Assembly (NCBI RefSeq): GCF_008014775.2
Contig: NZ_CP144914.1
Span: 2,666,001 to 2,730,000 of the forward strand
Direction: 5' to 3'
DNA length: 64,000 bases
From: Alkalicoccus halolimnae
GTDB taxonomy: Bacteria > Bacillota > Bacilli > Bacillales > Salisediminibacteriaceae
The notes beneath the pieces are model-generated. The model did not search any database. It saw nothing but the letters and a program-made list of their open reading frames with translations, and was not told the DNA's origin. Each line of letters opens with the position of its first letter. The first letter of the stretch is position 1. Shown in pieces: positions 1-64,000 of this stretch. A program made the translations under genes and the position numbers.

Positions 1-435
1 GTAGCACAGTTTCCAGCGAACATCATCGCGTGTAATCACATCCACGCCGCTCATCCGTTTATCCTCTGGTACAATACGCGCGTCTTTAATAATAATCGAC
101 AGCGCAGAAGCCGCAGGTTCGGGGAAATGATGCTGGCGAATATGGATGCCGCGGGTTATCTGAATATATATTTCCGCTTCCAGAATATCGGAACGCCGCA
201 GGGCTTCAAGCGCGAGCCTTTCAATTTCCTGCGCCGGATAGGGAAGCTCCATGCGGATGAGCCCCGCACTTTCCTCCATGCGCTCCATATGCTCTCTCAT
301 AGTGAAAGGAACCCCATTGTAGACACGGATCACTTCGTAAATGCCATCGCCGAACTGATGGCCTCGTTCCTGAATTGGGATAACCGGTTCGTCGACTTCA
401 ATGAACCGGTCCTGATAAAATGCAATCTCAGGCAT
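1..435 (-). CDS. dat: D-amino acid (D-alanine) transaminase, N-terminal part, cut by window edge
   Basis: PLP-dependent class IV aminotransferase that interconverts D-alanine and D-glutamate for peptidoglycan. I translated the 145 codons present; the start is an ATG at 433-435 behind a strong AAGGAGG ribosome site. The family motifs RGHQFGDGIYEVIRVYNG (about residues 24-41) and IYIQITRGIHIRQHHFPE (about 88-105) match Bacillus D-amino acid transaminases rather than branched-chain enzymes. The window ends at DVRWKLCY, just before where the family has its PLP lysine, so the catalytic residue is not visible. It follows valS by 12 bases and is probably cotranscribed with it; B. subtilis has folC here instead. 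A 4-amino-4-deoxychorismate lyase is a less likely alternative because of the DGIYEV/RVYNG pattern. Confidence 0.88.
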   Translation of the reverse strand, partial: MPEIAFYQDRFIEVDEPVIPIQERGHQFGDGIYEVIRVYNGVPFTMREHMERMEESAGLIRMELPYPAQEIERLALEALRRSDILEAEIYIQITRGIHIRQHHFPEPAASALSIIIKDARIVPEDKRMSGVDVITRDDVRWKLCY

Positions 436-447
436 GATGATGCCTCC

Positions 448-3093
448 TTAATTCTTCAGTTCTTCGAGGCGTGCGAGAACTTTGTCCCGCTGCTCGCTGT
501 AATCCTGCTCTTTAGCACGTTCCTCGTCGACGACTTTCTGAGGTGCTTTAGCGACAAACCCTTCATTGGAAAGCTTTTTCTGTACACGCGTCACTTCTCC
601 GTCCAGGCGCTTCACTTCGGTCTGCAGGCGCTTCACTTCAGCATCAAGGTCGAGCAGACCGGCAAGCGGCATGTAAAGTTCCACACCGGATAGTACAGAG
701 CTCATTGATTTTTCCGGAGCGTTAAAGTCGGTACCGACCGTCAGCTCAGACGGGTTACAGAATTTCTCGATGTACGCTTTGCCGCGCTCAAGACGTCCGA
801 GGACGTTTTCAGTGTTGGCTTTCACGTACAGCGTTATTTCTTTCGACATCGGTACGTTCAGCTCGGAGCGGGTGTTTCGTACCGAGCGGATGATTTCCTG
901 CAGCAGCTGCATGTCCTTTACAGCCTCGGCGTTAGAATACGGATTCTCTGCCGGCCACGAAGCCGTCGTGATCGAATCACCTTCGTGCGGAAGGTGCTGC
1001 CACACTTCTTCTGTAATAAACGGCATAAATGGATGCAGCAGACGCATCGTCTGATCGAGTACATATGCGAGCACCGAGCGCGTCGTATGCTTGGCATCTT
1101 CATCTTCGCTGTTTAACGGAAGCTTCGCCATTTCAATATACCAGTCGCAGAAGTCGTCCCAGATAAAGTTGTACAGGGCACGTCCTACTTCCCCGAACTC
1201 GTAAAGATCAATATACTTCGTTACGTGGGTAATCGTTTCATTCAGTCGGGTCAAAATCCATTCGTCCGCAATTGATTTCGGTCCGCTGAGGTCGATCTCC
1301 TCATATTTCAGGCCGTCCATATTCATCAGTGCAAAGCGGGAAGCGTTCCAGATTTTATTGCCGAAATTCCAGTTCGCTTCAACTTTTTCCCAGTAGAAAC
1401 GAAGGTCCTGACCCGGAGAACTGCCGGTGCTAAGGAAGAAACGAAGCGCATCTGCGCCGTAGCGGTCGATGACATCCATCGGGTCCACTCCGTTACCGAG
1501 CGACTTGCTCATTTTCCGTCCTTCGGAATCGCGCACAAGCCCGTGGATAAGCACGTCTTTAAACGGACGCTCTTCCGTAAAGTGCTGGCCCTGGAAAATC
1601 ATGCGCGCTACCCAGAAGTAAATGATGTCGTACCCTGTGACCAGGGCATCTGTCGGATAATAGCGCTTGAAGTCTTCGGCATTCTCATCCGGCCAGCCCA
1701 TCGTTGAAAACGGCCATAATGCCGAAGAAAACCACGTGTCAAGAACGTCTTCATCCTGTTCCCAGTTCTCGCTGTCCGCCGGGGCATTTCTTCCGACGTA
1801 GGTCTCGCCCGTTTCTTTATGGTGCCACGCCGGTATGCGGTGTCCCCACCAGAGCTGGCGGGAAATACACCAGTCGCGGATATTTTCGATCCAGTGCAGG
1901 TACGTTTTTTCAAAACGGTCCGGGACAAAGTTCACTTTTTCTTCCTTCTTCTGCAGTTCAATCGCCTGTTCCGCGAGAGGGCCCATCTTAACGAACCACT
2001 GCGTGGAAAGGTACGGCTCTACGACGGCACCGCTCCGCTCGGAATGGCCGACGCTGTGCTCGTGGTCTTCGATATCGAAGAGAATGTCCTGCTCCTGAAG
2101 ATCTTTAACAATCTGCTTCCGGCATTCAAACCGGTCCTGGCCTTCGTATTTGGCGGCGTTTTCGTTCATCGTCCCGCCTTCATCCATGACGAGGACACGT
2201 TCAAGGTTGTGGCGGTTGCCGATTTCAAAGTCATTCGGATCGTGGGCCGGAGTAATTTTCACCGCGCCGGAACCAAATTCCATATCCACGTAGTCGTCGG
2301 CCACAATCGGAATTTCCCGGCCGATAATCGGAAGCGTGACTGTCTGGCCGATCAGGTGCTGATAGCGCTCGTCTTTAGGGTGAACGGCGACTGCCGTATC
2401 TCCAAGCATCGTTTCCGGACGCGTCGTAGCCACTTCAATGTGCCCGGATCCGTCCGCGAGCGGATAGCGCATATGGTAAAAAGCGCCTTTGACGTCCTGA
2501 TAAATAACTTCAATATCGGAAAGCGCCGTTTTCGTTGACGGATCCCAATTGATAATGTATTCCCCGCGGTAAATCAGTCCCTCTTCATAAAGGCGGACGA
2601 ATACTTCGTTAACTGCTTCGGAAAGGCCGCTGTCGAGAGTGAACCGCTCACGCGAGTAGTCGAGAGAAAGTCCCATTTTCGCCCACTGCTCGCGGATAAA
2701 CGAAGCGTACTCCTCTTTCCAGTCCCAGCTTTTTTCAAGAAACTTTTCGCGGCCGAGGTCATAGCGGGAGACGCCTTCTTCCTTCAGCTTCCCTTCCACT
2801 TTCGCCTGCGTAGCGATACCGGCATGATCCATTCCCGGAAGCCAGAGCGCGTCGTAGCCCTGCATCCGCTTCGTGCGGATAAGAATGTCCTGAAGCGTCG
2901 TATCCCAGGCGTGTCCGAGATGAAGCTTTCCTGTGACGTTCGGCGGTGGAATGACGACCGTATACGGCTCTTTCTCCTTATCCCCCGCTGCTTCAAAAAA
3001 TCTGCCTTCCACCCAGTACGAATACCATTTGGCTTCCGTTGCCTGCGGATCGTACTTCGGCGGCATCGATAAATCCTGCTGCTGTTCTGCCAT
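448..3093 (-). CDS. valS: Valyl-tRNA synthetase
   Basis: Class I aminoacyl-tRNA synthetase that charges tRNA-Val and edits mischarged threonine; cytoplasmic. The 881-residue length is normal. HLGH at residues 58-61 is the HIGH signature, the editing domain includes [17 protein letters not shown], and [11 protein letters not shown] is the KMSKS loop in the second half. The C-terminus (about 815-881) is the tRNA-binding coiled coil, with heptads such as [15 protein letters not shown]. The start [16 protein letters not shown] is preceded by GGGAGGA at normal spacing. A T-box leader lies directly upstream, so transcription should respond to uncharged tRNA-Val. dat follows 12 bases downstream. Confidence 0.98.
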
Positions 3094-3120
3094 GCGTATC
3101 TTCCTCCCATTGATTTTTTA

Positions 3121-3410
3121 CACACAAAAAGCCCCCCTGCCTCAAAGGACGAAGAGGGCTGTAATCCTCGCGGTACCACCTTTGTTTACTGTCCATTCTC
3201 CTCCGGCTTTAAACGCTTCCGGCACGATGTCCAGTACACTCCCGGCCGTAACGTGGCTGAACCGTCCGCGGCTACTCTGCTTCACAGCGGCTGCTCCGGA
3301 GCGACTTTCCCGTTTTCCATCACAGACGGCCTCCCAGCGGCAGTTTATGCCGGCCGTCCTCTCTGAGAAATTTTCGACGGTACTCTTCTCCATCTCTGCA
3401 TGTCTTCTAT
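3121..3410 (-). promoter_or_regulatory. T-box leader of valS (tRNA-Val sensing)
   Basis: The minus strand carries the T-box core AGGTGGTACCGCG (about 3168-3182), which pairs with the NCCA end of uncharged tRNA. It is followed by a terminator whose arms AGCCCTC and GGGGGCT precede a T-run at 3126-3130. Upstream in stem I, the pattern GGGAAA-GTC-GCTCCGGAG fits a specifier loop, giving GUC (plus-strand 3303-3305), a valine codon. The same pattern reads UUC in the pheS leader of this window, which supports the assignment. Antitermination by uncharged tRNA-Val is the known T-box mechanism; the exact 5' end is inferred. Confidence 0.93.
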
Positions 3411-3436
3411 TCACATTTTACAACGGCGGCTGTCAA
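3408..3436 (-). promoter_or_regulatory. Possible sigma-A promoter of the valS T-box transcript
   Basis: A perfect TTGACA -35 hexamer on the minus strand (3431-3436) lies between the NUDIX stop codon and the T-box leader. The matching -10 is poor (around 3408-3414), so only the -35 is clear. Confidence 0.4.
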
Positions 3437-3445
3437 GAATCAATA

Positions 3446-3922
3446 CTATGAATCGATGAGCCCCGCCTGGACCCCTTTTTGCTTATAAAGCGAAAGGAAA
3501 TGCTTATGGGACGGGCGCAGTTCCTGTGGCAGGGCCGTGAGCGGAAACCAGCGCAGCTCGAGTGTTTCCTCGTCGCTTTCGGAAAGATCTCCGCCCGGGT
3601 TCATACACGTATAAAGCGTCGTTACGGCATAATAAGGATCTCCATTCGGAGCCTCCACATAGTAATCTTCTCCGGAAAAGACGCCGAACACGTGCAGTTC
3701 TTCGTCCGGAAGCTTAAGTCCGGTTTCTTCTTCCACTTCCCGCCGGGCGGTTTCCCGGAAACTTTCTCCGACTTCCATCAGACCGCCGGGAAGTCCCCAA
3801 TGGCCGTCGTCGCGTTTTTGAAGCAGAATATCATCCGCTTCTGTATGTACAATGACCGAAGCTCCCGGCAGAAGCAGCGTTTTACTGCCGACCTGGTCCC
3901 GCAGTTCTTTAAAATAACTCAT
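3446..3922 (-). CDS. NUDIX hydrolase
   Basis: Small Mg2+-dependent pyrophosphohydrolase of the NUDIX superfamily; the substrate (nucleotide sugar, dNTP or other X-linked nucleoside diphosphate) cannot be told from sequence. The NUDIX box is intact, with GLMEVGESF followed by RETARREVEEETGL, including the REVEEE metal-binding core, at about residues 48-70. I place the start at ATG 3920-3922 (MSYFKELRDQ) rather than the in-frame GTG three codons upstream: GGAGG sits 8 bases before the ATG but would overlap the GTG. Length 158 residues, typical for the family. It sits alone between the valS leader and a 1.25-kb repeat-filled gap, where B. subtilis has spoVID and ysxE. Confidence 0.9.
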   Translation of the reverse strand: MSYFKELRDQVGSKTLLLPGASVIVHTEADDILLQKRDDGHWGLPGGLMEVGESFRETARREVEEETGLKLPDEELHVFGVFSGEDYYVEAPNGDPYYAVTTLYTCMNPGGDLSESDEETLELRWFPLTALPQELRPSHKHFLSLYKQKGVQAGLIDS

Positions 3923-4124
3923 TACATCCACCTCCTCAGGCTAGTGTAGCGGATTCCTCTGTAATTAGCGACCATTTTCCAGACCGCACCTGCTGAAAAA
4001 GTTCCATTTAACACCGTATATTAAGAATACAAACAGAAAATGCTGCCCTTGTTACTAAAACAAAAACCGTACATAAAGGCTTCTTTATACTTAAAAATTT
4101 CAGCTATCTGCACAGCAGTAGGGG

Positions 4125-4266
4125 GCTGCCGCTTCCGCCTGACGATGGACGCTTTCCGGAGGGAACGACCTCAGCTAATTTCTTCCTTTCAATGATCGGA
4201 AGAAATGGATCTTCGGTTCGTCCTCAAATCCTCCCGGAGTCGCCATCTTCGGCTTCCGCAGCAGCT
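4125..4266 (-). repeat. Structured intergenic repeat, R1 type (copy i)
   Basis: Read on the minus strand this copy folds into nested stems: outer GATGG-CG with CG-T-CCATC, and a central perfect hairpin ATTTCTTCC / GGAAGAAAT (4178-4186 with 4198-4206). Fixed unpaired motifs GACTCC, GAAGATCC, AGCTGAGG and GGAAAGC are shared with the other copies. It is non-coding. It lies in the 3923-5189 gap, which otherwise holds further repeats and no gene I can support. Confidence 0.8.
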
Positions 4267-4290
4267 CTAAAGCTGACAGCTTTTCTTATT

Positions 4291-4595
4291 ATATAAATTG
4301 AACTTAATATTTATATAGATAGAAGGTATGACGACGAAAGCGGTCTTCCCTATCGAAAGAAAGAATGGTGTTATCTTTTTGAACGGCAGAGCGTTTTTGG
4401 CGGAAGAACTGAAAAGAAGGACAGGCCGATGCAGAGCCCATGGGGCGGCTCCGGGGCGAAATTAGGTCGAGTCGAAGATCCATTCCGCCAGACCATAGGG
4501 AGGAAGGGGTTAGCTGAGGCCGGTCCTGCGCCCCTTGGAAACGAAATCGGCTGGTTACAGAAACGGAACCTAATTATTAAGTTCAACATCTATAA
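4291..4595 (+). mobile_element. MITE-like element with terminal inverted repeats carrying an R1 repeat (copy A)
   Basis: Left end TTGAACTTAATATTTA (from 4298) and right end TAATTATTAAGTTCAA (to 4586) are inverted repeats matching at 15 of 16 positions. The same ends bound two other copies at 12.5 kb and 59.3 kb. Inside, the right half (about 4430-4552) is an R1 structured repeat; the left 130 bp is conserved among the three copies and contains a short open frame. No transposase is present, so any movement would need one elsewhere. Exact ends and target duplication are not clear. Confidence 0.65.
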
Positions 4596-4699
4596 CTGTA
4601 TTAGTTTTCAGTATTGTTATTAAAGAGCGTCTCTGCCCGGGAGCTGGCTTTACTGAATGGAAAGTCTATTAATGAAAGACAGACCTTCTCTTTATATCA

Positions 4700-4825
4700 T
4701 TCACAAAAACGAAGCGGAAGCCGGCCCGTTGAGAAGGAGGTCGGAAGATCCCACAGGAAGCAAGTCCGAGGTAGTTAAGAACTCCCCCACAACAGAGCTG
4801 AAGCGAAGTTATCTATAATAACCAC
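4700..4825 (+). repeat. Intergenic repeat, R2 type
   Basis: Shares ACGAAGCGGAA at its left, GGAAGATCCC and AAGTCCGAGG in the middle and CAGAGCTGAAGCGAAGTT at its right with copies at 22.07-22.19 kb and 36.08-36.19 kb. Non-coding, function unknown. Confidence 0.65.
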
Positions 4826-4956
4826 AGCGAACGTTATCAGAAACACTTTTGCTGAATAGTTTCACCATTATAGACGTAAATAACCTTCAATATTTTATTT
4901 TCTAAGTAGACTTCCTAAAAGTCTGCCGCCTAAAGAAACCTCTGACCTGTCCCCTT

Positions 4957-5092
4957 CTTTCTGAAGCGAACGGCGGTGACTCCTGCGGGATTTAAGCAAA
5001 GTCTGAAGATCCTTTATGGAGAAGCCGCGCTTCTCCGTAAAGAGCTGAGGACGAGCCCCGCGGAAAGCTTCCGCCGGTGAGCGCAGGAAAGA
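4957..5092 (+). repeat. Structured intergenic repeat, R3 type (copy m)
   Basis: Nested stems: GGCGG with CCGCC; CC-T-GCGGG with CCCGCGG (one bulged T); and a central 13-bp hairpin CTTTATGGAGAAG / CTTCTCCGTAAAG (5012-5024 with 5030-5042). Motifs GACTCC, GAAGATCC, AGCTGAGGACGAG and GGAAAGC are those of the R1 repeats, so R1 and R3 look like one superfamily. Confidence 0.75.
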
Positions 5093-5159
5093 AAAGAACC
5101 GGTGTATATACAGAATAACCGGTAATTGTACAAAGAAGAAGACTTTGTCTACAAACCAA

Positions 5160-5181
5160 AAGCCGCCCGGAAAGGCGGCTT
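5160..5181 (-). terminator. Rho-independent terminator of the hem operon
   Basis: Stem AAGCCGCC / GGCGGCTT right after the hemL stop, followed on the minus strand by TTTTGGTTT. Confidence 0.75.
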
Positions 5182-5189
5182 TCTTTTCT

Positions 5190-6485
5190 TTATTTACTTT
5201 CGTAAGCCATGATGGAAAAAGCTTTCTCTGCAGCTTCGAGTGTTTTGTCGATATCTGCTTCCGTATGCTTCGTGGATAGAAACAGCCCTTCAAACTGGGA
5301 TGGAGGAACGGATACACCGTTTTCCAGCATCAGATTAAAATAGCGGCTGAACATGTCAAGATCCGACGTTTTTGCCGTTTCAAAATCCCGTACCACTTCA
5401 TTTGTAAAGAAGAAACCGACCATCGATCCGGCACGCGTCGTCCAGTGAGGAATGCCGTGCTTTTCTGCCGCAGCAGCGAGTCCTTTTTCCAATCTTCTGC
5501 CGATTTTCTCAAAGTACTCGTAGCTCTCCGGCGTCAGCTGGCTGATCGTCTCATAGCCGGCTGTCATTGCGAGCGGGTTGCCGGAAAGCGTGCCCGCCTG
5601 ATAAATGTTCCCTTCCGGAGCAATCCGTTCCATAATGTCGCGTCTTCCTCCGAAAGCACCTGCCGGCAGTCCACCGCCGATGACTTTACCGAGGCAGGTA
5701 AGGTCCGGAGTTACCCCGAGCTCTCCCTGAGCACAGTTATAACCGACGCGGAAGCCGGTCATTACTTCATCAAAAATAAGCAGGGAACCGTATTGTTCTG
5801 TCACTTCGCGGATGCCTTCCAGATAACCTGGATCAGGACGGACAACGCCCATATTGCCGGTAACAGGTTCAATAATGACACCGGCAATATCGTCCCCGAA
5901 TTTTTCAAAGGCAAGCTTCAGGCTTTCCAGATCGTTGTATGGAACGGTCAGCGTGTTGGAAGCAATGGAATCGGGTACTCCCGGACTGTCCGGTAGTCCG
6001 AGTGTTGCTACACCGGAACCTGCTTTAATCAGAAGGGAGTCCGTGTGACCGTGATAACAACCTTCAAACTTCAGAATTTTGCTGCGTCCTGTGTAGCCCC
6101 GTGCAAGGCGGAGTGCACTCATCGTTGCTTCTGTGCCGGAGCTTGTCATACGCACGACTTCCACAGAGGGAACGCGGTCAATGATCAGCTCGGCCAGCTT
6201 TGTTTCCGTTACGTGGGGTGCGCCGAAGCTCGTGCCTTTTTCCGCTGTTTCTTTAATTGCATCAATGACCTGCTTGTCGGCATGTCCGTGAATGAGCGGT
6301 CCCCAGGAAAGGATGTAGTCAATATACTCATTGCCATCGAGATCCCATAGCCTGGAGCCTTCTCCTTTATCAAAATAAACCGGGTCGCGCCCAACAGAAT
6401 TAAATGCCCGCACCGGACTGTTCACACCGCCCGGCATAAGCGGTTTTGCTTGTGCAAATGCTTCAGAAGATCGGTTCCAGTTCAT
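5190..6485 (-). CDS. hemL: Glutamate-1-semialdehyde 2,1-aminomutase
   Basis: PLP enzyme converting glutamate-1-semialdehyde to 5-aminolevulinate, the second step of C5-route haem synthesis. The 431-residue length is standard. The PLP lysine is K267 in [17 protein letters not shown]; the fold-type I motifs [15 protein letters not shown] (115-129) and FDEVMTGFR (238-246) are intact. It is the last gene of hemA-X-C-D-B-L, 20 bases behind hemB, and a terminator follows. B. subtilis has spoVID and ysxE beyond this point; they are absent here. Confidence 0.98.
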
Positions 6486-6505
6486 ATAAACACCTCGTTA
6501 ATGAA

Positions 6506-7480
6506 TTATTTGTTCAGCCAGTCGGCAACATCTTTCGCAAAGTACGTGAGAATCAAGTCAGCTCCGGCCCGCTTCATGCTTACCATTTTCTCCATTACGA
6601 CTGCCTCTTCATCGATCCAGCCGTTCTGGGCAGCTGCTTTAACCATCGAATATTCCCCGCTGACGTTATAGGCTACAATCGGCAGTTCTTCGCGTTCTCT
6701 TACGTCACGAATAATATCGAGGTAGGAAAGGGCCGGCTTGACGATAAGGAAATCGGCGCCTTCTTCCACATCGGAGCGTGCTTCGCGAAAAGCTTCGCGG
6801 CGGTTCGCAGGATCCATTTGATACGTTTTGCGGTCTCCGGACTGCGGAGAGGAATGCGCCGCATCACGAAACGGCCCGTAAAAAGCAGATGAGTACTTGA
6901 CCGAATAGCTCATAACGGGTACGTGCTTGAAGCCCGCTTCATCAAGTCCCTGACGGATCGCTGTCGTAAAACCATCCATCATATTGGAAGGGGCGATAAT
7001 GTCCGCTCCCGCTTCCGCCTGGGAAACGGCTGTTTTGACGAGCAGGTCAAGCGACTCATCGTTAAGAATCTGCCCGTCCTGAACGACGCCGCAGTGCCCG
7101 TGATCGGTAAACTGACAGAGACACGTATCGGCAATAACCGTCAGTTCCGGATGATTTGCTTTAATCTGCCGGGTGGCGCGCTGCACAATGCCTTCTGTAT
7201 CGTAGGCACTTGTGCCGACAGCGTCTTTATGGGCCGGAACACCGAAAAGAATAATCGCCTGAATACCTTTCTCCACCGCTTCTGCAGCTTCTGCATCGAC
7301 GCGGTCAAGCGACCACTGGTACACCCCGGGCATGGAATTGACCGGATTTTTAATATCGTTTCCGTCCATGACGAAAATAGGATAAATTAAATCTTTCGTA
7401 TGCACGTGCGTTTCGCGTACTAAATCCCGCATTCCTTTTGAATTACGAAGGCGGCGGTGACGGTCAAAAGAATAATTCAT
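6506..7480 (-). CDS. hemB: Porphobilinogen synthase (5-aminolevulinate dehydratase)
   Basis: Condenses two 5-aminolevulinate molecules into porphobilinogen. Active-site lysines are K195 ([14 protein letters not shown]) and K248 ([12 protein letters not shown]). The zinc-site cysteines C120, C122 and C130 are present ([14 protein letters not shown]), so this is a zinc-type enzyme. Its ATG overlaps the hemD stop as ATGA, indicating translational coupling; GGAAGG precedes the start. Confidence 0.98.
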
Positions 7481-8202
7481 CGTTTCACCTTCCTGTTTTT
7501 AATGGTATCGATCAAAGCTTCTATCGTGTACGTCTGCGGAACCAGGACCTCCCGGGAAGTTTTTTTGCCGAGAGCCTCCGCGGTGACGCTGCCGATGCAG
7601 CCGTACGAAACATTCTCCGGTACATCTTCAGCTTTCACAAAAGTAAAAAAAGCGTCGACAGCCGTAGGACTCATGAAGATAACGATATCGACGTCCTGGA
7701 GTGCCTCGGGAAGTTTTATGCCAGCCGCATCATTAGGCAGCGTATCGTACAGCACCACATCTTTCACGGTCCTGCCTTCTGCGAGAAGCTGCTCTTTCAG
7801 GAAGGGACGGGACTTTTTGCTGCGCGGATAAATGATCCTGTCTCCCGGTTCTGTTTCTGCGAGCAGCTTGTCTGCAAGAGCTTCGGCGCGAAATTCCTGC
7901 GGTATCAACGATACGCTGTAACCTTGATTTTCGGCATAGGCTGCCGTTTTGGAGCCTACACAGGCAATTTTCGCCTTCATCAGGCCTGCAGCAGCTGCCT
8001 CCTTCCAGAAACGGACGCTGTTCACGCTCGTAAAAACGAGCCAGTCCGTTTCCTTCAATTCAGGAATATCAGCCGGAAGCGCTGCCAGCCGGATAAGCGG
8101 CAGATCAATACAGTTCCACCCTTCCGCTTCCAAGGCGGTACGGAGCGGAGCCAGCTGATGTTCTGCTCTTGTATTTAGAAGCGTCAGCGGTCGCTGTTCC
8201 AT
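7477..8202 (-). CDS. hemD: Uroporphyrinogen-III synthase
   Basis: Closes and rearranges hydroxymethylbilane into uroporphyrinogen III. HemD sequences are poorly conserved, but the two-lobe pattern is visible: [13 protein letters not shown] in lobe one, [12 protein letters not shown] and [12 protein letters not shown] in lobe two. Position between hemC and hemB and the 241-residue length support the call. It starts 9 bases behind the hemC stop and overlaps hemB by four bases. Confidence 0.95.
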
Positions 8203-8211
8203 CGTATCCCT

Positions 8212-9144
8212 CTATTCGCCGAGTTCCGCTTTCACTTTGTCCAGCACTTCCTTGGCACCTTCATCAAGCATTTTCTGAGCAGCCTGTTTACCGATCGCAA
8301 CCGGATCATGGCCGGTAATGGATTCTTTAAATACCTGCTTCCCATCCGGAGAAGCAACGAGCGCAGTTAAAGCGACCTGGTTGTCTTCCATCAGTGTCGC
8401 ATAGCCGCCGATCGGCACCTGGCAGCCGCCTTCCACGGTGTGCAGGAAGGAACGTTCCGCCGAAACAGTTCGTGCCGTCAGCGGATCATCAATTTTTTTC
8501 AATAAGTCGAGCAGTTCCTGGTCATCTTCGCGGCACTCAATGCCGAGTGCCCCCTGCCCTACTGCAGGTATACACGTTTCCGGAGGAAGAAATTCCGAAA
8601 CGATTGATGGATCCCAGCCGACACGCTTCAAGCCTGCCGCTGCAAGAATAATCGCGTCGTATCCTTCTTCGCGGCACTTGCGGAGACGGGTTTCGATATT
8701 TCCCCGGATCCATTCAATTTTCAGGTCCGGACGCTGAATCAGCACCTGTGCACCGCGGCGGAGGCTGCTCGTTCCGACAACAGCGCCTTCAGGGAGGTCC
8801 ATCAGCTTTACGCCGCTGTTGGAAATAAAGGCATCCCGCGGATCTTCGCGTTCCGGTACGGCTCCTACAGTAAGACCTTCTGCCATATGCGACGGCAGGT
8901 CTTTCATACTGTGTACCGCCATATCAATTTCTCCGTCGTACATCGCTTTTTCTATTTCCTTTACAAAAAGCCCTTTGCCACCGACTTTGGAAAGGGTTAC
9001 GTCTAATATTTGATCGCCTTTCGTGACGATTTCTTTGATTTCGAATTCATATGGGACGCCAAGTTCCTTGAACTTTTCGATAACCCATCTTGTCTGGGTC
9101 ATAGCCAGGTTGCTGCGGCGGGACCCGATGATAATTTTACGCAT
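8212..9144 (-). CDS. hemC: Porphobilinogen deaminase (hydroxymethylbilane synthase)
   Basis: Polymerises four porphobilinogens into hydroxymethylbilane. C241 in [13 protein letters not shown] is the residue that binds the dipyrromethane cofactor. KGLFVKEIE and AVHSMKDLP (domain 1, aspartate of the catalytic site) and [10 protein letters not shown] are intact. Length 310 is normal. GGAGG lies upstream of the ATG at 9142-9144. The gap to hemX is 111 bases. Confidence 0.98.
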
Positions 9145-9255
9145 ATGATGAAGTTCCTCCTTCTGAATAATTGAAGCTTTGCCTATAAGCAGGAAACTTT
9201 TTCAGCACGTCCCCTGCCATGGCTATTGTAACATTTTCCTTTCACCTGCGTGCAT

Positions 9256-10068
9256 TTACCAGATATGAAAACTGGAGAAAACGCTGGAGAGAAAGTAATT
9301 GATAAGAAGCAGCAGAAAAGCCGCCGTATTAAATAAGGCAAGGTTATATCCACGCATGCCTGCGACACGGTACTGGACGAGAAACGCCCCGTATACGATC
9401 AGTACGAGAAACGAACTGAGAATTTTCATGTCGAACCAGGGAATGGCGCCTACGGATACAGATGCCCAGATCACCCCGAGAATCAGCCCCGTAAACAGCA
9501 GAGGCAGACCGATCAGAGCGCCGTAATAGGCACTCCGCTCCAAATTGGAAAGGTTGCCGAATTTCTCCAGCCAGGTGCCCCATATTTTCCTTTTTAAAAG
9601 TTTATGCTGAACAACATAAAGCAGGGAAAAAGCGAAAGATACGGTAAATGCCCCGTAGGAAAGCATCAGCAGGCTCACGTGCACGACTAAAAACTCCGTA
9701 ATAAGAACGTCAGCAAGCTGCTGCGAAACGTCTCCGGCAGGCGAAATCAGGCTTATGGAAAGCAGCGTAAACCCGATTGCGTTAACAAGCAGCATAAAGA
9801 CGTTCATTTTAAGCATGCGATTTAATACGAGCGAAACAGTGACGAGTATCCAGGCGTAGACGAACATCCCTTCAAAAGCTGTCATCAATGGCAGTCTGTC
9901 CAGCGTTAAAAAACGCCGGATAAATAGAAAGAGCTGGAGTATCCAGACGACAGAAAGCAACCAGAAGGCCACTCGATTGACCTTCTGGTTGTTCTGCATG
10001 AAATCAATAAAGTAGCCGAGAACGCTGATCGAATAAAATACCAGGATCAAAGCGTAAAGCATATTCAT
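9256..10068 (-). CDS. hemX: HemX, cytochrome c assembly-family membrane protein of the haem operon
   Basis: Integral membrane protein of the CcsA/HemX family, 270 residues with about eight hydrophobic segments. In B. subtilis HemX lowers the amount of HemA protein, so a feedback role on the first enzyme is likely (known for the family, inferred here). Its ATG overlaps the hemA stop as ATGA, so the two are translationally coupled. It lacks an obvious WWD haem-handling motif, which separates it from true CcsA. Confidence 0.92.
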
Positions 10069-11459
10069 CGGAGAAGCGTCCGTACCAGCTCTTCCTGCCT
10101 GGATGCAAGCTGAGTTCTGCGCCGTTCAATACTCCATTCCCGTTCTGCTTTATTGATTCTTATATCGTGTGTAAGAGGAGATTCCCCTTCCGGAATGTAT
10201 TCATCCAGTCCGAACACTTTTGTCATGTAAGTAAGAAGTTCTTCTGGATCTTCCTCTTCCGGCACTTCTTTAAGCGCCGTAATCGGATCTCGCAGCATCT
10301 GGTTCACAATGCTTTTCATATGCTTGCGGATCACTTTTTTCTCCCGGTCGGTCAAGCTTGAAAGTTTTCGTTCCAGGCTTTCCATCGTCTGTTCCTGCAC
10401 TGTCGAAGCCTTGGAACGGAGAGCAGTGATAACAGGCACAACGCCGAGGGTATCAAGCCAGTGACTGAAGGTGACGAGCTCTTCTTCAATCATCAGTTCA
10501 ATCTTCTCTGCTTCCTGTCTGCGTTCTTCCAGATTGGCATTTACGATTCCCTGAAGATCGTCGATGTCGTACAGATAGACGTTATCGATCTCCGCAAGAT
10601 CCGGATCAAGGTCACGCGGCACGGCAATATCCACAAGGAAAAGCGGCCGTCCTCTGCGTTTTTTGACTAGATCCATCACTTCCTGTTTATGCAGAACGTA
10701 ATCTTTTGAACCAGTCGAACTGATGAGAATATCCGTTGTTTCCAGAGAATCATTCAGGCTGCTGATGCTTTTTGAATCACCTAAAAATTTAGCAGCAAGT
10801 TCATCGGCTTTTTCTTTTGTCCGGTTCATAACCGTAATATCGGAAACGCCGTTGGACGACAGGTGCTTCGCTGTTAGTTCGCTCATTTTCCCGGCACCCA
10901 TGACAAGTACTTTTTTGTCGGCAAATCCACCGAAAATCTTTTTCCCGAGCTCCACTGCTGCGTAGCTGACCGATACGGCATTTTCACCGATCGCCGTTTC
11001 GGAATGAGCACGCTTGGCAAGCGTAACCGTCTGCTTAAACAGATGATTAAAAATCGTACCTGTTGTTTGTTTATCCCGCGCAAGGTCGAAGCTCTGGCGG
11101 ACCTGACCAAGTATCTGCGTTTCGCCGAGAACCATGGAATCCAGACCGCACGTAACCCGGAAAAGATGCTCAATCGCGTGCTCATCTTCCCGTACCTGCA
11201 GGTAGTGGCTGAATTCTTCCTTGGGTATCTCAAACCATTCCTGTAAAAAAAGTTTCGTATAATAACGTCCGGTATGAAGCTGGTCCGCTACCACATAAAG
11301 TTCGGTCCGGTTGCAGGTAGAAACAATGACGCATTCAAGAATGCTTTTAGACTGGCGCAGCTTCAACAGTGCCTGCTCCATATCTTCCTGAAACGTAAAT
11401 TTCTCTCGTATTTCAACCGGAGTTGATTTATAATTCAAACTGGTTACTAATACATGCAT
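10065..11459 (-). CDS. hemA: Glutamyl-tRNA reductase
   Basis: Reduces glutamyl-tRNA with NADPH to glutamate-1-semialdehyde, the committed step of haem synthesis. I start it at ATG 11457-11459 ([20 protein letters not shown]), which matches the family N-terminus and follows GGGGGGTG; the frame stays open 29 codons further upstream but that part is not family-like. The nucleophile C49 is in [10 protein letters not shown]; the NADPH domain has [14 protein letters not shown]. The resulting 464 residues fit. First gene of the operon, with its own sigma-A promoter. Confidence 0.97.
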
Positions 11460-11566
11460 ACCGTGGGTACACCCCCCTGAATAAAAGCCATTATTTATTT
11501 TACACGATACAGGAACACCTGACAATGTCACATGTTCCTGCATCAATTCTCTAAAATTCTTTCTAC

Positions 11567-11596
11567 ATTATAACACTTTTAATCTGGAAACGTCAC
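11567..11596 (-). promoter_or_regulatory. Sigma-A promoter of the hem operon
   Basis: Minus-strand -10 TATAAT (11567-11572) with -35-like GTGACG (11591-11596) at 18 bases spacing. It leaves a leader of roughly 100 bases before hemA. Confidence 0.6.
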
Positions 11597-11676
11597 ACTT
11601 TACGGTTTTCTTTTTTATGAATGATTTGTGACGCTTTCTTACGACATTTTCCCTGAATGGAAAGGAGCTCGTTATT

Positions 11677-12165
11677 ATGAAAACGAACCACACTGTGTCC
11701 GGTATGATTTTACTCTTTTTAGGTATTTATTTTCTGCTGCAGCAGTTCAATATTTCAATTCCATTTGCAGAAGTGCTTTTTCGCTGGCCGTCCATTCTGT
11801 TTGGTCTCGGACTTGTGTTTATGTGGCAGGGTTTCTCAAATAAAGATGACAGCAGCATGTTTTCCGGATCGGTACTGACCGGACTTGGTATCCTCTTTCA
11901 TGGAAGTACTACGTTTGAAGTATGGAGTTTAACATGGCCCTATTTCACACTCGTCATCGGTCTTGCTTTCTTGATGAAATATAATGTCCGCAAAAAGGAC
12001 GGGCTTTCCACCGGAATTATCCTGCTTCTGATTACGGCAGTCGGCGTATTTGCTTCACAGGTGCTGCCTCTGTTTCAGGACACTGTAGGCAGTTTCACTT
12101 CGTTCTGGCCGCTTGCTTTTGTCGCTGTCGGTATCTATTATCTGTTTTTCCGGAAATCCCGTTAA
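11677..12165 (+). CDS. LiaF/LiaI-like four-helix membrane protein
   Basis: Predicted membrane protein of 162 residues with alternating hydrophobic segments: about 8-22, 30-50, 62-95, 105-125 and 138-156. Repeated patterns such as GMILLFLGIYFLL and WPLAFVAVGIYYLF resemble the N-terminal transmembrane domain of LiaF-type cell-envelope stress proteins. The soluble LiaF C-terminal domain is missing, so it is only the membrane half or a stand-alone relative. GGAAAGGAG precedes the ATG. It is divergent from hemA, ends in a strong terminator and has no two-component system beside it. Function not known. Confidence 0.75.
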   Translation: MKTNHTVSGMILLFLGIYFLLQQFNISIPFAEVLFRWPSILFGLGLVFMWQGFSNKDDSSMFSGSVLTGLGILFHGSTTFEVWSLTWPYFTLVIGLAFLMKYNVRKKDGLSTGIILLLITAVGVFASQVLPLFQDTVGSFTSFWPLAFVAVGIYYLFFRKSR

Positions 12166-12171
12166 TGAAAA

Positions 12172-12217
12172 AGGCGTTTGGAGAGAGCACGGTACTCTTT
12201 CCAAACGCCTCTTTTTT
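12172..12217 (+). terminator. Strong terminator after the LiaF-like gene
   Basis: Stem GGCGTTTGGAGAGAG / CTCTTTCCAAACGCC followed by TCTTTTTT. An A-run before the stem would allow action on the other strand too. Confidence 0.9.
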
Positions 12218-12302
12218 CAGCCTTTTTCAAGGCTTTGTTAAAGGCGTATGCTCTTGGGTGAAGTTGGTAAAAAGTAAATGTTTATTTCAAACTATGAGAA
12301 TG

Positions 12303-12421
12303 ATTTCCACACCAGACGGACGCTTTCCGTGGGGCTGGTCTTCAACTAATTCTGCCTCCGCCAGGCTCCGTCAGAGTGGATTTTCAGACGGCACTGATCC
12401 CACAGGAGTCGCCGCCTTTTG
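12303..12421 (-). repeat. Structured intergenic repeat, R1/R3 intermediate (copy g)
   Basis: On the minus strand: GGCGG with CCGTC (one G-T pair), and CC-T-GTGGG with CCCACGG. The same bulged-T stem is CC-T-GCGGG / CCCGCGG in the R3 copies, i.e. a compensatory C-G to T-A change. Motifs GACTCC, AGTTGAAGAC and GGAAAGCG are kept; the central hairpin is decayed. The 12218-13287 gap contains only repeats. Confidence 0.65.
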
Positions 12422-12504
12422 TATCAATCATCTGCTTTTTTTAAGAAATCTATTGTCATGAAGATTAAAAACGTTTAAAAACTCCAAGAGAAATTTTTAT
12501 GAAA

Positions 12505-12804
12505 TATATAAATTGAACTTAATATTTATAAAGACAGAATGTATGACCTCGAAAGCGGTCTTCTCTATCGAAAGAAAGAAGGGTGTTATAATTTTTAACG
12601 ACCATACCTGCAGGAAGAACAAAGATGGAGAACAGGCCGCTGCAGGGCACATGGTGCGACTCCAGGGCGAATCAGGACGAGCCCCACCCCGCCCGACCGC
12701 AGGGAGGAAGGGATTAGCTGAGGCCCGCCCGGAAAGCGTCCCCATGGAAACGAAAGCGGCTGGTTACAGAAGCGGAGACTAATTATTAAGTTCAACATAT
12801 AAAG
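12505..12804 (+). mobile_element. MITE-like element with terminal inverted repeats carrying an R1 repeat (copy B)
   Basis: Left TTGAACTTAATATTTATA (from 12513), right AATTATTAAGTTCAA (to 12795). Internal sequence is clearly homologous to copy A at 4.3 kb and copy C at 59.3 kb, including GCGGTCTTC, TATCGAAAGAAAGAA and the R1 core at about 12640-12772. No transposase. Confidence 0.65.
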
Positions 12805-12955
12805 ATTTTATTTTCATATATTTGGAATGAAGAGGTCGGAATTCCCATTATAAAAAGTAGATTTTTCTACTAATTGAATCAATTTCATAAGTGCTTTTTT
12901 TCAGAGAACCAGACGAATATACATTCGATACTCTAAACTAACGTTCATATTTAAA

Positions 12956-13090
12956 CATGAGCGCAGCGAAAGACGGTGACTCCCAAAGGATCAAACGCCG
13001 TCTGAAGATGCAATTTTGTGAAGGTTTTTCCGCAAATTTCAGCTGAAGACATGCCCTTGGGAAAGCGTCCGTCAGCAGCGCAGGTCATTT
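12956..13090 (+). repeat. Structured intergenic repeat, R3 type (copy l)
   Basis: Outer GACGG / CCGTC and second stem CCCAA-AGG / CCCTTGGG. The stem sequences differ from the other copies but pairing is kept. Motifs GACTCC, CTGAAGAT, AGCTGAAGAC and GGGAAAGCG are kept. Between 13091 and 13287 I see only a weak hairpin (CAGGGCA / TGCCCTG, about 13225-13283) after the ABC gene. Confidence 0.65.
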
Positions 13091-13287
13091 ACCTTATTCG
13101 GTTGTTAGTGGATTAACTTCTATTATGAAATTCAATCAATATACAAAATAAAGTAAAAACCTGTGGAAGAAAGAAGTGGGAAGCTCTTACAGGGCATATA
13201 TCCGAAGAAGCTTCAGGGTCCTCTAAGGCAGGGCATTTGAAGCAACATCTCCTCAAAATAAAAAGGAAGATCCTGCCCTGTTTAATA

Positions 13288-14019
13288 TCAGGTAAGAATT
13301 TTCGATAAAAACGCTTTGGTCGGCTCTTCCTGAGGATTGTCAAAAAGCTCCTTGGATACACCCTTTTCGACGATTCTGCCCTCGTGGATCAGCATCGTAT
13401 AGTCCGAAGCTTCCTTCGCAAAATTCATCTCGTGCGTGACGATAATCATCGTCATTCCTTCTGCTGCGAGCTGTTTCATCGTTTCCAGCACTTCTCCGAC
13501 AAGTTCCGGATCGAGCGCGGAAGTCGGTTCATCAAAGAGCATTACTTCAGGCTTCATCGCAAGTGCCCGGGCAATGGCTACACGCTGCTTCTGGCCGCCG
13601 GAAAGGCTGGCCGGATACGTGTCTGACTTCTCCTGCATGCCTACTTTTTTCAGCAGACGAAATGCTTCTGCTTCGGCTTCTTTTTTGGATAATCCCATCA
13701 CGTACACAGGAGCTTCCGTCACGTTTTCAAGTACGGTTTTATGCGGAAACAGGTGAAAATGCTGAAAAACCATGCCGACACGCTGACGCAGCCGGTTTAT
13801 GCTGTGCGTCGTCGGTTCGATTGTTTCTCCTCCAAACTGAATCGTCCCGCTGTCTTTTTCCTCGAGAAAATTCAGACAGCGGAGCAGCGTGCTTTTTCCG
13901 GACCCGCTCGATCCAATCAGACAGACGACATCCCCCTCTTCCACGGTGAGGTTGACTCCGTGAAGCACCGGGGTGCCGTCAAACGACTTATACAAATTTT
14001 CTACGCGGATTTTCTCCAT
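13288..14019 (-). CDS. Amino-acid ABC transporter ATP-binding protein, orphan
   Basis: ATPase subunit of the polar amino-acid uptake family (GlnQ/TcyC-like, PAAT). Walker A GSSGSGKST (36-44), Q-loop MVFQHFHLFPH, signature LSGGQKQRVAIARALA, Walker B VMLFDEPTSALDP and the switch-region histidine in IIVTHEMNFA are all present; 243 residues is the usual size. No permease or solute-binding protein is encoded nearby, so it must pair with components elsewhere. It ends the ysxC-lonA direction, 15 bases behind ysxC, and is followed by repeats. B. subtilis has no such gene here. The substrate cannot be assigned. Confidence 0.93.
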   Translation of the reverse strand: MEKIRVENLYKSFDGTPVLHGVNLTVEEGDVVCLIGSSGSGKSTLLRCLNFLEEKDSGTIQFGGETIEPTTHSINRLRQRVGMVFQHFHLFPHKTVLENVTEAPVYVMGLSKKEAEAEAFRLLKKVGMQEKSDTYPASLSGGQKQRVAIARALAMKPEVMLFDEPTSALDPELVGEVLETMKQLAAEGMTMIIVTHEMNFAKEASDYTMLIHEGRIVEKGVSKELFDNPQEEPTKAFLSKILT

Positions 14020-14034
14020 CGTACCTGGTCCTTT

Positions 14035-14622
14035 CTAGCCGAAAAGGGCGTTATTGATCGCGTTCCAGGCTTTATCTTTCCCCTGGGCCGTTTCGGATGA
14101 AAATATAATTAGCTGATCTTCCTCCTGAAAGTGCATTTCCTGCTTGATCCAGGAAGTGTGCTGGGACCATTTTCCTTTGGATACTTTATCTGCTTTTGTA
14201 GCGATAACAATGACCGGACGTTCATGATGCTTGAGCCAGTCGAACATCATGACGTCCTCTTTGGAAGGTTTATGGCGCAGATCCACAATCTGCACGACCG
14301 CCTTCAACTGCTCCCGGTTTTGAAAGTACGTCTCCATGACGCGCCCCCAGGCTTCCCGTTCACTTTTGGATACTTTGGCATAGCCGTATCCCGGTACGTC
14401 AACGAAGTGAAACCGGTCGTTAATCCAGTAATAGTTAAGGGTGCGCGTTTTTCCGGGCCGCTGGGAGATTCTCGCCAGCCCTTTGCGTCCCAGAAGCGTA
14501 TTGATAAACGAAGACTTCCCGACATTGGACCGGCCGGAAAGAGCAATTTCCGGAAACGGCCCCTTCGGAAACTGTTCTTCTTTTGCTGCGCTTATCGTTA
14601 GTTCTGCGCTTGAAATTTTCAT
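14035..14622 (-). CDS. ysxC: Ribosome-biogenesis GTPase YsxC/EngB
   Basis: Essential small GTPase for 50S subunit assembly, 195 residues. G1 GRSNVGKSS (30-38), G3 DVPGYGYA, G4 TKADK and the TRTLNYY switch region are intact. It begins 2 bases after the lonA stop with its ribosome site inside the lonA end, so the two are coupled, as in B. subtilis. Confidence 0.97.
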
Positions 14623-14624
14623 TA

Positions 14625-16940
14625 TTAGTTCCTCACAATCGCGTGCTTTAATACTTCGTCCAGATGGGATACCGGGATGAAAGTTAATCCTTTTCGTACA
14701 CTCTCCGGTATGTCTTCCAGATCTTTTTCGTTTTCCTGCGGCATAATAATATGCGTGAGTCCAGCGCGGTGGGCGCTCATCGCTTTCTCTTTCAGTCCGC
14801 CGATGGGAAGGACTCGTCCGCGGAGTGTAATTTCTCCGGTCATGCCCACTTCTTTACGGACAGGCTGATTCGTTAATGCTGAAATAAGGGCAGTCGCCAT
14901 CGTAATTCCTGCAGATGGACCGTCCTTTGGCACAGCGCCTTCCGGAACGTGAATATGAATATCATTTTTTTGATTGAAATCAGCATCAATCTGCAGATCT
15001 TCCGCTTTGGAACGGATATAGCTGAAAGCAGCCTGAGCCGATTCTTTCATAACGTCTCCGAGTTTTCCTGTAAGCGTCAGTTTGCCTTCACCCGGTGACA
15101 AGGCTACTTCAATCGTAAGCGTATCGCCTCCTGCCGCCGTATAGGCAAGTCCGGTAGCTGCACCGATCTGATTTTCAAGCTCGGCTTTTCCATAGCGGAA
15201 CTGTCGCTTCCCGAGCATTGTTTCCAAATTGTTATCGGTCAGCACTACGCGCTTTTTCTCTCCGGAAACGAGCATTTTCGTCGCTTTTCGGCAGATGGTC
15301 GCCAGCTGCCGCTCCAGGTTTCGGACACCTGCTTCCCTCGTATAGTAGCGGATAATGCTGAGAAGCGCTTCGTCGCGTACCTGCATCTCGTTTTTCGTCA
15401 GTCCGTGCTCGCGGATCTGCTTCGGAAGCAGGTATCCTTTAGCAATCTCCAGCTTTTCCACTTCCGTGTAACCGGGAATATGGATCATTTCCATCCGGTC
15501 GCGAAGCGCCGGCGGAATACCTGCGATATCATTGGCTGTTGTTACAAACAGTACTTTTGATAAATCGTACGGCTCTTCAATGAAATGATCACTGAACGTG
15601 TTGTTCTGCTCCGGATCGAGAACTTCCAGCAGTGCCGAAGACGGGTCTCCCCGGAAGTCATTGGCCATTTTATCAATTTCGTCAAGCAGGAAAACCGGGT
15701 TAACCGTGCCTGCTTTTTTCATTCCCTGAATAATACGTCCGGGCATAGCACCTACATACGTGCGGCGGTGGCCTCTGATTTCTGCTTCATCGCGGACCCC
15801 TCCGAGGGACATACGGACAAAATTACGGTCGAGCGAACGGGCAATGGAACGGGCTAGCGACGTCTTACCTACACCTGGAGGCCCGGAAAGACAGAGAATC
15901 GGCCCTTTCAGTCTTTTCGTCCGCTGCTGGACAGCGAGATACTCGAGCACCCGCTCTTTCACTTTTTCCAAACCATAATGATCTTCATTTAAAATATCTT
16001 CCGAGCGGTGGATATCAAGCAGATCTTCGGTTTCCTCCTGCCACGGCACCTGCGTAAGCCACTCGATATAATTACGGATCACAGAGCTTTCCGCAGCGTT
16101 CGGCGGCATTTTTTCGTATCGTTTCAGTTCTTTCATTGCTTTTTCTTCAATTGCTTCCGGCATGTCGGCTTCGTAGATCTTCTCACGTAGTTCTTCCGCT
16201 TCGCCTTCTTTGCCTTCCCGGTCGCCCAGCTCTTTCTGAATCGCTTTCATCTGCTCCCGCAGGTAGTATTCCTTCTGCGTGCGTTCCATTGATTTTTTAA
16301 CCCGCTGGCCGATCTTTTTCTCGAGACCGAGTACTTCCCTTTCGTTGGAAAGAATGCGCAGCATCAGCTTCAGCCGTTCGTCGAGGCTGAGCGTTTCGAG
16401 AATTTCCTGTTTCTGAACCACTTTCAGCGGCAGATGGGAAGCAATGATGTCCGCAAGTCTGCCCGGCTCTATAATATCCGCCACTGAGGCAAACGTTTCC
16501 TGGGAGATTTTCTTTGAAATTTGCGTATACTGTTCGAACTGTTCGAGTATGCTGCGCATCAGCGCCTGCTCCTCGACAGTCGCTTCCTGACGTTCTTGAA
16601 TGGATTCTATCTCCACCGACGTGAACTTGTCTCCATCTTCCAGATTTTTAACGCGCCCGCGGTCGAGGCCTTCTACGAGAACACGGATCGTTCCGTTCGG
16701 AAGCTTCAGCATCTGCTTTACTTTGGCCACGGTTCCAATCGTATATAAATCGCCTGCTTCGGGTTCTTCTGTAGATACTTCCTTTTGTGTAAGCAGAAAA
16801 ATTAAATTATCTTCAACCATAGCCTGTTCAAGGCCGCTGACTGATTTTTTGCGGCCGACGTCCAGGTGTAAAACCATTGTCGGGTATACAAGCAGCCCTC
16901 TCAGCGGAAGAAGCGGCAGTTTTTTAGTATTTTCACTCAT
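14625..16940 (-). CDS. lonA: ATP-dependent protease Lon
   Basis: Cytoplasmic AAA+ protease degrading damaged and regulatory proteins. N-domain [13 protein letters not shown], Walker [14 protein letters not shown] at about 352-364, Walker [10 protein letters not shown], then the C-terminal protease with the catalytic serine in PKDGPSAG and lysine in [15 protein letters not shown] use ATG 16938-16940 ([10 protein letters not shown]): GGAGGT lies 10 bases upstream, whereas an upstream in-frame ATG (16958) overlaps that ribosome site. B. subtilis carries a second, sporulation-specific lonB between this gene and clpX; it is absent here. Confidence 0.97.
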
Positions 16941-17000
16941 TGTGCGATGCACCTCCATGCAGCCGTTGTCATTCGTTCACACCGGCGATTATGTATAATA

Positions 17001-17024
17001 TTTCCTGCCTGTACAGACAGGAAA
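17001..17024. promoter_or_regulatory. 24-bp palindrome upstream of lonA, candidate operator
   Basis: TTTCCTGCCTG-TA-CAGACAGGAAA is an inverted repeat with 11 paired positions (one C/A asymmetry). It abuts AT-rich TATTATACATAAT on the lonA side, which could hold the -10. It has no T-run, so it is not a terminator. It does not match CtsR or CIRCE elements. Confidence 0.45.
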
Positions 17025-17041
17025 CGTGTTTTCATAAAAAA

Positions 17042-17122
17042 AGGCGTGCTCCACCAAGCGTCCCGCCGGAGAGAAAACTCGTCTCCCCGGAACCTTATGG
17101 CAACGCAGGTTTTGCACACCTT
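17042..17122 (-). terminator. Branched terminator after clpX
   Basis: On the minus strand GGTGTGC pairs with GCACGCC and is followed by seven Ts. The loop holds inner hairpins, one AACCT / AGGTT and one CCGGGGAGA / TCTCTCCGG. It separates clpX from lonA transcription. Confidence 0.65.
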
Positions 17123-17138
17123 GTATCTCAGCTGTTCC

Positions 17139-18404
17139 TTATGCACTTTCTTTCGGTTCCTGCTGAATCTTACTGCCGTCCTTATCAATCAGTGTCGGCG
17201 CTTCTTTATCGCGGACCGTTTCCCCGGTGATAATACATTTGGAAATGTCATCACGGGAAGGAAGATCGTACATGACGTCCAGCATGAGAGACTCAATAAT
17301 GGAGCGCAGTCCCCGTGCTCCTGTTTTACGCTCGATAGCAAGCTTGGCTACTTCACGAAGCGCATCTTCTGTAAATTCAAGCTCGACATCATCAAGCTCA
17401 AGAAGCTTAACATACTGCTTGATAAGCGCGTTTTTCGGCGCTGTAAGAATCTCAATCAGCGCTTCTTCATCGAGGTATTCCAGACTTGCGATAACCGGCA
17501 TACGTCCGATAAATTCCGGAATAAGTCCGTAGCGGAGAAGGTCTTCCGGAAGGATTTTGGAAAGATACTGGTGCTCTTCCAGATGAGACGTTTCTGTCTC
17601 TGAACCAAATCCGATAACCTTTTTACCAAGACGTCGTTTAATGATCGAATCGATGCCGTCAAACGCTCCTCCGATAATAAACAGAACGTTCGTCGTATCA
17701 ATTTGAATAAATTCCTGGTGAGGGTGTTTACGTCCGCCCTGCGGAGGTACGCTTGCTGTTGTACCTTCAAGAATTTTCAGAAGGGCCTGCTGGACTCCTT
17801 CACCGGAAACGTCTCTCGTAATCGACGGGTTTTCGGATTTTCGGGCAACTTTATCAATTTCATCGATATAAATAATACCGCGTTCGGCTTTTTCCACATC
17901 GTAATCTGCTGCCTGAATAAGTTTGAGCAGAATGTTTTCCACGTCTTCCCCGACGTAACCGGCTTCCGTAAGAGAAGTCGCGTCTGCGATTGCAAACGGT
18001 ACATTCAGTATACGTGCGAGTGTCTGGGCGAGGAGTGTTTTACCGCTTCCTGTAGGGCCGATAAGACAGATGTTACTTTTAGCAAGCTCTACATCATCAC
18101 TTTTGCTGCTGGCATTGATACGTTTATAGTGGTTATAAACAGCTACAGAGAGCGTTTTCTTTGCCTGATCCTGGCCGATAACATATTCGTTCAGAATGTT
18201 ACGGATTTCCTGAGGTTTTGGAATATCTTCAAGCTCCACCTCTTCTTCCGTTCCCAGTTCTTCCTCTACAATTTCCGTGCAGAGTTCTATACATTCGTCA
18301 CATATATACACACCTGGGCCGGCGACCAGCTTACGTACTTGATCCTGAGTTTTTCCGCAGAAAGAGCATTTAAGCTGCCCTTTTTCTTCATTAAATTTAA
18401 ACAT
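17139..18404 (-). CDS. clpX: ClpX, ATP-binding unfoldase of the ClpXP protease
   Basis: AAA+ hexameric unfoldase that feeds substrates to ClpP. N-terminal zinc domain with C13, C16, C35 and C38; Walker [13 protein letters not shown]; Walker [10 protein letters not shown]; and IIGGAFDGI, the ClpP-docking IGF-type loop region. The true start is ATG 18402-18404 ([10 protein letters not shown]) with GAGGGG upstream; a TTG one codon earlier is unlikely. 421 residues. From 18405 to the tig terminators (about 270 bases) I see only the clpX promoter region and no gene. Confidence 0.98.
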
Positions 18405-18677
18405 CAACTTTCACCCCTCTTAATAAGTATTGAAACATACGTCAGGCGAATACTCAAAACATTTCGCTTCGTTTATATAGGCAAGGCTTACACTTCCGTT
18501 GGTATTCCTGAAACAGGAATAAAACCTACAGACAACCTTAACGAGGTGTTCAACAGGTAAAGTGTATCATAATTTTTAAGTTCTTCCTATTATAAGCGCC
18601 TTCGTACTAATGGTAGCTTTGTAAAGAATATAGGAAGCTTCTCCATTTTGTCAAACGTACGGCTATGTATGTAGAAA

Positions 18678-18704
18678 ACAAGGCACGAGAATCTCGCGCC
18701 TTGT
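18678..18704 (-). terminator. Hairpin terminator downstream of tig
   Basis: Stem ACAAGGC.CGAGA with TCTCG.GCCTTGT, followed on the minus strand by TTTTCTAC. A second, closer hairpin (18784-18805, GCTGCTGA / TCAGCAGC) lies right behind the tig stop. Confidence 0.75.
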
Positions 18705-18817
18705 CATGTTGTTACTATTTTTTCTGCAGTTTTCCGCTTCTGAATTACAAATAGTCCGCCGACTGTCAAAAAAACAGTCATCGCTGCTGAATAGTCTCAG
18801 CAGCAGGACTTATTCCA

Positions 18818-20122
18818 TTATTCAGATGCCGGTACAGATTTGCTTTCATCTACAAGGAAATCAATGGCTTTACGGACTTGAAGGTCACCCTTAAGCACGT
18901 CAGTGCCGCCCTGCATAGCAAGAAGCTGCTTGATCTCGTCAACAGGACGCTCGTACATTTCCGCCATGTTTTCAAGCTCTTTTTCTACATCTTCTTCAGT
19001 TGCTTCCAGGTTCTCTGCGTTCGAGATTGCTTCCAGCGTCATGTTCATGCGGACACGCTTTTCAGCGTCTTCCTTGAACTGTTCCTTCATTCCCTCTTCG
19101 TCCGTCTGTGCGAACTGGTAGTACATATCAAGAGACATGCCCTGGGACTGAAGGCGCTGACCGAATTCCTCGAGCATGCGGTCGACTTCCGTGTTGACCA
19201 TTGCTTCCGGAACTTCGATAGTAGCATTTTCCGTTGCTTTCTCTACGAGCTTATCCTTTTTGTTCATTTCCACTTTTTGCTGCTTTTCTTGTTCCATGCG
19301 CTCGCGCACAGCCTTTTTCATGTCTTCAAAAGTTTCGTAGTTCTCATCAACGTCTTTCGCAAACTCGTCGTCGAGAGCCGGAAGTTCTTTACGCTTTACA
19401 TCATGGACTTTCACTTCAAACGTTGCAGCTTTACCAGCAAGTTCTTCCGCGTGGTATTCTTCAGGGAATTCCACTTCTACTTCTGTGTCGGCTCCGGCTT
19501 TGGCGCCTACAAGCTTTTCTTCAAATCCTGGGATAAACTGCCCGGATCCGATTTCAAGCGTATGGTTCTCAGCCTCTCCGCCTTCAAATGGTTCTCCGTC
19601 AACAAAGCCTTTGAAATCCATGACGACTGTATCGCCTTCCTGAACTTCTCCTTCTTCTATGACAGTCAGTTCTGCATGTTCGTTCTGAAGACGGTGAATT
19701 TCTTCACTCACTTCTTCTTCTGTTACTTCCTGGCTTTCTTCTTCTACTTCCAGACCTTTGTACTCGCCAAGCTCTACTTCCGGCTTTACAGTGACTGTGG
19801 CACGGAACGTAAGCGGCTCGCCTTTTGCCATATCATCGAGATCGATTTCAGGCTGGTCTACAGGATCAATACCTGCTTCTTCGACTGCTTCGGAATAAGC
19901 TTCCGGAAGTAGAATATCAAGAGCGTCCTGATAAAGAGCTTCTACACCGAAACGCTGTTCGAAAATTGGACGAGGTACCTTCCCTTTACGGAAACCTGGT
20001 ACGTTGACCTGTTTTACTACTTTTTGGAATGCCTTATCAAGTGCATCATCTACGCGCTTGCTGTCTACTGTGACAGTGAGGACTCCGGTATTGCCTTCTT
20101 GCTTTTCCCAATTTACTGACAT
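18818..20122 (-). CDS. tig: Trigger factor, ribosome-bound chaperone and prolyl isomerase
   Basis: Binds the ribosome exit tunnel and folds nascent chains. N-terminal ribosome-binding domain with the signature [17 protein letters not shown] (about 43-59), central FKBP-type domain ([17 protein letters not shown] at about 161-177), then the helical C-terminal chaperone arms. I use ATG 20120-20122 ([10 protein letters not shown]), 9 bases after GGAGGG, giving 434 residues. The protein is very acidic, typical of salt-adapted bacilli. Order clpX-tig-TPR gene is as in B. subtilis. Confidence 0.97.
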
Positions 20123-20259
20123 AGGATATATTCCCTCCAACATTCTAGTTCATATTTTACGTTTACTGTTGTTGACAACCACCTTATTATAACATAGCAA
20201 AAATCCATTTCAACGATTTCAATGTGATTCTTTCCATGCGCTTCTGCGCGGTATGTAAA

Positions 20260-21279
20260 TCAATATTCAGGAACGACCAGAGATTCCATTTTATGGATCG
20301 CTTCTTCCGCTTCGTTTACCTCTTCCCTTTCCGTCCTGTAAAGATCGCTCAGATCCTCTTCCAGGCCGCTGAGCATCCGCATGCCGGTCTGATGAAGCGC
20401 GCACGCCCAGACATCCGCATTTCTCGGCACAGGAGCTTTTGGGTAAAGAGTAAATAAAAAGTGCCACCACATTTGACGGATCATATCCAGCATCGTCGGG
20501 TCTTCCTGATCAAGCTCTTTTTCAAGACGCTCCATCACGGCCCGGCCGAATTTTTCGTGAAATACTTCTTCCATCGCTTCTATATGTACTTCGTACGTTT
20601 CTCCGAATTTATGTACAGTAAAAGTATCGGAACATCCAAGTTCCTTCAGGAGCTGCAGGACGTAGCTTTTGAGAACCGGGTTATTCTGTTCGGCAAGAAG
20701 AAAACTGCGGAAAGCCTCTGTCACTGCCTGCAGTTTGTAGCGGCTCAGCTGCTGTATCGCACTGAGCTGCTGATCCACATTACCTTCTTCGAGCTGGGTG
20801 AGCAGTTCTTCTGCCGGACGGATAAGGTCCGGTTCACCGATATCCTGTTCAATTTCCTGCGCTTCCCCCGTCATCTGCCTGGCAAACTGAAGCAGCTGAT
20901 AAAATGATTCCGCTTTTGATGCCGGCATCTTATCTTCTGCAATCACGCCTTCCAGCATCGTAACCACTTCTTCATAGTCGCCAAGCTGAACTAAAATAGA
21001 TATGTAGACATGCAGCACTTCATAATAATCACCGATTCCTTCTTCAAGCATCGATCGGCAGTAATCTTTCGCCTTCGGAAGCCGGTTTAATTCTATGTTG
21101 GTAATAACCAGGCCATATCTTGCCTGCGGATGCTGTTCTTCGAGCTCCACCGTCTGCGAAAAACAGGACAAAGCATCGTAATATCTTTTCTCTTTTAACG
21201 CAGTCATCCCTCTTTCCACCAGTCTGGAAATAAGCCCTGGAAACAACACGACGTTATCATCGCGCTTCTGTTTGGACAT
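20260..21279 (-). CDS. ysoA: TPR-repeat protein, YsoA-like
   Basis: Cytoplasmic helical-repeat protein of about 339 residues. TPR-like segments are visible at about 20-55 (GMTALKEKRYYDALSCFSQ), 55-90 and 93-130; the second half is helical with a conserved-looking MRQMWWHFLFTLY-type stretch. It lies directly upstream of tig, as ysoA does in B. subtilis. I start at ATG 21277-21279 (MSKQKRDDNV), behind GGGGGCGGGG. Biochemical function unknown. The ilv-leu operon that follows in B. subtilis is absent. Confidence 0.8.
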   Translation of the reverse strand: MSKQKRDDNVVLFPGLISRLVERGMTALKEKRYYDALSCFSQTVELEEQHPQARYGLVITNIELNRLPKAKDYCRSMLEEGIGDYYEVLHVYISILVQLGDYEEVVTMLEGVIAEDKMPASKAESFYQLLQFARQMTGEAQEIEQDIGEPDLIRPAEELLTQLEEGNVDQQLSAIQQLSRYKLQAVTEAFRSFLLAEQNNPVLKSYVLQLLKELGCSDTFTVHKFGETYEVHIEAMEEVFHEKFGRAVMERLEKELDQEDPTMLDMIRQMWWHFLFTLYPKAPVPRNADVWACALHQTGMRMLSGLEEDLSDLYRTEREEVNEAEEAIHKMESLVVPEY

Positions 21280-21555
21280 CTCCCCGCCCCCTTTTTCTCC
21301 ATGCATTTTCACATGTAAATCAGATACGACTTTAATATGTAAACAAAATTTCCCGTCTCCAAATAAAACCTTTATCTATAGTAACGCTTTCAGTGTATCA
21401 AGACCTATGAAGAAAGACAATCCTGTCTCCTTATATATGGGGGTTCCCAATTCGTTAAACATAACTATTTTACCCGTTTTCAAACGCTTTCAACCGCTTT
21501 TCTTCTATTTTAAAAATATTCCGAAATGGGCCGCTGCGGTAATATTAAAGTTTAG

Positions 21556-21868
21556 GCTGCCTTGAAGATAAAACTGATAAGTGATGAACGTACGCTTTCG
21601 TTTCCATGGGGACGCTTTCCGGGCGGGCCGGTCTCAGCTAATCCCGTCCTCCCCACGGTCGGCAGGGATGGATCTTCAGCTCGTCCTTGATCGCCCAGGA
21701 GTCGCCCCATCTCCACTCCAGCTCACGGTAAAAAGATAAAGAAGTATCTACCATCTAATAAAGAAAATCCCTTCTTGAAAATCATTCATACCACCTTTAT
21801 ATATGGGAAATTCCCTTCCTGTAAAAGGGCATTTTCATCCTTCAGGGTGCAAGGTTTTTGCATGAGTA
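21556..21868 (-). repeat. Long R1 repeat with 5' extension (copy f)
   Basis: Reading the minus strand: CCTTGCACC, then GATGAAAATG, CAGGAAGGGAA, GGTATGAA, TTCAAGAAGGGATTTTC, followed by the R1 core (GGGGCGACTCC to CGTCCCCATGGAAACGAAAG) and a tail ending TTCAAGGCAGCC. Copies d (35.8 kb) and e (51.8 kb) have the same modules in the same order. Non-coding. This is part of the 21280-22258 gap, which holds repeats only. Confidence 0.75.
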
Positions 21869-21871
21869 GCT

Positions 21872-22190
21872 CTGTTAAAGCTCCGTGTTATTTTTGGAGT
21901 CCCAGCGGCTCTTCCGCCTGCCGGGCACGCGGCTTCCCTTGCGTCCGGGAGGATTTTCCCGCTTTCTTTTTCCGCAGGCGCCTTGGAAAATCACCTGGGC
22001 ACTGGTTTATATCTTTGTATCTTCTTGATTAAAACAGCGGGATTTCTGTATTGGAAAATTAAAACGAAGCGGAAACCGGCGGACGCCAGTGGAAAAAGGA
22101 GATTGGAAGATCCCGCAGGGCGTAAGTCCGAGGAAGCTGAAAAGCTCCTCCACGGCAGAGCTGAAGCGGAGTTTTCTATATTTATCAACA
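21872..22190 (+). repeat. R2-type composite repeat
   Basis: Starts CTCTGTTAAAGCTCCGTGTT, contains GGAGG.TTTTCCCGCTTT and CTTCTTGATT, and ends with the R2 unit to GAGTTTTCTATATTTATCAA. A copy at 63.54-63.76 kb matches along its length but lacks about 100 bp between two GAAGCGGA direct repeats. Confidence 0.7.
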
Positions 22191-22218
22191 ACAGAATTAA
22201 CACACTACAAAATAAAGA

Positions 22219-22242
22219 AAAACCCTTGAATATCAAGGGTTT
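22219..22242 (-). terminator. Terminator of the tRNA-Arg gene
   Basis: AAACCCTTGATA / TATCAAGGGTTT-type stem followed on the minus strand by TTTCTTTA. Confidence 0.8.
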
Positions 22243-22258
22243 GAGTCGTTTGATTAAA

Positions 22259-22335
22259 TGGTGTCCCAGGAGGGATTCGAACCCCCGACCGACGCCTTAG
22301 AAGGGCGTTGCTCTATCCTGCTGAGCTACTGAGAC
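22259..22335 (-). tRNA. tRNA-Arg (anticodon UCU)
   Basis: On the minus strand: acceptor GTCTCAG pairs with CTGGGAC, D-arm AGCTCAGCAGG, anticodon stem ACGCC / GGCGT around loop CTTCTAA (anticodon TCT, reads AGA/AGG), T-arm GGGGGTTCGAATCCCTC, and encoded CCA. 77 nucleotides with CCA. It stands alone with its own terminator. Confidence 0.97.
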
Positions 22336-22425
22336 GCGTATAAAATATGTAAAGGGGAGAACTGTTTAAAATAAGCCGGCGCGTTTCAGCGACAATATTA
22401 AATATAAACAATTCTCCCCTTCATG

Positions 22426-22941
22426 TCAACCGTTTAAAGAAAATGTTTTCGTAAGGTCTGCTCTTTCCCGGCCCTTCATATCACGGAAGGATACATGAAC
22501 ACTTTCTTCGTTCTTTTCAAGAATAACGTAAGTGCCTTCCGGATACTGACGCGGCAGTCTCATACTGCCGGGATTGATAAGAATTGTACCTTTTTCCTGA
22601 ATGGCTGTCGGCATGTGTGTATGTCCGAAACAGACAACGTCAGACTCCGTTTCCTGTGCTTTGTAGATCAGGTTCATTTCCGTTGATTTCACATTGAGAA
22701 GATGACCGTGCGCGACGAAAAAACGAAGATCATTGATATCCTCGGTTCTTTCCTCCGGCAGCTGACTGTCCATATCGCAGTTGCCACGTACAACGGATAC
22801 CTTCTCAAACATTGAAGCAGAGGCTTCGAGTTCTGAATCCCCGCAGTGAATAAATCCCTCTACTTCATCTTTGTGACGGTCAATAACTTCTGCTACTTTT
22901 TCTGTCCAGCCGTGGCTGTCGCTCATAATGAGTACTTTCAA
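22426..22941 (-). CDS. ysnB: Metallophosphoesterase of the YfcE/MJ0936 family (YsnB-like)
   Basis: Small two-metal phosphodiesterase. Metal motifs in order: DSHG (about 7-10), GDSE (about 34-37), GNCD, HGH (about 78-80) and GHTH (about 107-110), then NPGS. I choose TTG 22939-22941 as start (reads MKVLIMSDSHG): AAGGAGG lies 8 bases upstream and the fold begins immediately. This gives 171 residues; the frame is open upstream but not family-like. It follows rdgB by 13 bases, the same order as B. subtilis rph-ysnA-ysnB. Physiological substrate unknown. Confidence 0.9.
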   Translation of the reverse strand: MKVLIMSDSHGWTEKVAEVIDRHKDEVEGFIHCGDSELEASASMFEKVSVVRGNCDMDSQLPEERTEDINDLRFFVAHGHLLNVKSTEMNLIYKAQETESDVVCFGHTHMPTAIQEKGTILINPGSMRLPRQYPEGTYVILEKNEESVHVSFRDMKGRERADLTKTFSLNG

Positions 22942-22954
22942 CTTGATAACCTCC

Positions 22955-23548
22955 TTAGCTGCTCCACTTCTGCCATTCCGCATCGAGTTCGTGAAGCGCT
23001 CTGGCGCGGTGGCTTACTTTATTTTTTTCTTCCCGGTTCAATTCTGCCATAAAACAATCTTTTTCTGTGACATAAAAAAGCGGATCATAGCCAAAACCGT
23101 TTGTTCCGTGAGCTGTTTCGCCAATCTCCCCTTCGACCGTGCCGCGGACCGTTTTTATACCCCGTTCCGGATCGTATACAGCAAGTGCACAGACGAAGCG
23201 GGCCGTACGATTATCTTTTCCTGCAAGTTTCTGAAGCAGTTTTTTATTGTTTGCTTCATCATTTTTTTCTTCCCCTGCGTAGCGCGCAGAGTAAATGCCA
23301 GGTTCCCCATTGAGCGCATCGACTTCGAGGCCGGAATCATCTGCAAGAACTGCAATATGGAACTTTCGTCCGATTTCCACAGCTTTCTTCTCTGCATTGG
23401 CCTCAAATGTTTCGCCGTCTTCGACAACATCAATTTCTTCCGGAAGATCCTGGAGTGACCTGACTGCTATATCTTTTGCAGAAAAAAAGGCGCGGAACTC
23501 TTCAATTTTCCCTTTGTTATTAGACGCTATAAAGATTTCACGTAGCAT
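22955..23548 (-). CDS. rdgB: XTP/dITP pyrophosphatase (house-cleaning, RdgB/HAM1)
   Basis: Hydrolyses ITP, dITP and XTP to monophosphates, keeping deaminated purines out of nucleic acids. [11 protein letters not shown] (8-18), [24 protein letters not shown] and [10 protein letters not shown] with SHRARAL are the family signatures. Length 197 is normal. Its start overlaps the rph end by 11 bases, so rph and rdgB are translationally coupled. Called ysnA in B. subtilis. Confidence 0.97.
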
Positions 23549-24308
23549 TTGTTTTCTGTCCTTCCTCTATTAAAGAAAGCTTTTCACCGAAATCACCGAG
23601 TATTTCTTTTTGAATCGCAAAAAGCTCTTCAATTCCGTCTTCCGCAAGGTCAAGCATTTCATTCAGCTCGCGGCGGGAAAACGTTGCTTCTTCCCCTGTC
23701 CCCTGGACTTCTACAAGTCTGCCGCCGCTTTTCATGACAACGTTCATATCCACGTCCGCTGTGGAATCTTCTTTATAGTCCAGGTCAAGAATAGCCTTGC
23801 CGGAATCCGTCATACCGACAGAAAGCGCCGCAAGAAAACCATTGATAGGATTTTCCTTGAGCTTTTCTTTTTCAAGCAGTTCCGACACTGCAAGACCTAC
23901 TGCTACAAACGCTCCGCTGACCGCTGCCGTTCTTGTCCCGCCGTCAGCCTGAATGACATCACAGTCCACCCATATGGTGCGCTCCCCAAGTTTCGAAAGA
24001 TCGACAACAGAGCGCAGGGCACGTCCGATCAGCCTCTGGATTTCCATCGTGCGGCCGGCCACTTTTCCTTTGGAAGATTCACGGATATTCCGCTGGGAGG
24101 TCGCTCTAGGAAGCATCGCATACTCAGCAGTGATCCATCCCTGTCCTTTCCCTCGCAGAAATGGCGGTACACGCTCTTCCACACTGGCCGAGCAGATAAC
24201 TTTCGTATCTCCGAAAGAAATAAGGACGGAACCTTCAGGGTGTTTTATATAGTGAGGGATAATCTCCACTTCACGTTTTTGATGCGCTTCACGTTCGTTT
24301 GCACGCAT
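23538..24308 (-). CDS. rph: Ribonuclease PH
   Basis: Phosphorolytic 3'-5' exoribonuclease trimming tRNA 3' ends. Motifs [34 protein letters not shown] and the RNase PH signature [18 protein letters not shown] are complete; [19 protein letters not shown] near the C-terminus. I use the internal ATG 24306-24308 ([10 protein letters not shown]) behind AGGAGAG, giving 256 residues; the six extra codons upstream overlap the ribosome site. First gene of rph-rdgB-ysnB. gerM, which neighbours rph in B. subtilis, is absent. Confidence 0.97.
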
Positions 24309-24332
24309 AGTTTCACTCTCCTTCAAATGTCT

Positions 24333-24341
24333 ATTGTATCA
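24333..24341 (-). promoter_or_regulatory. Extended -10 promoter of rph
   Basis: Minus strand TGATACAAT, i.e. TGn plus TACAAT, 25 bases before the rph start. No good -35. The rest of the 24309-24764 gap holds a terminator and no supported gene. Confidence 0.45.
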
Positions 24342-24560
24342 GATTTATCATGCATTTTCCGAGCATGCAGATTCCATTTTCCATCATACGACTTCCCCGC
24401 TGGAAATTCAATTCTTCCTCTCGTCTTTCTGAAAACAGAAATCACATGCTTCTTAATGCCCGTTGCCTGCGCTCCCTGTGCCCGACGGGTGAGGTACAGG
24501 CAATGGTTGAAAAAAGTCTGTTATTGCACCTCTGAAAGTCTCCCCTTTAAAAAATTCATA

Positions 24561-24603
24561 AAAAACCGGAGCAGACTCCCTCTCTGCGAAGTCTGCTCCG
24601 GAT
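24561..24603 (-). terminator. Terminator of racE
   Basis: Stem CCGGAGCAGACT / AGTCTGCTCCGG followed on the minus strand by TTTTTTATG. It lies about 160 bases past the racE stop. Confidence 0.85.
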
Positions 24604-24764
24604 GTTGATAAAAGGGTATCATAGTGCTCATTTAAAGAGGTCTGTCTACAGCAGCGTCTTGGACCATCAGTTTCCTGAACGCTCCTCAGCTTAAAAAGCT
24701 CATTAATATCCAGGACCAGCCTCTTCGAAGAGAAGTATTCCGGCATTGAGAAAACCGCTGACAG

Positions 24765-25604
24765 TCAGTACGTATTCTGACTACCGGCAGTTTCCAGCTG
24801 AAGGGGAAACACCGGCAGCTCCCGTTTAAGCCAGCTGGATGCAATCTGCGAAAAGGCTTCTACAGCACCTGTCGTAAAGAATTGATGCTCCGGGACTCTG
24901 TCTCCGCTGTAATGAAGCTCTTTAAAATAAAGGAGAGTACTCACTTCCCGGGCGGTTTCATCACCGGAAGCGATTACTTCCACATCATCCCCAAGCACCT
25001 GCGGAAGAAGCCTGGCAAGCAGCGGATAATGGGTGCAGCCCAGAATCAGGCTGTCAATATCATAGGAAAGCATAGGCTCCAGAGATTGCCGGACAATTTG
25101 TTCTGCCCTTTCTCCTTCGAATCCTCCCGCTTCCACAAGCGGGACAAGCGCGGGGCAGGCCAGGCTCACAACCCGCACCCGGCTGTTAATACTCGTCAGC
25201 TCTTTATGATAAGCTCCGCTGTAAATCGTTCCTTCCGTCCCGATCACGCCGACATGCTGATTTTTTGTCGCCTTCAATGCCGCAACAGCTCCGGGATGAA
25301 TCACCCCGATAACAGGAATCGGAAGCAGCTGTTTAGCTTCTTCGAGAACGACGGCTGTTGCCGTATTACAGGCAATGACAAGCAGCTTAATGTTTTTCGT
25401 CATTAAGTAGTCAATCATTTCCCACGTATAGCTTCGGACCTCTTCTTCCGGACGCGGACCGTAGGGACATCTTGATGTATCGCCGACGTAAAGAATTTCT
25501 TCTTTCGGGAGCTGACGCATCAGTTCAGATGCTACAGTGAGACCGCCTACTCCGGAATCAATGACTCCGATTGGATGGTGATTCTTCGATGTATACCTGC
25601 TCAC
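24765..25604 (-). CDS. racE: Glutamate racemase
   Basis: Makes D-glutamate for peptidoglycan. Catalytic cysteines lie in VIACNTATA (C79) and LGCTHYPLL (about 190); [12 protein letters not shown] at the N-terminus and [12 protein letters not shown] complete the signature. Start is GTG 25602-25604 with AGAGG upstream; no better start exists before the fold. 279 residues, normal. It follows the MarR gene by 21 bases, as in B. subtilis ysmB-racE. dat at the window edge uses the same D-Glu/D-Ala pool. Confidence 0.96.
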
Positions 25605-25625
25605 GTTATGCTGCCTCTTTCTTCA

Positions 25626-26105
25626 TTAAAATGACTTCCATGTATCTGCGTCTTTTTTCATTTCATCGAACAGGACATCCAGACTGTTTTCCAGAAAATC
25701 GACATTTTCTTTAGAAAATCCTTCCAGAACATTCTGCAAATAAACCTGACGCTGATGAATAACTTCCTTAATAATTGTCCGTCCCTTCTCCAGCAGGTGT
25801 ATGCGGACAACACGGCGGTCATTCGTATCCTTCACTCTTTCGACCAATTCGTTTTTTTCCATGCGGTCGATGAGATCTGTTGTCGTACTGCAGGCGAGAT
25901 ACATTTTTGAAGAAAGTTCTCCAATTGTCATATCTCCAAATTCGTGCAGCCACTGAAGCGCGACAAACTGGGGCGGGGTGATAGGGAATTCATTTAGAAT
26001 TTCCCGGCCCTTCTGCTTCACTATATCTGCGACCATGCGCAGTGATTTTTCGATAGCTGCTACCTGCTCCAGTTCTACTTTTACAGCATCCTGTTGATTC
26101 GCCAT
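25626..26105 (-). CDS. ysmB: MarR-family transcriptional regulator (YsmB-like)
   Basis: Winged-helix repressor family, 159 residues. The DNA-binding part is about 40-105: MTIGELSSKMYLACSTTTDL is the recognition-helix region and NDRRVVRIHLLEKG the wing. Helices before and after form the dimer. Gene order ysmB-racE is conserved with B. subtilis, but gerE, which precedes ysmB there, is missing; the PTS genes lie there instead. Effector and targets unknown. Confidence 0.9.
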   Translation of the reverse strand: MANQQDAVKVELEQVAAIEKSLRMVADIVKQKGREILNEFPITPPQFVALQWLHEFGDMTIGELSSKMYLACSTTTDLIDRMEKNELVERVKDTNDRRVVRIHLLEKGRTIIKEVIHQRQVYLQNVLEGFSKENVDFLENSLDVLFDEMKKDADTWKSF

Positions 26106-26336
26106 TGACCTCTCCCTTTCCTGAAAACCGATATATTACTTGTTATTGTCCTTTGTTTTCCATGAAATATCAAGAGCCTCGAAACAAAAAGACGGAAAGC
26201 TGTTGTCCTGCATGATAAAAATGTTTTCTGCTGAGCTCATTCAGCCGCTCTTTCTGCGATTTCCTGATCACTTTTATAAGAATTCTTTCCATAGACAGAG
26301 TTCAGGTGATTTTCTCCCGGGGCCGCCTGTTCTCAT

Positions 26337-26364
26337 AAAAAACCCGTCTGTAAAAACAGACGGG
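26337..26364 (-). terminator. Terminator of ptsHI
   Basis: CCCGTCTG / CAGACGGG stem 6 bases after the ptsI stop, followed on the minus strand by TTTTTTATG. Between here and the MarR start (26106) I see no gene. Confidence 0.88.
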
Positions 26365-26370
26365 AAAGGA

Positions 26371-28086
26371 TTATAAAAATTTGTTTTCTACAAGTGTCTT
26401 TACTTCATCAGAGGTGTTGAGCGTAAGTGCTTTCTCTGCTACAGCCTGGGCATCCTTCTTATCAAGCTTAAGGAGCTGGCTGCGGGCTGGAAGTACGGAA
26501 GTAGCACTCATGCTGAATTCATCGAGTCCGAGACCGAAAAGAAGCGGGATAGCAATTTCGTCGCCGGCCATTTCACCGCACATGCCCGTCCACTTACCTT
26601 CTTTGTGAGAAGCATCAATAACCATCTTCACAAGATTTAAAATAGCCGGATTATACGGCTGGTAAAGGTAGGAGACACGTTCATTCATGCGGTCTGCAGC
26701 CATCGTATACTGAATTAAGTCATTTGTACCGATACTGAAGAAATCCACTTCCTTCGCAAACTGGGGAGCCATTACAGCAGTCGATGGAATCTCCACCATA
26801 ATGCCGACTTCCAGCTCCGTGCTTACTTCAGTGCCTTCCGATTGAAGCTTTTGCTTTTCTTCTTCCAGAATAGCCTTTGCCTGGCGGAATTCCTCAAGCG
26901 TAGCAATCATCGGAAACATAATTTTCAAGTTGCCGAATGCACTTGCTCTGAGAAGAGCGCGGAGCTGCGTGCGGAACATATCGTCCATTTCCAGACAGAG
27001 GCGGATCGCGCGGAATCCGAGAAATGGATTCATTTCATCCGGCAGGTCAAGGTATGACAGTTCTTTGTCGCCTCCGATATCAAGCGTACGGATAACGACC
27101 GGTCCGCCGTTTAGTGATTCCACTACTTTTTTATAAGCCTTGAACTGTTCTTCTTCGGATGGCAGGGACTCCCGGCCCATGTAAAGGAACTCGGTCCGGT
27201 AAAGGCCGACTCCTTCTGCTCCGTTGCCGTGGACCCCTTCCAGATCGTCCGGAGTACCAATATTGGCTGCCAGCTCTACATGTGAACCGTCTTTTGAAAC
27301 AGAGGGCTCATTTTTAAGCTTGGCCCATTCTTTTTTCTGTTCTTCATACTCGGCGTGCTTTTGTTTATACTCATTAAGCTCTTCCTCGCTCGGATCGATA
27401 ATAACAGTGCCGGAAATGCCATCGATAATGACGGTGGCATGCTGATCCGTATCTTTCGTTACCGACTTCGTTCCCACAACTGCAGGAATTTCGAGGGAAC
27501 GGGCCATGATGGCAGAGTGAGAGGTGCGGCCGCCGATATTTGTAGCGAACCCTTTAACAAATTCCTTGTTCAGCTGCGCCGTATCGGAAGGAGTTAAGTC
27601 CTCACCGACAATGATTACTTCTTCGTTAAGCTCTGCGAGAGAAACAATCGGCTTTCCGAGAAGATGGGCCAGAACCCGTTTGGAAACGTCGCGGATATCC
27701 GCTGCACGTTCCTTCATGTATTCGTTGTCCATGCTTTCAAACATTGTAATAAACTGATTAGCCAGCTCATCGAGGGCAAAAGAGGCATTCACTTTATCAT
27801 CCTGAACCTTCTGGCGGATCGCATCTACAAATTCCGGATCGCTCAGAACGAGCAGGTGGGCAGAGAAAATTTCTGCGTGCTCTTCTCCCATGTCATTAAG
27901 CGTTTTTTCTTTTATTACTTCAAGCTCTGCTCTGGATTTTACCAGAGCAGCGTCAAAGTCTTTTATTTCAGAATCGGCGTCCACATCTGTCTTTTTTTCA
28001 ACAGTGAGGTCCGGCTCTTCGTAGCGGAAAGCTTTTGCGATCGCGATTCCAGCAGAGGCTGCAATTCCCGTCAGCTTTGTACTCAT
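26371..28086 (-). CDS. ptsI: PTS enzyme I (phosphoenolpyruvate-protein phosphotransferase)
   Basis: General PTS protein that takes phosphate from PEP and passes it to HPr. Active-site H190 in [18 protein letters not shown]-binding barrel motifs [37 protein letters not shown] and the C-terminal catalytic cysteine in [10 protein letters not shown]. 571 residues, as expected. Its ATG shares one base with the ptsH stop, so the two are coupled. It controls sugar uptake and, through HPr, carbon catabolite regulation. Confidence 0.98.
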
Positions 28087-28349
28087 TATTCCGCCAGTCC
28101 TTGCTTCATCACTTCATCAAGCGCTGTGATTGCTTCCTTTTCATCCGGTCCTTCTGCCTGAATCGTAACTTCGGATCCCTGGCCGACACCAAGAGACATA
28201 ACACCCATGATAGATTTGAGATTAACGGATTTACCGTTATAGCTCAATGTAACTTCCGACTCAAACTGGCCTGCTTTATTTACCAGCTGCGTTGCCGGTC
28301 GTGCGTGAATACCTGTTTCTGCTGTGATTTTATACGTCTGTTCTGCCAT
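28086..28349 (-). CDS. ptsH: Phosphocarrier protein HPr
   Basis: Relays phosphate from enzyme I to sugar-specific EII proteins. H15 (TGIHARPAT) is the PEP-dependent site and S46 ([13 protein letters not shown]) the HPr-kinase site, so it can also act as CcpA corepressor. Start at ATG 28347-28349, 9 bases behind AAGGAG; upstream in-frame codons are not family-like. 87 residues. Expression should depend on the RAT/terminator upstream. Confidence 0.98.
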
Positions 28350-28473
28350 AATCGAACACTCCTTCAATAGTTATAATAGTGGTATTTTTGTACTATTCCC
28401 GAAAGATGAAGCAAACTAACGCTCATATGCTTAATATCATACAAATGAACGGCAGCTTACGCAAGTTTTATAA

Positions 28474-28572
28474 CAAAAAAAGCATGAATAAATGGAGGAA
28501 GCAGGTAAATGTAAAAATACATTTACCGATATCCAGCCCATCTACTCATGCCTGATCTTGTCAGTTACACGT
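28474..28572 (-). promoter_or_regulatory. GlcT-type RNA antiterminator (RAT) overlapping a terminator, before ptsHI
   Basis: Directly after the glcT stop, the minus strand reads ACGTGTAACTGACAAGATC then AGGCATGAGTAGAT (28540-28572). This closely resembles the RAT that GlcT binds before ptsG in B. subtilis. The last part, GCATGAGTAGATGG, is also the left arm of a 14-bp terminator stem (right arm CCATTTATTCATGC at 28482-28495) followed by seven Ts. Binding of GlcT to the RAT would exclude the terminator. An inner perfect hairpin GGTAAATGTA / TACATTTACC sits in the terminator loop. Confidence 0.85.
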
Positions 28573-28575
28573 AAA

Positions 28576-29418
28576 CTACGCTTTATCATATGAGGCTGCT
28601 TCTGCCGTAAGCAGGTGCAGCATAGTTTGAACAGCATCTCGGTCGCCCGCAGGGACGCCGGTTGATTTTTCCATCATTCGGATGATGTTTCGAGAAGTAT
28701 TGTAGCACAGCGGATGTTCATTTTTCAACAGTAAAAAAATTTTTTTATCCACCTCTGTCGAAGGACTCGTAAGCGGACGCTCTGCCATCTGCCGAAAATG
28801 TTCGACGAGACGCCTGAAGCCTTCTGAATCCCTCATAAACGAACGTTTCAGTTTTTCTTCCGCATAATGAATGCAGCGCGTCAGCAGATCCGGTGACTGC
28901 TTTGACAAATGTCCAAGGGCACTTTGGATATGAAGTGTGATAAAACCGATCTCCGCCTCCGGAAGCTTAATTCCGGTCTCTGCATCAATGTATGCAACGA
29001 CATCCTCCGCTATACGGTACGTATCATAATAAAGCCATCTCGTTTCCGTTAAGAAAGGGTTTTGTATGCCGGTTTCGTCCCTCGTCCGCTGCAGAGCGAG
29101 CACGATATGCTGCGTCAGTGCAAAGTGCGTCCGTTCATTCAGCTGCTCGCCGATTGCTTCATGAATTCTTGAAATCGCCTCGTGGATGAGCAGCATCGTT
29201 TCTTCCGTTTCTTTCGAAGCAAGCTCGTAATAGCGTGCTCTTTCTTCTTCATTAACAAGAGCGTAGACTTTATCGTAATTTGTAGCTTCAAAATCGTCTC
29301 CACTTTTTTTGCCGAATCCGATCCCCTTACCAATAAAAATTGCTTCTTCTCCTGTTACCGCTCTGCAGATAACAACGTTATTATTCACTGTTTTTGATAC
29401 CAAAAATGTCCCTTCCAT
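28576..29418 (-). CDS. glcT: Transcriptional antiterminator GlcT (BglG family)
   Basis: RNA-binding antiterminator controlled by PTS phosphorylation. CAT RNA-binding domain at about 1-55 (MEGTFLVSKTVNNNVVIC), PRD1 about 60-170 with H98 and H163 as phosphorylation candidates, PRD2 about 172-280 with H207. The start is ATG 29416-29418 behind GGGAGG. 280 residues, normal. In B. subtilis GlcT controls ptsGHI; here no ptsG is in between, and a RAT lies between this gene and ptsH, so ptsHI itself is the evident target. Confidence 0.93.
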   Translation of the reverse strand: MEGTFLVSKTVNNNVVICRAVTGEEAIFIGKGIGFGKKSGDDFEATNYDKVYALVNEEERARYYELASKETEETMLLIHEAISRIHEAIGEQLNERTHFALTQHIVLALQRTRDETGIQNPFLTETRWLYYDTYRIAEDVVAYIDAETGIKLPEAEIGFITLHIQSALGHLSKQSPDLLTRCIHYAEEKLKRSFMRDSEGFRRLVEHFRQMAERPLTSPSTEVDKKIFLLLKNEHPLCYNTSRNIIRMMEKSTGVPAGDRDAVQTMLHLLTAEAASYDKA

Positions 29419-29448
29419 CAGCCGATCCTCCCGCATATGTCTTCTTTT

Positions 29449-29477
29449 ATCATATCGGGTTACAAAAGCCGGCGCAA
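29449..29477 (-). promoter_or_regulatory. Sigma-A promoter of glcT
   Basis: -35 TTGCGC (29472-29477), 17-base spacer, -10 TATGAT (29449-29454) on the minus strand, about 30 bases before the glcT start. Confidence 0.6.
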
Positions 29478-29481
29478 GCCG

Positions 29482-29925
29482 TTAAGCCGTTTCGAGTACA
29501 GCCCGCATGTCCTCGTTCCAGGGTGCAGAACCCCCTTTTTCCTTATCAATCTGCACGATTCTGCCCCGGCCGGTCATGCACAGTTTCCCGTCGGCATTTT
29601 TTATCATGTAATGAACATCAACTGACGTTCGGCCAACGTAAGCTGCTTTCACACCGACTTCCAGTTCTTCACCAAACTTAACCTGACGTACATAATCACA
29701 CTGAAGGTCGCCGGTGACGATCATGTGAGGACCCTGTACCCACTCTTTCATCAGTCCCAGATGTTCAAAATAATGGATACGTGCCTGTTCAAAATAAACG
29801 AAAGCTACCGTGTTATTTACGTGGCCAAAGGCATCTGTTTCTGAAAAACGCACTTTCAAGGAATCGAAAAACGTAAATTCTTTCTCCCATGTTTCCGGAT
29901 TTTCTATGTAGGCAGGCAGTGCCAT
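29482..29925 (-). CDS. ysmA: Acyl-CoA thioesterase, hotdog fold (YsmA-like)
   Basis: Hotdog-fold thioesterase of the 4-hydroxybenzoyl-CoA thioesterase/YbgC family, 147 residues; hydrolyses acyl-CoA thioesters, exact chain length unknown. The motif RFSETDAFGHVNNTVAFVYFEQAR (about 26-49, shown in two parts: RFSETDAFGHVNN and TVAFVYFEQAR) contains the catalytic aspartate D31. Start ATG 29923-29925 behind AAGGAGG. It sits between sdhB and glcT. A FadR-like palindrome lies just upstream, tying it to fatty-acid degradation. Confidence 0.9.
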   Translation of the reverse strand: MALPAYIENPETWEKEFTFFDSLKVRFSETDAFGHVNNTVAFVYFEQARIHYFEHLGLMKEWVQGPHMIVTGDLQCDYVRQVKFGEELEVGVKAAYVGRTSVDVHYMIKNADGKLCMTGRGRIVQIDKEKGGSAPWNEDMRAVLETA

Positions 29926-29948
29926 CAAAATTCCTCCTTCTGATTTTA

Positions 29949-29966
29949 TGAATGATTAATCATTCA
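29949..29966. promoter_or_regulatory. FadR-type operator before the thioesterase gene
   Basis: TGAATGATTAATCATTCA is a perfect 18-bp palindrome, 24 bases before the ysmA ATG. It fits the FadR box of bacilli (TGAATGA, four variable bases, TCATTCA). The same half-sites occur before fadR (47668) and before the upstream acyl-CoA ligase (51451) in this window. Confidence 0.75.
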
Positions 29967-29984
29967 TATTTTTTAAATAAAGCA

Positions 29985-30009
29985 CAGCTGCTCTCTCGGA
30001 GAGCAGCTG
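29985..30009 (-). terminator. Terminator of the sdhCAB operon
   Basis: Perfect 11-bp stem CAGCTGCTCTC / GAGAGCAGCTG, 12 bases past the sdhB stop; the following minus-strand tract is TGCTTTATTT. Confidence 0.75.
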
Positions 30010-30020
30010 CCGCTCACTAA

Positions 30021-30794
30021 TTATACTGTGTCAGAACCAAAGAAGTTCTTGAACGACTGCAGCGTCGTCGCACGGTTCAGTGCCGCAATCGATGTAGTTA
30101 ACGGAATTTCTTTCGGGCATGCTTCTACGCAGTTCTGTGAGTTTCCGCAGTTGGCAATACCACCGTCTCCATCCATGATCGTTTCCAGACGCTCAGCTTT
30201 GTGCATGGCACCTGTTGGATGGGCATTAAACAGGCGGACCTGGGAAAGCGCAGCCGGGCCGATAAATTCGGACTTATCGTTTACGTTAGGACATGCCTGC
30301 AGGCAGACGCCGCAGGACATACACTTCGAAAGCTCGTACGCCCACTGGCGCTTCGCTTCCGGCATTCTTGGTCCAGGACCGAGGTCATAAGTGCCGTCAA
30401 TTGGAACCCATGCTTTAACCCGCTTCAGGGAGTCGAACATACGGCTGCGGTCCACGGTCAGGTCACGCATAACCGGGAACGTACTCATCGGTTCCAGACG
30501 GATAGGCTGCTCCAGTTTATCAATCAGCGCTGTACAGGACTGGCGCGGTTTTCCATTAATAACCATAGAACAGGCGCCACATACTTCCTCCAGACAGCTC
30601 GCATCCCATGCTACAGGAGTCGTGTCCTGCCCCTCCGCATTAACCGGGTTGCGGCGGATCTCCATCAGTGCGGAAATTACGTTCATATTGGAACGATAAG
30701 GAATCGAAAATTTTTCTTCAAACGGTTTGCTGTCAGGGTCTTCTTGACGGACGATTAAAAGTTCAATCATCTTTTCTGCTGTTTCTGTCGTCAT
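30021..30794 (-). CDS. sdhB: Succinate dehydrogenase iron-sulfur subunit
   Basis: Electron-transfer subunit of complex II on the cytoplasmic face. The 2Fe-2S ligands are in SCLEEVCGACSMVINGKP plus a downstream C; the [4Fe-4S] and [3Fe-4S] ligands are in CMSCGVCLQACPNV and CGNSQNCVEACPKEIP. Its start overlaps the sdhA stop as ATGA. 257 residues, normal. Confidence 0.98.
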   Translation of the reverse strand: MTTETAEKMIELLIVRQEDPDSKPFEEKFSIPYRSNMNVISALMEIRRNPVNAEGQDTTPVAWDASCLEEVCGACSMVINGKPRQSCTALIDKLEQPIRLEPMSTFPVMRDLTVDRSRMFDSLKRVKAWVPIDGTYDLGPGPRMPEAKRQWAYELSKCMSCGVCLQACPNVNDKSEFIGPAALSQVRLFNAHPTGAMHKAERLETIMDGDGGIANCGNSQNCVEACPKEIPLTTSIAALNRATTLQSFKNFFGSDTV

Positions 30795-32563
30795 GCTTTT
30801 TCACCGGCCTTTTTCTTTGAAGTATAGTCGCGCTTACGTGGAGTGATGAGCGACACGTCAACTTCTTCATACTCGAATTCCGGATTTTTCGTTATCGAAT
30901 TGTACTGGGCTTTTGTTGTCTTGAGCCAGTCTTCATCATTCCGATCAGGGAATTCCGGCTTATAGTGAGCTCCGCGGCTTTCGTTTCGGTTATAAGCTCC
31001 GAGCGTAATAACGCGGGCAAGATTGAGCATGGATTTCAGCTGACGTACAAACATGGCACTCTGGTTCGTCCACTTCGCCGTGTCTGCAAGATTAATGTTC
31101 TCATAGCGCTCAAGAAGCTCCTGAATTTTTTCATCGGTTTCTTTCAGACGTTTATTATCGCGGACAACGGTAACGTTTTCTGTCATCCAGCGTCCGAGTT
31201 CCTGATGAATTTCAAACGCATTTTCCTTCCCTTTCATATTGAGCACTTTATCAAAAAGCGCTTTATCTTCATGAAGCTGACGCTCATACACCTGATCCGG
31301 AAGATCTTCAGCTGAGTGCTCCAGGTCATTGATATAATTAACCGCATTTGGTCCGGCAATCATTCCTCCATAAATCGAAGAAAGAAGGGAATTCGCACCT
31401 AAACGGTTGGCTCCGTGAATCGAATAATCGACCTCTCCGGCCGCAAACAATCCCGGTATGTTAGTCATCTGGTCATAGTCGACCCAGAGACCGCCCATGG
31501 AGTAGTGAACTGCAGGGAAAATTTTCATAGGAACTTTACGAGGATCGTCCCCCATGAATTTTTCGTAGATCTCCATGATTCCGCCGAGTTTAATATCCAG
31601 TTCTTTCGGATCTTTATGGGACAGATCAAGGTAAACCATATTCTCTCCGTTGATTCCGCGTTTCAGATCAACGCAGACATGGAAGATTTCCCGTGTCGCA
31701 ATATCACGTGGAACCAGGTTTCCGTATGCAGGATATTTTTCTTCAAGGAAATACCACGGCTTGCCGTTTTCGTCGTATGTCCACACACGGCCGCCTTCCC
31801 CTCGTGCAGACTCACTCATCAGACGCAGTTTATCGTCCCCTGGAATGGCAGTTGGATGAATTTGAATAAATTCCCCGTTGGCGTAGTAAACACCCTGCTC
31901 ATATACAGCAGCGGCTGCATAACCTGTATTAATCATCGAGTTTGTTGATTTACCAAAGACGATCCCAGGTCCGCCGGTCGCCATAATTACGGCATCGGAA
32001 CGGAAAGCTTCAATTTCAGATGAATTAAGGTTCTGCGCTGTAATACCGCGGCACGCTCCGTCATCATCCAGTACGGCGTGCAGGAACTCCCAGCCTTCAT
32101 ACTTTGATACGAGACCGTTTGCTTCGTGACGGCGCACCTGCTCATCCAGTGCATAGAGGAGCTGCTGCCCGGTCGTTGCTCCGGCATAAGCCGTACGGTG
32201 GTGCTGCGTTCCACCGAAACGGCGGAGGGATAAAAGGCCTTCCGGTGTACGGTTAAACATGACACCCATACGGTCAAGAAGGTGGATAATACTCGGAGCT
32301 GCATCTGTCATCGCTTTAACCGGAGGCTGGTTGGCAAGGAAATCTCCACCGTAAACGGAGTCATCAAAATGCTCCCACGTGGAATCCCCTTCCCCCATTG
32401 TATTTAACGCTCCGTTAATACCGCCCTGTGCACAGACAGAATGGGATCGTTTTACCGGAACGATTGAAAATAATTTTACGTGCTTTCCTTTTTCTGCTGC
32501 TTTAATTGTTGCCATCAGTCCGGCTAGTCCGCCGCCGACGACAATTACATCACCTTTACTCAT
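30791..32563 (-). CDS. sdhA: Succinate dehydrogenase flavoprotein subunit
   Basis: Oxidises succinate to fumarate with covalently bound FAD. Dinucleotide fold VVGGGLAGLMATIKAAEKG (8-26); flavinylation region RSHSVCAQGGINGAL; active-site SARGEGGRVWTY; substrate motif HYSMGGLWVD. 590 residues. AAGGAG precedes the ATG; it lies 22 bases behind sdhC. Confidence 0.98.
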   Translation of the reverse strand: MSKGDVIVVGGGLAGLMATIKAAEKGKHVKLFSIVPVKRSHSVCAQGGINGALNTMGEGDSTWEHFDDSVYGGDFLANQPPVKAMTDAAPSIIHLLDRMGVMFNRTPEGLLSLRRFGGTQHHRTAYAGATTGQQLLYALDEQVRRHEANGLVSKYEGWEFLHAVLDDDGACRGITAQNLNSSEIEAFRSDAVIMATGGPGIVFGKSTNSMINTGYAAAAVYEQGVYYANGEFIQIHPTAIPGDDKLRLMSESARGEGGRVWTYDENGKPWYFLEEKYPAYGNLVPRDIATREIFHVCVDLKRGINGENMVYLDLSHKDPKELDIKLGGIMEIYEKFMGDDPRKVPMKIFPAVHYSMGGLWVDYDQMTNIPGLFAAGEVDYSIHGANRLGANSLLSSIYGGMIAGPNAVNYINDLEHSAEDLPDQVYERQLHEDKALFDKVLNMKGKENAFEIHQELGRWMTENVTVVRDNKRLKETDEKIQELLERYENINLADTAKWTNQSAMFVRQLKSMLNLARVITLGAYNRNESRGAHYKPEFPDRNDEDWLKTTKAQYNSITKNPEFEYEEVDVSLITPRKRDYTSKKKAGEKA

Positions 32564-32585
32564 GAATCGACACTCCTTCTTTTAT

Positions 32586-33200
32586 CTAAATACCGACGAA
32601 AACAAGTACGGTACGGATACCGACAAATGTTAGTGCCAGGAAAATACCTGCCGTTACGTATGTAGCAATTTTCTGCGATTTAGGTGTGATTGTAATTCCC
32701 CATGTAACGGAAAAGGACCAAAGCCCATTGGCAAAATGGAACGTCGTAGCTGTGATACCGATAATATAAAAGATAAGTAAAGCAGGATTTGCTAAAATAT
32801 CTTCCATCATCTGAAAGTTGACTTCTGCGCCAAATGCCGAAGCAATACGTGTTTCCCACGTGTGCCAGGCTACAAAGATAAGTACAATAACCCCGGAAAT
32901 GCGCTGCATACGGAACATCCAGTTGCGGAAATAACCGTAATTGGACGTATTGTTACGAGCCTGAAATGCAATATACAACCCGTAAACAGCGTGGAGAATG
33001 ATAGGAATAAAAATGAAAAATGCTTCCATGGCGTAGCGGAACGGAAGTCCCTCCATGAAACTGACAGCCTGATTATAAACATCAGGACCTCTTGTAGCAA
33101 ACCAGTTAACCGAGAGGTGGACAATCAGAAAGGCACCGATCGGTATAACTCCAAGTAAAGAATGAAGCCTGCGGAACAAAAACTCGCGATTTGTTGACAT
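32586..33200 (-). CDS. sdhC: Succinate dehydrogenase cytochrome b558 subunit
   Basis: Di-haem, five-helix membrane anchor that passes electrons to menaquinone. 204 residues from ATG 33198-33200 (MSTNREFLFRRLHSLLGVIP), with GGGGGA upstream; the frame is open 47 codons further but that stretch is not family-like. Histidines in RRLHSLLG, IVHLSVNW, ILHAVYGLY, VAWHTWE and TTFHFANG supply haem ligands. First gene of sdhCAB. Confidence 0.96.
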   Translation of the reverse strand: MSTNREFLFRRLHSLLGVIPIGAFLIVHLSVNWFATRGPDVYNQAVSFMEGLPFRYAMEAFFIFIPIILHAVYGLYIAFQARNNTSNYGYFRNWMFRMQRISGVIVLIFVAWHTWETRIASAFGAEVNFQMMEDILANPALLIFYIIGITATTFHFANGLWSFSVTWGITITPKSQKIATYVTAGIFLALTFVGIRTVLVFVGI

Positions 33201-33357
33201 CTGTCTTCCCCCTAAAACGATGATTTCGAACGATGAAGTCGCATAAACGTGAATCCCTTCCCTGTATAACGTCCTGCAGAATGCAGATTCCAGAAGGCTT
33301 TTGACAGTTTTAATTTTACTCCCCCAGACTTCGGCAGTCAAGAAAGCGGATTCACAG

Positions 33358-33386
33358 ATTATTTTGTTAAGATATTATTCTGTCAG
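33358..33386 (-). promoter_or_regulatory. Probable sdhCAB promoter
   Basis: -35 CTGACA (33381-33386), 17-base spacer, -10 AATAAT (33358-33363) on the minus strand, leaving a leader of about 150 bases. The rest of the 33201-33554 gap holds only this and the ktrB terminator. Confidence 0.45.
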
Positions 33387-33492
33387 ACTAAATCGAACGG
33401 TTTTCCGTAATAAATTGTATCATATTTTCATACGGATTTTAGACTTTTCCGGAAATATGTGGGGCTGAATTCGCCCGCTGTTTAATTATTAC

Positions 33493-33522
33493 AAAAAGCG
33501 GCAGTTTCTGCACTGCCGCTTT
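33493..33522 (-). terminator. Terminator of the KtrB-like gene
   Basis: AAAGCGGCAGT / ACTGCCGCTTT-type stem with TTTTTG following on the minus strand. Confidence 0.85.
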
Positions 33523-33554
33523 TCGTCCGCATATCTTTCTGTTTTTTATTTCTA

Positions 33555-34904
33555 TTAACCGATAATAATCCGTTCTGTAGGATATTTAAAGTGCGTTTTC
33601 TTTTCCTGTGCCCGGATCGAGAATAAGAAGGCAACGAGTCCTACACGCCCGATAAGCATCAGAATCATCAGAATGAGCTGACTTGGAAGCGACAGATCAG
33701 GAGTAATCCCCATGGACAGACCCGTAGTTCCGAAAGCCGAACTCGTTTCAAAGATAATCGCCATCAGAGCAAATTCGCCGCTGCTCTCAAATGCAGAAAT
33801 CATAATGACAGATATGAAAAGACCGACAGCAAAAACAGAGAGAACGATAAACGCTTTCTGTTTGTCCTCCGGATGAATTTCTCTTCCGAATACTTTAACG
33901 TCACTACGTCCCATCGCAAAACTGCGGATAGTCAAAAACATTACGGCAAGTGTTGTCGTACGGATACCGCCCCCGACACTCGAAGGACTGGCACCGATAA
34001 TCATCAGGCCTGAGATTAGCAGGAGACTCGCGAGTGTCAAATCGTTCATATCCATCGTAGACAGTCCGCCGCTTCTGGCAGTAGCGGAGTTAAACATCGA
34101 GAAAAACAGCTGCTGGTGCCAGCTCATTCCTTCATAAAATTCTGTAAGTTCGATCAGCCAGAGTCCTGCCGCTCCTATCGCAAAGACGATAAAGTAGGTG
34201 GATGTGGCAATCTTAGTAAATAAGCTGAAACGGAAATTCGGATTTTTAGAGGAGAAGTACTCCCGTATTTCCATCAGTACCGGGAAGCCGATTGCACCTG
34301 AAAAGATAAGCAGAATATGTACCAGCTGCACAAAATAATCATCCACAAACGGCACGAGCGACTGGCCGGTTATATCGAACCCGGCATTAGTAAAGGCAGC
34401 CAGAGAACTGAACGCCCCCTGATAATAGGCTTCAAATGCTGTATCGAAAAAATTCAGGTAATACGTACCGAGAACAATCGCTCCGATAAGCTCAATCCCG
34501 ATAGCGACACCGAGAATTCCCCTCATCAGTTTAACGAGACCGGAAAAGGAAATCTGATTCTGGTCGACCATGATAAGCATGCGCTGGGACAGGGCAATCT
34601 TTTTCCCCATAATCATCCATACGAAAGTGCCCAGCGTCATTACTCCGATTCCTCCGAGCTGAATCCCAAGGGCTAAGAAAAGGATACCGAGCCAGTTAAA
34701 CGTCTCGGAAACGTTCAGTACCGTAAGCCCGGTTACACTCACTGCACTCACTGCTGTAAATAAAGCATCCGAATAAGAAACTGTGACTCCATCCTGAGTA
34801 ACGAATGGAAGAAAAAGCAGAAAACTAAACAATATCATCGCAAGTATATAGGAGACCACAATCGTTCTGAACGGGCTTAAAAATTTAGATAAACCGAGGC
34901 GCAT
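33555..34904 (-). CDS. KtrB/TrkH-family potassium transporter membrane subunit
   Basis: Cation channel-like subunit that takes up K+ with a cytoplasmic RCK partner (KtrA/KtrC type). Four selectivity-filter repeats are visible: SVTGLTVLNV, TNAGFDITGQ, TARSGGLSTMDM and SSAFGTTGLS. About eight to ten hydrophobic helices in 449 residues. Start ATG 34902-34904 (MRLGLSKFLSPF) is chosen, though its ribosome site (TTTGGTG) is weak and a GTG four codons upstream is possible. No RCK subunit is encoded nearby. The gene is not in this place in B. subtilis; K+ uptake is a standard osmotic response in salt-adapted cells. Confidence 0.92.
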   Translation of the reverse strand: MRLGLSKFLSPFRTIVVSYILAMILFSFLLFLPFVTQDGVTVSYSDALFTAVSAVSVTGLTVLNVSETFNWLGILFLALGIQLGGIGVMTLGTFVWMIMGKKIALSQRMLIMVDQNQISFSGLVKLMRGILGVAIGIELIGAIVLGTYYLNFFDTAFEAYYQGAFSSLAAFTNAGFDITGQSLVPFVDDYFVQLVHILLIFSGAIGFPVLMEIREYFSSKNPNFRFSLFTKIATSTYFIVFAIGAAGLWLIELTEFYEGMSWHQQLFFSMFNSATARSGGLSTMDMNDLTLASLLLISGLMIIGASPSSVGGGIRTTTLAVMFLTIRSFAMGRSDVKVFGREIHPEDKQKAFIVLSVFAVGLFISVIMISAFESSGEFALMAIIFETSSAFGTTGLSMGITPDLSLPSQLILMILMLIGRVGLVAFLFSIRAQEKKTHFKYPTERIIIG

Positions 34905-35166
34905 AATCAACACCAAACTTTCTAGTAATTTCGCGCTTTAGTATATCACGTTCCTACCTCCCCTTCCATACACTTAGGAGAAAAGAAATGAAATATCCAT
35001 TTATTTAAATGTTATGATAAAATCAACAGACAGTCAGACTAAAGACAAAATCCGGCTGAGGCCTGCTTCCGCCTTCCAACGGAGAAAAGAGTAAAACTTA
35101 AACCATGCAGGAAAGTGGGATTTGTCTGAAAACTGAACCAACGATACTTACAAAGGATGAAAGCAG

Positions 35167-35583
35167 ATGCAAAATGAACCAGTCAATCAAAAAGTCCGTT
35201 CCGGCTACGACCTGATGAGGCACGAACTTCTCCCTCTGCTTCTCGGAGAGGAAGAACCCGCAATATTATACTGGGCCGGCAAGGCTCTCGTCAGGCACCG
35301 CTGCCATATGGCAGCGTCCGACCTTACAGATTTTTTTGCACAGGCCCAGTGGGGCACGCTCCATCTGGTAAAGGAGAAAAAATACGAACGTATATACGAA
35401 GTGGAAACGACTGCAAAAGACAGCTCCAGACCTTTCACTCTTGAAACTGGAGTTATCGCACAGACTGCTGAAATGGAAAAAGGCCTTCTTGCAGAAGCAA
35501 CGTATGAAATAAAGAACAAAGAGCCACTGACCGTTCGTATTACTGTCCGGTGGGATAAAAAGGATTCTGTCACGGAAGAGTAG
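35167..35583 (+). CDS. yslB: YslB-like protein (DUF2507)
   Basis: 138-residue soluble protein of the DUF2507 family (YslB). Recognisable part: GYDLMRHELLPLLLGEEEPAILYWAGKALV, given here in pieces (RHELLPLLLG, ILYWAGKALVR), then a beta-rich half. Related folds bind small ligands; function unknown. AAAGGA precedes the ATG. In B. subtilis yslB lies between sdhC and lysC on the same strand; here it is turned round and separated from sdhC by the K+ transporter. Confidence 0.85.
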   Translation: MQNEPVNQKVRSGYDLMRHELLPLLLGEEEPAILYWAGKALVRHRCHMAASDLTDFFAQAQWGTLHLVKEKKYERIYEVETTAKDSSRPFTLETGVIAQTAEMEKGLLAEATYEIKNKEPLTVRITVRWDKKDSVTEE

Positions 35584-35594
35584 ATCTTTGAAAA

Positions 35595-35727
35595 GGAGCT
35601 GTCCCAAAACGATAGGAGCACGGGCAGAAGCCTGTTCGACAAATTCCCGTAACAGGCTTTTTAACACCCTATCCGGCTCCACACGTGCTTTCCAGGCTGT
35701 CTCGATATATCTTTTGAGACAGCCTCT
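35595..35727. repeat. Short inverted-repeat (MITE-like) element after yslB
   Basis: Left GGAGCTGTCCCAAAACGATA (35595-35614) and right end, read inverted, GAGGCTGTCTCAAAAGATAT (35704-35727) are imperfect inverted repeats of the kind that ends IS1182-like elements. Inside is a hairpin AGCCTGTT / AACAGGCTTTTT (35630-35664) that would terminate yslB. No coding capacity. Confidence 0.5.
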
Positions 35728-35769
35728 TTTATTTTGCACCAATCTAGTTTATAGGGTAAACTATAAATG

Positions 35770-36062
35770 AAGAAGCCTTGCACCATGCGGCATGAAAATG
35801 GCCTTCTGCAGGAAGGGAACTTCCCCTCTATAGAGGAGGTATGAACAATGTTCAAGAAGGGGTTTTCTTTATTAGCAGGCAGATGCTGCTCTGTCTTTTT
35901 ACCGTGGCCTGGAGTGGAGATGGGGCGGCACCAGGGCCATGAAGGACGAGCTCCACCCCGCACGACCGCTGGGAGGACGGGATTAGCTGAAGCCGGTCCT
36001 GCGCCCCCATGGAAACGAAAGCGCCTGTTTATCACTTATCTGCTTTATTTTCAAGGCAGCCT
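35770..36062 (+). repeat. Long R1 repeat with 5' extension (copy d)
   Basis: Modules in order: CCTTGCACCATG, GCATGAAAATGG, CAGGAAGGGAA, GGTATGAACAATG, TTCAAGAAGGGG, then a shortened R1 core (GGGATTAGCTGA, then CCCCCATGGAAACGAAAGCG) and the tail TTTCAAGGCAGCC. It lacks the GGAAAGCGTC piece of the other copies. Confidence 0.7.
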
Positions 36063-36071
36063 TAATAAAAG

Positions 36072-36195
36072 TAAAAACGAAGCGGAAACACAGCCCGTGG
36101 AAGAAAGACGTCAAAATCCCGGCAGACCGCCTGTAAATCTCCTCCATGGCAGAACTGAAACGAAGTCTCCTGCACAAATCATCAGCGAACTTTAA
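36072..36195 (+). repeat. Intergenic repeat, R2 type
   Basis: AAAACGAAGCGGAAAC at left, CTCCTCCATGGCAGAACTGA near the right end, ending CATCAGCGAAC like the copy at 4.7-4.83 kb (CACAGCGAAC). Middle diverged. It directly precedes the MarR gene. Confidence 0.6.
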
Positions 36196-36273
36196 CACCG
36201 CTCAAGATAAAGGAGCAGTCTTTGCCATGATTATCATTGATTTCCCAATTTAAAACGAAAGGAAGCGGCAAAA

Positions 36274-36717
36274 ATGGAAGAAAAAAGACTACTGGAACTG
36301 ATTGAACAGTATGCCAACGTATATTTGTTTGCAACAAAGAAGCTGGAAAGAGTCATGGTCGAAAAAGCCATGCCGATATCACTGGAGCAGTTTGGAATAC
36401 TGCGCGTCCTCGACGGCAAAGGGGCCATGACGGCAAAGGAAATAGCGAAAGAAACAGACGTCCACAAAAGTGCCGTAACGACTAAGATAGCAAGACTGGA
36501 AGACCGGGGCTTTGTTGAAAGAAAAGAAGACAGTATGGATCGACGAAGCATGAAAATCACGTTGACACAGGAAGGTCAGCTTGTACTGGATGAAAGTAAA
36601 CAGGCAATGACTGCTTTTATCCGCCCATTTTTTGAAGAGCTCAATGAAAAGGAACTCGAAGGTTTTTTAAAGGTTTACGAAAAGCTGAATGAGATGCTGC
36701 TGAAGGAGGATTATTGA
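36274..36717 (+). CDS. MarR-family regulator of the adjacent MMPL exporter
   Basis: 147-residue winged-helix regulator. HTH at about 50-75 (MTAKEIAKETDVHKSAVTTK) and wing DSMDRRSMKITLTQEG. Its TGA overlaps the next ATG (TGATG), so it is cotranscribed and coupled with the MMPL transporter; the pair resembles B. subtilis ydgG-ydgH, where the regulator represses its exporter. AAAGGA lies 10 bases before the ATG. The pair is absent from this place in B. subtilis and is flanked on the left by repeats. Confidence 0.88.
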   Translation: MEEKRLLELIEQYANVYLFATKKLERVMVEKAMPISLEQFGILRVLDGKGAMTAKEIAKETDVHKSAVTTKIARLEDRGFVERKEDSMDRRSMKITLTQEGQLVLDESKQAMTAFIRPFFEELNEKELEGFLKVYEKLNEMLLKEDY

Positions 36718-39533
36718 TGCACCGCCTGCTTTATGTTCTTCCTTTTCTCTGGATTGCTGTGGGAGCCTGGCTTTTCCTGACCAGCCCTGATATGGACCAG
36801 CTTGTCAGAGAGCGCGGACAGTTCGATATCCCCGATGAATACCAGACGGCTGTCACTTCCGACATACTCCAGGCAAATGAAGGATCCGCCGGAGAAGAGA
36901 TTCTTCTCGTCTATTTTGAAGAGAATGGCCTTTCAGACTCGCAGCTTGATTCTGTAGCTGAGACTCTGGATTCGTTCCCTTCTGAAATAGAAGGTTTCCC
37001 GATAGAAGAAATTACGACTCCATTTGATTCGGAAGAAAATGAATCTCTGATAAGTGACGATGAAACAACATTAATGGCTGTCTTATCGATGGACATGACC
37101 GTTAACGATGTGCCTGAAGTACGCCCGCAGATAGAACAGCTGGCAGCCGATCCGGAAACAGAGAATTACGTCAGCGGAGCTGCAATTGTAGAAGATGATG
37201 TCATTATCAGTTCCGAAGAAGGACTCGCGACGACGGAAATTATTACTGTTATCTTTGTCATTACTATTCTTCTCTTCGTTTTCCGGTCCGTGACAGCTCC
37301 ACTCATTCCGCTCATAACAGTAGGAGCCGCTTATCTTGTAACCGTCCCTATCGTTTCTTTTTTAATAGAGAGAATGGATTTTCCAGTCTCCAATTTCACC
37401 CAGATATTTATCGTGGCCATCTTGTTTGGCATCGGCACCGATTACTGCATCCTTCTTATGAACCGATTCAAAGAAGAGCTCGCCAGACATCCCGTGAGAA
37501 AAACAGCAGTTATTGAAACCTACCGAGCCGTCGGGCCTACCGTCTTTTCAAGTGCCCTTACCGGGTTTATCGGTTTTGCCGCGATTGGACTCGCCGATTT
37601 TGATTTGTATCAGTCTGCAGCCGGCGTCGCCGTTGGTATTGTAATGCTTGTGCTTGCATTAATTATCTGGGTGCCGCCGGCCATGCTTCTGCTCGGTGAT
37701 AAGCTGTTCTGGCCCTCCAAACGGGCACTTGAATCAACAGACAGCAGAATCTGGAAAGGACTGGGTACATTTTCCATGCTGCGCCCGGGCTGGACCTCCC
37801 TTATATTAATTGCTCTCGTTGTTCCCTCTTTTCTATTTTATGATCAGCGGGTCTCTTTTCACTCACTTGATGAAATCAGCGGGGAAACGGATTCGGTAGA
37901 AGCTATCGATCTTGTTTCTGAGCGTTTTGGAGTCGGATATTCCTTTCCTGCACAAATTGTCCTGGAAGCAGAAGAAGACTGGGATGATCCGGACATGCTT
38001 CCGATTATCGAATACGTATCTGCGCAGGTAGCATCTATTGAAGAAGTGGAGGAAGTCCGCAGTTTCACACGTCCGGATGGAGTCGTTCTCGATGATTTCA
38101 GGATTCCCGAAATCACCGGGGAACTGAGAGACGGCGTCGATGAAACAGTGGAAGGCGTGGAAGAAGTCACGGAAGGACTTGAAGAACTGCAGACGTCCCT
38201 TCGTGAAGAAGAAAGTGCCCGGGAAGCAGCGGAAGGAAGCGAAGAATTGGCTGATGGTTCCGGAGAGCTTCAAACAGGGCTTGAAGAAGCAGCCGGTGGT
38301 CTGGAGGAATCGACGGCGGGAATCCGGGATATCGCTGCCTCTCAAAATGAAATTGCCACCCAGCTTGCAGAACTGGAAGGAAGCCTGGAAGAAATAAGCT
38401 CTAGTCCCGCTCTCGATGCTTCCACTTCGGGCGCGATTGCAGAAATCAGTGCCGGAATGGGAGAGCTTGAGAATGGTCTCAACGAAACGGCAGAAGGAAC
38501 GAACGAGGCCGCTTCCGGACAGGAGGAGCTTGAAGAAGGCATTCGTGAATCTGCAGAAGCGCAGTCTTCTCTCCAGGAAGGACAGGAGGAGCTGACAGAA
38601 GGATTCAACCAGTTTGGAGATGGATTTTTAGAAATAGCGGACTCGCTTGATGAATTGATTGAAGGCCTCGAGGAAATAGAAGAAGGCCTGGGTGATGTTT
38701 CCTCCCTTCTTGCTGAAACTGCGGATCAGGAAACGCACCCTCTTGAAGGTTTCTTTGTACCCGAAGAAGCTGCTGATGAAGAAGAGTTTCATGATCTTGC
38801 GGAACTTTATACTACGCCAAACAGCCGTGTTGCCACCTTTGACGTCGTGCTTGATATAGATCCTTACAGCAATGAAGCGATGGTGGTTATGGACGAAATA
38901 GATGAGCAGGTCAGCCGCTCCATGAACGAATGGCCTGACCGCTTCACCTACTCTTTAGGCGGACTGCCTGCTGTGAATGCGGATCTGTCCGAGATCTCGG
39001 ACAATGATTTCTTCCGGACTGCCGTTATTATGCTCAGCGGTATCTTTCTCGTGCTGATCGTTATGCTCCGATCTCTGATCATGCCTGTCTACATCCTTGC
39101 TTCTCTCATTGCCACCTACGTGATTTCCATGGCGGTAACGGAGCTGATCTTTGTTACGATCCTCGGATATCCAGGTATAAGCTGGGCGGTGCCATTTTTT
39201 GGATTCGTCATGCTGATGGCACTTGGAGTTGATTATTCCATCTTTTTAATGGCCCGTTTTGCGGAGAATATGAAGCACCAGGGTGTAAACGATTCTCTCA
39301 TGACAGCGATGACGAAAATCGGTACTGTCATTTTATCAGCGGCTATCATCCTTGCCGGAACATTCGGTGCTATGATGCCTTCGGGAGTGCTCTCTCTCGT
39401 ACAGATAGGCACGCTCGTACTGACGGGTCTTCTGCTGTATGCATTTGTAATGCTGCCGCTGTTCATTCCATTGATGATCCGCTTGTTCGGAGATAAAAAC
39501 TGGCTGCCGTTTAAAGCACCGGGGAAAAAATAA
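36717..39533 (+). CDS. MMPL/RND-family membrane exporter (YdgH-like)
   Basis: Large exporter of 938 residues. Layout: helix at about 4-22; soluble acidic region to 170; first MMPL helix bundle about 170-375 (VITILLFVFRSVTAPLIPLI, GIGTDYCILLMNRFKEEL); an approximately 200-residue acidic helical stretch about 470-690 with repeated ELxxG/GLEE heptad-like units; second MMPL bundle about 760-930 (GVDYSIFLMARFAENM). The GxDYxxxLxxRF motifs hold the proton-relay aspartate-tyrosine pairs. ATG 36717 sits 7 bases behind GAAGGAGG. Substrate (lipid, antimicrobial or solvent) unknown. Confidence 0.92.
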   Translation: MHRLLYVLPFLWIAVGAWLFLTSPDMDQLVRERGQFDIPDEYQTAVTSDILQANEGSAGEEILLVYFEENGLSDSQLDSVAETLDSFPSEIEGFPIEEITTPFDSEENESLISDDETTLMAVLSMDMTVNDVPEVRPQIEQLAADPETENYVSGAAIVEDDVIISSEEGLATTEIITVIFVITILLFVFRSVTAPLIPLITVGAAYLVTVPIVSFLIERMDFPVSNFTQIFIVAILFGIGTDYCILLMNRFKEELARHPVRKTAVIETYRAVGPTVFSSALTGFIGFAAIGLADFDLYQSAAGVAVGIVMLVLALIIWVPPAMLLLGDKLFWPSKRALESTDSRIWKGLGTFSMLRPGWTSLILIALVVPSFLFYDQRVSFHSLDEISGETDSVEAIDLVSERFGVGYSFPAQIVLEAEEDWDDPDMLPIIEYVSAQVASIEEVEEVRSFTRPDGVVLDDFRIPEITGELRDGVDETVEGVEEVTEGLEELQTSLREEESAREAAEGSEELADGSGELQTGLEEAAGGLEESTAGIRDIAASQNEIATQLAELEGSLEEISSSPALDASTSGAIAEISAGMGELENGLNETAEGTNEAASGQEELEEGIRESAEAQSSLQEGQEELTEGFNQFGDGFLEIADSLDELIEGLEEIEEGLGDVSSLLAETADQETHPLEGFFVPEEAADEEEFHDLAELYTTPNSRVATFDVVLDIDPYSNEAMVVMDEIDEQVSRSMNEWPDRFTYSLGGLPAVNADLSEISDNDFFRTAVIMLSGIFLVLIVMLRSLIMPVYILASLIATYVISMAVTELIFVTILGYPGISWAVPFFGFVMLMALGVDYSIFLMARFAENMKHQGVNDSLMTAMTKIGTVILSAAIILAGTFGAMMPSGVLSLVQIGTLVLTGLLLYAFVMLPLFIPLMIRLFGDKNWLPFKAPGKK

Positions 39534-39613
39534 CCTGCTGCAAAGTCGGCAGGAAATGCCCAGAATATCAGCGTCATGAACGAGGAGTTCAAAACCTGCA
39601 TCCGTTAAAACAG

Positions 39614-39648
39614 AAGGCGCCATGACAATTTTTGTCATGGCGCCTTTT
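39614..39648. terminator. Bidirectional terminator between the MMPL gene and lysC
   Basis: 14-bp stem AAGGCGCCATGACA / TGTCATGGCGCCTT-type with TTTT on the plus side and AAAA on the other. It serves the convergent genes. Confidence 0.88.
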
Positions 39649-39676
39649 GAATGCTGGTTCTATTTAAGAACGACTT

Positions 39677-40192
39677 TTAAGCCTGCTTAGCGAGTTCTAT
39701 TTTTTCCTGTTCTTTTTCATCCAGGCCGAAGTACGTGTGAAGTGCTTCAGAAGAACGGATCATATCCACTTCCGGAACTACGGCGGAAACCGCAATTTCC
39801 GATGTGCTGACCATTTTAATCGCTACTTCTTCGTCGGCGAGTACTTTAAACATATCCGCAGCAACACCCGGATTGGAAATCATTCCTGAGCCGACGATAG
39901 AAACTTTCGAAAGGGAGCTTTCATGATGAACTTCACTGTAGCAGAGCGTTTCTCTCCGGCTGTTGATTAAATCCATCGTCTTTCCGAGTTTCCCGGAATC
40001 AATTGTAAAGGAAACGTTGATACCGTGATCAGAAGTCATCTGCTGAATAATTATGTCGATGTTAATGCCTTCCTCGGAAAGCAGCTTAAAGAGATTGGAC
40101 ATCGTATCGTAGTGATTCGGAAGACGCTCCACGGTCACTTTTGTAATGTTATCATCGAATGCCAGTCCACGTACCGTTAAATTTTGTTCCAT
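39677..40192 (-). other. Internal in-frame start of lysC giving the beta (ACT) subunit
   Basis: Inside lysC the minus strand has AGGAGG (40201-40206) exactly 8 bases before an in-frame ATG (40190-40192). The product, MEQNLTVRGLAFDDNITK onwards, is 171 residues and holds the two ACT regulatory domains. B. subtilis aspartokinase II is an alpha2-beta2 enzyme made from just such overlapping in-phase reading frames, so this is very likely functional. Confidence 0.85.
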
Positions 40193-40927
40193 TGATGCTT
40201 CCTCCTCAACCATTGTACCTTCCACATCTTCCATGCTGGAACGTACGATCAGTTTTACATTATAGTTTTTGGCGAATTCCACTGCCCGCGGATGGAGCAC
40301 GCCTGCTCCGAGATAAGCCAGTTCCAGCATTTCGTCATAAGAAATACTGCCGAGCTGCCGGGCTTTTTTCACATACCGCGGATCCGACGTGAACACACCG
40401 GTAACGTCAGTAAAAATAGAGCATGATTCTGCATCAAGAGCTGCGGCGAGGGCTACTGCTGTAGTGTCAGAGCCGCCACGGCCGAGTGTCGTAATATTAC
40501 CTTCTTCACTGACACCCTGGAAACCGGCAACAAGAACGGCTTTGCCATCATTAAGGTGCTGATTCAGAGTATCCGTTTTAATATCGGTAATCCGTGCATC
40601 CTGATGAACTTCTTCCGTTACAATACCTGCCTGCCAGCCTGTCAGCGATACAGCTTCCACTCCGATTTCCTTCAGAGCCATAACCACCAGGGAGATGGTA
40701 ACCTGTTCGCCCGTTGTCAGCAGCATATCCATTTCTCTTGGATCCGGCTGATCCGTTATTTCATCTGCCAGTTCAACAAGCTTATCCGTTGATTTCCCCA
40801 TCGCAGATACGACTGTGACAACTTTATGCCCTGCATCCATACGCTTTTTAATACGCTGTGCCACCCGCTTAATCTTGTCCGTATCTCCGACGGAAGTACC
40901 ACCGAACTTCTGCACGATCGTAGCCAA
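39677..40927 (-). CDS. lysC: Aspartokinase (lysine-pathway type), alpha subunit, TTG start
   Basis: Phosphorylates aspartate, entry to lysine, threonine, methionine and diaminopimelate. KFGGTSVGD (catalytic) at residues 7-15, FTDVTGVFTSDPR, and two C-terminal ACT domains. I choose TTG 40925-40927 (reads MATIVQKFGGTSVG) because AAAGGAGG lies 9 bases upstream and the fold starts at once; the upstream frame is not family-like. 416 residues. A second ribosome site inside the gene would make a separate beta subunit. No lysine riboswitch is visible in the 158-base gap to uvrC. Confidence 0.95.
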   Translation of the reverse strand: MATIVQKFGGTSVGDTDKIKRVAQRIKKRMDAGHKVVTVVSAMGKSTDKLVELADEITDQPDPREMDMLLTTGEQVTISLVVMALKEIGVEAVSLTGWQAGIVTEEVHQDARITDIKTDTLNQHLNDGKAVLVAGFQGVSEEGNITTLGRGGSDTTAVALAAALDAESCSIFTDVTGVFTSDPRYVKKARQLGSISYDEMLELAYLGAGVLHPRAVEFAKNYNVKLIVRSSMEDVEGTMVEEEASMEQNLTVRGLAFDDNITKVTVERLPNHYDTMSNLFKLLSEEGINIDIIIQQMTSDHGINVSFTIDSGKLGKTMDLINSRRETLCYSEVHHESSLSKVSIVGSGMISNPGVAADMFKVLADEEVAIKMVSTSEIAVSAVVPEVDMIRSSEALHTYFGLDEKEQEKIELAKQA

Positions 40928-41085
40928 TGTAGTCTGCCTCCTTTTATTTTTCCGCAATCAAACGCTGTATTTTATCCTGTCGGTTCCCACCGACTGGAAA
41001 ACCAGAACTTTCACTTTTTTCTGTGAAAATTATCACCTTTAAAAGCGTAACAAAAGGCAGGTTTGTTGACAAACGGGATTAAAGG

Positions 41086-42867
41086 CTATTTATCGTTATC
41101 CTGCTGAATGGCACTCACTAAGGCGCGGGCAACTGGCTGAGGGATTCCTACTCTCTCGATTTCTTCGGCTGACGCCTCTTTAAGACGCTTTAACGAGCCG
41201 AACTCTTTTAAAAGCATTCTTTTTCTTTTTTCGCCAATACCTTCCACTTCATCAAGGACGGAGGTAAACATCGTCTGCTTACGGACATTCCGGTGAAAAC
41301 TGATAGCAAACCGGTGCACTTCATCCTGAACGCGCTGCAGAAGATAAAATTCTTCACTCGTCTTTTTTAAATTCACGGGCCGGGGAGGATCCCCCATCAT
41401 CAGCTGGGATGTTTTGTGGCGGTCGTCTTTTGCCAGTCCGCACACTGGAATAGTCAGTCCCAGTTCGTGTTCAATCACTTCCTGGGCAGAGGAGATCTGT
41501 CCGCTTCCCCCATCAATGACGATCAGATCCGGAAGCGGAAGCTGTTCCTTTAATAGACGTGTATAACGCCGGCGCACGACTTCCCGCATCGATTCGTAAT
41601 CATCCGGACCTTCTACGGTTCTTACTTTATATTTCCGGTAATTTTTTTTGTCGGGTCTTCCATCTATAAAGGATACCATCGCCGACACAGGGTCAACTCC
41701 CTGAATATTGGAGTTATCAAACGCTTCAATTCTATAGGGAGTTTCAATATTCATTGCCTCTCCAAGACGTTCCACTGCTTTAACCGTCCGCTTCTCATCT
41801 CTTTCGATCAACTGGAATTTTTCAGCAAGCGCCATCCCCGCATTCTTTATGGCCAGGTCCACCAGCTCTTTTTTCTGACCCCGCTTCGGCTGCACGGTTT
41901 TCACATCAAGAAATTCGCTGATTATATCGGCATCGGTCTCGGAAGGAACGAAAATCTCTTTCGGCTTTTTATGCTGCGTTTCCAGGTAAAACTGTCCAAG
42001 AAACGTATAAAAATCGTCCACCGGATCCTGATAAACAGGAAACATAGAGGCATCTCGCTCAATGAGCTTCCCCTGCCGCACGAAGAAAACCTGAACACAC
42101 ATCCAGCCCCGGTCGACCTGATAGCCGAAAACGTCACGGTTCGTCTGTTCTGTCATCGTCATTTTCTGTTTTTCCATGACAGCTTCAATATGTTTCACCT
42201 GATCCCGGAGTTCTTTCGCACGCTCAAAATCCATCGCCTCTGATGCTTCGTACATCCTTTTTGTAATGTTATTTTTAATTTCTTTATGGCCTCCGTTTAA
42301 AAACTCGGAGATTTCTTTAATCATCTGCTGATTTTTTTCCTTCGTGACCGTAAATTCACACGGTGCCAGACACTGGCCGATATGATAATAAAGGCAGACC
42401 CGATCCGGCATCGTCCGGCATTTGCGGAGTGGATAAAGCCGGTCGAGAAGCTTCTTTGTTTCGTTGGCCGCCTGGGCATTCGGATAGGGACCGAAATATT
42501 TTGCCCCGTCCTTTTTCACTTTTCTCGTTGTCAGAAGCCGGGGGTGCTCTTCTTTTGTAATTTTTAAAAAAGGATACGTTTTATCATCCTTCAAAAGAAT
42601 ATTGTAGCGTGGCTCATATTTTTTGATCAAATTCTGTTCAAGGACGAGTGCTTCGAGATCTGAAGAAGTCACTATATATTCAAAATCGCGGATTTCACTG
42701 ACGAGCCGCTGGGTTTTTGTATCGTGGGAGCCGGTAAAGTAGGAACGTACCCGGTTGCGGAGTACCTTTGCTTTTCCTACGTAGATGATCGTGTCCTGCT
42801 TATTTTTCATAAGATAGCATCCCGGCTGATCCGGAATAAGCTGCAATTTTTCTTTTAAAGCGTCCAT
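41086..42867 (-). CDS. uvrC: Excinuclease ABC subunit C
   Basis: Makes both incisions in nucleotide excision repair. N-terminal GIY-YIG nuclease ([20 protein letters not shown] at 15-34), UVR motif with UvrB contact ([20 protein letters not shown]) near 200, C-terminal RNase H-like nuclease ([26 protein letters not shown]), and a final helix-hairpin-helix pair. 593 residues. Lies 78 bases behind trxA, same order as B. subtilis. Confidence 0.98.
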
Positions 42868-42898
42868 TACAAATCCTCCTGCCTGAAAAGGACAGAAA

Positions 42899-42927
42899 GG
42901 AGGTGCCCCTCAAATGGAGACACCCCC
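42899..42927 (-). terminator. Terminator of trxA
   Basis: Minus-strand stem GGGGGTGTCTC / GAGGGGCACCTCC (with G-T pairs) followed by TTTCTG. Confidence 0.6.
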
Positions 42928-42945
42928 GTGCTTATCATCTGTCTT

Positions 42946-43260
42946 TTATAGATGCTTGTTCAGTGTGTTTTCCAGCTCTTCTTTCGGCTTAAAGCCGACT
43001 ACCTGATCCACAACTTCGCCGTTTTTCATGACGAGAAGTGTAGGAATGCTCATAACACCGTACTTGCTTGCTGTTTCCTGGTTTTCGTCAACGTCCAGCT
43101 TAACAATTTTAACCTGGTCGCCCATGTCGCCGTCGAGTTCTTCAAGAACGGGAGCGATCATTTTACAAGGTCCGCACCAAGGTGCCCAGAAGTCCGCCAG
43201 CACGACGCCTTCGCTTGTTTCTGTACCGAAATTTTGGTCTGTTACGTGTGTAATTGCCAT
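42946..43260 (-). CDS. trxA: Thioredoxin
   Basis: 104-residue general disulfide reductase. Active site W28-C-G-P-C32; cis-proline in SIPTLL. Start ATG 43258-43260 ([12 protein letters not shown]) behind AAGGAGG; 24 upstream in-frame codons are not thioredoxin-like. From 43261 to 43599 I see no gene. Confidence 0.98.
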
Positions 43261-43599
43261 AAATATAGTCCTCCTTATTAATTGAGCAGTATTAATTCCA
43301 TTATAACGGATGCACCCCATAGTTGAAAACATCCTGCTTCAACATCTTCTCTGGATGCTGAATTTAATTCTAAACGAAACCTGTTCAGGTTGCAAAATAA
43401 CTGCCTGAGAGCTTTAAGACCAGCCTTTCATGAACAAAAGTTTCGATACGAAAAGCCAGCATGCAGACGTTAGGTACTTATATTGCCCCGGATTAAGGAT
43501 TTCTCCCTGTCAAACGTCCGCCTTACAGCAAGTCTGCAGTTGTTTTCCAGTTTTTAATACTGTTTAATCATTCCTTAGATAAAGTCAGGTGTCCTGTTC

Positions 43600-43752
43600 A
43601 GAAATAAAGGGCGGCTGTTTCCGCCTGCCAATGGACGCAGGGACGGAATCAGCTAATTTCTTTCTCCCGCCGGTCGGAAGGTCCCGCGGGACGCAAAGTC
43701 CGATTTGCAGATTTCCTCCATGGCAGAGCTGCAGTGAAGTTTTCTGAAATAA
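43600..43752. repeat. Mosaic R1/R2 intergenic repeat
   Basis: The left part is R1-like on the minus strand (CCTGCC-ATGGACGC, GGAATCAGCTAATTTC), while the right part is R2-like on the plus strand (GGTCCCGCGGGACGCAAAGT, then CTCCATGGCAGAGCTG and GAAGTTTTCTG). It looks like a recombinant of two repeat types. Confidence 0.5.
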
Positions 43753-43830
43753 CAAAAATGGACTATTACAGAACATATGATAATAAAACTTGAATTTTCT
43801 TTCTACTGAAAAGTCCTGCTTGTACCCTGA

Positions 43831-43970
43831 CCTTCTTTCTGAAGCTAACGGTGGGGACTCCTGCGGGAAAAAGCGAAGTCGGAATATCCTTTTTGTCGAA
43901 GCTGAGCTTCGACAAAAACAGCTGAAGACGAGCCCCGCGGAAAGCCTCCCCAGGAAGCGAAGGAAAGAAG
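43831..43970 (+). repeat. Structured intergenic repeat, R3 type (copy n)
   Basis: Nested stems CTTCTTTCT / AGGAAAGAAG, GCT / AGC, TGGGG / CCCCA, CC-T-GCGGG / CCCGCGG, and a perfect 13-bp hairpin TTTTTGTCGAAGC / GCTTCGACAAAAA (43890-43902, 43906-43918). Compared with the copy at 4.96 kb nearly all stem bases differ, yet all stems pair. Confidence 0.78.
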
Positions 43971-44062
43971 AACCGAAAACGATACAGAGAATCATTTATC
44001 TGCACACTGGTACAATATCGCCGTTAAAAAGACGGGTGATTAAAATATTATCCGAGTACAGA

Positions 44063-44118
44063 AAACCAGATAACCATCCGCCGGACTTTTCCAGCGGATG
44101 GTTATCTGGTTCTTTTTA
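44063..44118. terminator. Perfect 18-bp hairpin downstream of etfA
   Basis: AACCAGATAACCATCCGC / GCGGATGGTTATCTGGTT with a 12-base loop; CTTTTT follows on the plus strand and TTTTCTG on the minus strand. The nearest gene reading towards it is etfA, about 290 bases away. Confidence 0.6.
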
Positions 44119-44201
44119 ACGTTTGATATAACAATTCTTCTCTTCTTTCATGCCTTGAAGAAACTCTTGAGAAATCTCCTGCACTGCTGTTTCTTTTCAG
44201 A

Positions 44202-44345
44202 AAGCCGGCTGCAGAAGCCGGAGATGGCGGCTCCTGGAGGATTAAGGACGATCCGAAGATCCATGCCTTCCAACCCCTGGGGCGGAAGGAATCAGCTGAG
44301 GCCGTCCCCTCCGGAAAGCGTCCATCGGCAGGCGTAAGCAGCCTT
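44202..44345 (+). repeat. Structured intergenic repeat, R1 type (copy h)
   Basis: GATGG-CG / CG-T-CCATC outer stem, extended by GCC / GGC and GGCTGC / GCAGCC; central hairpin ATGCCTTCC / GGAAGGAAT (44263-44271, 44284-44292). Motifs GAAGATCC, AGCTGAGG and GGAAAGCG are kept. Confidence 0.75.
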
Positions 44346-44406
44346 CTGTATTACTATGCAGATAACAAACCTTTGTCTGCAATCTGATCTTCATTTCAAA
44401 GTTTCT

Positions 44407-45369
44407 TTATGAAACAACTACTTTTTTGAATTCTTCGGTCAGCTTAGGAACGATGTCGAAAAGATCTCCAACGATGCCGTAGTCAGCAATCTGGAAGATT
44501 TCTGCTTCCGGGTCTTTGTTGATCGCAACGATGATTTTAGAGTTGGACATCCCCGCTACGTGCTGGATTGCCCCGCTCAGTCCGACAGCGATATAAAGAT
44601 CCGGTGTAACAACTTTCCCTGTCTGTCCGATCTGCATCGCATAATCACAGTATTCCGCATCGCACGCTCCGCGGGAAGCACCGACAGCGCCGTTTAATAC
44701 GTCTGCAAGGTCTTCAAGCATTTTGAAATTCTCTTCGCTCTTCAGTCCCCGGCCTCCGGAAACAATAATGGAAGCTTCTGAAAGGTCGACACCTGTAGAA
44801 GTATTTCGGACGACTTCTTTAATAATCGTCTGCAGATCTTTTACTTCGACATTAAATGCTTCCACGTTTCCGCTTTTGCCAGTATCTTTTTCAAGAGCAG
44901 GAATGTTGTTTGGGCGGATAGTTACAAACTGCAGCCCTTCTTCGATCGCAACTTTTTCAAAGGCTTTACCGGAATAGATCGGGCGGATAAATGTAGAGCC
45001 GCCTTCAATCGCTACGGCATCGGAAACGAGTCCGGATCCCAGCTTGCTCGCAATCTTTGGAGCAATGTCCCGGCCAATGTAAGTATGCCCCATAACGATC
45101 GCGTCCGGCTTTTCCTGTTCGATTATTTCCATGAGAACCTGGGAATAGCCGTCCGGCGTGTATTCCTTCAACTTTTCGGATTCAACAGTGAGCACGCGGT
45201 CCGCGCCGTGCTGCACCATTTCTTCTGCCACGGAAGCGACAGATTCTCCTAATACGACTCCTACTACTTCCGCACTCTCATCCATCATTTTAGCTGCTGC
45301 TACAGCCTCAAACGATACGTTACGGAATGCTCCATTGCTGATTTCTCCAATCACTAAATGTTTCGCCAT
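44407..45369 (-). CDS. etfA: Electron transfer flavoprotein alpha subunit
   Basis: Binds FAD and passes electrons from acyl-CoA dehydrogenases to the respiratory chain. The C-terminal FAD domain shows [43 protein letters not shown] and [15 protein letters not shown] sequence ([13 protein letters not shown]). 320 residues. Two consecutive ATGs exist; the second (45367-45369) is better placed behind AAGGGTG. Last gene of lcfA-fadR-fadB-etfB-etfA. Confidence 0.97.
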
Positions 45370-45401
45370 CATTTGTCACCCTTTCTGATCGTCTATTTGC
45401 T

Positions 45402-46172
45402 TTATATTACTTTCGCTTCATTTTTTAAAACTGAAACAAGCTCTGATACCTGTTCGTCCACCTCGCCCTCAAGAATTCTTCCAGCCTGTTTTTCCGGAGG
45501 AAGATAGCGGTCAACACGCTTTGTCTTAGGTGCTGCATCGTCTTCGTCCAGATCCAGGTCATCCAGATCGAGCGTTTCAAGCGGCTTCTTTTTCGCTTTC
45601 ATAATCCCCGGGAGAGAAGGATAGCGTGGTTCATTAAGCCCCTGCTGTGCTGTAACAAGCAATGGTAAAGGGACTTCAAGCATCATTTGATCGCCTTCCG
45701 CGTCTTTTTCGATCTTCGCTGTGCCGTTTTCAATTTTAATATCCGTAATAGAAGTTACGTGGTTGATACCTAGCTGATCAGCAAGACGCGGCCCTACCTG
45801 TCCGGAACCGCCGTCAACAGCGATATTACCGCCGAGAATAATGTCCGGTTCCTGATCTTTAAAGTAGGCAGCAAGCAGTGCCTGAGTAGTAAAAGTGTCC
45901 CCGTCTTCAATTTCCTCATCTTCAATGAGAACAGCTTTGTCTGCGCCCATCGCCAGACCGGTGCGGATCTGCTTCTCCGCTTCTTCGTCTCCTACAGTCA
46001 CAATGGTAACTTCTCCACCGTGCTCATCGCGGATTTGAATTGCTTCTTCAATCGCATATTCATCATACGGATTAATGATGAATTCTGCTCCATCTTCTAC
46101 AATTTTTCCGTTTTCCACCTGAATTTTTTCTTCTGTGTCAAACGTACGTTTCATAATGACAAAAATATTCAT
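45402..46172 (-). CDS. etfB: Electron transfer flavoprotein beta subunit
   Basis: Partner of EtfA. AIEEAIQIRDEHGGEVTIVTVG, ETF-beta signature around VTAQQGLNEPRYPSLPGIMKAKKK (given as VTAQQGLNEPRYPS), 256 residues. A very acidic stretch (LDLDDLDLDEDD, about 200-212) precedes the C-terminal arm. GGAGGG precedes the ATG. It lies 29 bases upstream of etfA and 76 bases behind fadB. Confidence 0.97.
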   Translation of the reverse strand: MNIFVIMKRTFDTEEKIQVENGKIVEDGAEFIINPYDEYAIEEAIQIRDEHGGEVTIVTVGDEEAEKQIRTGLAMGADKAVLIEDEEIEDGDTFTTQALLAAYFKDQEPDIILGGNIAVDGGSGQVGPRLADQLGINHVTSITDIKIENGTAKIEKDAEGDQMMLEVPLPLLVTAQQGLNEPRYPSLPGIMKAKKKPLETLDLDDLDLDEDDAAPKTKRVDRYLPPEKQAGRILEGEVDEQVSELVSVLKNEAKVI

Positions 46173-46248
46173 GTCTTTACCCTCCTATTATCCTGCGCAT
46201 TTTAAGCGCTTTCATAACTATTATATAAAAAAGCTGTAGTGAAACAGC

Positions 46249-47031
46249 TTATTTATCCTGAAACTGAGGCTTTCTTTTCTCAAGAAATGCTGAAATGCCT
46301 TCCTGGGCATCTTTCGTTTCAAACACATCACCGAAGCGCACAGCTTCTTTTTCCTGGCCGCGTTCGATTGGATCCGTTTCTGCGTGCTGCAGCAGTTCCA
46401 TAATGTACTGAACTGATCTCGCACCTTTATGGCGGACCAAAGCAGCAAGCTTCATTGCTTCCTCGACGTGGGTACCTTCAGGAACAGTCCGGTTAATCAG
46501 TCCGAACTTTTCGGCTTCCGGTGCCTTTATTGACTCAGAAGAAAGCAGCATTTCCATAGCTTTCGATTTGCCTACAAGTTTAGGAAGACGCTGCGTACCC
46601 GCAAATCCGGGAACGAGTCCAAGCTGCAGCTCCGGCATGCCAAGCTGTGAGTTCTCGGAAGCGATTCGGATGTGACTGGCCATCGCCAGTTCCAGGCCGC
46701 CGCCGAGAGCTGCGCCATGAATAGCTGCGATAATCGGCTTGGAAGCAGTTTCCATGCGGCGGAAAATCCGCTGGCCGTCACGTGCCAGATCAGCAAATTC
46801 GCTGCCGTGTTTAATACCGGTAAACTCTTTAATATCGGCACCTGCAGCAAAAAATCTGCCTTCTCCATGCATAACAATAACACGGACATCGTTGTTTTCT
46901 TCAAAAGCGTCCAGTGCTTCCCCGATTTCTGCAATCATACTTTGGGAAAGAGCGTTTGCCGGAGGTTTGTTCAGCGTGATTACGCCGATACGGTCTTCGA
47001 TTTCTGTTGAAATGAACTGCCAGTTACTCAT
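46249..47031 (-). CDS. fadB: Enoyl-CoA hydratase (crotonase family, YsiB-like)
   Basis: Hydrates trans-2-enoyl-CoA in beta-oxidation. Crotonase oxyanion-hole motifs GRFFAAGADIKEF (about 56-68) and HGAALGGGLELAMASHIRIA (about 100-119); catalytic acidic residues in GMPELQLGLVPG. 260 residues. Start overlaps the fadR stop as ATGA. Named ysiB/fadB in B. subtilis. Confidence 0.94.
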   Translation of the reverse strand: MSNWQFISTEIEDRIGVITLNKPPANALSQSMIAEIGEALDAFEENNDVRVIVMHGEGRFFAAGADIKEFTGIKHGSEFADLARDGQRIFRRMETASKPIIAAIHGAALGGGLELAMASHIRIASENSQLGMPELQLGLVPGFAGTQRLPKLVGKSKAMEMLLSSESIKAPEAEKFGLINRTVPEGTHVEEAMKLAALVRHKGARSVQYIMELLQHAETDPIERGQEKEAVRFGDVFETKDAQEGISAFLEKRKPQFQDK

Positions 47032-47636
47032 CTAGGTTCCTCCATTCGTTGCGGTGCTTTTAACCCTTTCATTAAGAACTTATGCAGGGACTCAGCAAGC
47101 GGAGCGAGATCGTACCGGTGATCTTTCATCACCCAGTTGGTTACGACTTCATCAATAGATCCGAAAATCACCTGACGCATCATCCGTGTGTCAATATCCG
47201 GATCAAATTCCCCCTCCTGCTTTCCCTCTTCAATAATCGAGTCGATTAACCCTAAATACCCTTTTAATACTTCATTCACTTTAAAGCGGATAGAGATGTT
47301 CGACTGGCGAAGTTCCAGCTGGGTAACGAGCGCCAGATCATGATCCTTTTCGAGCTGGCTTAAGTGCATATGAATGAGTATATATAATTTATCTTCTATT
47401 GATGTAGCGTCCAAAATTTTACCTTTAATGTAATCAACGAAAACACCCATTTTCTCTTCGAATAGAGAAATCAGTATATCTTCTTTATTCTTGAAGTAAA
47501 GGTAGATAGTTCCGTCAGCTACTCCTGCTTCTTTAGCAATTTTGGAAACCTGGGAATGGTGATAGCCGTTTTCTGCAATTACCTTCACTGCAGCATCAAT
47601 GATTTTGTCGTATTTTTGTCCTCGTTTTTTCCCCAT
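47028..47636 (-). CDS. fadR: Fatty-acid degradation repressor FadR (TetR family)
   Basis: TetR-type repressor released by long-chain acyl-CoA. HTH at about 27-55: SQVSKIAKEAGVADGTIYLY followed by FKNKEDIL; C-terminal ligand domain to residue 202. It lies between lcfA and fadB as in B. subtilis (ysiA). A palindromic operator (47668-47685) sits 32 bases upstream, so autoregulation of fadR-fadB-etfBA is likely. Confidence 0.95.
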   Translation of the reverse strand: MGKKRGQKYDKIIDAAVKVIAENGYHHSQVSKIAKEAGVADGTIYLYFKNKEDILISLFEEKMGVFVDYIKGKILDATSIEDKLYILIHMHLSQLEKDHDLALVTQLELRQSNISIRFKVNEVLKGYLGLIDSIIEEGKQEGEFDPDIDTRMMRQVIFGSIDEVVTNWVMKDHRYDLAPLAESLHKFLMKGLKAPQRMEEPR

Positions 47637-47667
47637 TGTGTTCGACTCCTATCCTGCCCGATAAAAA

Positions 47668-47685
47668 TGAATGATCGTTCATTCA
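47668..47685. promoter_or_regulatory. FadR operator before fadR
   Basis: TGAATGATCGTTCATTCA, an inverted repeat with TGAATGA and TCATTCA half-sites, between lcfA and fadR. Confidence 0.85.
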
Positions 47686-47775
47686 TACCTTGATCATATC
47701 GAATTCCGCTCTGTCTGTCAACGACAGGAGCGGAAAGTATTTCCTCAGCATCTATTTTACCGGAGCAGCGAAGAT

Positions 47776-49470
47776 TTAGCCAGACTTTTGACGTTCTTTT
47801 TCTTCTTCCTGCAGAGCACGGCGCAGCACTTTTCCAACCATCGTCTTCGGAAGTTCATCTCTGAACTCATACATGCGAGGTATTTTATAGGAAGAAAGCT
47901 GTGAGCGGCAGTAGGTGTCCAGTTCTTTTTCCGTTACCTGTTTCCCATCTTTCAGCACGACAAAAGCTTTCACTGTTTCTCCACGGTAAGGATCGGGAAT
48001 GCCGACAGCCACAGCTTCTTTGACTGCTTCGTGTTCGTAAAGAATTTCTTCAATTTCCCGCGGATAAATATTGAAGCCTCCGGCAATAATCATGTCCTTC
48101 TTCCGGTCAACGATATAAAAGAAACCTTCTTCGTCCATATAACCCATGTCTCCCGTATAAAGCCAGCCGTTCTGCATCGCTGCAGCTGTTTCCTCCGGTC
48201 GGTTCCAATATCCCTGCATCACCTGCGGACCGCTGATCAGCAGCTCACCAACTTCATGCGGAGGGGCTTCTTCGCCTGTTTCCGCAGAAAGGATCATCAC
48301 ATTCGTATCCGGCCACGGCAGACCGATACTGCCCGTCGGACGTTTTCCCCACATCAAATTGAAGTGGGTTACAGGAGAGGCTTCGGTGAGGCCGAATCCT
48401 TCCGAAAGTTTTCCCCCGGTCAGATGTTCAAAACGCTGCTGGACTTCGACAGGAAGGGGAGCTGATCCGCTGATGCAGGCTTCGATTGAAGATAAATCAT
48501 ATTTACCGACGTTTGGATCATTTATTACGCCGATATACATTGTCGGAGCCCCCGGGAAGATCGTCACTTTCTGCTTTTCGATCGCCTGGAGTGTCTGCTT
48601 CGTATCAAATTTTGGCAGAATAACCATTTTCGCACGGTTCAGCACTGCATAGTTCATCCCGATCGTCATTCCATAGACGTGGAAAAAAGGAAGCGCACAT
48701 AAAATTACTTCTTCCCCGTGCTTCATCGTATACATCCAGCGGATAGCCTGGGTTGTATTAGCTACGAGATTCCTGTGCGTTAGCATGACACCTTTTGCAG
48801 CTCCGGTTGTGCCCCCGGTATACTGCAATAAAGCCAGATCCTTCTCTGTATCGATCTCTACTGGGTTCACAGCAGCCGGCTTTTTCTTTAACAGTTCAGT
48901 AAAGCTGTGTGTTCCGGCATCATAATCAACACTTACTTTCATGCCGGTGTTTTTCTTTTGAATAAACGGATAGATCATATTTTTAGGAAAAGGAAGATAA
49001 TCTTTTATATGCGTCACAATCACGTGTTCCAGAGCGGTTTTTTCCTTGACCGCTTTGACTTTTGGATAAACGAGGTCAAGGCAGATGATCACCTTGGCTC
49101 CCGAGTCCACCATCTGATGCTCAAGTTCCCGTTCTACATAAAGCGGGTTCGTCTGAACAACGACTCCTCCGGCCATTAGAATTCCGTAGTAGCTGACAAC
49201 AGACTGCGGAGTGTTGGCAAGCATGATTGCTACCCGGTCTCCCTTATGTACACCCATCTGCTGAAGCTGACCGGCAAAACGTTTTGCCTCTTCATATACC
49301 TGTTTAAATGTCATCGTCTTACCAAGGAAATGAAGAAGGACTTTATCCGGCTCTTCTTCTGCTCCTTCCTGCAGATATGAGTGGAGCGTCTGATGCGGAT
49401 ATTCAAGTGATGCTGGAATTTCTTCCGGATATTGATTCAGCCAGGGTCTGGCCGTTAATTCTGTTACCAT
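47776..49470 (-). CDS. lcfA: Long-chain fatty acyl-CoA ligase, copy 1
   Basis: Adenylate-forming enzyme that activates fatty acids to acyl-CoA. AMP motif YTGGTTGAAKGVMLTHRN at about 214-231; A5-type GFGLTEASPV; hinge and C-terminal DRKKDMIIAGGFNIYPREIE; lysine in PKTMVGKVLRR. 564 residues. AGGAGG lies 8 bases before the ATG. A second, clearly paralogous copy lies 87 bases upstream. Order ligase-fadR-fadB matches B. subtilis lcfA, which has only one copy here. Confidence 0.96.
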   Translation of the reverse strand: MVTELTARPWLNQYPEEIPASLEYPHQTLHSYLQEGAEEEPDKVLLHFLGKTMTFKQVYEEAKRFAGQLQQMGVHKGDRVAIMLANTPQSVVSYYGILMAGGVVVQTNPLYVERELEHQMVDSGAKVIICLDLVYPKVKAVKEKTALEHVIVTHIKDYLPFPKNMIYPFIQKKNTGMKVSVDYDAGTHSFTELLKKKPAAVNPVEIDTEKDLALLQYTGGTTGAAKGVMLTHRNLVANTTQAIRWMYTMKHGEEVILCALPFFHVYGMTIGMNYAVLNRAKMVILPKFDTKQTLQAIEKQKVTIFPGAPTMYIGVINDPNVGKYDLSSIEACISGSAPLPVEVQQRFEHLTGGKLSEGFGLTEASPVTHFNLMWGKRPTGSIGLPWPDTNVMILSAETGEEAPPHEVGELLISGPQVMQGYWNRPEETAAAMQNGWLYTGDMGYMDEEGFFYIVDRKKDMIIAGGFNIYPREIEEILYEHEAVKEAVAVGIPDPYRGETVKAFVVLKDGKQVTEKELDTYCRSQLSSYKIPRMYEFRDELPKTMVGKVLRRALQEEEKERQKSG

Positions 49471-49557
49471 TGCCCATCCTCCTGATTATACTCTCCGGTA
49501 CAGGCAGACATTCTCTCTTATTAAGGAGGCAGCCGGAGGAAGCTCCGGCTCTCCGCA

Positions 49558-51246
49558 TTATTTTTTACTTTTTTCTTTTTCTTCTTCGACGAGAACACGC
49601 CGCAGAATTTTACCAACCATCGTCTTCGGCAGTTCTTCGCGGAATTCATAATACTGCGGAACTTTGAACGAAGCAAGGTCGTTACGGCAGTGCTCATCAA
49701 GCTTTTCTTCGGATAATGTGACGCCTTCTTTCGGTACGATAAATGCCTTTACCGTCTCCCCACGGTAAGGATCAGGCACTCCGATGACGCACACTTCCTG
49801 GACCCCTTCATGTTCATAAAGCACTTCTTCAATCTCACGAGGGTAAATATTGAAACCGCCTGCGATTATCATATCTTTTTTACGGTCGACGATGTAGAAG
49901 AAACCTTCATCATCCATATAGCCCATGTCCCCGGTTAAGAACCAGTCTCCTCTGAAGCTTGCCTGAGTCGCTTCCGGCTGATGCCAGTAGCCTTTCATTA
50001 CCTGGGGACCTTTAATCATCAGTTCTCCCACTTCATTCGCCCCGGCTTCTTCGCCGGTTTCGGCAGAAAGAACTTTTACTTCTGTGTCCGGCCATGGAAC
50101 TCCGATCGAACCTTCTTTTCTTTTCCCCCATAAAAAGTTGGCAATAGCGACCGGGGACGTTTCCGTCAGGCCGTATCCTTCTACGAGTTTACCGCCGGTG
50201 GCATCTTCAAACTTCGTCTGCACCTCGAGAGGCAGTGCCGCTGAACCGCTCAGGCAGGCTTTAATCGAAGAAAGATCGTGTTTCCGAATATCCGGATGGT
50301 TTAAAAGCCCGATATACATCGTCGGAGCCCCCGGATACAGAGAAGCCTTATGTTTTTCAATCGCTTTCAGAATTCCTTTTGGATCGAATTTCGGCATAAT
50401 TATCATTTTGAAAGCCATTCGGACCGATAAATTCATGACTACTGTCATTCCATAAACGTGGAAAAACGGCAGAGCGGCCATCATAACTTCTTCCCCGGCC
50501 TTTAATTTATACATCCAGTGTTCAGACTGCTGGGTGTTTACTGTCAGGTTATAATGAGTGAGCATAACCCCTTTTGCCGGGCCCGTCGTCCCTCCGGTAT
50601 ACTGGAGCAGAGCAAGATCTTCTTTTGGATTAATATCCAGGTCGATCTCCTCGGCTTTCCCTTTATTAATTAGATCTGTGAAGGAAAGCAGTGAGTCGGA
50701 ATAAGTCAGCTCTACCTTTATTCCGGTATTTTTCTTTTGAATAAATGGATAGACCATGTTTTTAGGAAACGGCAGATAGTCTTTTATTCCAGTAACTATA
50801 ATATGAGTGAGCGGCGTTTTATCCTTGATTTTAGCTACCCGCGGATAAACGAGATCAAGGCAGATCATCACCTTGGCTCCGGCATCGTTCATCTGGTGCT
50901 CAATCTCCCGCTCTACGTAAAGCGGATTTGTCTGCACGACCACGCCGCCTGCAAGCAGCACGCCGTAATAGCTGATAACAGCCTGAGGTGTATTGGCGAG
51001 CATGATAGCAACCCGGTCCCCCTGCTCTACCCCCATTTTCCTTAATTGACCAGCCAGCTTCAAAGATTCTTCATAAACAGCGCTGTACGTCATATCCTTA
51101 CCCATAAAATGAAGAGCACCTTTATTCGGAAACTGTTCCGCCGCCCGCTTCAAATAATATTGAAGTGTTTTTTCCTCGTACTCTATGGACTGCGGAATTT
51201 CCTGTGGATAGGAATCAAACCACGGCTTTTGTGTTAACGTTGTCAT
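49558..51246 (-). CDS. Long-chain fatty acyl-CoA ligase, copy 2 (tandem paralogue)
   Basis: Same family and architecture as its neighbour: YTGGTTGPAKGVMLTHYN, GYGLTETSPV, DRKKDMIIAGGFNIYPREIE, PKTMVGKILRR; 562 residues. Many segments are identical to copy 1 (GDRVAIMLANTPQ, GGVVVQTNPLYVERE, KDYLPFPKNM), others have diverged, so the duplication is not recent. GGGAGGG precedes the ATG. A FadR-like box lies about 200 bases upstream (51451), so both ligases are probably read from that promoter. Confidence 0.95.
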   Translation of the reverse strand: MTTLTQKPWFDSYPQEIPQSIEYEEKTLQYYLKRAAEQFPNKGALHFMGKDMTYSAVYEESLKLAGQLRKMGVEQGDRVAIMLANTPQAVISYYGVLLAGGVVVQTNPLYVEREIEHQMNDAGAKVMICLDLVYPRVAKIKDKTPLTHIIVTGIKDYLPFPKNMVYPFIQKKNTGIKVELTYSDSLLSFTDLINKGKAEEIDLDINPKEDLALLQYTGGTTGPAKGVMLTHYNLTVNTQQSEHWMYKLKAGEEVMMAALPFFHVYGMTVVMNLSVRMAFKMIIMPKFDPKGILKAIEKHKASLYPGAPTMYIGLLNHPDIRKHDLSSIKACLSGSAALPLEVQTKFEDATGGKLVEGYGLTETSPVAIANFLWGKRKEGSIGVPWPDTEVKVLSAETGEEAGANEVGELMIKGPQVMKGYWHQPEATQASFRGDWFLTGDMGYMDDEGFFYIVDRKKDMIIAGGFNIYPREIEEVLYEHEGVQEVCVIGVPDPYRGETVKAFIVPKEGVTLSEEKLDEHCRNDLASFKVPQYYEFREELPKTMVGKILRRVLVEEEKEKSKK

Positions 51247-51450
51247 GACAATACCCTCCCTGTTTTCCTATCACTCTTTCTGCCAGTCGTAGATGTAAAT
51301 GTCTTTTCTGCTCCAGAAACTTTAAGCTCCAGACGCGCTGGAACTTCCCCCATGCTTCTGCAACAAAAAAGACAAACATTCCCTCTTACTAATATTGTAA
51401 TGAAAACGCTTTAAAAAAGAAACTCTATTTAGAAAAATAATTGAACAAAT

Positions 51451-51468
51451 TGAATGAATGTTCATTCT
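51451..51468. promoter_or_regulatory. FadR operator before the tandem ligases
   Basis: TGAATGAATGTTCATTCT, one mismatch from a palindrome with FadR half-sites. The flanking 51247-51450 stretch shows no gene. Confidence 0.75.
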
Positions 51469-51584
51469 TTTTCTCATTTCCCTGTATTATACAGTAATTT
51501 CAGAGTAAATAACTTCTTTTTTCAGATGAAAAATCAATACTCTTGTCTCTGAATATATAAAAAGCTGTTTGAGTCGTTTCTAAA

Positions 51585-51690
51585 GGATAGCGGAGGCTTT
51601 CCGCGGTGCTCGTCTTCAGCTATTTTTGCCGAATCACAGCTTCGCCAAAAAGGATTTTCAAACTTGGTGGTATTAAGTTATATTTTCCAC
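51585..51690 (-). repeat. Decayed R3-type repeat (copy o)
   Basis: On the minus strand the 3' half is intact: hairpin TTTTTGGCGAA / TTCGGCAAAAA, then AGCTGAAGACGAG, ACCGCGGAAAGC and CTCCGC. The 5' half (GACTCC part) is lost. Confidence 0.55.
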
Positions 51691-51831
51691 TAAATCGAAA
51701 ATGAACTACTTGTAAAAACTGCTCATGCCTGTTACTGCGGTTTTTTAAAGGGAAGAAGCAGCCTGTAAATGATAAAGAGCAGAAACGATCCCCTTTATAT
51801 AAGTAAGAGACTGGGACTTTAACAGAGACCC

Positions 51832-52132
51832 TCATGCAAAATCCTTGCACCATGAAGCATGAAAATGTCCTTTTATAGGAATGGATGCCCCATCTATACA
51901 GATGGAATCAATGATATCCAGAAGAGGTCTTCTACCTCCTGTTCTATCTTTTTTACCATAAGCTGTAGTGGACATGGGGCGACTCCGGGGCGATGAAGGA
52001 CGAGTCGAAGATCCATCCCTCCGACCGCCGGGAGGAAGGGATTAGCTGAGGCCGGCCCGCCCGGAAAGCGTCCCCATGGAAACGAAAGCGCACATTCATT
52101 GCTTATATCCTTTATTTTCAAGGTAGCTTACA
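51832..52132 (+). repeat. Long R1 repeat with 5' extension (copy e)
   Basis: CTCATGCAAAATCCTTGCACC, GCATGAAAATG and a diverged middle, then a complete R1 core: outer ATGGGGCG (51974-51981) pairs with CG-T-CCCCAT (52069-52077); CCGGG-G-CG with CGCCCGG; central ATCCCT / AGGGAT (52015-52020, 52037-52042). Tail ATTTTCAAGGTAGC. The cleanest copy for folding. Confidence 0.8.
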
Positions 52133-52150
52133 AGAAAGCTCTTTCAAAAC

Positions 52151-52178
52151 AAAAAAAGAACCTTTCAAAGGTTCTTTT
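52151..52178 (-). terminator. Terminator of the yshE transcript
   Basis: AAAAGAACCTTTGAAAGGTT stem-loop (AAGAACCTTT / AAAGGTTCTT) followed by TTTTTTTG on the minus strand. Confidence 0.85.
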
Positions 52179-52235
52179 CATGATGTATCTATTTATAAAC
52201 ATACAGAAAGCTCTTCTCCCCCGGCGCCTCTCCAC

Positions 52236-52319
52236 TTAGATGAAAAATACCCAGTAGACAACTCCTGCCAGCATGAAGCCGGCACAGAGGAAAATAAGGA
52301 TTTTTGCTAATCTTTCCAT
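52236..52319 (-). CDS. 27-residue single-pass membrane peptide
   Basis: Too short for normal gene finding. ATG 52317-52319 stands 6 to 8 bases behind a strong GGGAGG site, and the frame MERLAKILIFL then CAGFMLAGVVYWVFFI ends in TAA at 52236. Charged N-terminus (ER..K) followed by about 21 hydrophobic residues predicts one membrane helix with the N-terminus in the cytoplasm. It lies 18 bases behind yshE and just before that transcript's terminator, so it is cotranscribed with the DUF350 protein. No function known to me. Confidence 0.75.
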   Translation of the reverse strand: MERLAKILIFLCAGFMLAGVVYWVFFI

Positions 52320-52337
52320 AAGGATGCCTCCCGTTCT

Positions 52338-52742
52338 TTAAATACTCGCTCCAATGATATACGACAGAGATACAGATAAAACAAAGGAAAGTATTCCGAC
52401 AGCCCTGTTGTCTGCCCCTAGTTCTCTATCTACTTTAAACGAAGGAGTGAGAAATTCGAATATAAAATAGACGAAAAGAAGCAGCAGGAAACCGTAGGCA
52501 CCCCAGCCGAGCATCGCAAGGACAGAATCGTTCGCTTCAATAGAATAACGGAAAATGTTTGCTGTTCCAAACACTTTTCCCGAAGTCGCTAAAGCCACAG
52601 CTACGTTTCCTTTTTTGAATTCATCCCATGTTTTGTAGGAGGTAATCCATTCAAACACAGCTGCAGCAGTTATAATAGCCATGACTACGATGCTGTACAG
52701 CCCGGCCGTATAGACGTATTCGTGCTGAAAAAGTGTTTCCAT
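52338..52742 (-). CDS. yshE: DUF350 membrane protein (YshE-like)
   Basis: 134 residues, four predicted membrane helices (about 11-32, 44-62, 75-97, 112-132); DUF350 family. Acidic loop SFKVDRELGADNRA. GGGGAGGA precedes the ATG. It follows mutS2 by 15 bases as in B. subtilis. Function unknown. Confidence 0.88.
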   Translation of the reverse strand: METLFQHEYVYTAGLYSIVVMAIITAAAVFEWITSYKTWDEFKKGNVAVALATSGKVFGTANIFRYSIEANDSVLAMLGWGAYGFLLLLFVYFIFEFLTPSFKVDRELGADNRAVGILSFVLSVSLSYIIGASI

Positions 52743-52757
52743 CCGGATTCCTCCCCT

Positions 52758-55121
52758 TTATTTTAGTTTTGCAACGGTTACACCTGATCCGCCTTCCCCC
52801 TGGGATCCGAGCCTCGTCTCCGATACATTTGGGTGGCGTTTCAACAGGGCTTCCACGCCTTTACGCAGCGCACCTGTCCCTTTTCCGTGAATAATTGACA
52901 CCTGGTGATAGCCGGCAAGTACGGCATCGTCCAGATATTTTTCCACATCCATCATCGCGTTATCATAGCGCTCCCCCCGGAGATCGAGCTCAGTTTTCAC
53001 ATGGGCACTGCGCCCCCGTACCGTGGACAGCGGTTTGGATTCAACCGGTTTCGGTCTGCTTATATAAAGCAGATCTTTATTTTTCACTTTCATTTTCATC
53101 ATTCCAAGCTGCACCATATATTCTTTATCGTTGACCTTTTCAACAATATGCCCTTTCTGGTCCAGGCTCTCCACTTTCACTTCGTCGCCTGGAAGCAGCT
53201 TATCAATTTCCGGCTTCGCTTTTTTCGGCTTTGCCTTCTTTTTGCGTTCCGCAAAATCAGGTTCCGCATCCTGCATTCTTTTCTTGGCATCAATCAGCTC
53301 ATGCTCTTTAATCGATGGATTGTTTTTCTGCATTTCCCGCAGCTCGAAAATGATCGATTCCGCTTCCTGCTGGGCTTTCTGGACGTGCTTTGCCGCTTTA
53401 TCTTCTGCTGACTGGAGAAGCCGGTCTTTTTCTTCCTCCCAGAGGCGCAGCTTCTCAGCAAGTTCCCCGTGAAGCTCTTCTGCTTCTTTTCTCAGAAGAA
53501 CGGCTTCTTCTCGTTCTTCTTCCGCCTTTTTACGGCTGTCTTCGAGAGAAGATATCATGTTTTCGACTTTATTTGTTTCTGTGGAAATCTGCTGTTTTGC
53601 CGCTTCAATAATCTCTTCTTTTAATCCAAGACGGGCACTGATCGCAAAAGCATTACTGCGCCCGGGGACTCCGATAAGCAGCCGGTATGTCGGGCGGAGT
53701 GTTTCCACGTCAAATTCCACACTGGCATTGATGACACCTTCGCGGTTGTAGGCATAGCCTTTCAATTCACTGTAATGCGTCGTTGCAATCACTTTCGCTC
53801 CTGTATTATAAACATGATCCAGGATGGAAATGGCGAGGGCTGCTCCTTCTGTCGGGTCGGTGCCTGCGCCTAATTCGTCAAAGAGGACGAGTGATTCGTG
53901 ATCGACATTTTCCATAATGCTTACGATGTTTGTCATATGCGAGGAAAAGGTACTCAAGCTCTGCTCAATGGACTGTTCATCTCCTATATCAGCGAAAATC
54001 CGCTGAAAAACGGCAGCGGTTGATCCTTCTTCACAGGGAATCTGCAGACCCGACTGGGCCATGAGTGTCAGCAGCCCCACCGTTTTCAGCGTCACGGTTT
54101 TACCGCCTGTATTCGGCCCGGTAATGACAAGAGAAGAAAAGCTGCCGCCGAGTTCGGCATCGATCGGGACGATTTCGTCATCTGGAATTAACGGGTGACG
54201 GGCGCCTTTCATCTCAATCCGTCCGGATTCATTGAGCGCCGGCTCCGAAGCCCGGATCGATTTCGAATAGGAAGCTTTTGCAAACATGAAATCTGCTTCT
54301 GTCATAATGTCGACTACGTCACTTAATTCGACTGTATATTCCGATACACTCGCAGACAGCATCTGCAGGATCCGTTCAATTTCGTACTTTTCTTTCGTAC
54401 GTGCTTCTCTAAGCTGATTGTTCGTTTGAACGACACTTTCCGGTTCTACGAACAGCGTTGCTCCCGATGCAGACTGGTCGTGGACGATACCTCCGAAATG
54501 ACCGCGGTACTCTGCCTTGACAGGAATAACATAGCGGTCATTCCGGATCGTTACGATCGCATCCGAAAGCATTTTCCTGCCGGAAGAAGACCGCGTTATT
54601 CCTTCAAGACGGGAGCGTACCGTGGATTCGTGGGAACGGATCTGCTGGCGGATGTTCCGCAGCTCCATACTCGCAGAGTCAAGTACTCCGCCATTTTCAT
54701 CAATTGCCTGGTTTATTTCCCGCTGCAGATCGGTGAGCGGTACCATTTCTGCGATAAGCTCCGGCAGAATGCGGAGTTCGATTTCATCTTCGACCATCTG
54801 CTCGATAAATGCTTTAAACATTCGGCTCCCATAAATCGTTGAAGCAATTTCCAGCAGTTCTCCTGCATTCAGCTGCCCGCCGATCTCCGCCCGCTTGATC
54901 GATCCGCGGATATCGCGGAGGCCGCCCAGCGGCACGTTCCCTTTCAGCCGCAGGACTTTGGCCGCTTCTGACGTGCGAGCGTGTGCCTCTTTCACATCAG
55001 AAAAAGAAAACGAAGGATTCAGCTGTTTTACCCGCTGCTTTCCGAGTGAAGAACCTGCAAAAGGAAGCAGCTGTTCTTTCATTTTTTCATATTCCAGTAC
55101 CCGGGTTACCCGTTCAATCAT
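52758..55121 (-). CDS. mutS2: MutS2 endonuclease/ribosome rescue ATPase
   Basis: 787 residues. MutS core with Walker A ITGPNTGGKTVTLKT (about 332), Walker B ESLVLFDELGAGTDPTEGAA, a long coiled coil (about 510-610), and the C-terminal Smr nuclease domain (DLRGERYDNAMMDVEKYLDD, HGKGTGALR). Unlike MutS it lacks the mismatch-reading domain. Family roles: suppression of homologous recombination and splitting of collided ribosomes. It lies 15 bases behind polX. Confidence 0.97.
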   Translation of the reverse strand: MIERVTRVLEYEKMKEQLLPFAGSSLGKQRVKQLNPSFSFSDVKEAHARTSEAAKVLRLKGNVPLGGLRDIRGSIKRAEIGGQLNAGELLEIASTIYGSRMFKAFIEQMVEDEIELRILPELIAEMVPLTDLQREINQAIDENGGVLDSASMELRNIRQQIRSHESTVRSRLEGITRSSSGRKMLSDAIVTIRNDRYVIPVKAEYRGHFGGIVHDQSASGATLFVEPESVVQTNNQLREARTKEKYEIERILQMLSASVSEYTVELSDVVDIMTEADFMFAKASYSKSIRASEPALNESGRIEMKGARHPLIPDDEIVPIDAELGGSFSSLVITGPNTGGKTVTLKTVGLLTLMAQSGLQIPCEEGSTAAVFQRIFADIGDEQSIEQSLSTFSSHMTNIVSIMENVDHESLVLFDELGAGTDPTEGAALAISILDHVYNTGAKVIATTHYSELKGYAYNREGVINASVEFDVETLRPTYRLLIGVPGRSNAFAISARLGLKEEIIEAAKQQISTETNKVENMISSLEDSRKKAEEEREEAVLLRKEAEELHGELAEKLRLWEEEKDRLLQSAEDKAAKHVQKAQQEAESIIFELREMQKNNPSIKEHELIDAKKRMQDAEPDFAERKKKAKPKKAKPEIDKLLPGDEVKVESLDQKGHIVEKVNDKEYMVQLGMMKMKVKNKDLLYISRPKPVESKPLSTVRGRSAHVKTELDLRGERYDNAMMDVEKYLDDAVLAGYHQVSIIHGKGTGALRKGVEALLKRHPNVSETRLGSQGEGGSGVTVAKLK

Positions 55122-55136
55122 AATTACCTTCCCTTC

Positions 55137-56852
55137 TTACGTCGTCGAATCTGAGAGATGTAAAAAGCTCTTCAATTCGGATATCGTCCATGTATTTACA
55201 ACATTATGCCGCTTTAATCCGGCACGGCGGGCCGTTTTTACTCCTGTTATCATATCCTCAAGCATATCATAGTGATGCGCGTCCGTATTAATAGCCACTT
55301 TCACACCGGCCGCCTGTGCTTTTTTCAAATTCTCCGCAGAGAGATCAAGCCGGTTCGGGTTGGCGTTCAATTCAAGAATAGTGTTTGTTTCCGCCGCCGT
55401 TTCTATCAGTTTTTCCATGTTGACGGCATAACCGCTGCGCCTGCCGATAAGCCTTCCTGTCGGATGAGCAATCATATTGACATGAGGATTGCGGCACGCA
55501 TTGATAAGACGCTTCATAATCGTTTCTTCATCCTGCTGAAAAGAGGAGTGAATCGATGCGATAACAAAATCGATCCCTTCCAGTACTTCATCTTCATAGT
55601 CGAGCGTCCCGTCCGGAAGAATATCCATTTCGATACCGGTGAATACGCGGATACCTTTTTCCTTCTGAAGTGTACGTATCTCCTCGTGCTGGCGTTTCAA
55701 ACGCTCAACGGTCAGGCCGTTCGCCACCTTTAAATACTGGGAATGGTCCGTAACCGCCATAAAGGTATACCCTTTGTCTGCACATCGGTCCATCATTTCT
55801 TCCAGGGACTGGGCTCCGTCACTCCACGTCGTATGCATATGAAGGTCGCCGCGGATATCTTCAAAAGAGAGCAGATCCTCAAATGTTTCTTCAAGCTCCC
55901 ATGCTCCTTCTCTTACTTCCGGAGGAATGAAAGGCAGGCCGTAATGAGAGAAAAATTCCGATTCTGAGTTGAAATAAATTTTTTCTCCCGTCTCCTCCAC
56001 TTCCACCCCGTATTCGCTTATTTTTTCTCCTCTTTCTTTCGCCCGCTGCCGCATCAGGACGTTATGATCCTTGGATCCAGTAAAATGGTGCAGGGTGGAG
56101 GCAAAGGAACGGTCTTCGATCAGCCTGAAATCGACGGGGATAATGTCGTCCCCGTATCGAAATTCGAGGGAGATTTTTGTATCCCCGCGGCCAATAACCG
56201 CTTCAATTCCCGAAAAGGCCAGAATACTTTCTTTTACTTCTGCCGGCTTTTCCGTAGCCACGATAAAATCAAGATCCTTCACTGTCTCCCGGCCGCGGCG
56301 AAAACTCCCGGCAAGTTCCCAGCGTTTGATTTCCTTTATATTTTCGAGCTTCTGACCGAGATCTTCCACTGCTGGATAAACAGAGGCCAGCGGCAGTCTT
56401 TCCGGTCGTTTTCCCATATCGTTAACTGCTTCGAGAATTTTATCCTCGGATTTCTTTCCGAAGCCTGAAAGATCCTGAATTTTATGGTCTTCACACGCCT
56501 GTTTCAGTTGTTCTGCATTCGTTACGCCAAGTTCCTTATAAAGCCTGCCGATTTTTTTGCCTCCAAGACCCGGAAGCTTTAGGAGCGGGATGAGCCCTTC
56601 CGGCACTTCCTGCTGAAGCTCTTCCAGAAGCTCTGTCGTTCCGGTTTGGCGAAGGTCTTCTATAATAGCCGCTGTCCCTTTACCGATGCCGGATAATGAA
56701 GCGGGGTCTTCAATTTGTTCCAGACTGCGTTCATCTTTTTCCAGTGCCTGGGCTGCTTTTCTGTATGCAGAAACACGGAAGGCGTTTTCTCCTTTTATTT
56801 CTAAATAAACAGCGATCGTTTCCATCGTCTGCAGTACTTCTTTTTTATTCAT
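55137..56852 (-). CDS. polX: Family X DNA polymerase with PHP exonuclease domain
   Basis: Repair polymerase of 571 residues. Helix-hairpin-helix LSGIGKGTAAIIEDL (about 53-67) and LPGLGGKKIGRLYKELG (about 92-108); nucleotidyl-transferase site LAGSFRRGRETVKDLDF, with the catalytic aspartates in DLD; C-terminal PHP 3'-5' exonuclease DLHMHTTWSDGAQS with metal histidines. AGGAGG precedes the ATG. Order zapA-cvpA-polX-mutS2 matches B. subtilis. Confidence 0.97.
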   Translation of the reverse strand: MNKKEVLQTMETIAVYLEIKGENAFRVSAYRKAAQALEKDERSLEQIEDPASLSGIGKGTAAIIEDLRQTGTTELLEELQQEVPEGLIPLLKLPGLGGKKIGRLYKELGVTNAEQLKQACEDHKIQDLSGFGKKSEDKILEAVNDMGKRPERLPLASVYPAVEDLGQKLENIKEIKRWELAGSFRRGRETVKDLDFIVATEKPAEVKESILAFSGIEAVIGRGDTKISLEFRYGDDIIPVDFRLIEDRSFASTLHHFTGSKDHNVLMRQRAKERGEKISEYGVEVEETGEKIYFNSESEFFSHYGLPFIPPEVREGAWELEETFEDLLSFEDIRGDLHMHTTWSDGAQSLEEMMDRCADKGYTFMAVTDHSQYLKVANGLTVERLKRQHEEIRTLQKEKGIRVFTGIEMDILPDGTLDYEDEVLEGIDFVIASIHSSFQQDEETIMKRLINACRNPHVNMIAHPTGRLIGRRSGYAVNMEKLIETAAETNTILELNANPNRLDLSAENLKKAQAAGVKVAINTDAHHYDMLEDMITGVKTARRAGLKRHNVVNTWTISELKSFLHLSDSTT

Positions 56853-56930
56853 CGGGATCCTCCTCTTTCATTCAGGTGGGTCGTACGTTTATCATTTTCC
56901 CTGCTTGCTGTGTTATCAGCCGGATTTACA

Positions 56931-56993
56931 AAAAAAAGTCCTGTTTTCTATTATGTTTGTCAGCATAAAAGAAAAAAACAGGCTTTTTTTGAC
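56931..56993. terminator. Terminator between cvpA and polX
   Basis: Arms GTCCTGTTTTCTATTATG and CATAAAAG..AAACAGGC pair with a few mismatches; T-runs on both strands. It would stop cvpA transcription, so polX-mutS2 may need its own promoter. Confidence 0.6.
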
Positions 56994-56996
56994 GTG

Positions 56997-57542
56997 CTAT
57001 TCTCTCGTACCTTCTATCCAGAGCTCACGTAATTCATTTGATACGATCGGCGTATAGTTGAATATCCATTGAGCAATCGATGAACTGTGCAGCAGCTGCT
57101 GGACAAATTCAACCTGAATAAGGGCAGCCAGATGAAGAAGAATTGCCATGATAACCAGGCCTTCAATAAATCCAAGCGCGGCACCAAGCCAGCTGTTGAA
57201 CACGTTAAGGATAGGCAGGTTGCCGATGAAATCCAGCATGGAGCCGATAATCTGGGTAATGATTTTGACCACGATAAAAATAAGGACAAAAGCAATTCCA
57301 TTATAATAGACCATTTCGCCTCCGAGCGCGTCATTAAGAAGCGGCCACGGGGATTCTTCCGGGAGCTGTAAAAATGGCACCCAGAGACGGATTAATTCTG
57401 CAAACGCTTCGTAGTAAAGCCAGGCTGCCATAAAAGAAATAATAAGACCGACAATATGTACTGCCTGGAGAACAAAACCGCGGCGAAAGCCCGTCATCAA
57501 ACTAACTATAAGCATTAAAATTAAAAATAAACTCAGTATCAT
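56997..57542 (-). CDS. yshB: CvpA-family membrane protein (YshB-like)
   Basis: CvpA/colicin V production family, 181 residues with four membrane helices (about 1-18, 25-45, 72-95, 112-135). Family motif GFRRGFVLQ near the N-terminus. Two ATGs are possible; the second (57540-57542) has GAGG 7 bases upstream, the first overlaps the zapA TGA as ATGA. Coupled with zapA either way. Confidence 0.9.
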   Translation of the reverse strand: MILSLFLILMLIVSLMTGFRRGFVLQAVHIVGLIISFMAAWLYYEAFAELIRLWVPFLQLPEESPWPLLNDALGGEMVYYNGIAFVLIFIVVKIITQIIGSMLDFIGNLPILNVFNSWLGAALGFIEGLVIMAILLHLAALIQVEFVQQLLHSSSIAQWIFNYTPIVSNELRELWIEGTRE

Positions 57543-57544
57543 CG

Positions 57545-57799
57545 TCATTCCTCTTTCTGGTTTTTTTCCTCCTGCACTTTTTTCTGCAGTGTGAGATAGT
57601 CATTGCTGATATTAAGAGCGGCAAGTACAGCAAGCTGGGAAGAAGAAAGGTACGGATTTCGTGATTTTATTTCACGGATATTTTTATCGACCAGCTCTGC
57701 AGCCTCATGAACGTGACGTTCGCTGTCTTCGCCGACGACTGTATACGTATTTTTAGCTATTGTAACCACTGTGCGGATTTTTCTTCCTTCCCGGCTCAC
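57545..57799 (-). CDS. zapA: Cell division protein ZapA
   Basis: 84-residue FtsZ-ring stabiliser. N-terminal VVTIAKNTYTVVGEDSERHV, then the RxxNPYLSSSQLAVLAALN helix and a C-terminal coiled coil. Start is GTG 57797-57799 behind GGGGGG. Divergent from rnhC across 164 bases. Confidence 0.95.
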   Translation of the reverse strand: MSREGRKIRTVVTIAKNTYTVVGEDSERHVHEAAELVDKNIREIKSRNPYLSSSQLAVLAALNISNDYLTLQKKVQEEKNQKEE

Positions 57800-57963
57800 T
57801 GCAGTCCCCCCTGTCTTCAGTAGAAATACTATATGTAATCATAACATGCGGGGGTCAGGAATAAAATATATTTGCTGTGAACCCGGGACCGCTTTCACCC
57901 CGTGATCCGCCGGACTCTTTCTGGTACAATCAAGCAGTACATATTTATCGACAGGAGGAACTT

Positions 57964-58902
57964 ATGAGCCAGCAGGTAATTAAAGCAGGACCGCAGCAGT
58001 TGGAAAAGATCAAAAACTACTATAAAAAAGGCGCCGTAAGCAAGCTGCCGCCGGGCGCTGTATTTGCGGCAAAAACCGACGGCTGCCACATAACGGCTTA
58101 TAAATCAGGGAAAGTTTTATTCCAGGGAGCTGCCAGTTACCAGGAAGCTTCCCGCTGGGGCGGCACGGGCTCCGGGTCAGGTAAAGGAAAATCGAAGACT
58201 TCCGTGGATCAGCATAAATATGCTCCACCGAAAGACATCAGCCAGTCGCAGCTGATCGGCAGCGATGAAACAGGAACAGGCGATTACTTCGGCCCGATGA
58301 CCGTCGTCGCAGCCCATTTATCCACCGCCCAGCTGCTCGAAGCAGAATCACTCGGTCTCCGGGACTCAAAAACGATTACCGACCCTGATATTAAACGAAT
58401 TGCCCCGAAGCTGTTAAAACTCTGCACGTACAGTTTAACGGTGCTGCGCAACGAAAAATATAATAAACTCCAGGCGGAAGGAATGAATCAGGGGCAGATG
58501 AAAGCGATGCTTCATCATGAAGCAATTAAGAATGTCATCGGGAAACTTCGTGATCAGGGAGATGCTTTTGACGGGGTATTAATCGATCAGTTCGTCAAAC
58601 CGGAAAGCTATTTTGCCTACCTCGCCAAGAGCGGTAAAAAATGGCCGTCCGAGATTCCTATTTACTTTGCTACGAAAGCAGAAAGTCTGCACCCTTCTGT
58701 AGCCGCCGGCTCCATTCTCGCCCGCTACGCCTTTCTTCAGGAAATGGATAAGTTAAGTGCATCCCTTGGCGTTCCTATTCCAAAAGGTGCCGGTCCGCGA
58801 GTCGATGAAGCGGCCGGGGAAATTTACCGCAGCCACGGCAGAGAAGCCCTTTACCGTTCCGTAAAATGGCACTTCTCCAACACGCAGCGGGCTGCGAAGT
58901 AG
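57964..58902 (+). CDS. rnhC: Ribonuclease HIII
   Basis: Cleaves RNA in RNA-DNA hybrids. N-terminal TBP-like substrate-binding domain (about 1-85), linker rich in G/S/K, then the catalytic domain with IGSDETGTGDYFGP (DE of the DEDE set), VLIDQFVKPE and KAESLHPSVAAGSILAR. 312 residues from ATG 57964 behind AGGAGGA; the frame is open upstream but not family-like. A possible -10 TACAAT lies at 57925-57930. Confidence 0.97.
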   Translation: MSQQVIKAGPQQLEKIKNYYKKGAVSKLPPGAVFAAKTDGCHITAYKSGKVLFQGAASYQEASRWGGTGSGSGKGKSKTSVDQHKYAPPKDISQSQLIGSDETGTGDYFGPMTVVAAHLSTAQLLEAESLGLRDSKTITDPDIKRIAPKLLKLCTYSLTVLRNEKYNKLQAEGMNQGQMKAMLHHEAIKNVIGKLRDQGDAFDGVLIDQFVKPESYFAYLAKSGKKWPSEIPIYFATKAESLHPSVAAGSILARYAFLQEMDKLSASLGVPIPKGAGPRVDEAAGEIYRSHGREALYRSVKWHFSNTQRAAK

Positions 58903-58947
58903 AAGTGATTAAAGTTTTTAAAGGCAGACCTACGTGATTTTCGGTTA

Positions 58948-59002
58948 AGCCGAAGAGGATCTGAGTGAGCAGAAATCTGTTCACTCAACCCCTATTCGGG
59001 CT
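58948..59002 (+). other. Stable hairpin downstream of rnhC
   Basis: Perfect 11-pair stem TGAGTGAGCAG / CTGTTCACTCA (58962-58972, 58977-58987) within an outer, looser pairing of AGCCGAA with TTCGGGCT. No T-run follows, so it is not a typical terminator. Confidence 0.5.
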
Positions 59003-59129
59003 CTCCTACTCAGGTCAGCCACTTATCGTGTACTGTTCCTAAAAAGTATCTATTTATTTAGTCGAATCAATTTTAAAATATAAAATCATTAGCGTAAAGT
59101 ACGAATGAGGTATAGGATCTCCGCTGCAG

Positions 59130-59250
59130 ACTGACCGGGAGATGGATATCTCCACCAAAGTCCATATAGGAAATCAGCGGAGGCAGGCCCCGCGCCTCAG
59201 TGGAAACGAAAGCGTACGCTTATCGCTTCTATACTCTATTTTCAAGGTAT
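59130..59250 (+). repeat. Decayed R1 repeat (copy k)
   Basis: Only pieces remain: AATCAGC, GCGCCTCAGTGGAAACGAAA and the R1 tail CTATTTTCAAGGTA, after which copy C of the inverted-repeat element begins. Confidence 0.5.
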
Positions 59251-59560
59251 ATAAATTGAACTTACTATTTATATAGAAAAATAAATGACCGTGAGAGCGG
59301 TTTTCTTCATCGAAAAAAAGAAAGGTGTTATCATTTTTGACGGCAGACTGTTCTTACAGGAAGAACAGAAAAGCAGAACAGGCCGCTGGAGTGGACGTGG
59401 GGCGGCTCCAGGGCGAATAAGGCCGAGTCGAAGATCCATCCCGCACGACCGCAGGGAGGACGGGATTAGCTGAGACCGGCCCGCCCGGAAAGCGTCCCCA
59501 TGGAAACGAAAGCGGCCGGTTACAGAAGCGGAAACGAATTATGAAGTTCATCTTATAAAG
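59249..59560 (+). mobile_element. MITE-like element with terminal inverted repeats carrying an R1 repeat (copy C)
   Basis: Left TTGAACTTACTATTTATA (from 59256); right GAATTATGAAGTTCAT (to about 59551), slightly decayed. Internal sequence matches copies A and B; the R1 core at about 59388-59516 has central hairpin ATCCCG / CGGGAT (59438-59443, 59461-59466). It sits at the end of an older R1 tail. Confidence 0.65.
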
Positions 59561-59581
59561 ATCAAAAATATGCTGAACGGC

Positions 59582-59624
59582 AAAAGGCCTTCATGACAGT
59601 ATCCGTCACGAAGGCCTTTTTTGC
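59582..59624. terminator. Terminator after pheT (bidirectional)
   Basis: AAAAGGCCTTCATGAC / GTCACGAAGGCCTTTTTT stem; TTTTTT on plus, TTTTG on minus. Confidence 0.85.
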
Positions 59625-59680
59625 ACTATGCCGTTTGTTCTTTATAAACAGGATTTTTCGAACAGCCGCTGGATTATCAG

Positions 59681-62095
59681 CTACGCCCGAAGAACAGCCC
59701 CTGTTTTTTCTTCCAGTGCATCGAGCACCTTTTGATGAACTACGGCTACTTCTTCTTCTGTCAGTGTTTTTTCAGGATCCAGGTAGCGAAGAGAAAAAGC
59801 CAGTGACTTCTTGCCCGGAAGCACGTTTTCTCCTTCATACAGATCAAACAGCTTCGTACGTACGAGAAGTCTTCCTCCGGTTTCCTTAATAACTTCCTCC
59901 AGCTTCGAAGCACTCACTTCCTGATCGACAACGAGCGCAATGTCACGGTCAACAGCCGGATAGCGCGGAATAGGCTGATAGCGTACTACCTCTTCCTTCC
60001 TGTCAAGAAGCGGCATGAGGTTCAGTTCGAAAACAAACGTTTTCGGCAGAGACCACTGCTTTGCTGTATGCGGATGCAGCTGTCCGATATAACCAATGGT
60101 TTCCCCTTGAATAATAACCGCAGCAGTTCTTCCCGGATGAAGTCCCGGTTTTTCTGCCTTAACAAACGCAGCTTCGACATTCAGCTCGGCAAGCAGACCT
60201 TCCACTACTCCTTTAGCTACGAAAAAGTCGGAAGCTTTTTTCTCACCCTGCCAGGCATGCTCTTCCCAGAGACCCATAAAAACGCCGGCAGCATGCGTTT
60301 TTTCCTGCGGCTGAACCGTTACTTCCTGTTCTTCCGTATGAAAGACAGAACCGATTTCATAAAGGGAAACGTTATAGAGGCTTCGGTTTTTATTATGGCT
60401 CAGCGCATCAAGAAGATGGGGAAGCAGCGTCGTACGTAAGCTGCTGCGGTCCTCACTCATCGGAAGCGACACATCCACCCTCCGGGAACCTTCTTCAGAG
60501 AAAGCTGCTTCTTTTTCTTTTGTCGTCAGAGAATAGCTGACTGCTTCGTGAAGACCAGCGGACTCGAGAAAACGGCGGATTTTTCGTTTTTTCTTCTGTT
60601 CTTCGGAAAGTCCCCCCTGTGTAGACGGAGTATTCGGCAGCGTAACCGGAATATTCGCATACCCATAAAGGCGGGCGACTTCTTCAACGATGTCCGCTTC
60701 AATTTTAATGTCCTGGCGGCGTGTCGGAACTTTCACCGTAAACGTTCCGTCCTTTTCTTTTGCAGAAAACTGCAGCCTGTTAAAAATGGCCGTAACATCT
60801 TCTGTGGAAAGAGACGTGCCGAGGGAGCGGTTGATCCGGTCTAAAGAAATGTCTATTTCTTTTTCACTGCGATCCAGCTCATCGTATGCGACTGTATAAG
60901 AAAGTACTTCTCCTCCTGCCAGCTGCTGAATTAAGGAAGCTGCTCTTTTCCCGGCTTCTTCTACGCCATTTGGATCGACGCCTTTCTCAAAACGTATACT
61001 GGAATCGCTGCGGATACCAAGTTCACGCTGGGCCTGACGGACGACAGCCGGATCAAAATAGGCGGCTTCAAGGAGAAGATTGACACTGTTTTCTTCCACT
61101 TCCGATGTTCCTCCGCCCATCACCCCTGCGAGAGCGACCGGCTCCTGACCGTTCGTAATGACGAGGTGGCTGTTTGACAACGTTCGTTCTGCTCCGTCCA
61201 GCGTCACCATTTTCTCGCCGTCTGCCGCTCGTCTAACTCGTACTTCCTTAGAACCGAATCGATCATAGTCGAATGAGTGAAGCGGCTGTCCGTATTCAAG
61301 CAGCACATAGTTTGTAATATCGACGACGTTATTAAGAGGCCTGATCCCGGAAGCCATCAGTGCTGTCTGCAGCCATAGAGGCGACTCTCCGATGTTGACG
61401 CCGCGGATCACGGTAGCACCATAGTAAGGATTAACATCTGCAGCATCTACGTTTACTTCGATATAATCAGTGGCTTTTTCCTTTACCGGTACGACGGCCG
61501 GTTCCGGAGCGTGCACTTCCCGGCCAAGAACGGCTGCAATTTCGTAAGCAGCTCCGAGCACGCTCAGACAATCCGAACGATTCGGCGTGAGATCGAGTTC
61601 CAGCACGGTATCCAGAAGTCCAAGCGGTTCTTTTGCGTCCATTCCAGGAACCATTTCTTCCGGAAAAACAAAGATGCCTTCGCTGTATTTTTTAGGTACG
61701 ACTTTCCCTTCGAAACCTAGTTCCTGAAGGGAGCAGATCATCCCTTCCGATGTCTGTCCGCGCAGTTTTGCCTGCTTAATTTTCATGCCGCCCGGCAGTC
61801 TTCCTCCGACTCGTGCTACTGCCACAAACTGGCCTTCAGTAACATTTTTAGCGCCGCAGACGATCTGAACAGGCTTGTCTTCTCCAACATCGACGTGACA
61901 GATCTTAAGTTTATCGGCGTCAGGGTGTGGAACACATTCCAGCACTTTCCCGACAGTGAGCATTTCAACATCTTCCCCGAGATGTTTTACCGCATCCACT
62001 TCCACTCCGTGAAGCGTCAGTTTTTCTGCGACTTCCTCCGGGCTTAAATCTGCTATATCTACATATTCATTCAGCCATTGATAAGAAATTAACAA
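59681..62095 (-). CDS. pheT: Phenylalanyl-tRNA synthetase beta subunit, TTG start
   Basis: Large subunit of the alpha2-beta2 enzyme. N-terminal tRNA-binding OB domain (about 40-150; CPHPDADKLKICHVDVG), B3/B4 editing domain, B5 domain, catalytic-like core, and C-terminal anticodon-binding FDX-ACB domain (RYPAVDRDIALVVDQEV onwards). 804 residues. The first codon is TTG (62093-62095), placed behind AAGGAGG; no ATG is near. It follows pheS by 55 bases. Confidence 0.97.
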   Translation of the reverse strand: MLISYQWLNEYVDIADLSPEEVAEKLTLHGVEVDAVKHLGEDVEMLTVGKVLECVPHPDADKLKICHVDVGEDKPVQIVCGAKNVTEGQFVAVARVGGRLPGGMKIKQAKLRGQTSEGMICSLQELGFEGKVVPKKYSEGIFVFPEEMVPGMDAKEPLGLLDTVLELDLTPNRSDCLSVLGAAYEIAAVLGREVHAPEPAVVPVKEKATDYIEVNVDAADVNPYYGATVIRGVNIGESPLWLQTALMASGIRPLNNVVDITNYVLLEYGQPLHSFDYDRFGSKEVRVRRAADGEKMVTLDGAERTLSNSHLVITNGQEPVALAGVMGGGTSEVEENSVNLLLEAAYFDPAVVRQAQRELGIRSDSSIRFEKGVDPNGVEEAGKRAASLIQQLAGGEVLSYTVAYDELDRSEKEIDISLDRINRSLGTSLSTEDVTAIFNRLQFSAKEKDGTFTVKVPTRRQDIKIEADIVEEVARLYGYANIPVTLPNTPSTQGGLSEEQKKKRKIRRFLESAGLHEAVSYSLTTKEKEAAFSEEGSRRVDVSLPMSEDRSSLRTTLLPHLLDALSHNKNRSLYNVSLYEIGSVFHTEEQEVTVQPQEKTHAAGVFMGLWEEHAWQGEKKASDFFVAKGVVEGLLAELNVEAAFVKAEKPGLHPGRTAAVIIQGETIGYIGQLHPHTAKQWSLPKTFVFELNLMPLLDRKEEVVRYQPIPRYPAVDRDIALVVDQEVSASKLEEVIKETGGRLLVRTKLFDLYEGENVLPGKKSLAFSLRYLDPEKTLTEEEVAVVHQKVLDALEEKTGAVLRA

Positions 62096-62150
62096 AACTA
62101 GGTCCTCCTTTTTCTAATTACGTTCTGCTGTTAAAGTATGGATTCGATAA

Positions 62151-63185
62151 TTATTCGCGGGCAAACTGCTCAAGAAAACGGGTATCATTCGTATAAAAAT
62201 GACGAATATCGTCTATCCCGTATTTCAGCATCGCAAATCGTTCCACACCCATTCCGAACGCAAAGCCCGAGTATTTCTCCGGATCAAATCCGCCCATCTC
62301 CAATACATTCGGGTGTACCATTCCTGCACCAAGAACTTCAATCCAGCCCGACCCTTTACACGTGCGGCAGCCTCTGCCTCCACACATAGCACAGGAAATA
62401 TCCAGTTCGGCAGACGGTTCGGTGAATGGAAAGAAGCTTGGACGAAGACGGATGTCCCGGTCTTCCCCAAAATAGCTTTTCACGAATGCTTCAAAAATAC
62501 CTTTCAAGTCGCTCATACGGATTCCCTCATCCACGACCAGACCTTCAATCTGCATAAATTGATGGGAATGAGTCGCGTCGTCCTCATCACGCCGGTAAAC
62601 TTTTCCGGGGCAGACGATTTTCACCGGCCCGCGCCCTTCGTGTTTTTCCATCGTACGAGTCTGCACCGGTGACGTCTGCGTGCGAAGAAGCAGATCCGGG
62701 GTAATAAAGAATGTATCCTGCATATCCCGCGCCGGGTGATGCTTCGGCAGATTCAATGATTCAAAATTATAGTAGTCGGTTTCCACTTCCGGTCCTTCCG
62801 CTACCTGAAAGCCCATGCCGATAAAGACATCTTCAATCCGCTCCACAACGGACGTGAGCGGGTGACGGCTGCCTTTTGATACCGGTCTTCCGGGAAGGGA
62901 AACATCGATGCTTTCCTGCTTCAGCTGTTCCAGTACCTGCGCTTCTTCCAGAGTTTTTTCTTTTTCTTCGATCAGTGCCTGCACAGATTCACGGACTTCG
63001 TTTGCTTTCTGTCCGACAACCGGCCGTTCTTCTGTGGAAAGCCTGCCCATGCTCTTCATTACTTCTGTAATCGGTCCTTTTTTTCCAAGATAGGCTACGC
63101 GCACCTCCTGCAGTTCCTTGAGCGTTTCCGCCTGGGCTGTTCTCGTTACTGCTTCGTCATGTAATTCCTGCAATCGCTCCAACAT
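62151..63185 (-). CDS. pheS: Phenylalanyl-tRNA synthetase alpha subunit
   Basis: Catalytic class II subunit. N-terminal coiled coil (1-85), motif 2 [21 protein letters not shown], motif 3 [18 protein letters not shown] cysteine set [12 protein letters not shown] (about 271-282) is usual for bacillar PheS. 344 residues. AAGGAGG precedes the ATG. T-box control upstream. Confidence 0.98.
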
Positions 63186-63209
63186 GCTTTTCTGCCTCCT
63201 TTATTCATC

Positions 63210-63470
63210 AAAAAAAGCCTTTCTTCCCTGTACAAAAGGGACGAAAAGCTTCGCGGTACCACCCTTATTAACGGGAAAATATCCCGTTCACTTCATTGGT
63301 TGTAAAGGATAACGGACCTTTTCCCGGGTATAGCTGCGTTTCAGTAGCTCATACCGGCTCCAGAGTGAATTCAGCGCATCTTTTAAGCTGTGCTTACAGT
63401 CCGGGACACAGCCTCCCTGATAAAAGATAATACCGCCTACTATGTTCTTTCTTCGCCTTTGTATTCATAT
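63210..63470 (-). promoter_or_regulatory. T-box leader of pheST (tRNA-Phe sensing)
   Basis: T-box core AAGGGTGGTACCGCG (about 63252-63266 on the minus strand), terminator arms AGCTTTTCGTCCC / AGGGAAGAAAGGCT with a T-run at 63210-63216. Specifier loop GCTGAA-TTC-ACTCTGGAG gives UUC (plus-strand 63367-63369), a phenylalanine codon. Confidence 0.95.
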
Positions 63471-63476
63471 GCAGAT

Positions 63477-63505
63477 ATTATATAAGGTTTCCCCTGGTAT
63501 TTCAA
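63477..63505 (-). promoter_or_regulatory. Sigma-A promoter of pheST
   Basis: -35 TTGAAA (63500-63505), 17-base spacer, perfect -10 TATAAT (63477-63482) on the minus strand. Confidence 0.82.
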
Positions 63506-63537
63506 ATTATTTTTCAGACTACCTTAAAAATAGGTTC

Positions 63538-63760
63538 TGTTAAAGCTCCGTGTTGTTTTCGGAGTGCCTGCGGCTCCTCCGCCTGCCACGGAGAAAGCCT
63601 TCAGCTCTCCTTCCCTGTCGTACGGGAGGACCTTCCCGCTTTGTTTCCGCAGGCGTCTCTGCCCTGGCACTGGTTTCTACCTTGGTATCTTCTTGATTCA
63701 ACGAGCAGGCTTGCTGTATTGGAAATTACAACGAAGCGGAGTTTTCTGTATTTATCAACA
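63538..63760 (+). repeat. R2-type composite repeat, short form
   Basis: CTGTTAAAGCTCCGTGTT, GGGAGGACCTTCCCGCTTT, TATCTTCTTGATT, then AACGAAGCGGAGTTTTCTG and ATTTATCAACA. Collinear with the copy at 21.87-22.19 kb except for a missing inner block of about 100 bp. Fills the gap between the pheST promoter and the methyltransferase gene. Confidence 0.7.
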
Positions 63761-63786
63761 TCAGGCTTTGCAGGCCAGCTTTTACT

Positions 63787-64000
63787 TTAATGGCCGCTCA
63801 GATGGTATACGAGAATTCCGGCTGCCACTCCGACATTGAGTGATTCTGACTTTCCATGCAGCGGAATGTAAAGATTTTGATCGGTTTTTGCAAGCAGATC
63901 CGGGTCAACGCCGCTGCCTTCGTTTCCCATAAGAAGAGCGAACGATTCCTGAGGTTCTATAGCAGAATACGTGCTGCCGTTCAAGCTCGTACCAAACACC
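63787..64000 (-). CDS. ysgA: SpoU-family RNA 2'-O-methyltransferase, C-terminal part, cut by window edge
   Basis: The visible 70 residues contain the SPOUT trefoil-knot motifs: ALLMGNEGSGVDP (motif 2) and NLYIPLHGKSESLNVGVAAGIL (shown here as IPLHGKSESLNVGVAAGIL; motif 3), which bind S-adenosylmethionine. The position just upstream of pheS is that of ysgA in B. subtilis. The exact rRNA or tRNA target cannot be assigned from this part. Confidence 0.92.
   Translation of the reverse strand, partial: VFGTSLNGSTYSAIEPQESFALLMGNEGSGVDPDLLAKTDQNLYIPLHGKSESLNVGVAAGILVYHLSGH

Follow-up and report, generated by a model that had tools for sequence, protein, structure and literature searches.

The window, i.e. 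the 64-kb stretch of the Alkalicoccus halolimnae genome that was analysed as a whole, harbours 15 copies of a hairpin element detected with the covariance model R1. This model was built from 15 seed sequences, eight of which are window copies and therefore match by construction: 4138–4253 (minus strand, E=7.1e-28), 12309–12422 (minus, E=3.8e-23; its sequence has the AG/CT motif pair in an AA/TT variant), 21601–21715 (minus, E=7.7e-28), 44217–44332 (plus, E=1e-25), 51969–52082 (plus, E=5.3e-28), 59392–59506 (plus, E=1e-29), and two copies with a long central hairpin at 4966–5081 (plus, E=4.4e-24) and 43844–43958 (plus, E=9.1e-23). The other seven matches are independent and comprise two copies assigned by backbone comparison to a type B backbone (4435–4555, plus, E=1.8e-11, starting with TATATAAATTGAACTTAATA; 12646–12750, plus, E=1e-15), a copy at 12966–13079 (plus, E=1.1e-16), a degraded one at 35915–36015 (plus, E=1.3e-07), one with a degraded 5′ part at 51583–51697 (minus, E=1.5e-04; nhmmer E=7.2e-11), and two that were absent from the list of the first-pass annotation, namely 22071–22174 (plus, E=4.7e-08) and 63567–63668 (minus, E=7.9e-05; nhmmer E=7.5e-04), the latter of GACGCC/GGCA type. 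That list had named 14 positions as at least a dozen copies, which is borne out by R1 matches at 13 of them (E≤1.5e-4). The remaining item at 59.2 kb has no R1 match and corresponds to a partial remnant of repeat family D6 (59173–59247, plus) representing the 3′ half of the element.

As proposed in the first-pass annotation, the genome and its relatives were searched with the covariance model, and copies were retrieved from the own genome, the genus and the order. R1 detected at least 150 copies in A. halolimnae, and copies in all eight genomes of the genus (63–148 in each of the seven others). Across the order, where no more than 24 candidates per genome were scored, 102 of 150 genomes carried copies, representing 61 of 83 genera. 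In a phylum-wide sample of 299 genomes, searched with strict filters and 12 scored candidates each, 296 yielded nothing at E≤1e-6, and a single match lay outside the order. Since the own genome contains the exact motif pair 90 times and the reversed control not once, and since R1 is silent in these 296 genomes, the repeat is not a product of chance. Overlap with an open frame of at least 130 amino acids was seen for ten of 126 copies. Short (115–189 bp), noncoding and present in at least 150 copies, the elements resemble MITEs. No Rfam family matched any copy in the window at gathering score, and no relevant match was obtained at relaxed thresholds for positions 3900–5200. Phage records contained no match for the element of genome G087, and viral contigs none for the element pattern. 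Among plasmid records, the G087 element alone matches one, from Radiobacillus kanasensis; a query including its flanks retrieved 25 records, and the others listed align to the flanking gene or to the end of the contig.

Nested helices make up the conserved module, an imperfect hairpin of about 115–135 nt. In a separate set, 75 of 82 ungapped 115-nt copies were kept, those with more than 55 % identity to the consensus. In the proposed fold 87.8 % of cells are paired, versus 69.3 % after shuffling and 35–48 % after sliding, and 22 of 30 pairs show changes on both sides. Covariation was tested on a structure-free alignment of 68 representatives (all rows and 113 of 141 columns kept) with 60 tree-based simulations as the null. 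The eight best pairs (E 0.017, the floor of the test) all locate within the proposed helices, in agreement with the initial observation that stem bases change in pairs; pairs ranked ninth and lower have E≥0.067, and two of the 15 pairs with E below 0.5 (49–75 and 46–75) lie off the structure. Covariation thus exceeds phylogeny, as in a structured RNA family, and a hairpin with compensatory changes is also what characterizes REP/REPIN sequences. The outer stem, initially regarded as shared by all copies, is weakly supported across species, because its register differs between subfamilies: in the cross-species alignment, Watson-Crick pairing amounts to 51–68 % at positions 6–11 and to 34–38 % further out.

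Between the helices, short motifs are fixed (a basal G-A-C opposite A-A-G-C, and an AACAG-type bulge), and the internal loop below the central hairpin consists of GA/GA, AG/CU, A·G and U-A. Non-Watson-Crick pairings within this loop are proposed from the sequence. The earlier description of these motifs as fixed and unpaired holds for their fixation; they are, however, partly paired, and inner pairs covary (16–96, TA 42/GC 10; 41–78, GC 55/AT 8; 43–76, TA 57/CG 9). A previous tally had yielded a three-fold deficit of rare changes in the motifs. Because copies retrieved by pattern are enriched for the inner motifs, conservation was re-measured on the outer ones. In 19 copies collected with a pattern blind to these outer motifs, they vary less than the stems, at 0.020 against 0.069 per site. 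An analogy to integron attC sites and the interpretation of the internal loop as a kink-turn were considered and dropped.

In G087, the module resides within an element of 189 bp that is bounded by terminal inverted repeats and flanked by 8-bp target duplications, the combination typical of MITEs. The duplications, scored in 17 of 20 copies (three without recognizable ends were left out), share 81 % identity over 8 bp as compared to 41 % between different loci, and seven of the 17 are perfect; inverted-repeat matches with up to two mismatches numbered 142 versus 0 in the control. Inverted ends with target duplications were demonstrated systematically in this one amplified genome, and most copies of the other genomes are without such ends; type B of the own genome has inverted ends without clear target duplication (backbones were compared for 120 of 126 copies, the rest lying too near the locus end). 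Within one genome the same core is found in more than one backbone, and its flanks differ from genome to genome. Six loci (L265, L266, L268, L271, L284 and L293) have retained ends and target duplications and lost the core wholly or partly, so it is not proven that movement requires the core. Short repeats mark the sites of these losses, and the four 89-bp forms show two distinct junctions; the deletions suggest that the hairpin forms in DNA.

With respect to genes, orientation showed no bias: in tandem gene gaps, 24 sense face 29 antisense copies (of 126; p 0.58). Convergent gaps host 37 of 116 placed copies, versus 18 of 92 copy-free gaps (p 0.057), a slight trend that a role at transcript ends would also produce. 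A 40-kb block with 32 window genes is conserved in order in four relatives (G001, G002, G003 and G007), and the copies therein differ in place, most sites being empty: R1 detected eight copies in the own genome, four in G002, two in G007 and none in G001 and G003, and nhmmer nine, four, two, none and none, respectively. Three element-bearing gaps were also matched in G002, one of them by a 43-base partial match; thus, some sites may be old.

Broken pairs show no preference for G·U over A·C. Restricted to pairs with more than 70 % Watson-Crick pairing, G·U versus A·C totals are 40 vs 60 and 49 vs 64, and a further tally gave 35 vs 34. Consensuses of the 13 clusters with at least three copies contain four G·U among 301 Watson-Crick or G·U pairs (1.3 %), next to 13 A·C cells and 23 other mismatches; some A·C cells represent register errors. 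In the tRNA control (n=17), for which ARAGORN itself favours pairing, 23 G·U (6.3 % of pairs) and no A·C were counted. The tolerance of G·U and avoidance of A·C expected of a structured RNA is therefore not observed: paired bases evolve as Watson-Crick pairs without RNA-like G·U tolerance, and resident copies lose pairs symmetrically.

A partner transposase was sought among ISL3 (14 genomes, six of which gave no match) and Y1_Tnp proteins (own genome), none of which was found with matching ends. ISL3 elements are characterized by 8-bp target duplications and ends starting with GGCTCT. The hairpin elements resemble ISL3-family MITEs in both features, the 8-bp duplication being observed in one genome only, and differ from them in that no ISL3 element with matching ends was present in the loci examined (all 26 for the G087 end motif, nine of 26 for inverted ends); ISL3 was accordingly rejected as mover. 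In G092, ISL3 relics lie between or beside copies (L245, L251 and L256), which is not counted as evidence. To our knowledge, neither a multi-loop architecture nor DNA-type covariation has been described for ERIC. By description, the ERIC/RU repeats of enterobacteria are similar in being about 127 bp long, intergenic and MITE-like (RU-1, 127 bp; PMC2759123), and occur in other taxa. Bcr1, a dispersed repeat of the Bacillus cereus group (PMC2267715), shares a similar size and, by the title of its original paper, mobile-element characteristics; the same title denotes it as group-specific, whereas the hairpin family occurs in 61 of 83 genera of the order, which sets the two apart by description. 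Bhal-1 of B. halodurans (74 bp, 36 copies; PMC2267715) is likewise a family of intergenic stem-loop repeats from a Bacillus-type species and, as described there, shorter than the hairpin elements; it could be a partial view of the hairpin superfamily.

The copies probably belong to a non-autonomous, MITE-like foldback superfamily distributed across the order, i.e. a mobile DNA hairpin with REPIN-like action and without linkage to RAYTs. The fold would be under selection in still-moving lineages, at times when their DNA is extruded or single-stranded; a protein of the mobilizing machinery or the replication fork would recognize the hairpin and its fixed motifs, and resident copies would subsequently decay. 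The first-pass annotation had left the choice between a structured RNA and a protein-read DNA hairpin. Its view that the fold is kept is supported, and the DNA hairpin fits better; the RNA half is not favoured because there is no G·U excess against the tRNA control, no sense/antisense bias, and few gene sites are shared among relatives. A small RNA or cis-acting mRNA element that happened to multiply is accordingly quite improbable, even though covariation with fixed loop motifs, the slight excess in convergent gaps (p 0.057) and the z-scores from RNA folding of four sequences (−4.9, −2.0, −2.9 and −1.2) would agree with it. For the −2.0 sequence, the minimum-energy fold differs from the proposed one, and only the centroid is close. 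Fixed purine-rich internal loops, too, are typical of RNA. The DNA strand is, however, predicted to take the same fold, and Rfam matches at gathering score are absent from the window.

Alternatively, the fold may be unselected and its arms kept complementary by template switching or gene conversion of DNA at the palindrome. Hairpin stems can be generated and preserved by template switching, which can also account for compensatory changes (PMC8794818). The mechanism would be in accord with Watson-Crick pairs with little G·U, with entire central stems differing between otherwise similar copies, and with short-repeat deletions indicating hairpin-prone replication. Perfecting of arms should erase bulges and mismatches, yet motif bases without a partner belong to the columns that are invariant across genera, and main-subfamily copies carry 115 one-sided changes versus 39 two-sided ones keeping Watson-Crick pairing; this explanation is therefore considered unlikely. 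Mobilization as a REPIN-type repeat by a RAYT (Y1/HUH transposase) is highly improbable. The own genome does encode one RAYT-like protein, reading DVH at what we take to be the HUH position, but its Y1_Tnp match is weak and below cut-off, its 3.3-kb locus contains no element motif beyond one GCTTTCC inside the gene, and the nearest R1 copy is 1.7 kb away. RAYT as mover is further disfavoured by distribution: homologues were found in 91 of 150 genomes, whereas the amplified genomes G001, G007 and G044 have no match, and the amplified G092, G093, G100 and G128 are absent among the RAYT-like matches listed. Finally, 8-bp target duplications do not fit HUH transposition. Likeness to REPs and REPINs, as far as described in PMC3116915 and PMC3733652, concerns dispersed extragenic hairpin DNA with fixed short motifs, many copies and compensatory stem changes, the hairpin, motifs and changes being likewise reported for REPINs (PMC3116915). 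REPs are described as 20–40 bp palindromes with a GTAG or CGTC tag, the GTAG repeats being linked to RAYTs (PMC3733652), whereas the present elements measure 115–189 bp (core about 115 nt), possess several conserved internal loops, show 8-bp target duplications in one genome and are not associated with RAYTs.

Going beyond the mobile, MITE-like DNA hairpin favoured here, it is tentatively conceivable, though rather doubtful, that the hairpin is a mobile module in its own right, swapped between unrelated transposon backbones and kept across the order, and that the carrier can multiply only if a putative non-RAYT protein recognizes the hairpin as folded single-stranded DNA. If true, it would be a selfish DNA structure with compensatory Watson-Crick evolution rather than a sequence-defined transposon end. 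The family is present in many copies in many genomes of the order, yet neither an Rfam match nor, in the open-licence literature, a description of the hairpin repeat was found. Strong covariation with fixed loops, usually taken as signature of a functional RNA, can arise from mobile DNA hairpins, and weighing G·U against A·C mismatches can help to tell the two apart. A recognizing protein, if found, would show in what way the shape of DNA can become the unit under selection in a mobile element.

The intergenic hairpin element of about 115–135 nt is mobile DNA whose fold is kept, with Watson-Crick covariation and decay of resident copies. A covariance model (R1), seeded with 15 copies (eight from the window, seven from named relatives), recovered 15 copies in the window and matched 13 of the 14 positions listed by the first-pass annotation. 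The wider search proposed there was also run: the single-contig source genome (3,694,897 bases, of which the window covers 2,666,001-2,730,000) contains at least 150 copies, 150 of 1571 candidates having been scored. Within the order, R1 matched 102 of 150 genomes (E ≤ 1e-5, with no more than 24 candidates scored in each), and 61 of 83 genera were represented. Such copies are present in records of Alkalicoccus and Halobacillus (both Bacillaceae), Gracilibacillus, Virgibacillus and Oceanobacillus, as well as in one further record titled Paenibacillus bovis. In a sample of the phylum, for which 12 candidates were scored per genome and weak copies were possibly overlooked, matches were obtained in 3 of 299 genomes: the source genome, a member of its order and a member of its class.

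On the sense strand (5'→3'), an outer stem is followed by G-A-C opposite A-A-G-C, TCC paired with GGA and a single bulged base. A 5-bp stem and, beyond an AACAG-type bulge, stems of 4 and 3 bp separated by a bulged A then lead to an internal loop GAAGAU/AGCUGA below the central hairpin, the most variable part among copies. From its sequence, this loop would read as GA·GA, AG with CU, A·G and U-A. The short motifs, previously described as fixed and unpaired, are partly paired and undergo pair exchanges (GACTCC/GGAAAGC to GACGCC/GGCAAGC, AG/CT to AA/TT, T-A to C-G); unpaired motif bases are invariant. In the seed alignment 87.8 % of cells were paired, versus 69.3 % with shuffled partners and 35–48 % in a slid control. 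For a stricter set, 255 copies were clustered at 80 % identity into 68 representatives and aligned free of structure, and a tree was built to generate 60 null alignments replaying each branch's substitutions at random positions. The eight best covarying pairs all fell inside helices (E 0.017, the test floor), bearing out the covariation proposed from the window. The next-ranked pairs (30-88, 49-75, 43-76, 37-82, 6-108, 54-66 and 46-75; E 0.067 to 0.4) included two off-structure (49-75, 46-75).

RNA stems tolerate G·U better than A·C. In the diverse set, broken pairs were 40 G·U and 60 A·C, in the own-genome set 49 and 64, and one-sided changes in the main subfamily amounted to 35 versus 34. 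Among the cells of thirteen cluster consensuses, Watson-Crick pairs accounted for 297, G·U for 4, A·C for 13 and others for 23, part of the last two classes being register errors; 17 tRNAs from the sequences analysed yielded 345 Watson-Crick, 23 G·U and no A·C under ARAGORN, itself biased towards pairing. Folding as DNA predicted the same overall fold for three sense strands (z -5.1, -2.4, -3.5); two antisense strands gave z -1.8 and -2.2. Orientation relative to genes, likewise raised by the first-pass annotation, was 24 sense versus 29 antisense in tandem gaps among 126 copies, the others being convergent (37), divergent (26) or at a locus edge (10). Convergent gaps were slightly enriched (37 of 116 placed copies versus 18 of 92 copy-free gaps, p 0.057).

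Mobility shows in G087, a genome with an amplified 189-bp form. Its near-identical copies have the ends GGCTCTGTTAAAG ... TTTAACAGAGC and are flanked by A+T-rich target duplications of 8 bp (81 % identical over this length, versus 41 % for unrelated sites), perfect in 7 of the 17 copies scored (of 20, three left out). Four loci have lost the core at two different junctions and kept ends and duplications, and two further loci carry shorter deletions; we take these losses to be deletions where single-stranded DNA had folded into a hairpin. Two copies (L282:1-130 and L292:1-130) are interrupted directly past GACTCCT by one common sequence, which we take to resemble a group II intron 5' end, and a 546-bp copy (L273:978-1522) harbours a nested element with its own hairpin core and ends like GTCACTGAAAAA / TTTTTCAGTGGCC. 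Amplified copies in other genomes combine the same core with different flanks; in the source genome similar cores occupy at least two backbones, type A accounting for 68 of 120 copies and type B for 10, with 42 classed as other. Neighbouring copies of this genome lying within 700 nt of each other were 17 times head-to-head, 4 times tail-to-tail and 23 times direct.

Turnover was followed in a 40-kb block of 32 window genes whose order is kept in four relatives. R1 detected 8 copies in the source genome, 4 in G002, 2 in G007 and none in G001 and G003 (nhmmer: 9, 4, 2, 0 and 0), the last two carrying 93 and 103 copies outside the block. Three copy-bearing gaps were also matched in G002, one partially (43 bases); both G007 copies and one G002 R1 copy lie in other gaps. 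Three of the copy-bearing gaps span 1095, 1078 and 694 bases in the source genome versus 421–672, 134–374 and 90–158 in copy-free relatives.

Around the terminus copies seem to be avoided: only 6 of 150 scored copies (binomial p 2e-13) and 9 of 90 exact-pattern copies (p 1e-4) locate at 1.3–2.3 Mb of the source contig, and in the pieces sampled the GC skew switches sign at about 1.92–2.0 Mb. Most pieces sampled in this stretch also have a higher coding fraction. The window further contains two neighbouring ORFs, 564 and 562 aa long (window:47776-51246) and presumably acyl-CoA ligase-like by motifs. Repeats common to both have 72–77 % DNA identity and always lie 1779 bases apart; judged by these repeats, the pair is a tandem gene duplication. 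A T-box leader (window:63234-63462) and a tRNA-Arg gene (window:22259-22335) are on the minus strand.

Two transposase types were considered as mover. A 222-aa RAYT-like protein (L150:1423-2088; positions 3104140-3104805 of the source contig) has a weak Y1_Tnp match below cut-off and DVH at what we take to be the expected HUH position, and may be a domesticated Y1 transposase. Across the order, 91 of the 150 genomes encode a homologue, yet several amplified genomes are not among these carriers, a distribution that disfavours RAYT as mover. As for ISL3, the loci examined lack matching ends; fragments of ISL3-type transposase lie between or adjoining copies at L245, L251 and L256 of G092.

In how they work, REPINs are nearest, for they too are mobile hairpins that combine fixed motifs with compensatory changes (PMC3116915); the present element, however, differs in size, motif set and target duplication and has no RAYT linkage. 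The family is grouped, as a variant, with MITE-like hairpin repeats, not with REP, Bcr1 or an RNA family; an earlier description is possible, the literature searched being open-licence papers and Bhal-1 and bcr1 having been compared by description. Template switching at the palindrome, which can explain compensatory changes (PMC8794818), may contribute to the covariation but leaves the invariance of unpaired motif bases unexplained. The RAYT-like and ISL3 searches gave no candidate for a strand-reading protein. For mobile DNA with a kept fold, selection would act on the DNA fold in copies still multiplying, and a protein therefore probably reads the folded strand.
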